Shown: positions 1 to 64,000 of the stretch, one piece after another | How the letters are laid out: each line of letters begins with the position of its first letter | Numbering within the stretch: position 1 is the first letter of the stretch | Source: Pseudisothecium myosuroides | Taxonomy: Eukaryota; Streptophyta; Bryopsida; Hypnales; Lembophyllaceae | DNA: 64,000 bases | Direction of reading: 5' to 3' | Assembly: GCA_951799445.1 (NCBI GenBank) | Contig: OX637287.1 | Coordinates: 18,724,224 to 18,788,223, forward strand | Made by a program: the position numbers and the translations under genes | The notes under the pieces: generated by a model | What the model was told of the DNA's origin: nothing | What the model saw: only the letters and a program-made list of their open reading frames with translations | Database searches by the model: none

Positions 1-227
1 ACCAGATCTGGAATCCAACAGAGTAATAAACTTAGTATTACATATAAGCTACTATGGAGTAAACAAAGTTGCATGAAGGATTACACGAAGCCGACAAAAA
101 TCTTTGGACTTAACAAGAGAGCCAATGAGACATTATTGTCAACATAGATTTCGCTAATTGAAAAATCCAACGGTAGACACACTTGGTTATAGAATCATTC
201 CTCAACTGCAAGATTATACTATCTAAC

Positions 228-260
228 CTCTTGAGCAAGCTGCAATATCACTTCAAGAAG
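228..260 (-). CDS. Candidate internal exon downstream of the 537-821 exon
   Basis: Read on the minus strand, this short open stretch ends in LLEVILQLAQE and is followed at once by GTTAGA, a usable splice donor (GT at 227-226). The frame stays open upstream to about position 340 and includes a hydrophobic VPVFITK, so the exon may start earlier. The chosen start follows an AG after a pyrimidine-rich run. Its position fits the next exon of the gene whose first coding exon lies at 537-821. There is no family assignment, and it could be intron sequence that is open by chance. Confidence 0.25.
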
Positions 261-536
261 CTTTGTGATAAACACGGGAACGGTAGCAAAAGAAAATTCA
301 AATGAAAACGACTCGAGGCAGCAAAGGTATTCGCCGTGCCTTCGATGTGTAAAGAGGTTATACCTCAATAAAGATAACCTACATAAATATCAAGACTCAA
401 TAATCTTTGCCCTGAAGTTTACACTCACATGATTTAAGCTCCAACTCTAGAAAATCTCATTTAGAATTCCAGAGCAGAAGTACATGAGGAACTTAAATTT
501 GGAATTCCAAACTCGCGCTTAGCAGTTTCCACACAC

Positions 537-821
537 CTGAAGAAACTCGTGATCGCGTTTCGAAGTCGCTACACTGCCACCATTCTCAATTCCCGAAGCC
601 TGCGCAGCTTCAACTAAATGTGGCCTCATTCTCTTCCTCGGAATCCTAATTGACTCAACACTCCACAGTCTGATTACATTTCCACTCCATGAACTCTTCT
701 TCGGCATTGAAACGGAGCCTGATTCCAAATGACAACGAGGGTTTGAAATGTTGTCATTCGAACAGAGTGCGGGAGAAATCCGTGAAAACTGGCATGCAGC
801 TGACACAAAAGAAGAGGCCAT
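537..821 (-). CDS. First coding exon of an organelle-targeted protein (partial gene)
   Basis: The minus-strand frame starts at ATG 821 in a strong context (GAAACCATGG) and encodes 95 residues. It ends at CAG followed by the splice donor GTGTGT (GT at 536-535), so it is the first coding exon of a spliced gene and not a complete protein. The N-terminus begins MASSFVSAACQFSRIS and is rich in Ser, Ala and Arg with few acidic residues, as in chloroplast or mitochondrial presequences. It is followed by a basic stretch (RIPRKRMRPHLVEAAQASG). An in-frame TTG five codons upstream is not needed as a start. Later exons would lie at lower coordinates (perhaps 228-260) or beyond the window edge. I do not recognise the mature protein family. 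Organelle targeting is inferred from composition only. Confidence 0.55.
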
Positions 822-945
822 GGTTTCTAATATCAAGCAACTTTCTTAAGCTTTATCCTTTCAGCTTAAACTTCATGACCTCCCCTTTCCCTTGGCGCGA
901 TTCCCTCAGGCCCCGAATCAAAATCCGTCCCAGTCGAGCTTCACC

Positions 946-1903
946 CTGCACAACGACGACAACAAACCCCAGTGCAGCAGGATTTAGGGTTTAAGCAAAG
1001 GCTCAGGGTTGAGGGAGGAACCACGAAAAACAGGACAATAGGAATCAGCAATTCACGGCGACAAATGAACCTTGTCGGAATCTGTTCCTCACTAAAGTAT
1101 GAGCACGACTGCCCGAGGTTGTTAGCCCTAAAGTGTGCCAAGGTAGTTAGCCTGACTAAAACTTAATAATCTGAAAACTTATGCTTTGAATGGTCAGAAA
1201 ATGTTTATGTACTGCACATTGTGAAATTTGAACAGCCTCATTCTTCGTAAGTACACGATGTTTCTGATCATGCTAATCGCCAGGGTTACCGGAAAACAAA
1301 ATCTTCCATTCTATTCCATTTTCTGATAGACTGAGACTGAGTTTCTTTCCGATTCAGTTTTCAAAGAATCTGTTTTCAATATTGCATGAACACATACAAG
1401 ATTTTAAAGACGATCGGTTAACGGAATAAACTAGTCAAATTCCGTTCTTCAGTAATCCCTAATAATCAAAGAGTCATTTCAATATTTCAACCAACTGCGC
1501 TCTAAGCTCATTGTAAGATCTGTGGCTGAGATCACTCACCAAATTCTCTTTTAAGTTAAAATTGCGACATCAGAAGGTCTCCCTTCAAGTTCAACAGACT
1601 CCTCTCGCAACTTCTAAGCTCCCATTCGACGGCAAGAGCACCATATTGTTTTTCGCCTAGATATCAACATGTGTCCATTGATCGAGAGAAATAAGAAATG
1701 AAAATTGCAGAACTAAAATCAAAAGAAAAACAATGAGTTTACACTAAATCACCAATCTAAAAGCGTAGTTTACAACTCCAGCGTCGTGACCTAAAGCGTT
1801 ACAATTGGAATTACCATAAGCGAAAGCAATATTCGAGCAGCTACAAATTCACACAGGATCCAACCTCCAAAATCCAACGGGACAGAGAATGTGAAATCCT
1901 TAC
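946..1903 (-). other. Probable intron in the 5' leader
   Basis: On the minus strand the sequence GCC|GTAAGG at 1904-1898 is a good splice donor. A T/G-rich run ending TTGTGCAG (AG at 947-946) is a good acceptor. Splicing these would place a short leader segment directly before the ATG at 821. The interval has no plausible coding frame, and leader introns of this size are common in plant genes. The assignment rests on splice-site quality alone. Confidence 0.35.
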
Positions 1904-2150
1904 GGCGAAAGAATCAGAAGTTGATAATGCAGCAGGGGAAGTATGCGGAAAACTCGAATTGCACTGCTTGAAGCTGGACTAAATTTTAAAAAGACAAAGA
2001 CATCACTTCAAAACTGGTGAAGACGGAGGAGGCGAATCGCTGCAACTGAACAAACAGTGACACCATTGGGCATTGACACCACATCCTAAAGACCTAAAAG
2101 CTTGTTGCGGCAGCAACAACACGAAGGTGGAAGTGACGGAACTAAGCATA
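1904..2150 (-). promoter_or_regulatory. Probable untranslated first exon and promoter edge
   Basis: This stretch is clearly less AT-rich than the DNA beyond 2150. Read on the minus strand it is C/T-rich, like a plant 5' untranslated leader, and it ends at the donor described at 1903. Transcription of the gene with the 537-821 exon probably starts near 2100-2150. No TATA box is obvious at a fixed distance. Confidence 0.3.
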
Positions 2151-3117
2151 ACATGATTTGGACATTGAAAGCATATGAGCATGGTTCGTGTTATTAAAAT
2201 TTTTGTTGAATCTTGTTGGGAATTTTTTGGATAGTTAAATTAGCTTTATAATTAGTGAATTAAATTATTTCTAAGTTAGATTGATATTATGCAAAATCCT
2301 CATAAATGATAAATGAATTCGTAAAATAGATAAACACTTCAAGTAGGAAAACTTGTGAAGAAATATGCATGTAAATTTGATATTTTTGAGTTAATAAATT
2401 CATGAAAATTCAATTTGTGAAATGATAATTAGTAAATTTTAAAAAAAATCACGTGTTGTTTGTAAATTTGTAAATTTTCTATTTGTGAGGTTCATAGATT
2501 TGATAGTTTGTCATGCCTTGAGTCTTTTAAGTATGTAGTATATATTAATTTGAAGTCCATTAAAATGAGATAGAATTGCTCTTGATTTGATTTTCTTATG
2601 TTTCACCAAACTCTACTAAGAAAACAATTAGTTTCAAAAGAATTGGTCTTATTTCAATACTTATTAGACCATTAAATTTATTCTTTGTAATTTGATATCA
2701 AGAAAGCATTGCAGGTCATTTTAGAATCAATTATTTTTTTTATTCTAAGTTAAAGTTCATGAGTCCAATACAAGCTTTTGATCAACAAGAGTATTTAAAT
2801 TTTTTCATTTTGGCCTTGCATTAGCCTTAAGAGTATAGCACCTTTGGAAACCCCACACCCCACCCTACACCTTGTATTTAGCTTAGAAAAATTTGGCCAT
2901 CTATGAGATATTATATATAGTGTGTAGTAAATCAAATCCAAATTACACTTGTTTTGGATTAGTCCTATTATATAATATTAATAAACAGTAATCTTATTAT
3001 AGATTCAACACGTACTTGTTAAATAAATATTTTAATTTTATTTCATTTAAAAATCCCTCTATATTGTATATTTTTTAAAATCAAATCAAATTTTCTAAAA
3101 TAATAGATTGAAATTAA
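2151..3117. other. AT-rich intergenic stretch
   Basis: This is A/T-rich sequence with homopolymer runs and no credible reading frame, RNA gene or paired terminal repeat. I see nothing to annotate. Confidence 0.6.
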
Positions 3118-3910
3118 TTAACCCCTAATGACCCAAGCAAATATTTTCTAGTCGTTGCTACTCTTTTTTGAGTTGCTCATTCTCAAAATTTGAGGGGTTT
3201 TTTTAAATAAAAAATATTTCTAAAAAATAGATTGCATTATAATTCCAATGGCGGTGGTTTCATCAAATTTCAAGTTAAACTCCACCTTGTGGGATTTTTT
3301 AAACTTAAGTGGTACAATATAGTTCACAGCTCATTTTGGGGGTTTGGTTTGGGCACAGACTAAAAAATCAAACAATCAATGTGATTCTTGCCCACCTCAA
3401 AAAGGTTAGATCCAAGGGCCTCAAGGAGAAGACAAGTGTCCCATTCTTGTTTTTCTTACAAGCACTACTCTCATTTTAGTGACCACTACGCATTGCAAGC
3501 TCCAACATAAATTGAAAAATGCTTGGAATATAGTGAAATTTTACATGTACATTCTCAACTCTCTTGTCTTTCACTGAGCACAAAAAGGGCATCATTTTGA
3601 AATATTTTCACTAAGATATGCTCCTTCAAAGTGTGTCGCCTCATTTTTCAATTGACCCTAATGAAACTTCAAACTTAAATATCTAATAAACTTTACAGTC
3701 AAATAATCTGAAATTTTTCCAAGTGCTCATTCTCAATGTGAAATTCAAGATCCTATGGTTATATCCTCAAAGAAACACACGTACGTTATTGCATGATCCT
3801 ACATTTAGATACGTTAAAAAAGTAGTTTCTTCCTTGTGGCTCATTGCACTAGAAATGGCATTTTTGGAGTGTTTTTTGATGAAACATAGTCATGAACCTT
3901 TAGAGAATAG
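3118..3910 (+). mobile_element. TTAA-flanked repeat, family starting CCCCTAATGACCC (copy 1)
   Basis: The left end reads TTAACCCCTAATGACCCAAG. The next 600 or so bases match the repeat at 9304-10991 in the same orientation, including the phrase TGTGATTCTTGCCCACCTC. Unlike that copy it carries no insert at the equivalent of 9384, so it preserves the empty site, TTTTTTAAATAAAAAA near 3200-3215. The last 150 bases instead resemble the right end of the 35827-36757 subfamily and finish at CTTTAGAG without an intact TTAA. It has no coding capacity. Confidence 0.6.
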
Positions 3911-4308
3911 CATAACTTTGGGTCTCCTCTTCTTTCTCTACAACAGCCCATTGCCAATCTCCCTTTTATTTCTTAATTTTATCACTTGTCAATTCCATTT
4001 TTCTTCAATATGCTGAATTCTCACCAACTGTCAATGGCATAATATACTATACATTGGAGTTGACTGATGGGAACACCCAACACTGATGACTAATTACACT
4101 ATAGCAAACGGTCAAGGCAAAATGTGGAGTAACATATTCTTGTCAATCTCAAAAAATAAAGTAGTCTTGCCACTGGACTCCGATAGATTCTTCACTACTA
4201 TTCTTGACCTCAGCTACACAGTTCACCAAAGACAACCCTGCTCCATTGGTTAATAATGTAATCTTCACTAAACAGTGAAGTTGGGTTCAAAGGCATCCGT
4301 ATGGCCCA
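3911..4308. other. Intergenic, 3' flank of the 4309-4786 gene
   Basis: Moderately AT-rich sequence downstream of the minus-strand stop codon at 4311-4309. It presumably includes the 3' untranslated region. I could not pick a polyadenylation site with confidence. Confidence 0.4.
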
Positions 4309-4786
4309 TCACTCGAGTATAGATTCCTCATTCATGAGATTGGACAAGAACTCTTTGTGCAGGCAACCGGAATCACCACTGTTTACTGATTTCCAGTGGG
4401 GACTATCAACTAAGGTAATATTCCATGCTATTGTTAGAGTGGAAATAAACCCAGCTACTGTATCTGTAACGCCTTTCAAATATGCAAGATGCTGTTGGAG
4501 AGATCTGCCAGCAAAGCCAATTTGATTCCCCGACGTAACAAATCCCAGGAACTCCCTTTGCAGGATCTTCCATCAATTGAAAGGAATCAATGATAGATAG
4601 TCTAAACAGAAACCAAGGGATGTGGTTGAAAATTGCCAATGGAAATGACAAGTTCAGTTGGGCATGAGCGCAACTGAATAGTGAATACCAAGAGAAGAGG
4701 TGGACAATTGAAATTCAGCAAAACAATCATCCAGCCTACAGTACATAATTTTAAGGATATCTTACACTAACCGATGTTGTCGACAT
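4309..4786 (-). CDS. Two-exon gene encoding an unidentified small protein (model)
   Basis: Exon 2 (4566-4309) is open for 85 codons before a TGA and reads like a real protein, with segments QREFLGFVTSGNQIGFAGR, SLQQHLAYLKGVTDTVAGF and ISTLTIAWNITLVDSPHWK. It has no suitable start of its own. Upstream, ATG 4786 sits in an ideal context (GCCACCATGTCG) and gives seven codons (MSTTSVS) to the donor AGT|GTAAGA at 4766. Joining this to the acceptor GGAAG|ATC at 4567 keeps the frame and gives about 92 residues. The glycine-rich middle with TVAGFISTLTIAW could be an amphipathic or weakly hydrophobic helix. I do not recognise the family. The second exon is more secure than the first. The exon junction could also lie at the nearby GCAAAG. 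Confidence 0.45.
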
Positions 4787-5000
4787 GGTGGCTCCCACAG
4801 TCGTGGACCGGCCGGCTCCACTTGATCAAAGTCCCCACATGGGCACCGCAGCGTCATTGGCCTGCCTCGGAATCCACGAGAATTCCCAATCCGTTAATAA
4901 CAGGAGATCTTACGGTCCTTGGGGGTGGGTCCTCTATGCTATGTCCTTTATGTGCTTTTCTGTCGGCTACACAATTGTGTCCTGGGTTGGGCACCAATAA
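4785..5000 (+). CDS. Possible small single-pass membrane protein (71 aa)
   Basis: This plus-strand frame starts GACATGGTG at 4785. It has a Pro/Ala-rich first half and a C-terminal hydrophobic segment, WGWVLYAMSFMCFSVGY then TIVSWVGHQ, typical of one membrane helix. Codon third positions favour G/C more than the surrounding DNA does. Its ATG overlaps, on the opposite strand, the proposed start codon of the minus gene at 4786, so at least one of the two is probably not translated. I know of no matching family. It could also be antisense leader sequence that is open by chance. Confidence 0.3.
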   Translation: MVAPTVVDRPAPLDQSPHMGTAASLACLGIHENSQSVNNRRSYGPWGWVLYAMSFMCFSVGYTIVSWVGHQ

Positions 5001-6129
5001 CCAAATAACTTATTAAGTCTAGACCCAAATTGAACGGTTCGACTTGCGGGCTTCCACCTCATCATACAGCAGATATATTGGTCCTGTAAAGCGTTAAGGC
5101 CAGGTTAAATGACCACACTTCAAAGTTCCATGATCTCCGTCCTTGATATTGTACCTAGCATGCATCTTTTTCTGAAAGTGCAAAACATCTGTCACTCTGG
5201 AGTCCGGACATCAGGCACAACCTCGAAAGCTTGAAAGCACCTACTGTAATGAACCACGACATGTGGGGTCAGGCTCGGAGCAATGAACTCGTTCAACATT
5301 CCTAACTCGTCACTATCTCAATAATGTTAAAAGCCTTGAGGTCAGGCAGTCCTCCATCACCAAACGCAGCAATCCACATCCCTTATATAATCACAGGCAA
5401 GTCCCCAACCATGGATCTCTTCTCACCTCCTTCCCTAGTAGTGAATAAAACTCTTTTACCTTCCAGAGATCGTGCACTGGAAAGTATCATCCTCTCCTAT
5501 TTTGTAGATTGGACTCAGAGACTTGTCGTATTAGAAAGGCTAAATTGCATATACCCAAAACGTCAGGCGGTGGTCTTTCCAGCCCAACCAATCTGTGACT
5601 TGCTCTTGCAGGTCTCGAGGTTCAGTTCAAATCAGTCGAAAAGTATTGCAGGCAAGAAAGTGATTGGAGGTGCGCATCCTCGTTGCACACCCTCTTGGTT
5701 GAACACCAGGCATGGGCGCTTGTTAACAGACCGGAGAATCTGGCTCAAAGCACTACACAATTCTCAGCAATTCGGGATTGTTGAAAAGCCGTTCTCGAAC
5801 CACTACACCAACCTGCATAAACAATATCAATCAGAACATGCAACCCACTTTCGGTGATCTAACCAGATCAAACAACCTCATAGCTCTAGAACATTAAAGA
5901 TTGCGACAATTGAACGGTCGTATCCTTGGCAGAGTTATACATAGCATTATGTCCTTCCTACTCAACATATGAACAATTTCCACTAGATTCTCCAACAACA
6001 ATTGTGTAAAGGCATCCCAATCTGATGGAGAACCCTTTGGGATTCGAGATTTCCCCCTTCATTCAACAATCTGCGTCGACAGAGTTCATTCTCTACAACC
6101 AGAATGTGAGAAAACTGCATAAGGTTTAC
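5001..6129. other. Region between COA5 exon 2 and the next gene; no exon resolved
   Basis: GC content is higher than in the repeat mosaic, so this is probably transcript or flank of the minus-strand genes. The last exon of COA5 should lie here, but I could not find a frame resembling the family's conserved C-terminal Arg/Gly/Lys/Tyr tail. A plus-strand frame of 177 codons at 5324-5857 has no protein-like features and is treated as chance. Confidence 0.4.
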
Positions 6130-7074
6130 CTGTTCATGCTTGCATTCGATATACTTATCTCGTATGTCTCTGCACGTCGATGGCGCCGTCACATTCTTGT
6201 CTAATGCGCAATCCTTGTACGATCGTTTCTCTTCCTGAACAGAAAGGGGACCATTTTTATAAGTACATGAATCACACATTCAGGCCTAAAGCATTCTCCT
6301 GTGAAACAAGATGAGGGAGATTAAAAAAAAGAGTCACAACACATTAGGAGTCCTAAGTCCTAACCGTGGTGTAACATTAAGCATGATAAAAAAATTAAAA
6401 TCAGAATCACGCAGATCCTCGAAAATTCTAAACCACTGAAGCCTACAAATGGACGGGGTTCGTTCCAATAAGTATAAGCACCTAATTGCTTTCCTGTGAA
6501 ACAAGACGAGGGAGATTTTTTAAAGACTCACAATAAATTAAGATACCTAGCGAAATGAAATCACCATTGAAACCCTAAAACTCAAATTCACGTAGATCCT
6601 CGAAAATCAAAAACCACGAGGGCCGACAATGTCTCATTAGGTTACACGCATATGAGCACAACCTATGCTACTGCAATTATATCAGAGTGAAGTTCACTCG
6701 AACAGAAGAGATTCGAGTGGATTGAATGAGTAAGCCACTTCATACAGTAGCCAATCCTACTTAAAATTCAATCCTACATTCGAAATTCGAAATTCAATCC
6801 AAAATTTCCAAAGACGACTTGAGAGAATTCTCTTCACAACAAAAGTGATCGTTTCGTTTCGCTGACAGCAAACGAAACCCATTCCATGTCGAACCCTAAA
6901 CGATATCACACAATCCTCGTATCAAATCTCAACGAGCGTCCAAGAAAAAAAAGCGAGAGAATGACTATGTTGAGGAAAGACCTGCATGCAAGCAGATTCA
7001 GCGAGGCACTTGACCAGGCTCAAGGCCAAAACTCGGCAAGACTTGTGCACTTGGGGTTTCGCATCATCCGCCAT
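6130..7074 (-). CDS. COA5: Cytochrome c oxidase assembly factor COA5/PET191-like (3' exon not found)
   Basis: Exon 1 (7074-6982) starts MADDAKPQVHKSCRVLAL and continues SLVKCLAESACMQ. Exon 2 (6234-6130) continues EEKRSYKDCALDKNVTAPST, CRDIRDKYIECKHEQ. Junctions are ATGCAG|GTCTTT (a weak donor) and TTCTGTTCAG|GAAGAG, both in phase 0, and exon 2 ends CAG|GTAAAC. The cysteine layout, C-x9-C, C-x10-C and C-x9-C, matches PET191/COA5. That family consists of small intermembrane-space proteins with disulfide-linked helices needed for cytochrome c oxidase assembly. The context and order KSC, LVKCL, (E/K)RSYK(D/E)C and C...Y..CK also match. The 66 residues recovered lack the family's short basic C-terminal tail. 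Reading through the donor adds an unrelated tail ending near 5983. The intron is 747 bp and contains a local duplication. The frame is free of stops and looks functional. Confidence 0.85.
6290..6632. repeat. Local direct duplication inside the COA5 intron
   Basis: Two related units lie side by side, about 6290-6450 and 6482-6632. Both contain CCTGTGAAACAAGA(T/C)GAGGG near their start and AGATCCTCGAAAAT near their end, about 190 bases apart. The spacing and order are the same, so this is a diverged tandem duplication and not a transposon. Confidence 0.65.
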
Positions 7075-7400
7075 GGCGAGCAGTCCTCGAAATCTCCACC
7101 AGGGTACAATGAAAACAAGCGCAGAGTGCGAACTAGGCTGGGCCGAAAGGAACGGGGAACCAAGGGAACGAAAGCCTTGAGCACTTGAATCAGGGTTTAG
7201 GCGGATTCAGGGTTCCGCCAGTCAGCGCAATGTTAATTATTTTATTATGGGCCCCGTTGGAAACTTACATTACCAATGCATTAAACACAGTACGCTGTCA
7301 GAAAGCTAAGGCATAGGGAGATTCTCCAAATTGCTACTGCACCGCGGTCCCGCTGACATTCAAAAATTCGAACTGAGAGCATTAAAGCATTATATTCCAA
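7075..7400 (-). promoter_or_regulatory. Probable COA5 leader and promoter region
   Basis: This lies directly upstream of the COA5 ATG on the minus strand. It contains AAACCCTGA-type sequences at about 7190-7215 (telo-box-like, common in promoters of plant genes for growth and organelle biogenesis). The transcription start is not defined. Confidence 0.3.
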
Positions 7401-7817
7401 AGCATCACGGTGGCAAAGTTTCAAGCCACAAATAAATCTTCTCAATAAACCCTAATTCCTCAAATGAAACACGGCCCCCCACACCGAATCCAAAGATGCT
7501 TCCCATTGCAACAAATTGCAGAAAAAAGACCACTCCACAACAATTACAACGATGAACTACTAGCAATGTCACTCTCCACTTCTCATTTACCAAAAATGCA
7601 GATCATATATTCGTCTTCCTCACCAAACCCTAAAACCCGTGACGAAATGCCCGATCCGACACCGCATCTGCAAATGTCTTTCGATGCATGAATTCGAATA
7701 AACGATCTCTCCACAAATATTACAAAGATTATCTCCTTGCAAATACCACTCTACATTTCGCATCTCCGGAAACTGCAGGTCCGAGGCGATCGAGACCTAA
7801 AAATGAGAAGAGTGTAC

Positions 7818-8027
7818 CTTCACTTGAGCAGCAGCACAGGCGGGTGCTGAAGCGTGCATGTGGCGCGAGGAAAGGCGCGTGAGGCGCTGCACCACAACCC
7901 TCCTGATGACAGGGAAGTGCAAGTCTTGCTGTTGCAGACGTGCTCTGCGAGAGGAAGAAGACGATGGCACAGGCTTTGATCGACGAAAATATGATGAATG
8001 AGTGGTGACGAGAAATATGTTTCTCAT
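7818..8027 (-). CDS. Candidate first exon with a mitochondrial-type presequence
   Basis: From ATG 8027 the minus-strand frame runs 70 codons to AAG|GTACAC, a usable donor (GT at 7817-7816). The peptide begins MRNIFLVTTHSSYFRRSKP, then SSSSSRRARLQQQ, VIRRVVVQRLTRLSSRH and MHASAPACAAAQVK. It is strongly basic, rich in Ser/Ala/Arg and lacks acids, as expected of a mitochondrial or plastid presequence. Another minus-strand frame starting at 8055 covers the same bases with a less protein-like product. Downstream exons are uncertain. A frame at 7502-7405 (FGFGVGGRVSFEELGF) is one possible continuation. No family is recognised. Confidence 0.4.
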
Positions 8028-8310
8028 CCATTAGAACGTGAGAGGGGCGGGGCACAGTTGAATTAGGGCTTCTTTTTTTTTGCCTTTTTGGTGTCAGATT
8101 GCACTAGAAAAAAATAATTTGGCTATAGAATGGCAACAAACCGTGAAGTTTTTTCCTGAAAACTTCAAATTAAAAAAAATCTTGATAGTTTTTTGATGTT
8201 ATCCAAATCAACAAAAACAATTTTTTGAATTGGTTGAATCAATTACATGTGTCATAAACTCTCACTAGTCTTTGTACAAAAATCTAAATCTAAAAACACA
8301 TCATTTGGCT
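8028..8310. promoter_or_regulatory. Upstream flank of the genic region
   Basis: Up to about 8060 the minus strand reads as a C/T-rich leader with CCCTAATTC. Beyond that base composition drops abruptly into A/T-rich intergenic sequence, marking the border between genes and transposon mosaic. Confidence 0.3.
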
Positions 8311-9251
8311 TTAACCCCTAAAGAACCGTTGTCCCTTCGGAGGACAAATGCATTTTCGGGCAAGTACCTACGGGCTGAAATTTTCTCCTGATTTTTTGAA
8401 ACTTTTTTTGGAGCTTGAAAATTTGATTAGCTTCGTCGGACTATAATTTTTTTCACAATCGGTGCCCGGGAAAAAAAGTTATGACCAAATAAGCTCAAAC
8501 GAGGGGACGGCGGGCAATCTGGGCAGCCAAAAAAATTTTGACAAAAACTTGAATTTTTTTTTTAATATTTTTTTCTCATAGATTATATTTTTGTCTATTT
8601 GGAAAGCTTCGATTCATTTCATTTGGATATGTTATGAGAAAGTTATGGACATTCTTGTTTTTCGGGGAGTTAGAGCATCTTCTTGAAAAAAATAACTTGT
8701 AGGATTCATTTCTGAATGCAATTTTTCAAATTTTTCAATTTTTTTTTTTTTTCGTGGTCTGATTTACTTGTTAGAACAATCTCACCATTGGGATTAGCGC
8801 ATTTTAATTCCATCTAAAATATATTAATGTTTTAGATTTTCCTTCTATCTCCTACCTACTTCTATTTAACAATTTTTTTAAGAATGATAATTAAGTTTTT
8901 TTGAATCTCTTTTTTTTTCCTAGACTCTCAACTCAATTCTACACTATAAAGAATTAAAGCTCAAAACTCTGCAGTGCAAAAATTTTAATTTAAAAATGTT
9001 CAAAGTCAAAAAATCTAGTCCCGCAATGTGCTGAAAAACTTGTTTTTTCCACTTTGAACGCAGATATCTTGCAATCTGTGCGGTCAAAAATTCTGAAATT
9101 TTTTCCATACATTTTCATACTAGTTAAGTATAAGATCCTACGGTTAGATGTGCAAAAAAAACATTTTTCAACTTTTTTAATTGTTTGCTATAGAAATGGC
9201 AGTTTTCAGTGTTTTTTGGCAGAAAAAAGGCCTCGGTCCTTTAGGGGTTAA
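8311..9251 (+). mobile_element. TTAA element, piggyBac-like non-autonomous, main subfamily
   Basis: It starts TTAACCCCTAAAGAACC and ends GGTCCTTTAGGGGTTAA, with TTAA on both sides as the target duplication. It is about 930 bp and contains no long frame. It shares the full internal order of landmarks with the copies at 9384, 12041 and 46089: a TGTCCC/GGGGACA hairpin near the left end, ATGTTATGAGAAAGTTATGG, CACCATTGGGATTAG, ATATCTTGCAATCTG, and AAATGGCAGTTTTCAGTG near the right end. Confidence 0.85.
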
Positions 9252-9303
9252 TATGTAAATTGAATGCATTTCCTATGCAACAAATATTTCAAATGCAAGG
9301 GCA

Positions 9304-10991
9304 TTCATCCCTAATTACCCAAGTGACCATTTTCTGGTCACTGCCCCTTTTTTTGAGCTGCCCGTTCTCAAATTTTGAATTTTTTAACCCCTAAAGGACC
9401 ATTGTCCCTACGGGGGACAAATGCGTTTTTGGGCAGGTACCTACGGGCTGAAATTTTCTCCTGATTTTTTGAAACTTTTTGTGAACATGAAAAATTGAGA
9501 GAGGTACGTGGCAGGAAAAAAAATTGAAATCGGACCTTTGAGCGAGAAGTTATGCCATTTCTTGGAATGCGTGGCAACAGGGGGCAGCAAAAAAAATTTG
9601 CAAAATTTTGAATTTTTTTTTAAATATTTTTTTTCTCATAGATTATATTTTTGTCTATCTGGAAAGCTTTGATTCATTTCATTTGGATATGTTATGAGAA
9701 AGTTATGGACATTCTTGTTTTTCGGGCAGTTCAAGCATCTTCTTGAAAAAAATAACTTTAGGATTCATTTCTGAATGAAAATTTTCAAATTTTTCAATTT
9801 TTTTTTTTTTGCATGGTCTGATTTACTTGTTAGAACAATCCCACCATTGGGATTAGTGCATTTTAATTCCATCTAAAATATATGAATATTTTAGATTTTC
9901 CTTCTATCTTGTACCTACATCTACTTAACAATTTTTTTAAGAATGATAATTAAGTTTTTTTTGAAATTTTTTTTTTCCTAGACTCTCAACTCAATTCTCC
10001 ACTACAAGCATTAAAAGCTCAAAACTCTGTAGTGCAAAAATTTTAAGTTAAAAATGTTCAAAGTCAAAAAACCCAGTCCCGCAATGTGCTGAAAAACTTG
10101 TTTTTTCCACTTTAAACGCAGATATCTTGCAATCTGTGTGGTCAAAAATTCTGAAATTTTTTCCACACTTTTTTATACTAGTTAGGTGTAAGATCCTACG
10201 GTTAGATGTGAAAAAAAAACAATTAAATTTTTTTTAACTCTTTGCTACAGAAATGGCAGTTTTCAGTGTTTTTTGGCAGAAAAAAGGCCTCGGTCCTTTA
10301 GGGGTTAAGAATAAAAATTATTTCTAAAAAATAGACTGTAATATAAATCCAATGGTGGTAGTTTCATCAAATTTTGAGTTAAACTCCGCCTTGTGGAATT
10401 TTTCAAAGTCAAGTGGTGTAGTGTGGTTTACAGCTCATTATTTTGGGTTTGGTTTGGGCATGGACTACAAAGTCAACCAACCAATGTGATTCTTGCCCAC
10501 CTCAAAAAGGGCAGATCCACCTCAAAAAGAGCATGTCAAGGAGTTCAAGGAGAAGACAAGTGTCCCATCCTTTTTTCTCTTATAAACACCACTCCCATTT
10601 CAGTGACCACTATGCATTGCAAGCTCTAAGTCTATGAAATGAAAAATGCTTGGAATGTTGTGAAATTTTACATATACATTTTCAACTCTCTTATCTTTCA
10701 TTGAGCATAAAAAAAGCATCATTTCAAAATATTCTCACAAAGATATGCTCCTTCAAAGTGCATTGCCCAGTATTTCCATTGACCTAAATAAAACTTCAAA
10801 CTTAAATATTTCCTAAAACGTGCAGTCAAATAATCTGAAATTTTTGAGATGCTCACTCTCAATGTGAACTTTAAGATCCTATAGTTACATTCTATCTAAT
10901 CTCAAGACAAAATGAGCAAACAATTTACTCAAGTCTTTGGGAGTTTGGGCCCATTTTGAAATTACACCCCCCTTGGGTCATTAGAGATTAA
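9304..10991 (+). mobile_element. TTAA-flanked repeat, family starting CCCTAATTACCC (copy 2, interrupted)
   Basis: The left end is TTCATCCCTAATTACCCAAG (degenerate). The right end is CTTGGGTCATTAGAGATTAA, the inverse of the 3118 copy's left end. It matches 3118-3760 on both sides of a 921-bp insertion at 9384-10308. Without the insert it is about 760 bp. It has no coding capacity. Confidence 0.7.
9384..10308 (+). mobile_element. TTAA element inserted in another repeat (main subfamily)
   Basis: The ends are TTAACCCCTAAAGGACC and GGTCCTTTAGGGGTTAA. Flanks are GAATTT on the left and GAATAAAAATTATTTC on the right. The related repeat at 3118 has the same flanks joined across a single TTAA, so the duplication is directly demonstrated. 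It is about 920 bp, closely similar to 8311-9251 and in the same orientation only 132 bp away. Confidence 0.9.
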
Positions 10992-12040
10992 GATGTAACA
11001 ATAATTTATGTTGCAACTTACACTCTCTCTACAATGGCTAATGCAATTCTATGCTCTCAATTCAAAAGACTATTCAAATATCGAGGGAACCAATATCAAG
11101 AAATGAAGAATTCTACAACTGAACCTATGCTAAAGACAATCAATTTTTCAACCTCTAGCTACCTATAGGAAGATGTAAAGATTCTACCTCATCCCAAAAG
11201 ATCTAAACATTAAACATTCATTATAAATAGTCTAAAGATAGTCTACATTGTTGCACCTATGTAGCTATTTTCAATATTGTAGAAATAAAAAATATTTAAT
11301 AAAACAAAATTTAATCTTTGTAATAGGTCCAACTTTCTTCAATATATTATTTTGTGGGTGATTCTCTTGGGTCCACACGTCTTGTTTTATATAATCAAAA
11401 GATCCTAGCAAGTAGTAGAGATTATCCCTTCACATTTTTAAGGCTACATGATGCTCCATTATAGGCTTAAACCTTACTCACTTTGCTATGTAGGGTTTAG
11501 GTGCTACAGTAATATTATAATATATTTTCTTTCACTTCGAAGGTGAAATTCAGGATAAAGTTTGGGTGGACAAAAGTTTGCCCAAACAAGTTGCTAGACA
11601 AGATCCAAAACTACTTGTAATTTAGAATAGGCTCAGCACTAAGTCCCGAGCGAATTTAAGGTTCTGTTTGTCAGCCCATATAGACAAATTTTCACCCGCT
11701 TGGGACATAGTATTGAGGATAGGAGGCCCACCATGAAGAACAAGTGACCAGATTGAGTTGGAACTGACCAGGATTGGGACCTCAAATAGAAAAGGGTCAA
11801 TCAAAGGAAAGCAACAGTTTTTTTTGGAATACTAAACTATACATGCACCTAGAAACGCTATTGTATCTACTCCAAAGAACTTGGCGGTTTAAATGATGAT
11901 TTTTTTTTCTCTTAAGAATGTTAGTTACTTTGAGAGAAAATCAATGAAGTTGTTTCATAATTTTCCAACACTTACACAATATAATATGAATTTTTAAAGT
12001 TGAAAGCATAGGATGTCTTATTCATTCAACTAGACTCCCC
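10992..12040. other. Intergenic, nothing recognised
   Basis: AT-rich sequence with no coding frame of interest and no paired terminal repeats that I could match. Confidence 0.5.
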
Positions 12041-12981
12041 TTAACCCCTAAAGGACCGTTGTCCCTTCGGGGGACAAATGCGTTTTCGGGCAGGTACCTA
12101 TGGGCTGAAATTTTCTCCTGATTTTTTGAAACTTTTTCTGGAGCTTGAACAGCTGATTAACTTCGTGGGAATATAATTTTTCCCACAATCGGTGCCCGGG
12201 AACAATAGTTATGACCAAATAAGCTGAAAACAAGTGACGGCGAGCAGCCCGGGCAGCAGAAAAAAAATGGACAAAAATTTGAATTTTTTTTTTTAATATT
12301 TTTTTTCTGATAGATTATATTTTTGCCTATCTGGAAAGCTTTGATTCATTTCATTTGGATATGTTATGAGAAAGTTATGGATATTCTTGTTTTTTGGGCA
12401 GTTAGAGTATCTTCTTGAAAAAAATAACTTGTAGGATTCATTTCTGAATGCAATTTTTCAAATTTTTCAATTTTTTTTTTTTGCATGGTGTAATTTACTT
12501 GCTAGAACAATCTCACCATTGGGATTAGTGCATTTTAATTCCATCTAAAATATATGAATATTTTAGATTTTCCTTCTATCTTGGACCTACTTCTACTTAA
12601 CAATTTTTTTAAGAATGATAATTAAGTTTTTTTGAATTTTTTTTTCCCCTTAGACTCTCAACTCAATTCTCTGCAATAAAGATTTAAAGCTCAAAACGCT
12701 ATAGTGCAAAAATTTTAAGTTAAAAATGTTTAAAGCCAAAAAATCTAGCCCCGCAATGTGCTGAAAAACTTGTTTTTTTCACTTTAAACGCTGATATCTT
12801 GCAATTTGTGCGGTCAAAAATTCTGAAATTTTTTCCATACATTCTCATACTAGTTAGGTGTAAGATCCTACGGTTAGATGTTCAAAAAAAACATTTTTAA
12901 ATTTTTTTTATACTTTGCTATAGAAATGGCAGTTTTCAGTGTTTTTTGGCAGAGAAAAGGCCTTGGGTCTTTAGGGGTTAA
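12041..12981 (+). mobile_element. TTAA element, main subfamily
   Basis: It begins TTAACCCCTAAAGGACCG and ends GGTCTTTAGGGGTTAA, with a TTAA duplication. At 941 bp it carries the same internal landmarks as the 8311 copy, including the left subterminal hairpin TTGTCCCTTCGGGGGACAA. There is no long frame. Confidence 0.88.
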
Positions 12982-14422
12982 ACAGACACCTTTGAAGCAT
13001 GAAATGAATCACTTCTCATTGGTTGCCCTAAAGAACTCTTCAACTCTCATTGGTTTTCAACTCCCATATGAGCACGTGGAGTGGGCAACCCCATTGGTTC
13101 TTCAACTACTCATTGGTTGCCTCAAAGAACTTACATGTAGAGTTGCTTTATGCACTTGTGATTGTTTTAAAACATCAATGAATCCTTTTCCATCAAAATA
13201 TAGTTAGTGCAATTTAGTGCACATACCTTAACCATGGTCAATGACCGATTCCAAATTGTGGAGGGCCTATTAAATTCTAAACATGGTTATAGCTTTGTAT
13301 CGGCATTCCTATACTATATACAATATTTTTGTGAAAACACTTCCCACTATTTCAGAAGGGTTGCTTAGTAGGAATGCCCACTCTTTGAGTTCACAAAAAA
13401 TTTCAAATTATTTTTGAACTTCCTTCCCAACTCAATTACAATTTTTTATCCAAAAACACACCTTCTCCACTTAGGGGCCAATTAACTCTATTCTAGTCCT
13501 CTTAGGAATTATTCCTTGCATTTGTAATTGAATATTTATTAATAATTAATCATTTATATTGTCTTATTACAGATGTATATATAGTTGTTCAATTACATTT
13601 TATATTGACAAATAGAATGAGCATTAAATTTGATATGCATGTAAGTCATCAAGAGCAAAAATTATTAGAGAATGACTACCATGTGTTTCAAACGGTGCTA
13701 ATATAATTTCTAAAATCTTATCATCATTAATAAAACAACAACCACAACAAAGTTTGCAACCACAACCTGTAATATCTAATTGCACAAAAATCTAACTTTC
13801 AATCCTACAAGGACTTGCTTGTAAGTGTGGAGCTTTTTTACTTTTGAAAAATACTTATTGTCCTTGCAACCACCTTTTGCCTTTGTCTCCTTGGATTCAT
13901 CAACTATACTTTGGCCCATAAAAAATTTCACCTTACAACCAATTGAAATTGAATGTTCACTAATAAAAGACATCGCAAAATGACAATGGCAACCTTGTTG
14001 TGGAACTCACCTTATAGAAAGCCCACTCCACATGCTTGTTACTCTTTATTGGACATGACTTTTTGTTTAATTTTCACTTCTTTCAATTTCTATATCTTGA
14101 TGAGCATTGCAATGTGAGATGGAGAAATAATGTTCAAGGTCAACCAAGTGATTCACAAGTATTCATCAATTCATATTGTGGGATTTCAACTAGTTGTGGT
14201 GTCACTAATATAATAGAAAAAGTTGTAATGCAAGTTGTAGCCAAGAAAGAGAAAGAGCACAACTTTGTGGTAGCAAATAACAACATCAAAAACACTAAAA
14301 CTATGAATATTTAGCATCCAACATCTACAAAATATTTTACTTCTAGCTTTTTATGAAGGAAAGCTTTTGGATTTGATATAATATTATTGTTTTACAAGGT
14401 CCAACATTTTTTTGGCTCAATT
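12982..14422. other. Intergenic with a small local repeat
   Basis: At 13017-13135 short phrases such as CATTGGTTGCC and AAAGAACT recur two or three times, a diverged tandem repetition. The rest is AT-rich without genes that I can support. Confidence 0.45.
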
Positions 14423-14655
14423 CACTACAAGAGAAAGGGGTGTTTTAAGTGAGTTTTTAAGTAGTGTCCTAGAAACATGATTTTAAGTAATGACCTTTAA
14501 GGAGATTTTTAGCAAAATTTGACTTAAAAACATGTGTTTTAAGTCAAATTTTGCTAAAAATCTCTCGAAAAATCTCCTTAAAAGTCATTACTTAAAATCA
14601 TGTGTCTAGGACACTACTTAAAAACTCACTTAAAACACCCCTTTCTCTTGTAGTG
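14423..14655. mobile_element. CACTA-like foldback MITE
   Basis: The ends are CACTACAAGAGAAAGGGG and CCCCTTTCTCTTGTAGTG, flanked by ATT on both sides (3-bp duplication). The two arms, each about 110 bp, are almost perfectly inverse, so the whole element folds into one long hairpin around 14530-14540. CACTACAAGARA ends plus a 3-bp duplication define the CACTA (EnSpm) group. This is a non-autonomous derivative. Confidence 0.88.
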
Positions 14656-14658
14656 ATT

Positions 14659-16045
14659 TATCTACTGCCATTCTGAATTAAGTTAAATTATTGTAACCTT
14701 AGTTTAAAATTCTCCCAAAATATAATGTCAAATTGATTGTATCAATTTATCCACCTCTGAAAAAATGATGAAAGTATTTTCATAAATTTACTTAAATTTT
14801 TCTACAAAGTGAGAAAATTAACCTTTAAGGACAAACCTACTTGAGGGACATACCTATAGTCTCAAACTTGAATTTCACATAGTTCTTGATTTTAAATGCC
14901 TTATAACTTGATTAAGAAAATGAAGTTTTACCATCTACTTTATATTAATTTTTTTCTTCCAAAATTGTTGAAATTATAATTTTTGTGACACTTTGAAGGT
15001 AGTATCTTGAAAGCTTAAATTACACCACTTTTGAATTTTTCTATCCAATTTCTTGTAGTGTAAGCTCAAAGAGTACACCAATTACACCATGATATATATT
15101 GCTATCACTTCCAATTTAGCTAATAAATTCATAACATTTTAAGCATTTTTGTAATTATTACTATTTTTATTAAAAAAATTACTTTTGAAAATCATATAAA
15201 TTTCATTTGAATGTTCAGTTTAAATTATAAAAAAATGAAGTTAAATTTCAGATATATATTACTACATGAAAATATATCAAATTTTCAAAAGGTGTATTTT
15301 AATATAGAAAATTAAAGAAGTTCGACCAAAATGGGAAAATAAAATGTCCTTAAGGGTTGAGCTCATATTTTGACCCTTTGATATGCTAAGTAGAAGATTT
15401 CAAAAAACATGGTTCAAACTCTTCCATAGAGCTCACAAGATTTATTTGAAGCCTTTGAATTCTTAAATAGGGTTGGTAAGGGTTGGTACATTTTTTGAAT
15501 AGCAATAGATTTCCCAAAATCAAAGACCAACGTGTCATTTGTATCTAAGACTTCAATGGAAATGAAAAAAACTCATATAAATCTCACAGCAATGTAGATG
15601 GAATAATTCCACCTACAATACCATCATACAAGGACATTCAATTCATTACTTCAAGAATGTTATGAACAATTATGCGAATTCTTGAGGAGTTGAGGCGATT
15701 AACATATTAATTTTTTTTACATTGCTTGTAATAAGATGAAACGTATATGCACTCACTATCCACTCAATAATACCAACCAAACTTCCTCAATAAAACCATC
15801 TCTTAAAAAAATTAAAGCCCATTCTAGAAAGTGTGTTTAAGTACAAATACAAATATAGATACAAATGCGGATACAAGTGCAAATTTTATAATCCCATATT
15901 ATTTGCCAAAATGAAGATTCCAAAAATTTATATATTGAAATTCACAAAATTCCAGATACAAGAGATTCCAAAAATTCTAGGTATAAAAGATTTCATAGAT
16001 TAAATCAACTTAAAAAAATTTGATCACTAGCAAGAATTTGACATA
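14659..16045. other. Intergenic, nothing recognised
   Basis: AT-rich sequence without a supported gene or matched terminal repeats. At 15055 the phrase TTCTTGTAGTG resembles a CACTA end, but I found no partner. Confidence 0.4.
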
Positions 16046-16047
16046 TA

Positions 16048-16128
16048 CATCCTCTGTCTCAAAATAAGACCGATATTTCTTTTGTAAAATATAAAAGAAA
16101 TATTGGTCTTATTTTGAAACATAGGAAG
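16048..16128. mobile_element. Very short Stowaway-like MITE
   Basis: An 81-bp near-perfect hairpin. Left arm is CATCCTCTGTCTCAAAATAA and the inverse right arm is CTTCCTATGTTTCAAAATAA, flanked by TA on each side. The arms resemble the plant Stowaway consensus (CTCCCTCCGTYYCAAAATA) and the TA duplication agrees. Confidence 0.75.
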
Positions 16129-16187
16129 TAGATTCCTTTGGATATTTTTCAAAAATATTGAACTCAAATATATATTGCACTCATATA

Positions 16188-17019
16188 AGGTAAACTATTC
16201 CATTACTTATTTTAGAGAGTTGATTGGAAGAAATGAGGATAATGTATGTCTAGAATGCGTAAAATCTATACCTAATTACACATTGTCATTAATTCACTCT
16301 TAATTAGCTTCAAATTAATGCAATTTGATTCATTCTAGCAATAGAAGTTAGTAGTTGGTATTGAGGCATTATGGACTAAATTGGACATGTGTTAAGTTGA
16401 ACATGGGTTGATAAACTCCTTAACATTTACAACCCACTTCAACATGTAGATATGCATGTCAACTTCAAAATAATAGTTATTGTAGGGCATATCTACATAT
16501 TGAATTGGGATGCCTGAGGTTTACAACTCATGACACTAACATGCATGTCTACATACTGAAATGGGATGCCGAAGGTAGCACCCTTCTATAAAAAAATTTA
16601 AAATCCTATGAAGTCCAAAAATTATTTTTTCAATTGTAACTTTGTTTCTTATCAATTGCTTGTCTACCACTAAAATTTATTTCTACATTTTTCACTATAA
16701 AAAACCTTGTTTTAGGTGATGAGCCCTAATTTTTTATGACGGATTTTAAGTGATGTCAATGTTGACAACCCAAAATTTTTATGTCAACAAAAATGTCCAA
16801 CGAACATCAGTATTGACAATCCAATGTTTTTATGTCAACATTGATGTTACATTGGACATTTTTGTTGGCTTAAAATTTTTGAGTTGTCAACATTGACATC
16901 ACCTAAAATCCATTATAAAAAATTAGGGCTCGTCACCCAAAACAGGGATTTCTTATAGTGTTTCCAATAGCAGTATCATATTGCACTAGTCATTCTACGA
17001 GTAATGGGATAGTTTACCT
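16188..17019 (+). mobile_element. TA-type element with AGGTAAAC ends, carrying a CACTA MITE
   Basis: The left end is AGGTAAACTATTCCATTAC and the right end GTAATGGGATAGTTTACCT. TA precedes the left end and a degenerate CA follows the right. The body matches 49504-50054 in the same orientation, for example GAGCAATAGAAG(T) and CACCCTTCTATAAAAAAA. At 16693-16960 it is interrupted by a CACTA-like MITE that the other copy lacks. Confidence 0.75.
16693..16960. mobile_element. CACTA-like MITE nested in a TA element
   Basis: The ends are CACTATAAAAAACC and GGGATTTCTTATAGTG, with long inverted arms containing GATGAGCCCTAATTTTTTAT. TTT flanks both sides (3-bp duplication). The related repeat at 49504 reads straight through the site (CACATTTTCCAGATAGCAA), so the insertion is confirmed by an empty site. 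Confidence 0.87.
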
Positions 17020-17034
17020 CATAGAATATGTACA

Positions 17035-17303
17035 AGGTGGATACCCCAAAACCACCACTTTTGTTACTAAGCCTAATTACTATTATTAGATTGGTAAAAT
17101 TTTCATATTTTCTAGTTAACAAGTGAAAGGAGGTTCCAAGACACCAAAAAATATGGCATTTTGGATACCATACACAAAAGTTATTGAAGAGCAAAGTTGT
17201 TTTTGATAGATATTTTAAAATCATTTTTTCCATATTCATTTTGGAGATGTATACCAAGTGATGATGCCAGTTTTGGGTCATAGGCGCTTTGGGGTACCAA
17301 CCT
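17035..17303. mobile_element. TA-type MITE with AGGTGG ends
   Basis: The ends are AGGTGGATACCCCAAA and TTTGGGGTACCAACCT. TA follows on the right and a degenerate CA precedes on the left. The interior matches 48142-48380, with shared phrases such as AAGTGAAA(G)GAGGTTCCAA and TTTTGGAGATGTATAC. Confidence 0.7.
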
Positions 17304-17903
17304 TATGTAAGGTAGAAACACCCATTAGCGTCCCTGTTCCCATTCTTGTACCTTAGATTGGCACTAAATTTGTCCCTAGACTTCCCATCAATATGTCCTT
17401 AAAATGTTTAACTCTAATTCGTTGACACGTTTAAAAGATACATACCTAACTTTCATTGGCTAACTACTGATTTTTGCAGATTTCAGTTTTGGGTCCACCT
17501 ATGTGACAGTTTCAATGGTCTAGGGAGCTGGCACTTTGAAAAATTATAGAAATTACATACCACATCCATTTTTTTTTAATATTCATGATTTTCACTCACT
17601 AATACTACAAAAATATTATTTTAAAGAAAAGTTGCCTCCAACTATGCTAAATTGCTTATATTGACGGTTTGGGGTGCTTCCACCTTACCCATGAAATGGC
17701 CACTTAAAATGACTGCTATTTGTACATTTCAGGTGATGACTGAATGCACATCCCTTCCATGTGTCCAATCTGACTCCAATTTCTCAAGAAATGCCATGTT
17801 GTCCTTTGTTGAAATTGATTGTATGTGGTTGGGTACTATGGTATGATCACATTGAAATGTTCAAGTTGGGGTACCTGAGTGCTACTATTGTCTGAATAAA
17901 TTA

Positions 17904-18380
17904 CTCCCTTGGTCCCAAAAATGATTGTTCATAATTTTGCAGGTATTTTTTTAAGCCAATTTCATTGATCATATTGTCAAAAAAATAATTATGAAAGGTT
18001 TCAAATTTTGTATCACTAGAATCAAGGAAGAACATTGCATGTGTTCATTGCAACCTAAATAAAATTAGCCACAAGGAGGTCTCCATATGACCTACTCAAA
18101 ACAACCTTAACCTTTGAACTCCGGGTTGGTGACTGTGGAAATCATCCCTTTAAGCATCGGATGACATCATCTTCTTTAAAAAACCCAAAGTGATCACTAG
18201 AGGTCAAACTACTATTCATGATCTTCCCTTTCCACACAAAATTTGGAGGATGAATAGTTGCACTTCTATTCTATACAGGAGATTCTCTTGTCATTCATCG
18301 GCTACAAAAAGTCCACTTCAACATTTAAGGGTTAAAAAACATGAGATTCAAAGTAGACAATCATTTCAAGACGGAGGTAG
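17904..18380. mobile_element. Stowaway-like element
   Basis: The left end is CTCCCTTGGTCCC, followed by AAAAATGATTGTTC. The inverse right end is CTACCTCCGTCTTGAAATGA. TA lies on each side. At 477 bp it has no coding frame I trust. Confidence 0.75.
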
Positions 18381-18403
18381 TAATATAGAAGGCCATTGAC
18401 CAT

Positions 18404-18579
18404 GGTACTATACGTGAAGGTCAGATTTGGCACAAAGGTGCCAAAATGAAATTTCCACGTCAGATTTTGGCAAGTTCACGTCACCTTGCACCAATCACTA
18501 GATGCCATGTGGCACTTTTTTTTAAAATTACCAAAACGACTTAATTTATGTCGAATCTGACCTTCACGTAGGGTAGTCC
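18404..18579. mobile_element. Short MITE with CGTGAAGGTCAGATT arms
   Basis: Imperfect terminal inverted repeats: GGTACTATACGTGAAGGTCA on the left, and on the right the inverse of GGACTACCCTACGTGAAGG. A second internal inverted pair (GGCACAAAGGTGCC) follows the left arm. The exact boundaries and duplication are not resolved. Confidence 0.55.
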
Positions 18580-18582
18580 ATA

Positions 18583-19771
18583 TATTGAGAGGACCTTCAG
18601 TAAATTACCGGCCGTGCTGATTTAATACAAAATAACGTGTTGGTCCTGGCCAAGATTGGATATCCATATCCATACCAGAATTCAATTGCATGCAAATCAT
18701 GCAATTCAAGCTCTGAAATCTGGTTGCTGATAACAGGGCACGATTCAAGGACAGGCAGACGGAGGTTCTTAATCCTTGAATGCTTTGCATCTTGACCAAA
18801 AGGAGACTAAGATGTAATTAACACCGTAAAAGGACGCTGCAAACCAAAGTGGTTCAATGGATGACTTCATTGTTAAATGTAAAAAAAGAGAATGCACCTA
18901 TTGGTTCAATAATCTGAGAATTTCGGTGACTACCTTAGTCATGTTAGGGTTATCGGGTCAAGGTAAACATGCCAGCCTACTACCAAGTAGATTTGTTGTT
19001 TAGGTACCTTGGAGAAGCTCATGTATCTTTTAGAAATTGAGAAGTTTGAGAGTAGCCATTTGCAAGTACAATAAAGACATTCCGACAAGAAATAAATTTT
19101 TTTTGTAACTTTTCAAAGTTTGTTAGGACGAAATTGGTAAAATGTGGGTAGATCCATGCTAAACCACATGTTGTTGACGTGTCCCTTCTCCAAATGCATT
19201 GTCATGATGCTAAAGGGTTGCTAAGATTGTGGTAACTCAAATAGTAGAGGATTTAGTAGATGTCGGAATTGGGAGATTGACAGTATTAGGTTGGACTAAT
19301 TTGTATGTGATATTCAAAAATTACTTTCACTAGATTTATGAAGAAGGATTGTAGAAAAGAGTTGAGTTTTGACATTGATATGGTTGGAGGTCTTTCATAG
19401 TTTTCAATCAATCTATCAATCTACCTCTGCAATATTAAAATGTATAATATTGAATTTGATTTGATCAGTTCAAAACATAAGATATATAAAATCCTCAAAT
19501 TGTAGCATTTTTATTTTACTAAAATATTCAATTTTTTTAATATTATTACAATTCAAACATTATTTTTAAGCATTGAATGAGAGTTGTAATGCATCTTTGA
19601 GTATATTCTAAGATCTCATTATTTTTGCCAACTACTGTAAAATGCAATATGAAACACCTTAATGTATTGTATTCATAACAAAATTTTGAAAGTTACGTGC
19701 TTGTGACTTTGAAACATTTGAATGTATAATGAAAAATCATAAATTCAACTATCTAGATGTAATCTAGGACT
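18583..19771. other. Intergenic, nothing recognised
   Basis: AT-rich beyond about 19000. A minus-strand frame of 64 codons at 18605-18799 has no protein-like character. Confidence 0.45.
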
Positions 19772-20687
19772 TTAATCCCCAAAGGTTTTTGACGCTACCA
19801 AATTGCAATTTCTAGCACAAGTACCAAATTTTAGAGAAAATAAACATTTTTGGACACATCTAACCGTAGGATCTTGTAGTATGATGGTTTGGAAATATGT
19901 GGAAAAAAATTCAAAAATTTCCACCGAGTAGATTGCAAAATATTAGCATTTGAATTGACAAAAAAACTTCTTTTGGCCCTACAAAAAATCAAGCAACTAC
20001 ACTTCACAAGGTCACATTTGTATGAAAAAATGTTCAAAATCATGATGATAATTATTTGAATTCATTCTTCAAGGCAAGTTTGCTACATGCTTAAAAAATT
20101 TCAGATCATTTGGAATTGTACAACAAAAAAAATAGTAAATAGAAAGAAGTAGAGAATGATTCAAAACACTAAATTGTTAAGAATTTAGTTATGAAATTGA
20201 TAAATGTCAATCCCAATGGTTGTTATGTTGTAATAAAAAATCTAAATCCACTATTTCTATTGTTTTTCAAAAATATTGTAAATTGAGTTATATAAAGGAC
20301 TTCAAAGTTTATTTTAGAGTAGTGATTGCATAATTACTCGCAAACTAAAACTCTTCATAACTTTCATCTCATAAATCAAAATGGAATTATTCAAAGCTTT
20401 CCATATATATATATATATACATATATATCTAAAAAACCAATTTTTAATTTTTAATTCTTTAAAAAGTGATTTTTAAAGAATTTTTTGAATTGCTTGCCGA
20501 TCAATGAAAATTACATAGCATACAATAACTTTTTAACCTTGTAGTAAAAAAAAAATTGGGCCTTAAAGCCACTCCTTGGGCACATGTTGTGTGAAAATTT
20601 CCCCCCCCCCAAAAAAAATCCGTTTGTAGTGAGTTGCCATAAATCACTATGTTTTCAAAAAACGCCATTTGATCCTTTAGGGGTTAC
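19772..20687 (-). mobile_element. TTAA element, subfamily B, inverted and decayed
   Basis: It starts TTAATCCCCAAAGG and ends CCTTTAGGGGTTAC (TTAA mutated). Read on the minus strand it follows the 35827 and 53336 copies: the phrase AAAAACACCACC-type block is lost, but GGTACTTGTGCTAGAAATTG, AGATCCTACGGTTAGATGTG and TATGGAAAGCTTTGAATAA are kept in order. It contains an (AT)n run at 20404-20428. Confidence 0.6.
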
Positions 20688-20755
20688 AGCCGCAAGTTTT
20701 GTTTTTGTGTCAACTCCAAAATATAAATTTTTAGATGTGGGTAATAACATTTTGT

Positions 20756-21480
20756 TTAATCCCTAAAGGTTCAAAGTCTTTGGAATGTCCTCTTTGGATT
20801 GTCCATTGTCCATGTGTTTCAAATAAAAAGTCTTCAGAGTGGATTTTAAAGGATTTTGGCATATTCTTTTGTTGTCAAATTCTATAGTTTTTTTTAAATA
20901 TGTTTTTGGAGGTAATGGAGAATGTAGTTGTTTTCACAAAATATGAATTTTATTTCAATCGGTGTAAGAAAAATAACACCCTCCTAAGTTCAAAATTCTT
21001 GACTCCATGTAGCAAAAACACCCTCAAAAACTCAAAATTATTATTATTATTTTTCCTATTAAGCATATTCATTCTATATAGAAAGCTTTGATTCATTCAA
21101 TTTGGATTAGTCATGCGAAAGCTATGAAGAGTCTTGTTTTGGAAGCAATTAAGGCATTTTCCTAAAAAAATTTAGTGTAGGGTTTGTTCCTTGAGTGCAA
21201 TGTTCACAGTTTTAATACAAAAGGTCCATTGGATGTAGATTACTTACAACAACAATCTCACCATTAGGATTGACATGTTTCAATTCCATATTAGAACTAT
21301 CAATGATTTAATTTTCCCTTCCATCTTGTACATATTTCTAGTTAACAATTTTTAAAGGATGATGGATTTTTAAATTGAATATTTTTCTCAGATTTTCAAC
21401 TGAGTTCTCCACCATAAATATGTAAACCTCAAAACTTTGAAGTGCAAAAAATTTAACTTAAGAGGATGCTAAGTTTGAAA
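20756..21480 (+). mobile_element. TTAA element, left part only
   Basis: The left end TTAATCCCTAAAGG is followed by diverged main-subfamily landmarks (GAAAGCTTTGATTCATTCAA, CACCATTAGGATTGACATG, TCTCCACCATAAATATG). The copy stops near 21480 without a right terminus. It lies 70 bp after the inverted copy at 19772. Confidence 0.5.
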
Positions 21481-22420
21481 CCTAGGATTAAAAAAAAAAC
21501 TTTATATATTCATAGACCTTTAAGAGGTAATAGAATTAAAAGATCAAGGTTTATAAAAAAATTGATCTTTGTATATTTTTATTCAAATCTAAAGATTAAT
21601 ATTTCATTTTATTTATTAGCCGATTGGAAGTGAAAGTCAATTTAATCCTTTAAAGATCAAAGAGTAGTTTAGGTTTCTAAAATTGACATGTGAAGAATTA
21701 TTAATAGTTGCAATTTTGAATAATAATTTAATGATGACTTCCAAACAATAGTTGTAAAATATCATCCAGATGGTTAGATCTACTACCGTAGCCTGTCAAC
21801 ATTATCTGCCAAATAATTAATTAAATATAAAAAATATAATTCAATAGATGTCTAATAATCATAAAAATCCATTTTGTCCATAATCTTTTTTTTTGAAAAA
21901 TGATATCTCCATCTACTTTTAGAAATATTTTTTCCTAATCATAACCATTGGTACAGTATTGCACTAACCAATAATATTTGACACCAGAATACTAAACAAA
22001 TTTACCAAAATTGATCATAGATTAAATATGTGTAATTCCAATTATGGTGATTTTTTAAGATTTTTATTTTACTTATTTATTTAAGTTGTTTTTGGCGAGT
22101 CATTTTTTGAACTAGAATAGTAACTTTTTGAGGTCAAACATACCTAACAACCTTGAACTATAGAATATTTGTAAAAGGAAAGTTTTGAGAGTCTATATTG
22201 TATAAATGTAAAAGAACTAAGTAACACAAGAATCTACAAACATTTAGGTGGATGAAGAAACCAATTTTTTTGTGTTTGAGACTCATGTTTGTATTCAACT
22301 GTTTTTCAAAATTTGATCCTCAAGGAGCTAAAACTTAAGATGATGACACCAAAAGCAATTTGAATAAACTCAAATGATAACAATATCTAATTATTAATCC
22401 CTTCTTTATTTTGTTCCACT
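21481..22420. other. Intergenic, nothing recognised
   Basis: AT-rich sequence with no supported genes or terminal repeats. Confidence 0.5.
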
Positions 22421-23120
22421 TTAAAATCTAATATCTTGCAATCTACATGGTCAAAAATTTTGAAACAATTTTCACATATTCTTATACTAATCTATCTGGC
22501 TATCATAGTTGGCAAAAAATAATCCTCAAAAAGATGCCAAAATTTGAGGGAAATTATTTTATCAAATCATTAAAAATATCATGGAAAAAATATGGACTTT
22601 GAAAGAATAATCTTGTTTTAGCATCTTCCGAATTTGATTTTCTAAAACCCCTAAAAGCATAAAAGAGCATGCTTTGAACTTTTCAAGATCTCAAGTAGGC
22701 TATTGACTTCATACTTTAGATTTCTTTGCATTAAACTTTTAAAATAGCTTCTACTCATCACACTCTATGCATGAAGTTTTGTTGCATGTCATTCCAATAA
22801 GTAGTACAAAAGGTATAATGTTTTTTGATTTTAATGTCAAAGTGGGAAGCTAAAAGTAGATTGATTATTTTAATTTGGGTGAAAAGTGATGATATTCTAA
22901 AAATAGATTGATTATTTCTAAAATGTTGAAAGACAAAAAAACCGCTTTAGGAAGGGCTTAAAAACAACCTCTTTGAAGTTTTGGCACACAAATCTGGCAA
23001 TCAGAGGGAGTTTTCAATCTAAAGTTTTCAATCTAATATTACATCTTTCCCTTGTGTACGAGTATTTTGAAACAATTCTAGACCTCAAAATTTGCGCAAA
23101 AACTTCAAGGTTAAATATTT
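22421..23120 (+). mobile_element. Fragments of TTAA elements
   Basis: 22430-22500 matches the right-hand part of the main subfamily (AATATCTTGCAATCTACATG, GGTCAAAAATTTTGAAA). 22500-23120 resembles subfamily C as at 32787-33666, for example TATTTTGAAACAATTCTAGA followed by CCTCAAAATT. Neither piece has intact ends. Confidence 0.45.
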
Positions 23121-23833
23121 GGCATGAAATTAGCCCAATCTTGATAACTGGGTACAATAGTCTAATGCCAAATCCTAAATTTGGATAATAATACAATAAT
23201 AAACAAGTTTTTTTTTGACACAAACGTATTAGGAAACACACTATGAAGGTTTCCGTCAGGATGAGAGGTTGATTTTACACAAAATAAAGAACCTGTCGCC
23301 ATCAGGTATCAAACTTGCAACCACGCCATTTGGTTTGGGTACCTCACAAACATCACCCTATAGTTTAGGGTCATCTCAGACCTTAAACAAGCATTTAATT
23401 TATTTTTTTGCTCTTTGCAATAGAAATGGGCAGTTTTGGAAGGTTTTTTTTTTTTTTTTTGTGGTAAAACACAATCACATAACTTTCAGGGGTCAGTCAG
23501 TCAAATCAAGATCATTTTGCCATGCGCATCTTTGTGAACTCTCGCCATGCAGTGAAAAACAATTTCAATCTAAAATCGTGGACCTCGTACCAAACACTCC
23601 TTTTTTGTGCGGGTACCGATTCTTGTGTCCTATCTTAGCAGGTGAGTATTATGGCCGGCCTTGTGGGCAGGAGGCTTGGTTTCCAGGGAAGAAACCAGCC
23701 ATGCACATCATGAGCTTCCTTGTTCTAATTTTTTTATGTTCTGTTTCTTGCACTCCCAGTCTCCAAAGGACACAACACCAAGTGATGATAATGGTTGCCC
23801 AGGTCGGTACTTACACGCTATGATAAGGTAACT
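23121..23833. other. Unassigned stretch with a chance long frame
   Basis: A plus-strand frame runs 23269-23823 (184 codons), but it crosses a 19-base T run, lacks domain-like features and has irregular codon use, so I do not call a gene. No repeat partner was seen. Confidence 0.4.
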
Positions 23834-24078
23834 GGTACTCACTACACTAATAATGGTATTTAGTGTTACCCACACTACTTGCTTTTGAAATGCCATAAAT
23901 TTTTACTCTTCATGAATATTTTTACCAACTACATTCATTAACAACCGCAACTTTGGAACATATCAATACCTATGCTCTTGGTAAAAATATTCATCAAGAG
24001 TAAAAAGTTATAACATTTTGAAATCAATTAGTGTAGGTAACACTAAATACCATTATTAGTGTACAGTAGTGAGTATCC
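23834..24078. mobile_element. Foldback MITE with ACTCACTAC arms
   Basis: Inverted arms: GGTACTCACTACACTAATAA on the left, matched on the right by the inverse GGATACTCACTACTGTACAC. The pairing continues through AATGGTATTTAGTGTTACC and a second pair (TTTTTACTCTT/AAGAGTAAAAA). The flanking duplication is unclear. Confidence 0.65.
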
Positions 24079-24128
24079 TCAACAAAATGATCAGCAAAAA
24101 ATGAAGGTACCACTAGATTTCTGCATTA

Positions 24129-24545
24129 GAGCATCACCACCCATTCACGGCCAAAACGGCTCGGGGAATGGGGTAGCCCGGGCACGGAAGAAGCCGGGCC
24201 GCTTCCATCCGCCACCCATTCACGGGAAAGAAGACATGTCAAAGGGAGTCAATTACAAACATTAATGCTTTGTCATTGTAAAGAACCAATCAACATGTGG
24301 GTTTATTAAAAAAGTATAAGAAATAGCCCCAAAATCGAGAAATCCGACAAGATATTGCAAAGTTATTGCAAAGTCAATGCAAGGCGGGTCGGGTGGCGGG
24401 GACGCTCTCCTATTGTTTGGAGAGGGAAATTTCCCGTGACCGGTCTCTTTTTGGAGCTTTCCCGTGAATGGGTGGCTCATTTTTTCCTCCCGGCCCCGCC
24501 CAAACCCCCGGCCGAGAGCTTGGCCATGAATGGGTGGCGATGCTC
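24129..24545. mobile_element. Tourist/PIF-Harbinger-like MITE
   Basis: The ends are GAGCATCACCACCCATTCA and TGAATGGGTGGCGATGCTC, flanked by TTA on both sides. The interior contains two further copies of the (C)CCATTCACGG and GTGAATGGGTGG motifs, giving layered inverted repeats. TTA duplications are typical of PIF/Harbinger elements. Confidence 0.8.
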
Positions 24546-24851
24546 TTACCGTTTCAAGGACTGATACTGAAATTGGGTCTGCAAAATAGGGAGACTTTCA
24601 AATTCTTGAATGGGGTCTCGTGTTTAAAAATAAATTAAAAAATTAAAAAAAAAAAAAAAAATCTTGAATGGGTGACTTGAATTGCACTCTTGCCTTTGGA
24701 AAAAAGAAAACATGGGGAATGTGGAAAATGTGGGAATTCAGTTCATCAATTTGTCAAGACAAACTTTCATTATAAAATGTTGAACTTTAGTCCGTTGGAG
24801 CAGAATTCCACACTTAAGATAAGGTGGGAACCTCCCAAATGTTAGTGCTAA

Positions 24852-25246
24852 GAGCACCGCCACTCATTCATGGGGAAGCTTCCTGGCCCAGATTTTGGCA
24901 TAGTTGGCCAAAAAAAAGTGGTCCACTGCGGACTCGGCCAGGGTAAAAAGGAGACCAATCACTCCAAAAATTTCTCTCCAAACACTAGGAGAGTGTCCCT
25001 GCCATGCCAAGATTTAGTCATGTTTGTTGGTTTGTGGGCCGCAACACAATATTTCTTAAAATTTTTTAATCAATTTGCATGTTGGTTGGCTCTTGATTTT
25101 ACCAAGCCATTAATGCATGAGATTGACTTGGTTTGGGGTGTCATTGAGGGCGGGGATGAGTGGGAGACGGAAGTGGCCCGGGAGCTGTAGGGCTTGGCGA
25201 CCCCATTTACCCCAGCCTTGTTTGGGGGGGATGAGTGGTGATGCTA
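24852..25246. mobile_element. Second Tourist/PIF-Harbinger-like MITE
   Basis: The ends are GAGCACCGCCACTCATTCA and GGGATGAGTGGTGATGCT, flanked by TAA on both sides. It is related to the 24129-24545 element in its terminal sequence but differs inside. At 395 bp, frames within it are not coding. Confidence 0.75.
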
Positions 25247-25400
25247 TAAATTCAATACTTGCTAATGCTTCAATTTGGAGCTGCAAAGTGCAATCATGAC
25301 TCCAATTGGTCATCAAATTCTTCCTTGATGGTGATAATGGGCTTCATGCATAACTTGTTTTTACACAAGAAATTGATGTCATTACCATTTTTGCAGCAAA

Positions 25401-25547
25401 CACTAGTAGAAATCTACACACATTCAAGATGATGGTTTTGTGTCAAATATGAGTTGAAACTAATACAATTATGTTTAAAATAATGCAAATTTAACACAAA
25501 TTAAACCATTGTTTGGAATGGCTTTTTAGTGTGGACTTCTACAAGTG
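25401..25547. mobile_element. Small CACTA-like MITE
   Basis: The ends are CACTAGTAGAAATCTACACA and the inverse of CACTTGTAGAAGTCCACAC, flanked by AAA on both sides (3-bp duplication). It is 147 bp. The interior is AT-rich. Confidence 0.72.
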
Positions 25548-25919
25548 AAATCTTCTATGAATTTAGCTTGTTGTTACCAATTGAGTCTCAATTTCTAATA
25601 GTGTCAGAGCAAGTGCTCTTACAATCTTACAAATTGTATCCAAATTCATTAATCCACATTAATTCAAGGGCGACAATATCTTACAAGCATAGCACAACAC
25701 CTACCTATTAGAAGTCAAATTTTGACCCCTCCCAAGTTGGTCACCGACCCTCAATTTTGCTCATCAATTGTAGGACATCCAATCTAGCCGAGGTTTCACC
25801 TGCTAAACCAACTTTCCTACCTTAGGCTCTGATTTTGCCCACTTAACCTAGTCATTTTGATAGTCAACTGAATTTTCCATGCTAAACTAACCCTTGAGTT
25901 GCGGTGTACAAAAATATGT

Positions 25920-26093
25920 TTATAATTTCTTAGTTGAATGTCCAATTGTTCAAAAAATTATGTGTCCGTGGAGCTCTTGTAGAACTACATATGCTAAAAA
26001 AAATTCAAAAAATAATGTGAAAATTTGAGACAATACGAGCCTACCCGAAATCTATTGTATCCCTTGAGGGGACAATAGGACTGTATGGATTAA
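25920..26093 (-). mobile_element. TTAA element fragment, left end only, inverted
   Basis: Read on the minus strand it starts TTAATCCATACAGTCCTATTG, then follows the left end of the main subfamily (TGTCCCCTCAAGGGATACA hairpin, TTTCGGGTAGGCTCG). It is truncated after about 170 bp. Confidence 0.55.
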
Positions 26094-26204
26094 TAATCAT
26101 TGAAGAAGCTTCAAGAAAAATCATGTAATATATCAATGGAAAAAAGAAAGAATGTTCTACATGAATCAATAATATAATGATGTTATAGAAAGGGCACCTA
26201 TAGC

Positions 26205-26345
26205 CTTGGTTCAATGACTTTGGCCTTAGCACGCTAGTAAGGTGGTTGTAAGTTCAAACCTAGGAATTGGTGCTTATCACTATATTCCACCTAACTTTGG
26301 TGGGGGGTCCAAATGACCTTGTTGTCATTTGGAGACTTGAGAATT
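26205..26345 (+). mobile_element. Possible tRNA-derived SINE fragment
   Basis: TTAGCACGCTAGTAAGGTGG resembles a pol III A box, and AAGTTCAAACCTAGG, about 30 bases later, resembles a B box. A hairpin (GTCCAAATGACC/GTCATTTGGAGAC) follows. No poly(A) tail or flanking duplication was seen, so this is tentative. Confidence 0.3.
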
Positions 26346-26629
26346 TCTCAAGGGAAGGAACATGTTGGTTCTTTATAGGGTCTACCTCCCAACAAAGGCA
26401 TCAAGGATAAAATTCACCATCTAAGTGTGTGAGGCTCTAATAATTGAGTCATTCCCAACCAATGTTTCATTCACGGAGGTACCATTCTTCTTAACATTAC
26501 AAGAATTTCAATTATTTATTATAAATTTTAAAGAAAAATCTTACTATCTTTAGGTCAAGCACTTAAAAATTAGAGGGTAAATAAAATAATTTGCGTGACA
26601 ATGTGACATGATGTCATTCTCCCTATTGG

Positions 26630-27480
26630 AATGGGGGTGTCAGTAATCAAGGCTTTGTCGGCTCTGAATGAGACAACCCGCCTTTGGATGAAAAAACGGA
26701 GATCTTCTGCATGGGGAACACCGGAGATGGATGAACCTCGGAGGATGCGGACGAACGGGAGGGATCGTGTTCACGCCAGCTTGAAGGGTCCTGTACTCCT
26801 GTCCAGTACAACATCCCGGCCGACGTAACGGCCGCGTTTGGGCCGTTACGGCTCCGTCCGTTCGTCTCACTAAACCCCGCAGGCAGGCAGGCAGGCAGAC
26901 TGGACTGGACTGACGGAGTGGTCCGTCCGTCCGTCCACAATAATCATTCATCCATAAATGTTCCCAAACCAGCGACTCACGTGCCAAAGGAATGGGCCCC
27001 CCCAGTCTTGCACTGTACATTCCCATTTGAGCTCTTTCCAGATTGTCAGAGAAGTCAAATCCGAAGAACTGAATAATAAGTTCAAGAGAATGGAAATCAA
27101 TAATGGGCAATTTATTGGGCAACAGTCGACTGGAGTGGTTCAAAAAACATAAAAAAATGGGAAGAAAAGTATTGTATGGTGAAAAATTAATCGCCCCACT
27201 ATGATCAGTACCGGCCCTACTCCATTCAAGACTCCCGTCCATTCAGCCGACGGACTCCATTCAATACAGTACTTTGATCTTTGTTGAATACATACACATT
27301 TTTTATGTATATTTTTAGCATTTTGGAGGCTATAAATGTTCTCCAGAATTCCAAGGACAATAAGATTCACACACAGTAGAGTTAATTGTAAAGACATGGG
27401 ACAGTCCCTAACTCCCTATGTGGTGCCTCTTTCAACGCTTACAGTACGGGTATTCTAGAAAGCATTGGAATGTCATTCTA
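26630..27480. other. GC-richer unique stretch with simple repeats, no gene called
   Basis: It contains (GGCA)n at 26880-26898, (CCGT)n at 26920-26936 and a hairpin AACGGCCGCGTTTGGGCCGTT near 26828. A minus-strand frame of 200 codons spans 26640-27242, but its sequence follows the simple repeats and lacks domain features. Composition suggests a former genic or regulatory region. Confidence 0.35.
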
Positions 27481-27895
27481 TTTTGAATTTCATTGGAATG
27501 ACGACAAAGCATAGTGGCATGCTATCTAAGTTAATCACATCAAGTTATTTTCTTCATGTTGACAATGTAAGTTATGTGTGGTGATGTTCTTACCAAGTGC
27601 AAATGGTGAAATGAATGAGGAAATGGATTCTTCGAGCACTCGTGATGTTCATGTGCCCCATGGAGACGATCACATGATCCATATGACCGTCCCTATGGAA
27701 GCGGCTACTTGTTTGAAGAATGTTTTTTTTTTTTGGACACAAATGAAATGGAATTTCATTGCAAAATAAAAATACATCCAGCCAGCCAAGAACGGCCGAG
27801 CGGAAAGGAAAACAAAAACACCCACCCCAATACCCCAAATTTGAAGAATGATTTGAACAAACTAGCTCACACGCTTGACCTTGGAGGCTTGGTGA

Positions 27896-28189
27896 GAGCA
27901 TGGCCACCGTTACACATTCAAGGTCCGACACTTTTCAAATTAGATGAAAAGTGTTGCAGGCCCTTCACAATATTCTTTTGAGCACTTGTTCATCACATGT
28001 ACCCTTGAAATCACTATTCATCTTAAAATTTAGTTGCTTTATCCATTTTTCTACTTGATGATTGGTCATTTGACTATTTATGGGTTGTGTTTGGTGAGCA
28101 ACGATGAAGGACACTGAAATTGAGGGCCCTTCAAAATTATATGAAAAATTTGAGCGTGCCAAGTTAGGCAAGTAACGGTGGCCATGCTC
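27896..28189. mobile_element. PIF/Harbinger-like MITE with GAGCATGGCC ends
   Basis: The ends are GAGCATGGCCACCGTTAC and GTAACGGTGGCCATGCTC. TGA lies on the left and TAA on the right, a TWA-type duplication with one change. A second inner pair, AAGGTCCGACACTTTTCAAAT, has a looser partner. It is 294 bp. Confidence 0.75.
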
Positions 28190-28192
28190 TAA

Positions 28193-29371
28193 TTTTGTAG
28201 TTTCCTAATTTGTGTTTCTTAAAATGTGGAGTCGAAGGCGAACACAGTAGTATTCAAGGCATCTGCTCCTAGGCTTGGGACGATGCCATTCATGCCGACA
28301 TGGCATATAGAAACCACGTGCTTTCTTTTTACCAGAGATGTAGTGAGGATAGATGGATAGCTCTTAACCATGAGTTCCAAGAGACGTAACTTAGTGCAAG
28401 AACGAAGTTCTTTAATTCGGCAACTTACACTGCCCTAGGTGGCACTTTACTTCTAGCCTCTCCCCAAGGCTCCAACGGCCTCCAGAGCCGGATTAGATGT
28501 TCTTTTTCTTGTTTTTTTTTAATGCAATGGATTAGAAGAAAAAAAACATGTGGAGTCTGCAACTTCAAGTATGAACTCAAAATTTCCATCCATGATAAAT
28601 AATAAAATTCCAGCATTTGAACCACTGACGGCAGGGCCGAGCGTATCCGTTCATCCTGCCCGCCTCCCTCCTCAACTTGTGCTGTACTGTCTGTACATGC
28701 GGAACGATTGATACCCTGGTTTACCGCAGATAACCGGCCAGATTTTGCAGCATGCCCAGGTAGGTACCAGGTTCCTGCTGGGTTGCTGCAGTGCCGGCAA
28801 CATCAGTGGGCCCCTCCCTCCTGACTCCTGAGCAATGATGAATGATGAAATGCTGAATAATAAAAAGAAGCGAAAACCGAATGAGGTAATGATGAGGATT
28901 CCGTGGGAGCCAATGGGGCGGCTTCTATGATGTCCCATGACTGGGAGAGGGCCATGTGAAACTGTTGGGGCTCTTTTTGGCTCCGGCCTCTCTTCAGTCT
29001 CTTGCTGGTCCAGCCATCATTTGAGTGTCCTCCTCAAGGGGGAGCAATGGAGCCATTCAATGGTAATTGTATTGTACAAGTCTACAAGAATGAATACTGT
29101 AGAAATACTGTATATTTTCAACCTGGCTGACACTCATTGTCGTTGGTGTCCTGTACTGTGTACTGTACTGTAAGCTTAGTGATGAGATCTTCTGAGGTTA
29201 GTTTTCATTACCTGGTACGTATTGTCTTGTCTCTGTGTAGTACAGTATGGTCCGTCGTACGTATCTTTACACTTGGACTTCAGCCTGGCTCACTTTGACT
29301 CAAAGACTCAAGGCCTCACATGGGATCTGCTTGTTCCACTTCATGTAGAGGTGGAATTTTATTAACCTCTA
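28193..29371. other. Unique GC-richer stretch, no gene called
   Basis: Base composition is higher in G+C than the mosaic, with several short frames on both strands, none protein-like. TACTG-type short repeats occur at 29150-29171. It may be regulatory or a decayed gene. I cannot decide. Confidence 0.35.
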
Positions 29372-29380
29372 AGGTAACTA

Positions 29381-29688
29381 AGGTAGTCTGCTTTAAAAGC
29401 GAGCGGGCTCTAAAAGCGAACATGACACACAAAGGTACATTTTGCTTTCTTCAATGTACCAACTGGAAACATTTCAGGAGGTGGTCGGTTTTAGTGACCA
29501 CTGCAAAATTTCAACTTCAAAAATTTGTAACTAATTCCACAAAGGTCCAAAAAATATGAAACGACTTGGGTTAGATGCCAATTCCATTTTTCTTCCTCCA
29601 AAAAATAACTGAAAAATGGTTTCAAAGAGTTTAACTTCCCCGAAAAGGCAAACAACTCTTAAATGGTCGCTTTAAGAGCAGACTACCT
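29381..29688. mobile_element. TA element inserted in the terminal repeat of 29372-30568
   Basis: The ends are AGGTAGTCTGCTTTAAAAGC and GCTTTAAGAGCAGACTACCT, with TA on both sides. The interior, including TTCTTCAATGTACCAACTG, matches 50454-50766 in the opposite orientation at nearly the same length. Confidence 0.85.
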
Positions 29689-29765
29689 TACACCTAAAAT
29701 TGCACAGTTAAGTTCTGTGGCATGATCAGCATGCTCTAGCAAGTGAACAACAAATTTTGTATATA

Positions 29766-30206
29766 AGGTAAACCAGCCCATGATGTTCATAATTAGGAGT
29801 TTGACCTCATATGGTTGCTGAAATTTTTCAGTTTTTTTCCTACAATAGTACAAGTGTGAGAAATAGTGAGAGCAATTGAAATTACGTTTTTTTTGACAAA
29901 GTATGAATTTGCTATGGATTTTTGAAGTGATCAGCCCATAGGGGTCTGTAGGCTACCTCAAACCAACAAAATCTGAATCCAATATGGTCATCTTCCTACC
30001 CAATGTAGTCACAACATTTTCAAACATGGAAGACCTAAAAAATCAATTTTTACAAAGAATTTTACACTGAAAAGTTGGAAGTACCTATTGAGGTCACTAA
30101 TTACTCCATAACTACCATGTAAGGCATTGATTGTGGTCTGAAAAACCACAATGGGGTCATTAGGTGTCCATCATGGGCCATTTGACCGTCATGGGCTGGT
30201 TTACCT
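29766..30206. mobile_element. Second TA element inside 29372-30568
   Basis: The ends are AGGTAAACCAGCCCATGA and TCATGGGCTGGTTTACCT, flanked by TA. It is 441 bp and AT-rich, with no frame of interest. Confidence 0.85.
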
Positions 30207-30814
30207 TAGGTGAAGGATTATGAATCAAAATGCAAGTGGTTCCATAATTTTTGGATGCATTGTTAAATAGTTACAAAATTTCAAAGATACAAGGTGTAGG
30301 GTGTTAAAAGTGTCACCTAGGTGATGCCAAAATCTATTTGATGCACATGAAGAAATGTCAAAGAGAAGAACTTAAACGAGCACTCGTGAATTGGACCACT
30401 TGTAAGGTTTCCACCTCCACATTTCTATCAGTAGAGCTGCACACAACTCGAAATGGACTCTTACACTTATCTTTTATTGTGCACCATTTTTAGTTTCCTT
30501 CCCATTCATTTTCAGTTCAAAAATAAGGGTCGCTTTTGAGGAGCAATCCATTTTAGGTGTAGTTACCTTACTAGTGTGCCGTTGCCACAACCAAAATATG
30601 AGTAAAAGTAATTTTCTAATTTTTTTATTCATAAAAGCTTCAAAATTTAATAACTTTCTCACCGTGAGTCAGAATGCCACAAAACAAAACCCGTGCACCC
30701 CTCCTCATCAAGGGCTTTCCGACGATATCAAGCACGCCACCGGGGGACGCACGGTCCGGGAGATCTCAACGTAACAAACAAACAAAACAAAACAACCAAA
30801 CTTAAGGTATGAAT

Positions 30815-31188
30815 AGGAAGCAACCCATTCTTGAATGGCCCCCCATTTTGGCAGTGTAGGCTATTTTATTTTTGATTAGCAGGAGATGAACAATGATTAA
30901 TTATGGTGCGGTTCTTGATACAATTGTGGCGCATTGTGATTGGCTACAAGTTTCTCGATATTGCAACTAACACATGGCCGGAAATAGCAAGCCCTATATC
31001 ACCAATATGGGAGGAATAGAATCTTCTGCTGAAAAATTCATAGTAATTCTATTTTGAGAAATAAAAATCTGAAAAATTATAAAACCCATCCAAACTGTAT
31101 TTCTGTACAAGGAAACATTTCTCCAATGAAGAAACCTGCCCAAGAGATATATGTAATTGCTTAAGTGATCAAAATGGGTTGCCTTCCT
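30815..31188 (-). mobile_element. TA-type element with AGGAAG ends (uninterrupted copy)
   Basis: The ends are AGGAAGCAACCCATTC and AATGGGTTGCCTTCCT, with TA after the right end. Read on the minus strand it matches the two outer parts of 35732-37012, with phrases such as CACTTAAGCAATT and GCCAAAATGGGGG. It lacks the TTAA element present there. Confidence 0.72.
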
Positions 31189-32098
31189 TAATAACATCTC
31201 AAAATATTCCCTTGGTCCTTGTCTAGTGACATTTACTCCCTCCACCTCAAAATGGTCTTTGAATTCCCCTTAATTATTTCATCCCTAAATGATCTTTTCG
31301 TTTTCCTTAATTTTTTCATCCCAAAATAATTTCATAACATAACAAGGATTTGTCAATAGTAATTACAAGGTATACGACAATGTTTTGATAAACTTGAAAA
31401 ATGCATATGGTAAATACACATTGAACTTGAAGGAAATGATAATATTTTGAAGTTTGGGTCCACCCAAATTACTTACCACCCAATAAAGATTTTAAAATCT
31501 CCAAGTACTCAAAATTGAAAACTATATATAGTAACAATTGTAAAAAAAATATTCTAAATCAAGGTTTTAAAAGCATATTGAATTTCTATATTTGACTTTG
31601 AAGTTCAAAACCTTAGATTAGTTTTTTAATGAATTTTTTAATGTTCATTTTTTCAAATGAGCATTTCATGCAAATTATGAAGGCATCATTATCATCAAAT
31701 TTTTGATAAAAGTCATGAATTAGATATGATGAAATGGGTGGATGTTATAGGATAGATTGGATGTGAATATCTAAACTAGTGCAAATTGAGCATTTTATGT
31801 ACATAAAGTGCATGATGGGACTTTGTATATCTATGTGTACAATTGCAGTGCAACTAAGGTTTTGAGTTACTTGACACAAATCAAATATTTCTTTCTTTCT
31901 TTTGCAATAGCAACTTATGTGATATCAATTGGTACCGACTCCTTAGTACCTCGACTATGTTGCCCTTTTTCTTGTCTATTTTTACTTCATGTTAACCATT
32001 TAAATCTTAAAAGAGTCAAAAGTGTCACTCCAAGCAAATAATTTTTAATATGATGAAATAGGTCAAAATCAAAGACTTCATGTTGATTTGATAGGTAC
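31189..32098. other. Intergenic, one possible Stowaway end
   Basis: At 31230-31250, TTTACTCCCTCCACCTCAAA looks like a Stowaway terminus, but no inverse partner was found. The remainder is AT-rich. Confidence 0.4.
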
Positions 32099-32100
32099 TA

Positions 32101-32319
32101 AGGTAGATGTACCCAATACCAACCAGTCACCTAATACCACCCAAATGTAGGGCTCTCATTGATTCTAGAATGAGAATCTATAACTCTAGTATATGCCTTA
32201 ACTTCACTTCTTGTGAAGTTAAGGCATGTACTATTCTCATAAATTCTCACTTTAGAATCAATGACGGTCCTACATTTGGGTGGTATTAGGTGAGCAATTG
32301 GTATTGGGTATATCTACCT
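32101..32319. mobile_element. Near-perfect foldback MITE, TA-type
   Basis: The ends are AGGTAGATGTACCCAATACC and the inverse of AGGTAGATATACCCAATACC, with TA on both sides. The arms pair along about 105 bases each, meeting at GTGAAGTTAAGGCAT/ATGCCTTAACTTCAC with a five-base loop near 32212. Transcription would give a long hairpin RNA. Confidence 0.87.
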
Positions 32320-32786
32320 TAGAAGTCTTGCATTGTATCAAATGGTACAAGAGTAGTTGCATTCTAAATTACAAGGGAACCTCCAAATTTTTGTTTATAT
32401 ACTAATTATATATTGGTAATATATGTGAATATATGTGAAAATTCAACAATATACAACCGTTTATTTTCAACTTATACAATCGAATTAGAATGCTTTGTTT
32501 TAGAAATTATGAATTTGAAGTTAAGATATTAGGGTTGACATTGCATTTTTATCATAAGTATTTGAGTTGGTGCTAAAAGCATGTACTGTACAAATGTACC
32601 TCTATCTTAAACCAAATATGGATTGCATTTTTCAAACTCTTAAATTCAACAAAAATTTAATAAATGGCTTTCATTGCTTGTAATGTGTCATTCTAAAGGC
32701 TAAAATTTATAGTTTTTTTTTTGTATTTTCTTCAAAGGAAAAATGCTTTGATCTTTATATTGCTATAAATATGAGAAAGTCACTAA

Positions 32787-33666
32787 TTAACCCTTAAAAG
32801 GTCTAAGGAGACAATTTTGAATTTTTTGAGAACTTGGGTATGCTTTACAAACTATGTAATTTGGAATTTTTGCATGAGATTTTTATTATGGATGCTAATC
32901 ATCCTTATCTATGTAAGAAGTTGTGTTTCATGTCATTCCAATAAATATTGCAAAAGTTAGAAAGGATTTTTTCGATTTCAATGTCAAAACATGCAATCAA
33001 AATATATTCTAAAATTATTTTTTTTGGATTTTATAGATTGATATCTACTCAAAAAAAATTGAAGGTTCCATTCTATTTTAAATAATGAAGTGAAATTTAT
33101 GAAGAGTTTATTTTGTAGGCAATGATGGTAGAAAAAACACTATAAAGTTGTTTTTTGAACTCAATAAAAACAAAAAGAAAGGATACCTATTATTTACTAA
33201 ACCATTCGCACCATTAGTAATAATAATTCTCAATTTAAAAAAAAAATTATTAGTGGTTTAGATTTTTCTTTCATTCTATACCCCCATCTACTTTATGACT
33301 TTTTTAAAGATGAATATGAAAGATTTATTGGTTAAGTTTTTATATGTATATTCTCAACCCATTTTCCAACATATTGACTAAAAATGCACAAGTTACATGA
33401 CATGTTTCTTTTTCTAAAAATGTTGAAAGACAACAACTTCATCCATTGGAAGGACTAGAAAATCCTACATTTTAAAGTTTAGACACATTGAACTTGTAAT
33501 TGGTGGGGATATTCATTCTAATATTTTGGGGGATTTACTTGAACAAGTTAACCAAAGGATCCTATGGTTAATAAATAAATATAAATGAAGATTTTAGCCT
33601 TGTTTTGGAGATGAATATTTTGAAACAATTTTGGACCTCCAAACGTGAAGTTTTTTTAGGGGTTAA
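32787..33666 (+). mobile_element. TTAA element, subfamily C
   Basis: The left end is TTAACCCTTAAAAGGTC and the right end TTTTTTTAGGGGTTAA. It is 880 bp. Its interior is the inverse of 54665-55576, sharing for example TTGAAAGACA and GGAAGGACTAGAAA. The closing TTAA is also the opening TTAA of the next element. Confidence 0.75.
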
Positions 33667-34089
33667 CCTATAAAGGACCAAGCGTTTAAATTTTGAACAT
33701 CAGATGAATGCAAATACATTCCAAGTACACAAATATGCATTCTTTCATCCATTGAATTTTTTGAAGATTTTTGTCTTAATTCTATAACATTTGCACATAT
33801 GACTAGAACTTAATATTTTGAGCTTCATGGAACAAAATTGTTGTGAAAATCACAAGCATTCAATCTACAATCATTTTTAGAAGGAATTTTTAATTTTTGA
33901 CTTCAATGTAATTGAAAAATATTGATTTGTATATTAATTGATTTAACCATATGCATATGGATATGATTTATTAATCGTATTTTACAACTATTGTTTGAAA
34001 GTCATCATTAAATTGTTATTCCAAGTTGCATTTTAAATACAACTTCACAATTTTGAACTTGGACTACTCCTTGATCCTTAAGGGGTTAA
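33663..34089. mobile_element. Short TTAA element abutting the previous one
   Basis: It runs from TTAACCTATAAAGGACCAAG to GATCCTTAAGGGGTTAA. At 427 bp it is distinct inside from the longer subfamilies. It shares a single TTAA with the element ending at 33666. Confidence 0.72.
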
Positions 34090-35729
34090 TGCACAAACAT
34101 TTCACCCATATTCCTTTTAATATATTAATATATAAAATAGAGTGCACCATTAAAGGCATATATAATTTAACATACCAAAGTACTACCGAGTACACTTCTA
34201 CTTTATATGTTTGGAATGTATACATATACTTTTATGTTTCCTTAAAACAATTGTTGTTAAATTACAAAAATATACAAAAATTGCAATTCAAATCAAAATA
34301 TTTAAGAATCTAAAGAATTCTTAAATGTGATTATTCACCCTACCAAAATACCAAAATAATATCCTAAAGTGACTTGAATAAATGTGTCCACCTTATAAAA
34401 CCCACCCTTGCACACTAAGGGTCTAATGCATGACCAAAGTAGATGAAAAGTATTCTAGGCTTCTTTGAATATTCTCCAAGCTCTCCATCCCAAGGGGGTA
34501 AGGATAGGTCCACCAAATTTAAACTTAGTCACTTGCTTAGTACCTTTTATTTGTAATTGATCAATTTACTATTATGGGACATATTTGATGTATAAGGATT
34601 GAAAACAAGAATTTTGAAGACTTGTCAAATAGAATGAAATTTTAGTAAGTTATATATACGAGAGCATGGGTGTGGATATGATAATTTTTTTGAACCTATT
34701 TGTTGCTTTTTTCAATTGGAACCTTATAATTTATATTATAGAAGATTAATGAATTTTTTAGAGAAAAATTGCCAAAGTCTGATGAATGATATTGCTATAT
34801 TTTGATTGTGTCTCTATGTTTGAATGATTATGCATTAGTTTAGAGGAATGTCATGTCATCAACATTGTTTACATTCTATTTTCATTTATTAATGTAAACA
34901 TTTCATTCCTTCAACAAGGATTGCATATTGTAGTAAAGTGAGGGTGTAAAATTAGTCTTGTCTATAAAATTAGTGTCTCTATCCCCTACACAAAAAAATT
35001 GAAAAATTGGTACAATACATTAATATATCAACTTACATTAATTTAAACATTTTGCAAGTATAAAATTGTTAGTAAGTTAGTGTCACAACACATTACATTC
35101 TCAACTGTTATATCAATAGTATTAATGCATATAAAATGGATAACAATATTCCTTTATGAGCAAAAAGTTATAACCATATTTAAATTCATTTCATAACACA
35201 CACACACTATTAGTACAAATGAGTGTACCAATAATACAACACATCCTTTGCTATCTTACACAACATTCTATAACCAAGCAACGATCCCCTCTATGCTAAG
35301 AAGGTATTATGCATTGCTAGATGCCTAGGAAGGACTTATCAATTAAATCAAGGATTGGGTTGAAGACTCATTGATATTAGACAAATTTGTTCACTATAGG
35401 GCGCTTTTTTTCAAGGATGTAACAGGGACCCTACCTCATTGGTAAACAATGATATGTTAGAAAAATTTTAATTTTAAAAAATTAATTAATTTAAAAAATA
35501 AAATAAATAAACAAATAAACAAATTTTAAAAATAGATATAGATATAGATATAGATATACACATCAATGTAGATGCTCTTATTGTAGATCCTTCAAATCAT
35601 GTGAAAATAATAAAATTTGTAGCAAACCACAAAAAAATCTTTGATAGAATAACTAATAAAAAAAGAATGTTGAAGTTGCAATGAGGGAAAGTTTCCATGT
35701 GGATTCTAAAGCCAATGACGCCCACTGAT
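34090..35729. other. AT-rich intergenic with a GATATA microsatellite
   Basis: A (GATATA)n run lies at 35533-35558. Otherwise the DNA is strongly A/T-rich with no matched repeats or genes. Confidence 0.5.
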
Positions 35730-35731
35730 TA

Positions 35732-37012
35732 AGGGAGCCAACCCATTTCTGACCACTTAAGCAATTGAGCATATCTAGAGCGTAGGTATGTTCAATGGAA
35801 TCTTTTTCCCGTGTGCAAAAATAGATTTAACCTCTAAAGGACCGGCATGCATTTTTTGGTTGTATAGAAATTTTGGTCAGGTACGTATGACTAGAGATTT
35901 TTATATTTTAAGCTGAAATTTTAGTAGAAGGTGGGGACGAGGAGTATCTTTCATATGCAATAAATTTCATGACATTTGGAAATATAAGTCAAAAGTTATG
36001 ACCTAATATGTTGTTTGTTTCTCAACTTGGGCAGTCCGGGCAGATCAGAAAAAAACACTTTTTTCTAAAATAAAAATTTGAAATTGGTTTTCTAGAGCTA
36101 TATATATGTGGAAAGCTTTGAATCATTCCATTTTGACCAATGAGTCAAAAGTTATGAGGGTTTTTAGTTTGCGGGCAGTTATGGATTCTCAACTCTGAAA
36201 TAAACTTTGAAGTTGTTTATTTAACTCAATTTTAAATATTTTTTGGAAAAAAAATTCATAGGATGTAGGTTGTTTATTACAACATTACAAACATTGGGAT
36301 TGACATTTTTCAATTCCATAATTAAATTCTTAACAATTTAGTATTTTGGATCATTCTCTACTTCTTTCTACTTACTATTTTTTTTGTATATGTTGTACAA
36401 TTCCAAATGATTTGAAATTTCTTAAGCATGTAGCCAACTTGTTTAGGAAAAAGAATTCGAAGAAGCACCACCATTTTGGACATTTTTTCATACATATTTG
36501 ACCTTGTGAAGTGCAGCTGCCCTGTTTTTTGCAGGGACAAAAAAAGGATTTTTGCCAATTCAAATGCTAATATCTTCCAATCCACATGGTGGAAAATTTT
36601 TAAAATTTTTCCACATTTTCTAAAACTAGTTTACTATAAGATCCTGCGGTTACATGTGTCAAAAAAGTTTTTTTTTCAAAAATTTGGTACTTGTACTAAA
36701 AATGGCAGTTTTTGAGTGTTTTCGGTGAAAGCATAGTCATAGAACTTTAGGGGTTAAAGAAGATTCCATAATTTTTCACAATTTTATTTTCCAAAATAAC
36801 TTTATCATGAATTTTCTAGGTGAAGATTCTATTCATTCCATATTGGTTATATAGATAATTCTACTTTTGACTAAGGTCTGGTTGCAAAATCAAGAGTCCT
36901 ACATGTAGCCTAATCGCAATGTGCCATTCCTAATCACTTATCTCGTAACTAATCGTAACTAGACCTCCCTACACTGCCAAAATGGGGGTGATCAAGAATG
37001 GGTTGGCTCCCT
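35732..37012 (+). mobile_element. TA-type element with AGGGAG ends, interrupted by a TTAA element
   Basis: The ends are AGGGAGCCAACCCATT and AATGGGTTGGCTCCCT, with TA on both sides. About 354 bp of its own sequence surrounds the insert at 35827-36757. The uninterrupted relative is 30815-31188. Confidence 0.8.
35827..36757 (+). mobile_element. TTAA element, subfamily B, nested
   Basis: It runs from TTAACCTCTAAAGGACCGG to AACTTTAGGGGTTAA with TTAA duplicated. It is about 930 bp. Landmarks shared with 45065, 53336 and 56845 include TATATATGTGGAAAGCTTTG, GATTGACATTTTTCAATTCC, GTGAAGTGCAGCTG and AAAATGGCAGTTTTTGAGTG. No long frame. Confidence 0.85.
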
Positions 37013-37015
37013 TAA

Positions 37016-37058
37016 CAGTGGAATGGGAGTCCAATTTTGTAGAACTCCCATTCCACTG
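37016..37058. repeat. Short perfect hairpin
   Basis: CAGTGGAATGGGAGT at 37016-37030 is exactly inverse to ACTCCCATTCCACTG at 37044-37058, with a 13-base spacer. It lies directly beside the end of the TA element at 37012. It is too short and GC-rich to be explained by composition. Confidence 0.75.
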
Positions 37059-37425
37059 CTAAGAATCGATAGCAGGTTTTTTTTTCATTTAATTTAGGCA
37101 GTACAGAAAGCGATAATCTTTGGAAGTATGAAGCTACATACATCCTTAGAAATGGATGAAACTTGCAATATGTGGATGAAATTTTATTTATTCCTCCAAA
37201 ATGATGGACACTCATCCAAATTTGAGCGATCCCATCCCAAGATTTGGTAGCAAACACGCGATTTCATCCACTGAAAAAGTAAGAATATTTTGCCAAGGAT
37301 TCTCTAGAATTTTATTTTATCACTTTTGAACAAAAAATCACTAAAAAAACCCCGTTGATCGATACGCTTCACAGGCCTCCACATGGAAGCCGGTTGTCAG
37401 TCCCCCAAGGGACAATGTTAGATTA

Positions 37426-37795
37426 GGGGTAGTCACAAACCCTTCGAGGTTGAGATTTTCCCTGAGATTGAGATTCAAGCGCATGAAATGGGGAGCCAAT
37501 GGGGAGCCTTGTTATGTGGAGGGGTTGTGACACCCCTTTTGCAGCAAAAATGAAATCTGAGCCGAGAAGGATTCACTTGCACGGCAACCATGGCAAACCA
37601 ATCACGAAGTAGAAGGTAAAATTTTCTCGGAAAAAACGATGTTCGAAGTTCCTTTCTTCGCCTTCGGAGAAGAAGAACAACACACCCAGAACCTCCGAGG
37701 TTGAGCGATCCCGAAACAACGGGAAACCAGTTACACAAAGCCACGCGTCCAATCTCCGAGAAGCGGACAATTCTCAGAGGGGCTGTGACTACCCC
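37426..37795. mobile_element. TA-type element with GGGGTAGTCACA ends, captured-looking interior
   Basis: The ends are GGGGTAGTCACAAACCC and GGGCTGTGACTACCCC, with TA on both sides. The interior is much richer in G+C than other MITEs here and contains a second inner pair around CTTCGAGGTTGAG/CTCCGAGGTTGAG (a direct repeat). Short minus-strand frames inside do not look coding. Confidence 0.7.
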
Positions 37796-37797
37796 TA

Positions 37798-38519
37798 TTG
37801 TTGAATTTGGATAGGGACATCAAATTTGGATGTTTTCAATAAGCTACTGTAAGCTACCAGATGATCATGGGCTGCCAATGGCATGGATGTCCCACCCCTG
37901 GAGGCAGTCAGGCAAGCACCTGGATCTCAGATTCACAGTTTGCAGTTGCTGCGCCTCTCAGCAAGCAGGCACATGCACTTGAGGCCAATTTCCACTTACA
38001 AATCTCACCCATTTTGTTTGGGATCCTAGTTGAACTTTATTTAATTTTTCCTTTTCTTCTTCCCTTCTAATTTGGTGGTTACTTCTTTCACGCACAAAAT
38101 AGAGAGAACAAGAGACACTATACTAGACCCCCTATACACACTTGAAGTGCATCCGTAATGCTTATGTCATTCACCTAAATGATTATAGTCTCTTCTTCAA
38201 ACAAGCACAACATCAAGGCTGAGTGCTTGATTCACTTTAGAATAGTCACTTGTTGTGATTGTCTTCTATATGAAAGATAGTTCCTATTGAGGTCATTAAC
38301 TCACTCCATTATTTTCAATCAAGACTTTGATAGTGGCCATTCATTGAGACCTTCAAAGCTTTGACAATTCCATTGTGACCTAAAGCTCATCTATTCAAGA
38401 ATGATGGATTTAGTTGAATGCATAATTAAAATGGTCCTACTCTTTGCTGCCAGAAACGACAAAAATGTCTAAACAAACCTTCCTAGTTCCCTATCATATT
38501 AAGACTTTTCTTAGTATAA
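37798..38519. other. Intergenic, nothing recognised
   Basis: No supported gene. A plus-strand frame at 37861-38070 is short and unremarkable. Confidence 0.45.
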
Positions 38520-38521
38520 TA

Positions 38522-39130
38522 CTCCTTCCGTCTCTAAATGATATTCCTATTGGATTTAATTTCTATCCCAAAACAATCTTCTTATTGGCTTTAATTTTCT
38601 CTTCCAAAATGATTTTCTAGTTGTACTTTGTAACGTTGCAAATCGGTTAGATTTGACTTTCAATTGTTATTTGGAACCAACAAAACAACTCCAAGTAGTA
38701 GTTACCCCTTCATCTATGCAATCATCAATAATTGAAAGACAAATGAATGACTGAAGGGGTCAATCAAACACTGTTTGTTCTTATTTTTTGCATCTCTTTG
38801 AGTGTTGCATGATTAAAAAAGATAAAGCTTTGGGAGGCAAAACACAGGCCCCTACATGGTCTTAAATCCATATTAACTGCCCACAAAATGACGACCTGAC
38901 ATCCAACAATTAAATGTCCACTGGTGCTCCTTGAAAATACCTCCACAATTCTTCTTTTTAGTGCTTCAAAACTACACTTCAAAAAGGGCTCCAAAATTCA
39001 AAGTTTCTAGGACAATAAAAGTGCACTTAACTCTACTTATAGTGCAAAATGAATTTTTAAAATATTATTTTTGGTCTTAATCCGGAACATTTTGTCCAAC
39101 AAGAAGATCATTTTGAAATAGAGGGAATAG
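38522..39130. mobile_element. Stowaway-like element (609 bp)
   Basis: The left end is CTCCTTCCGTCTCTAAATGA and the inverse right end CTATTCCCTCTATTTCAAAA, with TA on each side. These fit the Stowaway terminal consensus. There is no coding frame. Confidence 0.75.
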
Positions 39131-39384
39131 TAGATATGTCCCGTTTCCTTCTCCCACCCCCTCCTTCACCCCCAATATACATTCAAAATACAATTTTAGT
39201 CCTAAAAATACATAGAAATATTAAATTTATTAAAACAAAAATGATGCAAGAAGGTGTTGTAATCTAAAACGTCTATTATTATATTATATCATTATAATTT
39301 GTACCTAGTTAGTATCATTTTTGTATAATATTTTTGTTAGTTTATTCCATATTTGGATCTTCACTCCTATAGGAAATTCATGTT

Positions 39385-40030
39385 TAGACACCCAAAACTA
39401 CTTCAAAATACTTGTCCTCGAAATAAGGCTGAAATCTTCATCTATATTTATTTATTAACACATCCAACTACAATATTCTTTAGTTAAATTATTCAAGCAA
39501 ATTGTCCTAAAAGTTTAGAGTGAATATCTCTACCAATTGCAAGTTCAATCTGCCTATACTTCAAAAGGCAAGCTTTTCTAGCCCTTCCAATGGATGAAAT
39601 TTTGTCTTTCAACATTTTTAGAACAAAAAACATATGTTGTATAACTTGTGTGTTTGAATCAGTATGCTGAAAAACGGGCTGAGAATATATGTAAAAAAAT
39701 TAACCAAGATAACTCTAACATTCATTTTTAAAAGATTATAAAGTAGAAGGTGGAAAAAATTGAACCACTAAAAGATTTTACAAGAAATTAAATTTTTTTA
39801 ATCCTCATAGTAAGAGTGTTGTAGTAAAAAATAGTTATCCCTTCTTTTTGCTATTATATGGAAATTTTCAAAATGGAGTTCAAAAAAAAACTTTACATGT
39901 TTTTTTTTCTTTCATTGCTTGCTAAATAAAACTCTTTATAACACTTCACTTCATTATTCAAAATAAAATAGTTCAAATGTTTTTGAATAGTTATCAATCT
40001 ATGCAATTAAATAAAATTAAATAATTTATT
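39385..40030 (-). mobile_element. TTAA element fragment, subfamily C
   Basis: It matches 54690-55330 through phrases such as GAAATCTTCATC, CTTTTCTAG(C/T)CCTTCCAA and TTTTGTCTTTCAACATTTTT. Neither terminus is present. Confidence 0.6.
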
Positions 40031-40298
40031 TTAGAATATAGTTTTAGCTATCTATTGTCGCAAAATTTTACGAATAGGTTGGGAATATTACAGGGTCAAT
40101 GTTATGGATTGCTTTCAATATAATATCTTTATACCTTTATCCCCTAAATAATCTAAAACCTATTTCCAAATCCCCTTTTTTTTCAAATTCCTAATCTTTA
40201 ATTTCCATGATAAACTAGAAATTGTTGTAGCTAACTTTGATCATATATAAATGATGGAAAATCACTCCAAATGTCTTGAAACATCTCTACAATGTAGA

Positions 40299-41223
40299 TT
40301 AACCCCTAAAGTACCAAAGTCCCCTTGGGGGACACTTCAGATTTTGGGCAGGATTTTGTGTCCTCAAATTTTGATCTGATTTTTTGAATTTTTTTTGAAG
40401 ATAGGGAATCACATTAGCTTTCTAAAAATATAAATTTTTTTTCAATCAGTGCTCGGGAGCAAAAGTTATGCCATCCTAAAGTAAAAAAAGCAATTCGTCG
40501 GGCAGGAAAAAAAAAAAAAAAAAAAGGTTTTTAAACTAAATTTTTTTTTTCCCTCAAAGATCATGTTTTTGTCTACATTTGAAGTTTTGATTCATTCTAT
40601 TTGGACTAATAATGAGAAAGTTATGGACAATCTTGTTTTTTGGGCAATTTAAGCATCTTCTTCAAAAAACAACTTATAGAATTCATTTTTGAATGCAGTT
40701 TTCAAATTTTTTCAGATTTTTTTTGACGAGGTCAAGTTTGTTTGCAACAACAATCTCACCATTGGGATTATAGTGTCTTAATTCCATCTAAGAGCTATTA
40801 ATAATTTAGTGTTTTGATCAATTTTGGACCTACTTCTACTTAACAATTTTTTTATATGTGAAAATCAAGTTTTGATATGCTAAATTTTTTTTCCCGACTC
40901 TCAACTCAAATTTTCATCATAAATTTTTTTAACTTAATGTTGTCTAGTGCAAAAAAAATCCACGAATGTCCGTCAAAGTCATCTGAAATTGCAGGAAATA
41001 GTTCAAAAAAACTTTTTTTTCCAACTTTGAATGCTAATATCTTCCAATCGGAACGGTCAAATTTCTTGAAATTTTTACCACATGATCTGAGACAAGTGGA
41101 GTACAAGATCCTACGGTTAGATTCTAAAAAATAAGTTTTTTTGGTTTAGGGAGTGATTGCAGCAGAAATGGCAGTTTTCAGTGGTTCTAGAGCCAGAAAA
41201 TGCCTTGGTATTTTAGGGGTTAA
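40299..41223 (+). mobile_element. TTAA element, diverged main subfamily
   Basis: It runs from TTAACCCCTAAAGTACC to GGTATTTTAGGGGTTAA. It is 925 bp with the main-subfamily order of landmarks, but diverged: the subterminal hairpin is GTCCCCTTGGGGGAC, and GGAACGGTCAAATTTCTTG replaces GTGCGGTCAAAAATTCTG. Confidence 0.85.
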
Positions 41224-41786
41224 CTTGTTAAGTACTTACATATCAATTTTCACCTACATCTAAGATATTGTCCAATTTTGGTGGACATTTCCTCATTAAA
41301 ATCTTTTAAACTATTTCCAAAATAATTTAGAAACTACCAAAGCTAGCTTCGACCAAGCATAAATGATGGTTAGCCACTCCAAATGTCTTAAAACTTTGCC
41401 ACTCTATAGACCAACTTGTCAATTATTTACATGTTACTTTTTACGAGATCTAAAACATTGTCAAACTTTAGTGGACATTTCTCCATTATTGACTTTCTAA
41501 TCCTTCGCAAGATAATCTTGAAATTTCCATATCTAGCTTTGATCTATCATAAATGACAGAAAGTCTCTCAAAATTTCTTAAGACTTTGCCACAATGTAGA
41601 TCAACTTGTCAATTACTCACAAATAACTTTTTATTTTGACTTAAAATATTATCCAACATTAGTAGACATTTCCTCACTACTGACCTTAACCAAGTCATTG
41701 TCTCCACATTTAGATTGTATTTTGTACATAACTTGTAGGTCTCTTATCTGTTGTTTCCAAAAATTTCACACAATTTAGTAAATAAG
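41224..41786. other. Intergenic with loosely repeated blocks
   Basis: A diverged unit of roughly 170-180 bp recurs, with landmarks GACTTTGCCAC, CTTGTCAATTA and GTGGACATTTC(T/C)(T/C)CATTA. The related phrases just left of 40299 (ATCACTCCAAATGTCTTGAAA) suggest that the array also extends across that element. Confidence 0.5.
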
Positions 41787-43079
41787 TTTATTCCCAAAGG
41801 ACCAAGGTCTTTTTTTTTGCCAAAAAACACTCAAAACAACCAATTCTATTGCAAAAAAAAAAATGAAAATTATTTTTTTTGTACATCTAACTAAGGTAAC
41901 ACCCCCCATAACCGACCGAATAAGGAATTTCAACATGATCTGGAGTAGTGAAGGCAAAACAAATATTTTTTAGAGGTACATCGATAGAAATGACATGGAT
42001 TGCAAAAAATTGATACTTTTATCATTTGAATTGAAATTACTATGAATTTTGGAAGGCAAAAAGTGCGCCGGACCTATGGCCAATGTGTAGACTCTTCCAA
42101 TTTTGATCATTCAATAACTTTTTACCTAATCATTATTTCCTACTTTTTTTTCACAATTTGGGACATGTCATGTATTTATTAGTTCCAACCTTGAAAATGA
42201 AAAAAACAACATTCTAAACATGGTCGAAAATACGTGCACCTATAGGTCGGGAATGGGGGGGGGGTTACCTTATACAATCTTGTACCAAACTAATATGAAA
42301 ATGTGTGGAATAAATTTCAAAATTTTTGACTACACAAATTGCAAGATATGTGCATTAAAGTGAAGAAAACAAGTTTTTTTTAATACATTGCAAGACTAGA
42401 TTATTTGACTTTGAACCTTCTTAACTTAAAGTTTTTGCACTATAGAGTTTTGAGGTTTGAATCTTTATGTTGGAGAATTGAACTGAGAGTCTATGGGAAT
42501 TTATTTATTTTTAAATCTTAATTTTCATTTTTAAATTAAAAAAATAGAAGTAGGCATGAAATTTGAAGGAAAATCTAAATTCTTGATATCTTTAAGATGA
42601 ATTTAAAATGCACTAATTCCAACTGTATTATTGTTCTAGCAAGCAAATTAAACCATCTAGAAAAAAAAATTCTGAAAAGTTATAAAAATTGCATTTAGAA
42701 ATAAAACCTACAAGTTATTTTTCTAAGAAGATGCTTAGATTGCCCAAAAAAACAAAACTGTCTATAACTTTCACATCACTATCCAAATGAAATGAATAAA
42801 AGCTTTCCACGTAGATAAAATATAATCTATGGGGAAAAAAACATTAAAATCAAATTTTTGAATCTTTTTTGTTGTTTGGTCTCCCTTGTTTTGAGCTTAT
42901 TTGGGCATAATTTTTGTTCCCGAGGCACCAATTGCAAAAGAAATGATATTACCACAAAGCTATTCAATTTTTCTATCTACAAAAAAAGTTTCAAAAAATT
43001 ATGAAAAAAATTGAGACCATAAATACTTGTCCAAAATCCAATTTGTCCATTGAAGAGACAATGGACTTATAGGAGTTAA
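41787..43079 (-). mobile_element. TTAA element, main subfamily, inverted and interrupted
   Basis: Read on the minus strand it starts TTAACTCCTATAAGTCCATTG and ends GGTCCTTTGGGAATAAA, with the TTAA on one side decayed. Internal landmarks follow the main subfamily in reverse. At 41894-42270 it carries a TA-type element. Without that insert it is about 910 bp. Confidence 0.75.
41894..42270. mobile_element. TA-type element nested in a TTAA element
   Basis: The ends are AGGTAACACCCCCCATAACC and the inverse of AGGTAACCCCCCCCCCATTC, with TA on both sides. Removing it and one TA restores the host phrase CATCTAAC..ATA..ATCTTG at its normal length compared with other copies. Confidence 0.82.
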
Positions 43080-44656
43080 GAAAAATACCCTCTGAGTTTT
43101 ATAGCCACATCACAAAAATTCAATAACACTAAAGTTCCTAAATACATCCTTCTTGACCACCTTAGATTCCAAACACCTCCACTTTGAAGCTTCATATTAC
43201 CTTCTCTATGATTAATGTTTTTTTCCCTAACACAACGTCACAAAGTCCACCTATTTTTATGTTAAAGATGACATCATATGTAATGTCAATATATTAGTTG
43301 TAACATCAAACATAACATAGAACAAGTGAATGTCACAAAAATGCATTAGAAAAATATGGATTTCTTCTATTGTGCAAACTGAAGGTATGGGAGTGGGAGT
43401 TCCAAGAAGAATCCCTTGTCCAAATAGAGCATGCCACATATCATCGGAAATCTAAAGAGAAAAAAATTATAGAATGCTAGGTCTCACAAAGAGACTAGTT
43501 ATGAATTAGAAGTTGTAGGCAAATAAAGGGAATTAATAGAGTCTCAAAGAACTACACCTCCTAGAGGACTCAGGTGGCTTGGGAGTAGTGTTTCTAATTT
43601 GGGCCTTATAAGGCCCAAATGCCTAAAAAAATGGGCTGCATCAAGCCTATAGGAAAAAATTGAAGAAAAATTGGATGATAGTGCCAAATTGCTCCAATTT
43701 TTTTAAAATTTTGGATGAAATTGCCAATTTTAAATGAAATTCATCCAAATATGTGGATGAAAAGATAGTTCTATCCAAAATATAGATGAATACTAAAATA
43801 TTTGGCTACATCATTTTCTCATATGTTGTCACTTCAGCACTTCTCCAAAAACCCAAAAAAAACCCTGCTTGGAAGGGATATAACATACTCAACACTTATT
43901 GCACTTGAAAAAGCAAATAGTCCATAGTGATCTACTCAAAGAGTAGATTTCAAAAATGGACTTATATTTTGGATTGAAGTCCAAGCTAAAAGTTATCCAA
44001 AGGAAGATTGGGAGTCCTTTAAAGCTCGGTTTTGAGGCTAAGGCATAGAATTGGCAAAGGGGAAGTATGTCTTGGATGTTTTGGTGACCCATAAGACTAG
44101 GGGGCGTGCCAAATCGTGCATTATTGATGTAAGTTTTAGACATTCTATTTGTTTTTGATTTTATATGGAGTAGTTTATTAAAAAAATGGTACGCTATCTA
44201 CTATATTTCAATACTTTGAGTTTTTCTTTCTTTAAACTTGATTTTTATTTTTGAAATTCAAAATGATTTCTTTTGCTTTTAAACAAAGCTAACAAAATGA
44301 AACTTCTATTAAAATACAGTTTCTATGCCACTTAGAAATTTTAAAAATTTCCTTGAAATAAGCATGTGATGAAATTTGAAGATGAGGATCTATAATTATA
44401 TTTTGAAATATAGAGTGATATAAATTTTTTCTTTATGCTATATTATTTTGCATTGTAATGTATTTATATTCTAAAAATTTCAATTTTTTTGATCATGATT
44501 TGTATGTGATATGAGTTTTCTTCATTTTTTCTTTGAAAACTCTTGGTAATTTGAAATTCTATTATTTATATCAAAAATGTGATTTCATCTTTGAAAAATA
44601 TAAACAAAAAAAATTCACTCATAAATAACAAAAAAATGGAAGATGCAAAGGAGGGT
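43080..44656. other. Intergenic with one perfect palindrome
   Basis: TTTGGGCCTTATAAGGCCCAAA at 43598-43619 is a 22-base perfect palindrome. Other parts are AT-rich without supported genes. Minus-strand frames at 43257 and 43889 do not look coding. Confidence 0.45.
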
Positions 44657-44893
44657 TGCTATTATGTGAGCATAGAAGTGTGAGCCCATGAACCTAGAAT
44701 ACTACGCACCTATGTTACAGGTGTATATACTATAGAAACCGTCTATGATTATAGAGTATATATATTACAAATACCCATATTATAGGTGTTTATGATACCT
44801 ACACATTCTATAGTATGTGGTATCTATATTATAGGTACCTATATTGTAGGCTCGATGCTCACATGCTCACATTCTTGGGCTCACATACTAGCA
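44657..44893. mobile_element. Candidate MITE with ATGTGAGC ends and internal short repeats
   Basis: Left GCTATTATGTGAGCATAGAA and the inverse right end GCTAGTATGTGAGCCCAAGA pair. Inside, variants of TATTATAGGTGTTTAT recur three or four times. The duplication is not resolved. Just beyond, GTCCTTTAGGAGTTAA at 44949-44964 is an isolated right end of a TTAA element. Confidence 0.5.
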
Positions 44894-45064
44894 CCGTTGG
44901 GATACAAAGTGAGAGACTTTCAAGTTTAACTACATGGTCATAGGCTCCGTCCTTTAGGAGTTAATTGGTAGGAAAATGCTCCGAATGCATGAAGTGGACA
45001 GATTGATGGTGACAAGAAGACAACATTTTTAAGATAGGAATACCATATAAATAGTTCATGGACC

Positions 45065-45980
45065 TTAACCCCTAGAGGACCAAATAGTGTTTCTAGCAAC
45101 ATAGCGATTTTGGTAGCTCATTACAAACGGATTTTTTATATTTATATTTATATTTTTAATAAATTTTCACACAACATGTGCTCTTAAGGAGTAGCTTTAA
45201 GGTGCAACAATTTTCATAACTTTTGACTACATGCTTAAAAAGTTATTGTATGATATGTAATTTTCTTTGAACTTTGGGTAGCCCAAAAATTTCTTAAAAA
45301 AATCATTTTCTTAAGAAATAAAAATTAAAAATTGGTTTTTTAGATTTATATATGTTTAAATCTAAAAACTTTAAATCTTTCCATGATTAATGAGATGAAA
45401 GTTATGAAGACTTTTAGCTCACAGGTAGTTATGGAATCTCTACTCTAAAATAAACTTTGAAGTCCTTTATTTAACTCAATTTTCAATATTTTTGAAAAAA
45501 TAAAAACATTGGAAGTAGATTGTTTATTTCAACATTGCAACCATTGGAATCGGCATTTTTCAATTCCACAACTAAATTCTTAACAATTTAGTATTTTGAA
45601 TCATTCTCTACTTCTTTCTACTTACTATTTTTTTTCCTGTATGTTGTACAATTCCAAATGATGTGAAATTTTTCAAACGTGTAGCCAACTTGTCTAGAAA
45701 AAAGAATCCAAAGAAGCACCACCATCTGGACATTTTTTCATTAAAAAGTAAGCTTGTGAAGTGCAGCTGATTTTTATCAATTCAAACTTTGATATCTTGC
45801 AATCTACAAGATGGAAATTTCTGAATTTTTTTCCACATCTTCTCAAACCATCGTACTACAAGATCCTATAGTTAAATGTGTCCAAAAATGTGTTTTTTTC
45901 TAAAATTTGGTACTCATACAAGAAATGGCAATTTTAAAACGTGTATGGTGCAAACATAGTAAAAAAACTTTAAAGATTAA
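45065..45980 (+). mobile_element. TTAA element, subfamily B
   Basis: It runs from TTAACCCCTAGAGGACC to ACTTTAAAGATTAA. It is 916 bp with TTAA on both sides. It is closely similar to 35827-36757 and 56845-57783 through the interior, for example TCTACTTCTTTCTACTTAC and GAAGCACCACCATCTGGAC. Confidence 0.8.
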
Positions 45981-46088
45981 ATTGTTACAATGTCCTTAAG
46001 AGCTACATTTATGCCTTGAAGTGACAAGTGCATGTACATTATAACTGGTTAAGGTCCACAAACTGTTTATGGTATTCCTACCTTGGTC

Positions 46089-47028
46089 TTAACCCCTAAA
46101 GGACCATTGTCCCTACAGGGGACAAATGCGTTTTCGGGCAGGTACCTACGGGCTGAAATTTTTTCCTGATTTTTTAAAACTTTTTTAGGAGGTAGAAAAA
46201 CTGATTAGCTTCAAGGGAATATAATTTTTTTCACAATCGGTGCCCGGGAAAAAAAGTTACGACCATATAAGCTCAAAACAGGCTTCGGGGGGCAGCTCGG
46301 GCAGCAAAAAAAAAAGGGACAAAAATTTGAATTTTTTTTTTAGTATTTTTTTTCTCATAGATTATATTTTTGGCTTTCCGGAAAGCTTTGATTCATTTCA
46401 TTTGGATATGTTATGAGAAAGTTATGGACATTCTTGTTTTTCGGGCAGTTAAAGCATCTTCTTGAAAAAAATAACTTTGGGATTCATTTCTGAATGCAAT
46501 TTTTCAAATTTTTCAAATTTTTTTTTTTGGGATGGTCTGATTTACTTGTTAGAACAATCTCACCATTGGGATTAGTGCATTTTAATTCCATCTAAAATAT
46601 ATGAATGTTTTAGATTTTCCTTCTATCTTGTACCTACATCTACTTCACAATTTTTTAAGAATGATAATTAAGTTTTTTTTTAATATTGTTTTTTTTCTAG
46701 ACTCTCAACTCAATTCTCCACTATATAAAATAAAAGCTCAAAACTTTGTAGTGCAAAAATTTTAAGTTAAAAATGTTTAAAGTCAAAAAATCTAGTCCCG
46801 CAATGTGCTGAAAAACTTGTTTTTTTCACTTTAAATGCAAATATCTTGCAATCTGTGCAGTCAAAAATTCTAAAAAAAATTCCACACATTCTTATACTAG
46901 TTAGGTGTAAGATCCTACGGTTGGATGTGAAAAAAAAACATTTTTCAAATTTTTTTACTCTTTGCTACAGAAATGGCAGTTTTCAGTGTTTTTTGGCAGA
47001 AAAAAGGCCTCGGTCCTTTAGGGGTTAA
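46089..47028 (+). mobile_element. TTAA element, main subfamily
   Basis: It runs from TTAACCCCTAAAGGACC to GGTCCTTTAGGGGTTAA, 940 bp. It is one of the best preserved copies, very close to 9384-10308, with the subterminal TTGTCCCTACAGGGGACAA hairpin. Confidence 0.9.
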
Positions 47029-48139
47029 TTTTGCAATCCTGAAAATCAAATCTGCCATCTGGCCATTTCTTCGACCTCCAAGCGGAGCTAATGATCGAGC
47101 TTATAGTTGTGCAACGAGCCTCTTGCGGAGCCGTAAAGCCAGGTGTCAATGTAAAAAAAAGACCCCCTATTTTGTGCCGTTTTTAGGGTATGTTCTAGAC
47201 CTCTCCTAGCTAATTTGGGGCCTCTGATTGCAAATATGAACTCAGAATTTGCAAATTTTATCATGCCTCGCAAATAAAAAGTTCCTGCGTTTTCCCCCAG
47301 AGCTAACCTGGAAAACTGAACATTCCACAAAAATTTCTTGATGGCCAATGACCCCCAAGTAACATGGCTTTCCGACACCCACCTCCCTTTTATGGACATC
47401 CGTATGATTCCTCCCTCTTCTTCAGTCCACAACATCCCTGAAAGTCTGTCAATCCACCACTCATCACCAAGGTGTTGGTTGTTCGGAAAGGTTCAAACCA
47501 ATGACCTGCAGAGGTGCTCGTGTCGCGCACCTGATAGTCCTCTTTTGGTCGAACGTTGGGGGAAAAAGAAAGGGTCAGCTAAGCTTATGATCATATCGTA
47601 GTGGACATCGCACGCTCTCTCTCTCTCTTTTGTTCATTAATTTATTGAGTGTATGGTGAAACGACCCTCTCAAAAGAGACACACTTATCATTTGGCCCCT
47701 ACTTTGATAGGTGTGTCCGAATTGCTGGGCGGCTCCACGCTCTCACCTCAATGACCTCTTGCCGCCCAGACTCGGCAATGCAGTCTGGTTTTGCATCGAT
47801 TTCAGTAGCAGCCATGGCCAAATTACGGGAAGTTTGCATGCAAGTCGCATTGGCACTCCGTCGTTGGGAACAATTCAATTCAATTCAACGGGGCTAGTAT
47901 CAATGATGATATAGTGGTACCGACTTTGTCCACTCGAGGGGCGAGATTGGCCTCCATAACATAATAATGGTCATCTGGAAAAAAGGGCCGGGGGTGCAGA
48001 CCCACTTAGCACGCGCAGGTAGGCCGGGAGAAACGACAAGGGAGTGCATTCGAGGGGAGGGGAGGGAAGGGGGAGGCCCCCACCAAATCAGGCCAAGCGC
48101 CTTGGAACAAACGCAAATCTCCTGCATTCAGTACAGAGG
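47029..48139. other. Unique GC-richer stretch, no gene called
   Basis: Contains (CT)n at 47614-47630, (CAATT)n near 47874-47887 and a purine run at 48052-48075. Several frames of 70-115 codons on both strands overlap, but none shows a domain or a consistent codon pattern. It may be a decayed gene or regulatory DNA. Confidence 0.35.
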
Positions 48140-48141
48140 TA

Positions 48142-48380
48142 AGGTGGCCACTTTTGCTACTGTGCCTTCAAATTTTCATTTTTTTTTCCTTTGGCAAGTG
48201 AAAAGAGGTTCCAACGCACCAAAGAATGTGACATTTGGATACCCTATGCAAAAGTTATGGAGGAACAAAATTTGGTTCGAAAACTCATGTTCTGCCACAT
48301 AAATACATAATTGATTTTGGAGATGTATACAAAGTGAAGATGGTGGTTTAGGGTTAGTAGCGCATGGGAGGGGGGCACCT
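48142..48380. mobile_element. TA-type MITE with AGGTGG ends (second copy)
   Basis: The ends are AGGTGGCCACTTTTGC and the inverse of AGGTGCCCCCC, with TA on both sides. The interior matches 17035-17303. Its right TA overlaps the TTAA that opens the next element. Confidence 0.72.
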
Positions 48381-49494
48381 TAATCCTTTAAGTTCCAAGG
48401 AACCACAAGTTGGTTTCCAGAGTGAGAAAAACATAAATAACTCATAATCTCAAAAGAATTGGAAGTAAGTTAGGAAATGAGGGTCACTAACTTTTTTTGG
48501 TAGAGAATAAAGTGGACCAATTTGATTTGGAAAATTGCAATTGCATGCAATAGTTACAGGCGTTTATACACAAGTATGTTTGCCAATCTCTGTATAATAT
48601 ATGGAAATATGTGGAAAGAATTGCAAAAGATGTGTCCCTTGTGTGTCTTGAACAACATTAGTACACAAAGATGATACAAGTAGATAGGCATTTTTTGGAA
48701 AGAAGGTCGCCGTAAAGAAATATGGCATATAGTACTATGTATAGCAATGTTTTTAGTAATTTTAGATATAATGGTCAACAAAAGTGTATACTTCAGGTGT
48801 GCTTTTTCTGAGTCTTTTTTCCATCTTCTATTGAAGACGTTGGCTTCAACTACTACTTTGTAAGTGCCGATCAATTACAAAAGAAGCACACCTAAATTTG
48901 TGCCAATTTTGAATAGAAAATTTTGTATATGCTTATGTCAAGTGTTTCTCATATTAAGCATGTGTTTTCACATATTGAAGGTGCATTTTTCAGTGTTGAT
49001 AGTTGTATGTGAATCATGAAAGCAATGTCTACCAAATCCAAAGGTCCTCGAAGTGAATCTTTTATGAGGATACTAGTGCTGCAAGCCTGTATTTGTGCAT
49101 ATTTCATACATTGATGTTCTAATTGATGTCAACAACATTGTATATGTACATTGTCATGAAACTCTAAATTCTCACAACACCAATGGTGGATCATTTTTTG
49201 CACACCCATTGTCTTTCACTCATTCTCCAATTTGGTGCGGGTTTTTTTTTCCATTTTTCATACATTGATGTTATGATTGATGTCAACAACATTGTATACA
49301 TTGTCATGAAACTCTAAATTCTCACAATACCAATGGTGGATCATTTTTTGTACACCCATTGTCTTTCACTCATTCTCCAATCTGGTGCAGGGTTTTTTTT
49401 CCACTTCCGCTCCTCTATCTTCAATAATCCGACGTTTGCTAAAGATTGTGTGTATTGATTTTTGCCAAAACAACACTGGGACTTAAAGGATTAA
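48380..49494. mobile_element. TTAA element, subfamily with TCCTTTAAGT ends
   Basis: It runs from TTAATCCTTTAAGTTCC to GGGACTTAAAGGATTAA, about 1.1 kb. It differs inside from the main groups. It contains a direct duplication of about 150 bp (49098-49250 and 49251-49402) with shared CAATGGTGGATCATTTTTTG. Confidence 0.75.
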
Positions 49495-49503
49495 ATTAGC
49501 ATA

Positions 49504-50054
49504 AGGTAGAAGAACCCATTCTAGTCCAAACTCCCATTTCAAACATCTAGGAGAAGCCCCATCCTAGGTTGTTTGTATTAGAATACAAAAAAACTCAAAT
49601 GAAGGAGAAAATTTCTTGCTTTACAGTAGGGAGCTGATTGCATAAATTGAAGATAACATGTGTCTAGGATGGTTAGAATTTATGTCTTAATTCACACTAT
49701 CATCAATTCACTCTCCATTTGCCTCAAATCAATGCAAATTAGTTCATTTGAGCAATAGAAGTATGTAGTTAGTATTGAGGTCATTATGGATTGAATTGGG
49801 CATATTTAAGTTAGGCATGGGTTAGTAGGAGCCCTACAAAAGCTGTTTTTTTAACATTGAAAGACAAGTCTACAAGCTTTCATGGGAAGCTCAAGGCAAC
49901 ACCCTTCTATAAAAAAAAAATTAATTACACAAATTCCGAAAATTATTTTTCCAATTGTACCATTGTTTCTTATTGCTTCTCTACCACTAAAATTTATTCC
50001 CACATTTTCCAGATAGCAATATCATACTTTTGCCTGTAAAGGGGTAGTTTACCT
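49504..50054 (+). mobile_element. TA-type element (uninterrupted partner of 16188-17019)
   Basis: Left AGGTAGAAGAACCCATTC and right GGGGTAGTTTACCT, with TA on both sides. It is 551 bp. It matches 16188-17019 along its length and preserves the empty site of the CACTA MITE found in that copy. Confidence 0.7.
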
Positions 50055-50453
50055 TAGTTTCTAATATTGTAGCATTATAGTGCAGAGACCTCACAATTGG
50101 AAGAAACAACATGACATTTGGGGGATGTTCCAAGCCATAATTTAGATAAGATTGTAGATGGGAAATTACTGGATGATAGACATCCAATACTTATAAAATG
50201 GGCTGTCTACAAAATAAACGGCAATATCACTGCACTCTAGGGTACAAATAATGCAGCACTTCCCTCACTAGCTGTAGCAGGTTTGGTGGAAAATAGTTCT
50301 AAAAATAGATTCTGAAATTATTGGGTACAGTAATTGTTGTTTTTGAAAACAAAGGGATGAAAAATTGCTTGCCAAAAAATAATTTGCTTAGAGAGTTTTG
50401 AACCCTAGCCTTCATCGATTTGCCCTTCACTTACGGTACACTGATTTGTCCTA

Positions 50454-50766
50454 AGGTAACAGGTTCAGAAATTGCCCACCTAAGAGTTGAAACTGAATTT
50501 TGGGGAGGTAAAACATCTTGAAATATTTTTCAGTAAAATTTCCTTGAAAGACAAGTGGAATTGACATCTAACCCAAGTCGTTTCATATTTTTTGGACCTT
50601 TGTGGAATTAGTTACAAATTTTTGAAGTTGGAAAAAAGTGGTCATTTGTGGTCATTAAAAGCGACCATCTCCTGAAATGTGCATAGTTGGCACATTGAAG
50701 AAAGAAAAATGTACCTCTGAGTCATGTTTGCTTTTAATGCCCGGTTGGAGTTCAAGCCGGTTACCT
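50454..50766. mobile_element. TA-type element related to 29381-29688
   Basis: Left AGGTAACAGGTTCAG and right CAAGCCGGTTACCT, with TA on both sides. It is 313 bp. The interior is the inverse of the 29381 element, sharing CATATTTTTTGGACCTTTGT and ACATTGAAGAAAGAAAAATG. Confidence 0.78.
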
Positions 50767-50965
50767 TATTAGTCTATTAGTTTTGGCAAAATAAATTTGC
50801 CAAAGCCACACTATTTGTAAAATATTTAAAGTAGTCCAGTTATTAGATTTAACAAATTTCCACCCACATAATTATTGTGAAGAAACTAATCTTGTAGCTA
50901 ACATTAATTTTTCACCTTCACTGTTAGTACAGTTTAATATACTAAACCTTGCATTACTTTGATCC

Positions 50966-51568
50966 TTAATCCCTAAAGGACCATAAGGCCACCACATGGC
51001 TTCTACAACTACATTTATAAAAAATCTGATATAAGAACCTCACTAACAGGCCAAAAACAACAAAGAGACCCTAGATGATTTTCTTTGCTAAATCTATCAG
51101 TGTAATCCGATTGAGAAATGATCAAGTGTACAATTTTTGGTGAATTTTTAGAGAATTGAAAAGGTGTTGTGGGCCATCACTTCACATTCTCATATCTTTT
51201 TTTTTGCACCTCAAAATGATTTGAAAAAAATTACACGTTAATATTATGATGATATGTACTTGTGGGAAAAAAATCAGATTTTTTGGAGAACTTTTGAGCA
51301 TTCCGATTTCAACATTTTGTTTTCAGCGTACATACAAAGTACTCCCTAACCGAACATCTTTCATCAATCTTGTCAAAGGTGGCACTTTCTCAAAAATTGT
51401 GTGATTTTGTTGATTTTTTATTTATAGGAACGCTAAATAAGTCTTCTTCCATTTCAACGGTGGCGATTATCAAAATTATTCCACATGAATGAGGAACTAT
51501 GCTTGTTACAAAAGCTAGTCAAAAAAATAAGAACTATGCTCAAACACCCCCGCTCCTTTAGGGGTTAA
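50966..51568. mobile_element. TTAA element, short subfamily (603 bp)
   Basis: It runs from TTAATCCCTAAAGGACC to GCTCCTTTAGGGGTTAA. The interior is not obviously shared with other copies here. No coding frame. Confidence 0.75.
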
Positions 51569-52421
51569 GGGGTGAGTAAAATGCCAATAAACATCAAAGA
51601 TTCACTAATATTTACTCTCTATTGTAAAAGACAATTGTCTGTTGAATGGACATCTGAATGTTTGGATAGGTTCCTACCAAGTTAATTTTGAATGGACTAC
51701 CAAGTTAGTTTTTCTACATATTCTAAGCATTTGGCTCTATGTTTTCACCATTAAAATTCCATAAAAACAAATTTCATATTGTACAAGAAATCGTCAAAAA
51801 ATGACTAGTACATTGCCTAATTATTTGACTTCATAATATTGTAGGATGAATTAGAGTAAATTAAATCCCTTATTTGCTTCTAAAATTTTGCATGAGTATA
51901 TCTAACAAGAAATACTAATGAATGGTGATAAAAATTCACTCCAAGAAGGCTCAAAATATACTTGTATTCCCTAGCAAGGTCAAAAAGAATTTTTTATTGA
52001 AACTTCAAATATTATAACCTTACAATTTCATATGGTTAAATGGTCTAAATTTGTTTCCATACATTTTCATAATGGTATACTAAAAAAATTTATGGGTGAA
52101 ATTCAAAAAAAGTTTGAATTTTCAATTTTGTCCAATGCACAAAAAACAACTGAAACTGATAGTTTTTGTGAATTTCTCTTGAAAAATACCCTAACTTTGT
52201 CCTTTTAGGTTCAAGAACTTTGTTTTTTTGCAATCTGAAATATAAGTTAGATTGTTGTCTTAGAGCAATGCACTGTAATGTGAGAGATAAAAAAATACAA
52301 AGAAAGTTTTTAGACTGCAGTTTTAATGGCCTAAATGAGATGGGTTGTTCAGCCATAGCCCTCAAGTGCCAATTGGATTGAAATGGAAATCCATATCTAC
52401 TTATACAATAATTTGAATATT
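51569..52421. other. Intergenic, nothing recognised
   Basis: AT-rich. A minus-strand frame at 52090-52365 (91 codons) has no protein-like features. Confidence 0.45.
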
Positions 52422-53254
52422 TTAACCCCTAAGTGCTTGAGTACATGACCATGAATATATGGTGTCTCCAGAATTTCAGCTCATTTGTGTGTGGGCAAGT
52501 TAAATTCCTTCGACCATTCTAAAAGAGTTTACGGGCAATATTGAAGGTTAACTATTACAAGCTTTGTTTTTAATTGAAAAAAGTAAATATTTGATTTTTG
52601 AGAGGTCGTCAAAGGGTATATGTGCCTTTAGTGGAAAAGTATAGCTTGCCAGTTTTACTTGATTTCTCGGCTTTGAGAAAAGCTTCCCAATTTCACATCT
52701 AACTGAAAATTGTACTCATCCATTTGCTTTGAAAATGGTCCCAATGGAAAGAATAAAGTTTTTTCATGATTTTCACCATGATTGGAAATTGAAACATGCA
52801 AGTGTTGATTTGGAGTTATTTGTGATTTCTACTTATAAAAAAATTGCATTTCAACAAATGCAAGGTGGATTGTGTAATGAATTTTATAGCTCTTCATTTG
52901 ATAGTTCGAAGTGCATAAGTTTTTTGGAAGTGCATTTTAGTGTGCTAACACAATTTTTAGTTATTCATGTCACCTCCAATCCCCCAAAAAATTTATATGC
53001 AAATTTCTCAAACATTGTGAGGAGGGACAATATTCTAAAATTAAGATATTTATACATACTTTTTGTTATAATTTCACTACTTCTATGCAAATTCACACTC
53101 AAAATTGGCATACACACTAATAAACAAGATCTTTAGACATTTGTATAGTTAGATTTAAAAAAACACAATTTGCACCATTGGAAATAACCACAAGTCCATA
53201 CTCTATTTTCATAGGAAAAATACACTTGGAAAGGCTTAGGCACTTGGGGATTAA
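52422..53254. mobile_element. TTAA element, CCCCTAAGTGC subfamily
   Basis: It runs from TTAACCCCTAAGTGCTTG to TTAGGCACTTGGGGATTAA. It is 833 bp. It contains an open frame of 135 codons (52729-53136) that starts in AT-rich sequence and has no recognisable domain, so coding is doubtful. Confidence 0.75.
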
Positions 53255-53335
53255 TGCTCAAATGCTCAATGATCATAGAATTTGAATTTGAACAAATTAT
53301 GTTGGTATATTCTCTAGCACATCTATGGAATAATA

Positions 53336-54261
53336 TTAACCCCTAAAGTTCTTTCACTATGTTCTCACCAAAAACGCTCCAAAATTGTCATTTTCAGTAC
53401 AAGTACCAAATTTTAGAAAAAAAAAACATTTTTGGACACATCTAACCATAGGATCTTATAGTATGCTAGTTTTAGAAGATGTAGAAAAAAATTCAGAATT
53501 TTCCACTGTGTGGATTGGAAGATATTAGCGTTTGAATTGGCAAAAATCTTTTTTTTGTCCCTGCAAAAAACTGGGCAACTGCACTTTACAAGGTCACATT
53601 TGTATGAAAAATGTTCTAAATGTTGGTGCCTATTTGAATTCTTTTTTCTAAACAAGTTGGATACATGATTAAAAAAATTCAAATCACTTGGAACTGTACA
53701 ACATATAGGAAAAAAATAGTAATAGAAAGAAGTAGATATTGTTTCAAAATACAAAAATGTTAAGAATTTAATTATGGAATTGAAAAATGTCAATCCCAAT
53801 GGTTGTAATGTTGTTATAAACAATCTACATCCTAAGATTTTATTTTATTTTTTAAATATTGAAAATTGAGTGAAATAAACAACTTCAAAAGTTATTTTAG
53901 AGTTTAGAATCCATAATTGATGTGCAAACTAAAACTCCTTATAACTTTTGATTCATTGAGTGAAATGGAAGGAGTCAAAGCTTTTCATGTATATATAACT
54001 CTAGAAAACCAATTTCAAATTTTTATTTTTGGAAAAAAGTGATTTCTTTTATCTACCCAGACTGCCCGAGTTGAAAAACAAACAACGTAGTAGGCCATAA
54101 TTTTTGACTCAAATGTCATGAAATTTTGTGCATATGAAAGATATTCCTTGTCCCCACCTTCTATTAAAATTTAAGACTAAATTATGCAAATTTCTAGTCA
54201 CATGTACCTACGCAAAATCAATATGTTGCTAAAAATAGCAGGCTGGTCCTTTAGGGGTTAA
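53336..54261 (-). mobile_element. TTAA element, subfamily B, inverted
   Basis: It runs from TTAACCCCTAAAGTTC to GGTCCTTTAGGGGTTAA, 926 bp. Read on the minus strand it matches 35827-36757 closely (GGTCATAAT-type block, GGTTTTCTAGAGTTATATAT, GTAAAGTGCAGTTGCCC). Confidence 0.85.
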
Positions 54262-54420
54262 AAAAATTCACTAATATTTAGTAGTTTAATCCTTCAACTT
54301 CTTGAGACTAGTTGTAAATGATTTGATCCACTTTGAATTTTTTTTCATATGGATATATATAAATTTTAAAAATATATCTCGGGAATGAAGTAAAGATTAG
54401 TCTATCTAGTATGCATGGAA

Positions 54421-56118
54421 GTAACCCCTAAAGGACCATTGTTCCTTTGGGGAACAAATGGGATTTTGGCAAGTACCTATAGGCTGAATTTTTGTCCTGA
54501 TTTTTTGAATTTTTTTTTGAAGATAGAAAAAATTGATTAGCTTTGTGAGAATATTATTTCTTTTTCAATTGGTGCCCGGGAATAAAATTTATGTCCAAAT
54601 AACCTCAAAATAGGGGAGAGGGGGGAAAGTCAAGGGGTAACAAAAAAAAATTCAAAAATTTGAATTAACTCCTAAAGGATCGACGTGTTTAGAGGCCCAA
54701 AATTGCTTTAAAATACATGTACCCAAAGCAAGGTCAAAATCTTCATCAATATTTATTTTTTAACAAACTCAACCATAGGATCCTTTGGTTAATTTGCATA
54801 AGTACATTGTCCCAAAATTTTAGAATGAATATCTCCACTGATTGCAAGATCAATGTGCCTAAACTTCAAAATGTAGGCTTTTCTAGTCCTTCCAAAAGGT
54901 GAAGTTTTGTCTTTCAACATTTTTAGAAAAAAACACATATATGTCCTATAACTTGTGAATTTTACACAATATGTTGGAAAATGGGTTGAAAACATGTGTA
55001 AAAAATTTTAAACAAAAAACTTTTATATTCATTTAAAAAAAATTGAAAAGTGAAAGGTATAATTGAATGAAAGATAAAACTAATATGCTAATAACTTTTG
55101 GAAGAATTTGAGGATTGTTAATCCCAATGGTGAGAATGTTCTAATAGGAAATTATCATCCTTTATTTCCATGTATGTTTGAAAATTTCAAAATTGAGAGC
55201 AAAAGATGACTTTATGTGTTTTTTCTACCTCCATTGTCCGCAAAATAAAGCTCCTTATAACTTTTACTTCATTATTCGGAATTGAGTGGTTCAAGTTTTT
55301 CTTGAGTAGGTATCAATGTACACAATTCTAAAAAAATAATTTTCATTTTTTTAGAATATATATTTTGCTGCCTAGTTTGACATTGAAATTGAAAAAATCC
55401 TTCTAACTTTTGCATTACTTATCAGAATGACATGAAACAAAGCTTCACTTATAGATTATAATGAGTGGCATCCATCCTAAAAAGTTTCATGCAAAAATTC
55501 CAAATTAAGAAGTCGATAGAGCCTACCCAAGTTCCCAGAAAGCCCAAAGTAGGTTCCTTGGTCCTTTAGGGGTTAAAATTTTTCTTTTCCTTATAGACTA
55601 CATTTTTGCCTATATGAAAAGCTTCGATTCATTCCATTTGGATTTGGTATAAGAAAGTTATGAACAATCTTGTTTTTCAAGCAATTAGAGCATCTTCTTG
55701 AAAAAATAACTTGTGGGATTCATTTCTGAATGCAACTTTTACAATTTCCCCCCCCATAAAAATTGAATTTTTTTGAATTTTTTTTCGTTCCTAGATTTTC
55801 AACTCAATTCTCTACCACAAAGATTTAAAGCTCAAAAAATTTTAGTGCAAAAAATTGAAGTTAAGAAGGTTCAAAGTCAAATAATTCAATCCCACAATGT
55901 GTTGAAAAATTTGTTTTTTACACTTTAAACACAAATATCTTGCAGTCTGTGCCCTCAAAAATTTTGAATTTTTTTCCACACATTTTCATACTAGTTAGGT
56001 GTAAGATCCTATGGTTATATGTGCAAAAAATAAATCAATTTTTTTAATTCTTTGCGATAGAAATTGAAGTTTTGAGTGTTTTTTGGTAGAAATAAGGCCT
56101 TAGTCCTTTAGGGATTAA
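54421..56118 (+). mobile_element. TTAA element, main subfamily, interrupted
   Basis: The left end is GTAACCCCTAAAGGACC (first T of TTAA lost) and the right end GTCCTTTAGGGATTAA. Main-subfamily landmarks lie on both sides of a 908-bp insert at 54665-55576: the subterminal hairpin and GGTGCCCGGG on the left, GAAAGCTTCGATTCATTCCA and ATATCTTGCAGTCTGTG on the right. Confidence 0.82.
54665..55576 (-). mobile_element. TTAA element, subfamily C, nested in 54421-56118
   Basis: It runs from TTAACTCCTAAAGGATC to GGTCCTTTAGGGGTTAA with TTAA duplicated. The host reads GAATT|TTAA|AATTTTTC across the site, as expected from intact copies. It is inverse to 32787-33666. Confidence 0.85.
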
Positions 56119-56844
56119 TTATAGAAAATATTGAAAATTTAGGATTAGGGATTATAATAACTTTGAATTATCTATTACTTTTGAAATTTAAAAATAAATA
56201 CATCTTTTTAGAAATAAAATGTATAGAAAGATAAAGATTCTATTTTTTTCAAAACAAAAAAAAATTTGATTAGAATCTAAAACAAATGTATTCTTCTTAT
56301 ATATATTATTACACATATACAAATATGAAGGTGTACAATAGTCTAAATGAAATCAATTGGAATCCACAAAATATTCAAATATATTTATACGCTACTGTGA
56401 TGCAAATTTTTTAATTATATAAAAATATTTATAATTATTCTTTTGATTGGACTTGATTGAATTCACTTGAAAAAAATAAATAGGACAGAAAAAAGAGGAA
56501 TTGTGGTAAGAACCATATTTTAGTTTAATAATGGAGCTTGTTATCTTATCTTGGATGTCGTATTCCTTATAATAGCTCAAGGGGGTAGATGGCAAATTGA
56601 TTGTACAATTTTTCTATATTATCTTGCTAGTAGCGCTAAGCTACAAGTCATCCGTGTCGTTCAACGAGTCCAATGGGGCTCAAATCCGGACCAAACCGGG
56701 CGGTAGAAGCTTAAGCAATCAACTGAATCCGTGACTTGGCAATTGATTTTGTTTCAGTGAGGCTTTTATCGCCTTTGTTTGTTGCCTATAGAATAGTGTC
56801 TTCTAATTTTTTCTCTTTTGAAATAGTTACATGTTTTATTAGCT
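56119..56844. other. Intergenic with a possible tRNA-like relic
   Basis: At about 56628-56700, TAGCGCTAAGCTACAAGTC and GGGGCTCAAATCCGGA resemble pol III A and B boxes at tRNA-like spacing. No complete cloverleaf could be drawn, so this is at most a tRNA-derived relic. Confidence 0.25.
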
Positions 56845-57783
56845 TTAACACATAAAGGCCATTTTTTTGGCAACATAGTAATTTTTAGCAGCTTACTACG
56901 AACAAATTTTTTATTTTTTCCCTTTGAATTTTTCACACAACATGTGCCTAAGGAGTAGCTTTAAGGCTTAACAATTTTTATAACTTTAGACCACATGGTT
57001 AATAAATTATTGTATGATATACAATTTTCATTGCTCGGTGGGTACCTCAAAAGATATTTAAAAATCAATTTTTTTCTGGAAAAAAAAATTTGAAATTGGT
57101 TTTTGAGATTTATATATATGTAAAAAGCTTTGAATCATTCCATTTTGATGAATGAGATGAAAGTTATAAGGACTTTTAATTTGCAGACAGTTATGGAATC
57201 TTTACTTTTAAATAAACTTTGAAGTCCTTTATTTAACTCAATTTTCAATATTTTTTGGAAAAAATAAAATCATAGGATGTAGAGTGTTTATTACAAAATT
57301 ACAACCATTGAGATTGGCATTTTTCAATTTTATAACTAAATTCTTAACAATTTAGTGTTTTGAATCATTATCTATTTCTTTCTATTGTCAAACTATTTTT
57401 TCCTATACATTATGTTGTAAAACTCCAAATGATCCAAAAATTTCAAGCATGTAGCCAACTATTATTGAAGAATGAATTCAAAGAAGCACTACCAATTGGG
57501 GCATTTTTTCATACAAATGTGACCTTGTGAAGTTCAACTGTCCTTTTCGCAGGGCTAAAAAAAGGATTTTTGTCAATTGAAATGCTAATATCTTGCAATC
57601 TACATGGTGGAATTTTTTTGAAATTTTTCTACTTCTTCTCAAACCAAATTTCTACAAGATCCTATGGTTAGATGTGTCCAAAAACGTTTTTATTCCTAAA
57701 ATTTGGTACTTGTTCTAGAAATGGTAGTTTTGGACTTTGGAGCATTTTTGATGAAAACATAGTCCAAAAAATTTAGGGGTTAA
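56845..57783 (+). mobile_element. TTAA element, subfamily B
   Basis: It runs from TTAACACATAAAGGCC to AATTTAGGGGTTAA. It is 939 bp and matches 45065-45980 throughout (CAACATAGTAATTTT, AGGAGTAGCTTTAAGG). The left terminus is mutated. Confidence 0.78.
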
Positions 57784-59514
57784 GATAATGTATTTTACTT
57801 TATTATTTAGGTTATAATTGAAGATTCATTTTTTGAACTTACAAATTTGCCTTTTGAGGTGAAAGATACTCTTCAAGATCTTCTAAATATTTATATTACT
57901 ATAAAAATAGGCCTAGTTTTATGAGATAGAGGGGTTATATTAGAAATATTCTTCTTCACTTCATAGTGTTTCAAAACAAAGATTATGAGGCCAAAAACCA
58001 TATGACATTCCAAAAATAAAGTCTAACATGATAGATTGTTCTATTTCTAAATCCATATTCTTTTTAAGATACATGTGCTCACTTCAGACTACAACAGACC
58101 CTCAAAATGTATTAAAAATGTCATATTACATATAATATTTACATTTTTCAAAATTGTGAATTGTGTCAATCTCAAAAAGTTAGCTTGTCTAATTGTGTAA
58201 TATACCACTAGCTTAAACTTGAGCCAAATACAAGCCTTTCGTTTGTATCAACGAAAAGTACTCCTATGCGTAGGAAATAATACACCTTTGTTTGAAAAAA
58301 ATTCATGCAAATGATAAAAATCATTCTAATGATAAAATGTTAACCCCTATAAAAATATTATACACTATTCATTGGAGCTGGCAAAAAATATTTATAAAAA
58401 TAAATGCCAAAAGATTTGAATTATCATTTATTGAAAAAATTGTATAAAAAAATAAATTTTTATTTTTAGGCATTTATCAAATCACATTTATCCACTTTAA
58501 TTAATTATTTAGCAACATTGAATTTGACTTTAAGATACAACAATCATGTAAATTTTTATTAATTTATAGAATAGAAGTATAGAACTATTTGTAATTGAAA
58601 GTTATCTAAGATACAAGTTAAAAGTATCAAATTGTTTTATGAGATAGTTGTCGACGAGGTCACGAAAATGAAGAAAATAACCTTGCCAAACCTTGGAGAA
58701 AATCATGCATCAGGTGCAGTGCACGGTTGAGACATCTGGAAGTGCAAGATTGGAAGATGTTGGACACCGTATTACCCTGACTAGTGTTGGCAATGGCAAT
58801 AGCCATACGGAAAACCAATGTCGTAATGAACACGGCTTCTTTTAAGCTAAAGGTTTGCGTTTGCAGCCTTATGCGCCATGCGCAATCATGTGGCCAACTG
58901 GCAGTGCACATTAGTCCGACGTCATCAGACATTCAAGCTAAAAGATTGTGAAGTCTAGCAACATCCAGTCTTCTACCATTGCCAATAGAGTGAAGAGACC
59001 ACCAAGACCTAGGCCACTACCATAATGGCTCTCATTGCAGCCGAAGTGAAATTTCGTTGTTGTTGGTCCAAGTAAGCCTCTACAATACGACATCTTTCCT
59101 ATAGGATAGTAGGACTGCTTACATGGCCCACTTGTATTCCGTGGCTAGACCGGCCTTTCTAACAGTCCATGGCAAATCTAACGGAGTTTAACAAGAGCAA
59201 TTTTTAAAGTTTAAGACGAGTTTTTCATACCACAATAGTGGCTGAAACCCGGGCCTTTGCAGTTGCCTTTCTAGAGGATGAATAAAGCACAATGCACAAC
59301 ACTTTTGTCCACTATCCCCTACTTTTTAGCATACCTTCCCCTAAACCAATTTTTCCTTTTAGCAAATGCGAACAAAACAAGCTATATTCGCCCAATTTTA
59401 GAGAGAGAAAATGTTAGATAACATATGTAAATAGACAAATAGGTATGCTAGTGAAGCTGACTTGTATATACGGCTGCTGATGGGCAGGCCATACTAATGG
59501 GCTCTTTGTCCTAC
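57784..59514. other. Intergenic flank of the transposase relic
   Basis: An isolated TTAACCCCTATAAAAA at 58340-58355 could be an unpaired left end. 58640-59280 is richer in G+C and holds a minus-strand frame of 90 codons (58660-58932) without recognisable domain. It could be part of a decayed larger element, but I cannot show this. Confidence 0.35.
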
Positions 59515-60846
59515 GGAATTGCGAGTTTTTTCGAACTTGTTCTTGATGATGAAAATCAAGAAACTGTCCGAGCTATAGAGCTTACTAGAATAAGTAGTTT
59601 CCATTCTTATATTGCTATGTAATTACAATCAACATGTCTAAATCCAAGTATAAAGACATTATGAGGTACTTAAATGTTGTTGATGACAACAACTTTCACG
59701 AGAAGGGGTGGACCGCAAGTGCAAATAGGGTAACCAAGCTCGGTTGATTGATTACAAAAATTCACTGAAAGTGCAAAGTCAATAGAAATTTGCATTGAAA
59801 ACTTATAGTTGACAAATTCATGATTTGATACAAGGGAACTACTTATTGTCTAATTTGATAGTATCTCTCCAAAAAATCAACAAAGTGGTAGATCAAACTG
59901 TGGTGTTTGGCTGATATTCAAACAAAATATGTATATGATTTCAACATCTATACGGGCTTTATGCAATGGATACCAATAACAACAGGCACGAAAGTCAAGT
60001 CCGGCTATAAAGTTGTAATGTTTCTGTTGCAAGGATTACATGGCCTTGGCCATGTTGTATTTACAAATTGTTACTTCACTTCCGTTAATTTAATTGTCGA
60101 TTTGCCTGCCTTAAGGATTTTTGTCATTGGTATAGTATGTCAACCCCAAACCTTTTCTTTCTACTTAGAGCAATGATCTTAGGCAAACATGCAAATCCTA
60201 GTGGAGGTTCATTGTTTGTGTTGTAAAAATGAAAAAAAATGTTTGTTAATGTTGGATTTTTTTGTAATTATTGCCTTCCAAGCCAAATCAAGCTATTAAT
60301 CTAATTACTAAATGAGAAGAAAATCTTTATTTTTTTACATTTAAAAAAGTCAAAAAAATATTTTCAATCAAAAAGATAAGAAAGTAGAGAAGATCAAGAC
60401 CGCATACCATAGGCGCAAATAAGGACACCAGACCTTCTTCCATTTGAATGACTACTACAACTTCGTCCAAGCTCCGAATGTGAAATTCTTTAGCTTTTCA
60501 AAACCTCAAAGGCAAGCACTACAAGCTCCAAGAAGTTTTACAATAATAGCTATTACTATAAAAAAAGATATGTTCAACAATCCAAGGGTTCAAAAACAAG
60601 GATCCTACAAAAAACCTCACGATAGTGATTTAGATCTCTACTTACTGAAACAACCACAACTTCTACATATCAAATTCAAATTCAACAAACTTTAGCTTGT
60701 TGAAATTACAACAAAATAATATAAATTCTCAAAAAAAAATTCAATTACAAATTAGTTGTACACAAGAAGTTATATAAGCTCATTGAAATTCTCACTCTTG
60801 GTGTGTAAACGCAACTGTCTCTTTTTCTTTCAACTATACACATTAG

Positions 60847-61145
60847 AAGAAGTTTCGGGCCTCGAAGAGGCTGTTAACAGATGATTTTCGGCACCCCTGC
60901 GGTGCAATTACAGAATAATTAAAAAATTATTTTTTTATTTTTTTAATATTTTTTTAAAAAAAAATTGATATTTTTTTTTAAAATAATATGTTTTTTTAAA
61001 AAAATATTAAAAAAATAAAAAAGTCTGACGTGGCACTAGTAGTGCCACATCAGCACCCGAAATCAAATAATATTTTATTTGAATTTTTTCTTCAATTGCA
61101 CCTGGGGGGATCAAAACTCGCGGCTCCTTCGGGGGCTGAAATTTC
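60847..61145. mobile_element. Inverted-repeat element inside the transposase relic
   Basis: Left AGAAGTTTCGGGCCTCGAAG and the inverse right end AGAAATTTCAGCCCCCGAAG pair imperfectly. The second inner pair is GCACCCCTGCGGTGCAATTA against CAATTGCACCTGGGGGG. The centre is A/T-only low complexity followed by a 29-base palindrome at 61025-61053 around GGCACTAGTAGTGCC. Confidence 0.55.
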
Positions 61146-61399
61146 TTGTAATGCAATTTCTACATACAAGCTCTACGTCGGAGGAATCTTGACTTTTTAG
61201 AAAGCCAACAAGGAGAATTCACTCTCAAAGTTTCAAATTCTAAAAAAAAAGTTAATCCAAACACTATTGATGAAAAAAGCCATAGGTAGACCATGGAGAT
61301 GTTCCTCAACTACTATTTCATGTAACTCTTGACAAGTAGCCTAGGAATATTGGAGAGAGTGAAAACGCAATGAGAAACTAAGTTTTAGATGTAAATAAA

Positions 61400-62120
61400 G
61401 ATTGTATTGTAGAAAAAATCGGTGGTTTGTCGCTTCTTGTAGCTTTTTTTATAGCTTATAAGTTTAATATTTTTCTTTTCGCAATCTTTTCTCCTTTTTT
61501 TTACATCCCCTTCATCTTTTACTTCAATTCTTATTTTTTAGCCTCGACAATAAATTTCACTTCTTTGCTTTTAACAATCCAAACCCTTCACACATGTATT
61601 ACGTCCTTAACAAACGTTTTACATTTTATATGAAGTCTACCTACTTCTTACACCTTACACCTGTGAAGCTTTTGACCTTGATTCTCCTATTCCTCCACTC
61701 ATTTGCTTCAATCCACTTTTACACTTCTTATATTTTATATAGATTACCTCTAGGACTTCACATATTTCTTACATCTCTTACATCTTTTGCATTTCTTACA
61801 TTTAAGAGAATTTTTTGAACTTTGACTCTTATTTCTCCCCTAAAGCTTTTAGCCAAGAACTTATATCCCCCTAACCTACCTCTAAAGCCACATTTTTATA
61901 AAATTTACATATATTTGGCTCAAGAGTCATTACTAACCATTAGAACTACCAATTCTTTAACACTAAAATACCTAAAAACACCTAATTTACTTTTGAATTT
62001 CCCTCTAAGATGCTTTGTAAAAACAAAAAATCATAATTGAGCACAAATAATGAAGTCTAGTGCTCACATAGTGAAACAAAACTGTGTGAATCTACCGAAA
62101 GGCTAAGCACATAAGTAAAA
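61400..62120. other. Pyrimidine-skewed stretch, not coding
   Basis: The plus strand is strongly T/C-rich, with CTTACA/TTTTACA phrases repeated irregularly. Open frames of 68-74 codons here follow from the lack of A/G and are dominated by Leu, Phe, Ser and Thr. I do not call a gene. Confidence 0.45.
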
Positions 62121-62357
62121 TTTTATCAAAGAGCCGCAAGGCACGATTGCTTGGTATATGCACTGCAATAGAGAAATTTATTACGTTGTCTGGACAGATT
62201 GAAAAGTTGTTTTGTTGTTGTCTTCATTTTCACACCTCTACTACAACTTGGTAAAGATTGGCCTACAATTCCTTGCAAAGTTTGTGATGAAAAGATGGAC
62301 ATTGTTACATCTCTAATACACAAAGGGTACACAAAATTCATGAGGTATATTGATGAA

Positions 62358-62463
62358 ACATATCAAATGAGAGGTACTTATCACTTTCAAGTTCGGAGTT
62401 ACAAATGGTGACATATCAAATGAGAGGTGTTTATTCTTCTCAAGTTCAGAGTCACAAATGGTG
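62358..62463 (+). repeat. 53-bp tandem duplication in the transposase relic
   Basis: The unit ACATATCAAATGAGAGGT...ACAAATGGTG occurs at 62358-62410 and 62411-62463. Both units encode variants of the same protein block (QVRSYKW and QVQSHKWWH). The duplication therefore arose within the gene and disrupts it. Confidence 0.75.
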
Positions 62464-62819
62464 GCATAGAATTTTATTTTATTTATTAAATCAGTTGTAA
62501 ATTGCTACATCCAAGGCTTTTTTTTACCCGTGTCCTTCCCTGTGGCTTCACTGCACATGCCAGTTTTTGGAGAGACAGAGCCTCAGTGGCCAGATTTGAT
62601 AGAATTTGGCAAAATTTTGCCAGAAAAAAAAGCCATGGCTACATCCATCACATGGTCATATACGAGCGATTGGTTTAGGACTTAATAATTCAGGTAGACC
62701 TCCAGTTACTGCTAATGAAAGCGTTGTGCAAATTGTAGCAGTTCACAAAAAAACATGTTTTACGTTTCTGACTGCCAATGCCCGCGATTCATTTAGTCAT
62801 ACATATGAGCAGTCGTAAA

Positions 62820-64000
62820 AATTGTTGTTTCTGTTGTAGCATAACTCATACCAACCTCTATTATATTCAATGTGGAGGCATCTATCTTCACATAGGCGAT
62901 ACTTAATACCAATTCTTGTTATTTTTGTTATTTTTTCCTTCCTAAGATTTTAGATGGTCTTCTTTGTTTGGAGTCAACAGCTTGTAATTATCCCCCGTGC
63001 TTGTAATCTCATTCTTTTTTATAATGATCAAGGTGCCAATTGCCAATTGCTCTACCACTCTCCTCATATGGTGGTTTCTTGTAATCCCAAAGTCTGTTGG
63101 ACCTAGCAAAATTCCTTCATATTGCTAGCTTCTTGCTTTCCTCAATTTTGGTCTTCCTCTTGCTTTCTTTGATTGCTTGCCCTAATCTTTCCACTTAAGA
63201 CTAGTAAATTGACTGCCGGTTGTGACTTCGATTTGAATTTGTTTTCACTGCAGTGTAATTAGAGAGTTTCTTGCCATTCCAAAATCCTGACACTTTTTCT
63301 CTAGGCTTTCTTATCACACCCTGCTCTAATCTCACCACACGCTAAGTATAAAAACAGCCCCCATTATTTACATCCAAAAGCTCTACCCTAACCACTTTTT
63401 TATTTTCCCACCAATCATATAGAAAAAACCTATTCAAGAAATGTTTGTTCTTTCAACCTAATCCATTTCACTAACCTTCCTAATGTTTTTTTAGTTCATT
63501 TTCCATTACAAACTTTAATTATTTTTTCTATAAAACAGACATACTCCAAGTTAAGAGAGAAAAATAAATAAAAAAGCTTCTAAACCTAATTTCCTACCCA
63601 AAGAGCTGTTAGTTTGAAGATTCATCCATTAAAATTTCATCCTTTAGCTAATTTTGCTGAAAAGTACAGTAAATTGAGGAAAATTGCACTAATTTATTGT
63701 AAAATGTGCTACTTTATTGTGAATCTCACTATTACATATATTTTTTCCTATTTTAAAGTGTTTTTTACAATGTTAGTATTCTAATAGTTGTTCAACTTCT
63801 ACTAATTAATTTTGTATTTTTCATTTCTAATTCATTATTTATACAATTTATTTCATGTAATATTTTGCCTTTGGTTTTTCTAAAATTGATCATTTGCCTA
63901 CCTTAATTAAATTAATGATTTTTATTTCAAATTTCTCATTTTTTAAAAAATTCTCATGATTTTTGCATAATTGCAATTCCAAAGTTCACATCATTGTTAT
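62820..64000. other. AT-rich right flank, nothing recognised
   Basis: No gene, RNA or paired terminal repeat seen. No right terminus for the transposase-bearing element was found here. Confidence 0.5.

Follow-up and report, generated by a model that had tools for sequence, protein, structure and literature searches.

The window, the whole 64,000-nt stretch of DNA analysed here, contains a gene used to place the host and about twenty short elements bounded by TTAA, which agrees with the roughly twenty piggyBac-like elements proposed in the initial annotation. The gene is COA5/PET191, on the reverse strand at 5754–7073, with exons read by eye at approximately 7073–6981, 6233–6130 and 5812–5754. 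Its product matches PF10203 (E = 9e-14) and is 80% identical to Physcomitrium and Ceratodon proteins over 100% of its length. This moss-like gene, together with chlorophyll a/b-binding matches on contigs that carry the transposases described below, upholds the earlier view of a plant-type genome; judged from sequence, the host is a green plant and, mainly on the evidence of the COA5 gene, most likely a moss and not a vascular plant. A chlorophyll-binding protein compared with solved structures matched many plant and algal chains, which did not narrow the host further.

With up to three mismatches allowed, the window has 49 matches to the end motif TTAACCCCTAAAGG, where 100 shuffles gave 7.5 on average and 16 at most, and the copies often pair up to delimit elements of ~0.4–1.3 kb. 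Fifteen of the 17 start coordinates first proposed fit the 14-base motif with 0–2 mismatches (8311, 9384, 12041, 32787, 33663, 35827, 40299, 45065, 46089, 50966, 52422, 53336, 54421, 54665 and 56845); 54421 reads GTAA instead of TTAA, and 52422 continues differently past its start. The remaining two starts belong to elements with poorer ends: the 48380 element carries TTAATCCTTTAAG at each end, with four mismatches to the motif, and 41787 begins TTTATTCCCAAAGG. Most window ends begin CCCC, as expected from the CCCY ends described earlier, while a minority start CCTC, TCCC, CACA or similar. Termini beginning CCY, the rule for the piggyBac superfamily, are thus present here.

Internal homology defines two large families, whose members are 66–91% identical. 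Family 1 comprises seven copies and a decayed copy at 20756. Five of the seven, all on the forward strand, are non-autonomous piggyBac elements of 925–941 bp: 8311–9251 (941 bp), which has TTAA at both ends followed by CCCCTAAAG-type termini; 9384–10308 (925 bp), recognised by its ends and an uninterrupted paralog at 3117–3353; 40299–41223 (925 bp), with uninterrupted paralogs at 41313–41556 and 41508–41679; and 12041–12981 (941 bp) and 46089–47028 (940 bp), both defined by end pairing and terminal comparison. The copy at 41787–43079 (reverse strand) carries an internal insertion; it is 76–77% identical to the 8311, 12041 and 46089 copies, with a second block at its far end. The copy at 54421–56118 (forward strand), identified by paralog and terminal comparison, is interrupted by another TTAA element at 54665–55576 (forward strand), for which uninterrupted paralogs lie at 8406, 46184, 12154, 42984, 9578, 40393 and 21009. 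Family 2 has five copies: the non-autonomous piggyBac element at 35827–36757 (931 bp, forward) and, by end pairing and terminal comparison, 45065–45980 (916 bp, forward), 53336–54261 (926 bp, reverse), 56845–57783 (939 bp, forward) and 19772–20687 (916 bp, reverse, one end GTAA).

The other window elements share only the common style of ends. End pairing delimits 32787–33666 (880 bp), which shares its right TTAA with 33663–34089 (427 bp), and 50966–51568 (603 bp); the sequence of the ends delimits 48380–49494 (1,115 bp) and 52422–53254 (833 bp; CCCCTAAGTGC left end, CCCCAAGTGCC-like right end). An older TTAA-type element at 9305–10991, with right end TTAATCTCTAATGACCC and a decayed left end, is interrupted by the 9384–10308 copy, and a related decayed element spans 3118–3907, with left end TTAACCCCTAATGACCC, a right end that resembles that of L039 (see below) and a limit read by eye. 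The 9305–10991 element, the 19772–20687 copy and the decayed 20756 copy were not among the starts listed in the initial annotation. Its proposal of at least six subfamilies differing inside can be followed in part: two families have transposase-bearing partners, and the others were compared by termini only.

Exactly TTAA is found at 27 of the 28 ends of 14 paired elements, a count that enters the TTAA common to 32787 and 33663 twice and leaves out the 54421 copy (GTAA) and the elements at 41787, 48380, 52422, 9305–10991 and 3118–3907. Likewise, in 302 kb of genome sequence, a set that excludes eight loci chosen by motif and in which TTAA makes up 0.35% of positions, TTAA precedes 24 of 25 distinct CCCCTAAAGGACC sites. 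Uninterrupted paralogs were found for three window elements, with a weaker fourth; they hold one TTAA-like word at the position that in filled sites is flanked by TTAA on both sides, and in none is this word clearly TTAA (the sites read CCAA, TCAA, TTTA or TTTG, or are AT-rich). Because TTAA includes TTA, TAA and TA, these paralogs alone leave the duplication length unfixed; it is the constancy of the outer TTAA bases that sets it, and the three lines together describe the TTAA target-site duplication of piggyBac. No credible transposase or coding remnant was found by Pfam in the ten window frames scanned (of 20 stop-to-stop frames of at least 110 aa), the single match being below its cut-off. 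The elements therefore resemble MITEs, with no coding capacity in the ten long frames scanned and with ends common to larger, transposase-bearing elements.

An exact search of the 388-Mb genome finds the motif 21,067 times, and its reversed control once. The same genome encodes at least 116 DDE_Tnp_1_7 (PF13843) domains, distributed over all 11 large contigs (116 scored among 899 candidates, all 116 above the cut-off); by a hand count, 73 of the 116 have no stop within the domain. A PF13843 search of 14 control genomes returned no matches, a result of little weight as at least one of them is bacterial. The transposase-bearing elements are 5.1–5.7 kb long, with transposase frames of ~580–1,090 aa in many copies. 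In one lineage other than the window-linked elements, five copies show at least 99.9% identity across 4,116 bases, which indicates recent transposition; in the two compared at full length the flanks differ, and identity breaks off at the TTAA ends or a few bases from them.

Three transposase-bearing elements of 5.6–5.7 kb (L039, L017 and L018) match the ends of both main window families. The initial annotation had suggested looking for an intact element that shares these ends and codes for a DDE_Tnp_1_7 protein, and the same genome contains one: L039 is 5,566 bp long, has TTAA-CCCCTAAAG ends and contains a 780-aa open frame with a PF13843 domain (E = 2e-79). Both of its ends align with both ends of the family 2 element at 35827–36757 (75% over 186 bp and 77% over 380 bp). 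L017 (C5:31905448-31911073) encodes PF13843 and has family 1 ends on both sides, and L018 has a family 1 end at its 3′ side; these two match the ends of the 8311 copy, and the closest window copy to them is 40299–41223 (82% over 97 bp at the 5′ end with L017, 82% over 308 bp at the 3′ end with L018). Two further elements, L040 and L042, contain PF13843 and have related but different ends. As the ends of window copies and of L039, L017 and L018 are only 68–82% identical over ~100–400 bp, none of the three stands out as the exact source of the window copies.

The aspartates at three motifs, D144, D233 and D350, which we take to be the catalytic residues of T. ni piggyBac, are invariant in all 12 aligned domains, and the C-termini, read by eye, are rich in cysteine and histidine. 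Sequence matches of the L039 transposase to solved structures are to piggyBat and T. ni piggyBac only. In a tree, 13 transposases of this genome form a single, well-supported group, with eight named animal sequences outside it. The tree drew on 30 transposase loci, of which nine failed the filter (stop-free domain and DNFF-type motif) and eight near-identical copies were omitted; 12 of 75 database proteins were dropped for having fewer than 300 aligned residues. Database proteins P0003–P0044 (labels jgi, ena and lgn) are 31–66% identical to the L039 transposase, and 33 of them fall within the group of this genome.

Upstream of many transposases lies a conserved, unrecognised ORF or 5′ exon. 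At 16 of 20 loci fetched by this ORF, L039 itself included, the left end aligns to position 1 of the 35827 element; the other four have no match to window elements. The ORF alignment used 17 of 22 candidates, broken or truncated ones being omitted. The predicted domain has five helices (pLDDT 74–92 in blocks of residues 101–200), and among 28 listed matches to solved structures none reached E ≤ 0.001. Donor-like AAAATGG/GTA is present at five of nine loci inspected, and acceptor-like AG sites precede the transposase frame in L031 and L036. Read by eye, the phase speaks against a simple two-exon gene in which the upstream ORF is spliced to the transposase, and the ORF may be an exon or a separate protein.

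By protein, ends and target site, these are piggyBac elements. We are nearly certain that the window copies are non-autonomous, MITE-like piggyBac elements of a host that is most likely a moss, internally deleted relatives of the 5.1–5.7 kb elements in the same genome, whose DDE/D transposase has a cysteine-rich region at its C-terminus. Could another superfamily account for them? Kolobok elements make the same target duplication and have been reported from chlorophytes and red algae, but their termini are given as 5′-RR..YY-3′, as opposed to those of piggyBac (PMC9587614, in the excerpt available), and most window copies read 5′-CC..GG-3′. Together with the DDE_Tnp_1_7 domain encoded by the same-end elements, this makes a Kolobok origin highly improbable. 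Sola3 elements, whose target is also TTAA, have only that duplication in their favour, and the linked transposase with its PF13843 domain and its structural matches leaves them a smaller chance still. MITEs of PIF/Harbinger (target TWA) or Tc1/mariner (target TA) that happen to prefer TTAA would find TTA, TAA and TA within it; however, the outer bases are nearly constant in both counts given above, many copies with a freely varying outer T or A were not seen in the window or the 302 kb, and the linked transposase is that of piggyBac, so that this idea is scarcely tenable. Animals are the best-known hosts of the piggyBac superfamily, and all eight named database matches are animal, as would suit contamination of the assembly with animal or protist DNA. 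Yet transposase matches lie on every one of contigs C1–C11, intermixed with plant genes, eight of these contigs (C1, C2, C3, C5, C6, C7, C9 and C10) have chlorophyll a/b-binding matches, the moss-like COA5 gene is inside the window, and the transposase group is separate from the animal sequences; contamination is accordingly about as remote a prospect.

For the piggyBac elements favoured here, the transposase of the large elements would recognise the common ends (CCCCTAAAGGACC plus the adjoining internal sequence), excise the element at TTAA and insert it at a different TTAA, so that it again has a TTAA at either end. It may move the window MITEs in trans, and excision could be seamless by analogy with animal piggyBac. 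The common ends, the TTAA target, the transposase domain with its conserved aspartates and the near-identical copies are shown here directly.

T. ni piggyBac has CCC ends, catalytic aspartates and a C-terminal cysteine-rich region, and the elements of this genome are like it in all three. They also share its TTAA target and PF13843-type domain (PDB 6x67, E = 2.5e-20). T. ni piggyBac (IFP2), however, is 2.4 kb with one ORF (excerpt of PMC2874221), whereas the elements here measure 5.1–5.7 kb and have the second conserved upstream ORF or exon. The best solved-structure match by sequence is piggyBat of Myotis lucifugus (9c0f, E = 1.7e-28), a distant one whose alignment covers only residues 255–678. 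Angiosperm piggyBac-type MITEs are likewise TTAA-type non-autonomous plant elements, assigned, in the available part of PMC10004981, by target site and element features, whereas the MITEs described here have transposase-bearing partners.

The statement that standard lists of land-plant transposons lack piggyBac proved too strong. A plant review counts PiggyBac among plant class II superfamilies (PMC10794571), PiggyBac MITEs are listed in angiosperms (same excerpt of PMC10004981), a fern genome table gives 1,230 PiggyBac copies (PMC6890710) and a 2023 abstract has piggyBac isolated from ‘insects, fungi and plants’ (PMC10813416). A Niphotrichum paper (PMC10619864) was set aside, its matched word being ‘piggybacking’, and a P. 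patens transposon paper (PMC7466625) treats Mariner elements in its available part. Our searches of the literature and the protein database returned neither a paper on this piggyBac nor a named plant protein of the kind.

We regard as evenly balanced the case for a broader reading, in which mosses would have their own ancient piggyBac lineage of several deep families, with a transposase gene that has an extra upstream exon or a partner protein (an undescribed helical domain), still active or active until very recently; it would have given rise to tens of thousands of short elements and would be the first autonomous land-plant piggyBac to be well documented. So far piggyBac figures in plants chiefly as an imported tool, and intact, near-identical plant copies would offer a native, testable one. 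They also raise the question whether piggyBac came down to mosses from an early eukaryotic ancestor and was lost in other land plants, or reached them by horizontal transfer. How the larger elements bind their own ends may become visible from the conserved upstream domain.

Allowing up to three mismatches, the window contains 49 matches to the motif TTAACCCCTAAAGG, compared with a mean of 7.5 and a maximum of 16 in shuffled sequences, and end pairs in inverse orientation delimit uninterrupted elements of 427-1,115 bp, 11 of which measure 912-941 bp. The TTAA elements claimed in the initial annotation are thus present. On the basis of internal homology, family 1 consists of the copies starting at 8311, 9384, 12041, 40299 and 46089, an interrupted copy at 54421-56118 and a minus-strand copy at 41787-43079, while family 2 consists of 35827, 45065 and 56845 together with 53336 and 19772 on the minus strand. 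Six further elements (32787, 33663, 48380, 50966, 52422 and 54665) have only the TTAA end style in common, and two older, decayed elements lie at 3118 and 9305. Because copies within a family are 66-91% identical (as tabulated without 41787-43079, the main block of which is 76-77% identical to three other family 1 copies), the window copies are not young. The element at 48380-49494 carries a tandem duplication of a 150-bp unit (49098-49403, 92% matches). An element-like stretch at 29362-29700 starts with TTAACCTCTAAGGTAACTAAGGTAGTCTGC and has a longer inverted end (AAGGTAGTCTGCT..); as TTAA is absent at its right end, it may belong to another TIR family.

We searched the genome for PF13843 (DDE_Tnp_1_7) and scored 116 of 899 candidates, all of which exceeded the curated cut-off. 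They are distributed across the large contigs C1-C11; 73 of the 116 have a domain without a stop, and the longest open frames reach 1,091 aa. One transposase-bearing element, L039 (5,566 bp; 780-aa frame, PF13843 E 2e-79), has the left end TTAACCCCTAAAGGACCAGACAGCG and the right end TTAACCCCTAAAGTTCCATGACTATG (reverse complement), and resembles both ends of the family 2 copy 35827-36757 (left, 75% over 186 bp; right, 77% over 380 bp). Its right end is 68-72% identical to the other four family 2 copies, and its left end 72% identical to 53336-54261. A second element, L017 (C5:31905448-31911073, 5,626 bp), has family 1 ends on both sides, closest to 40299 (82% over 97 bp and 78% over 153 bp). 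The assignment to the piggyBac superfamily made from the window alone is upheld. In a third element, L018 (about 5.7 kb, 5' end placed by eye), the 3' end matches family 1 (82% over 308 bp with 40299), and on the 5' side the match begins about 225 bp inside, with none at the 5' terminus. Two other PF13843 elements, L040 (5,414 bp) and L042 (5,098 bp), have the related ends TTAACCCCTCAGGG and TTAACCCCTCAAC, respectively; their terminal 400-450 bp have no match in the window. In sequence comparison with solved structures, the L039 transposase gave two matches, piggyBat (E 1.7e-28) and Trichoplusia ni piggyBac (E 2.5e-20), and the three catalytic-motif aspartates are invariant in all 12 aligned domains. 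By the criteria tested, we judge the system to be piggyBac, with an unexpected host lineage, a larger size of the transposase-bearing elements and an additional conserved ORF. The T. ni element and Kolobok termini are described in PMC2874221 and PMC9587614, respectively.

When the two flanks of an element were joined and compared with the window, junction-spanning uninterrupted relatives came to light for three elements: 40299 (at 41313 and 41508, in a repeated unit), 9384 (at 3117, in an older element) and 54665 (seven places inside family 1 copies). The filled sites are flanked by TTAA on both sides and the relatives have one related word (CCAA, TCAA, TTTA), although the exact word is ambiguous for 54665, where the site lies in an AT-rich stretch. 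A weaker fourth relative, of 35827, lies at 31192-30994 (74%) with a single TTTG. Taken by themselves, these relatives would be compatible with a true duplication that is shorter and lies within TTAA. A shorter duplication is disfavoured, however, because the outer bases of TTAA are nearly constant: the word is found at 27 of 28 ends in 14 elements (one shared TTAA being counted twice) and precedes 24 of 25 CCCCTAAAGGACC sites in 302 kb, motif-chosen loci excluded. The repeated unit at 41258-41633 is about 190 bp long, and one further copy of it contains the 40299 insertion.

A second conserved ORF of about 200 aa, located at 1157-1825 in L039, has a core of ~90 residues (e.g. KWP..P....FRHHFYRQAAHALGW..........FIK..VWPD) and 150 matches in the genome. 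At 51 of the 116 transposase places it lies 1.5-3.5 kb 5' on the same strand, compared with a mean of 0.2 and a maximum of 1 in shifted controls and 0 downstream. Among 20 loci fetched with this ORF, 16 left ends align to position 1 of 35827; the other four have no match to window elements. Three versions scanned against Pfam gave nothing at E <= 0.01. The core is predicted with good confidence to form five helices, and this prediction had no match among solved structures. The ORF, which is tied to the piggyBac transposase, could encode a protein of its own or form a 5' exon, and its predicted helical domain appears to be undescribed.

The window also contains a COA5/PET191 gene in three exons on the minus strand (about 7073-5754). 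Both candidates from a database search, from Physcomitrium patens and Ceratodon purpureus, match it at 80% identity over the full length and share its C-terminal VVRER..NNPEL. As the genome also has 58 chlorophyll a/b-binding matches, on 8 of the 11 large contigs, the host is a green plant, as the initial annotation had it, and most likely a moss.

In a midpoint-rooted tree of 76 transposase domains, a single group (100/100, stem 0.58) unites the 13 from this genome with 33 unnamed database sequences; eight named animal sequences lie outside it, and the transposases of this genome spread over several deep branches. The sampling leans toward the L039 side, since database sequences were chosen by L039 similarity. 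An organism name accompanies 8 of the 75 matches to the L039 transposase, all animals, and none of the best 120 of 367 domain-profile matches. Many close relatives of the L039 transposase (P0004-P0037, about 39-62% identity) have a source label that is mostly jgi; our guess is that these are possibly moss DNA in environmental samples.

In the parts of the literature consulted, PiggyBac appears in a fern repeat table (PMC6890710) and a plant superfamily list (PMC10794571), angiosperm PiggyBac MITEs are reported (PMC10004981), the grass Stipa has a single 75-bp copy (PMC8319324), and piggyBac is said to be isolated from 'insects, fungi and plants' (PMC10813416). Among the titles listed from the open-licence literature on piggyBac in mosses, bryophytes, Physcomitrium, Sphagnum, Ceratodon or land plants, none describes a moss piggyBac; earlier entries, for instance in Repbase, are possible.

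Within the assembly (387.9 Mb, 222 contigs; window at C1:18724224-18788223), the exact 14-mer occurs 10,581 + 10,486 times, compared with once for the control read backwards. In the window, 9 exact copies stand against about 20 elements, and the end density is about 2.6 times the genome average; if the same copy-to-element ratio applies throughout, the genome would hold some tens of thousands of elements. As to recent movement, a separate lineage with ends TTAACCCCTCAGGGCCGG (group A) has five copies on five contigs that are 99.9-100% identical over 4,116 bases compared. A full-length comparison of two of them gave 99.96% identity, which breaks off at the TTAA ends or no more than a few bases away.
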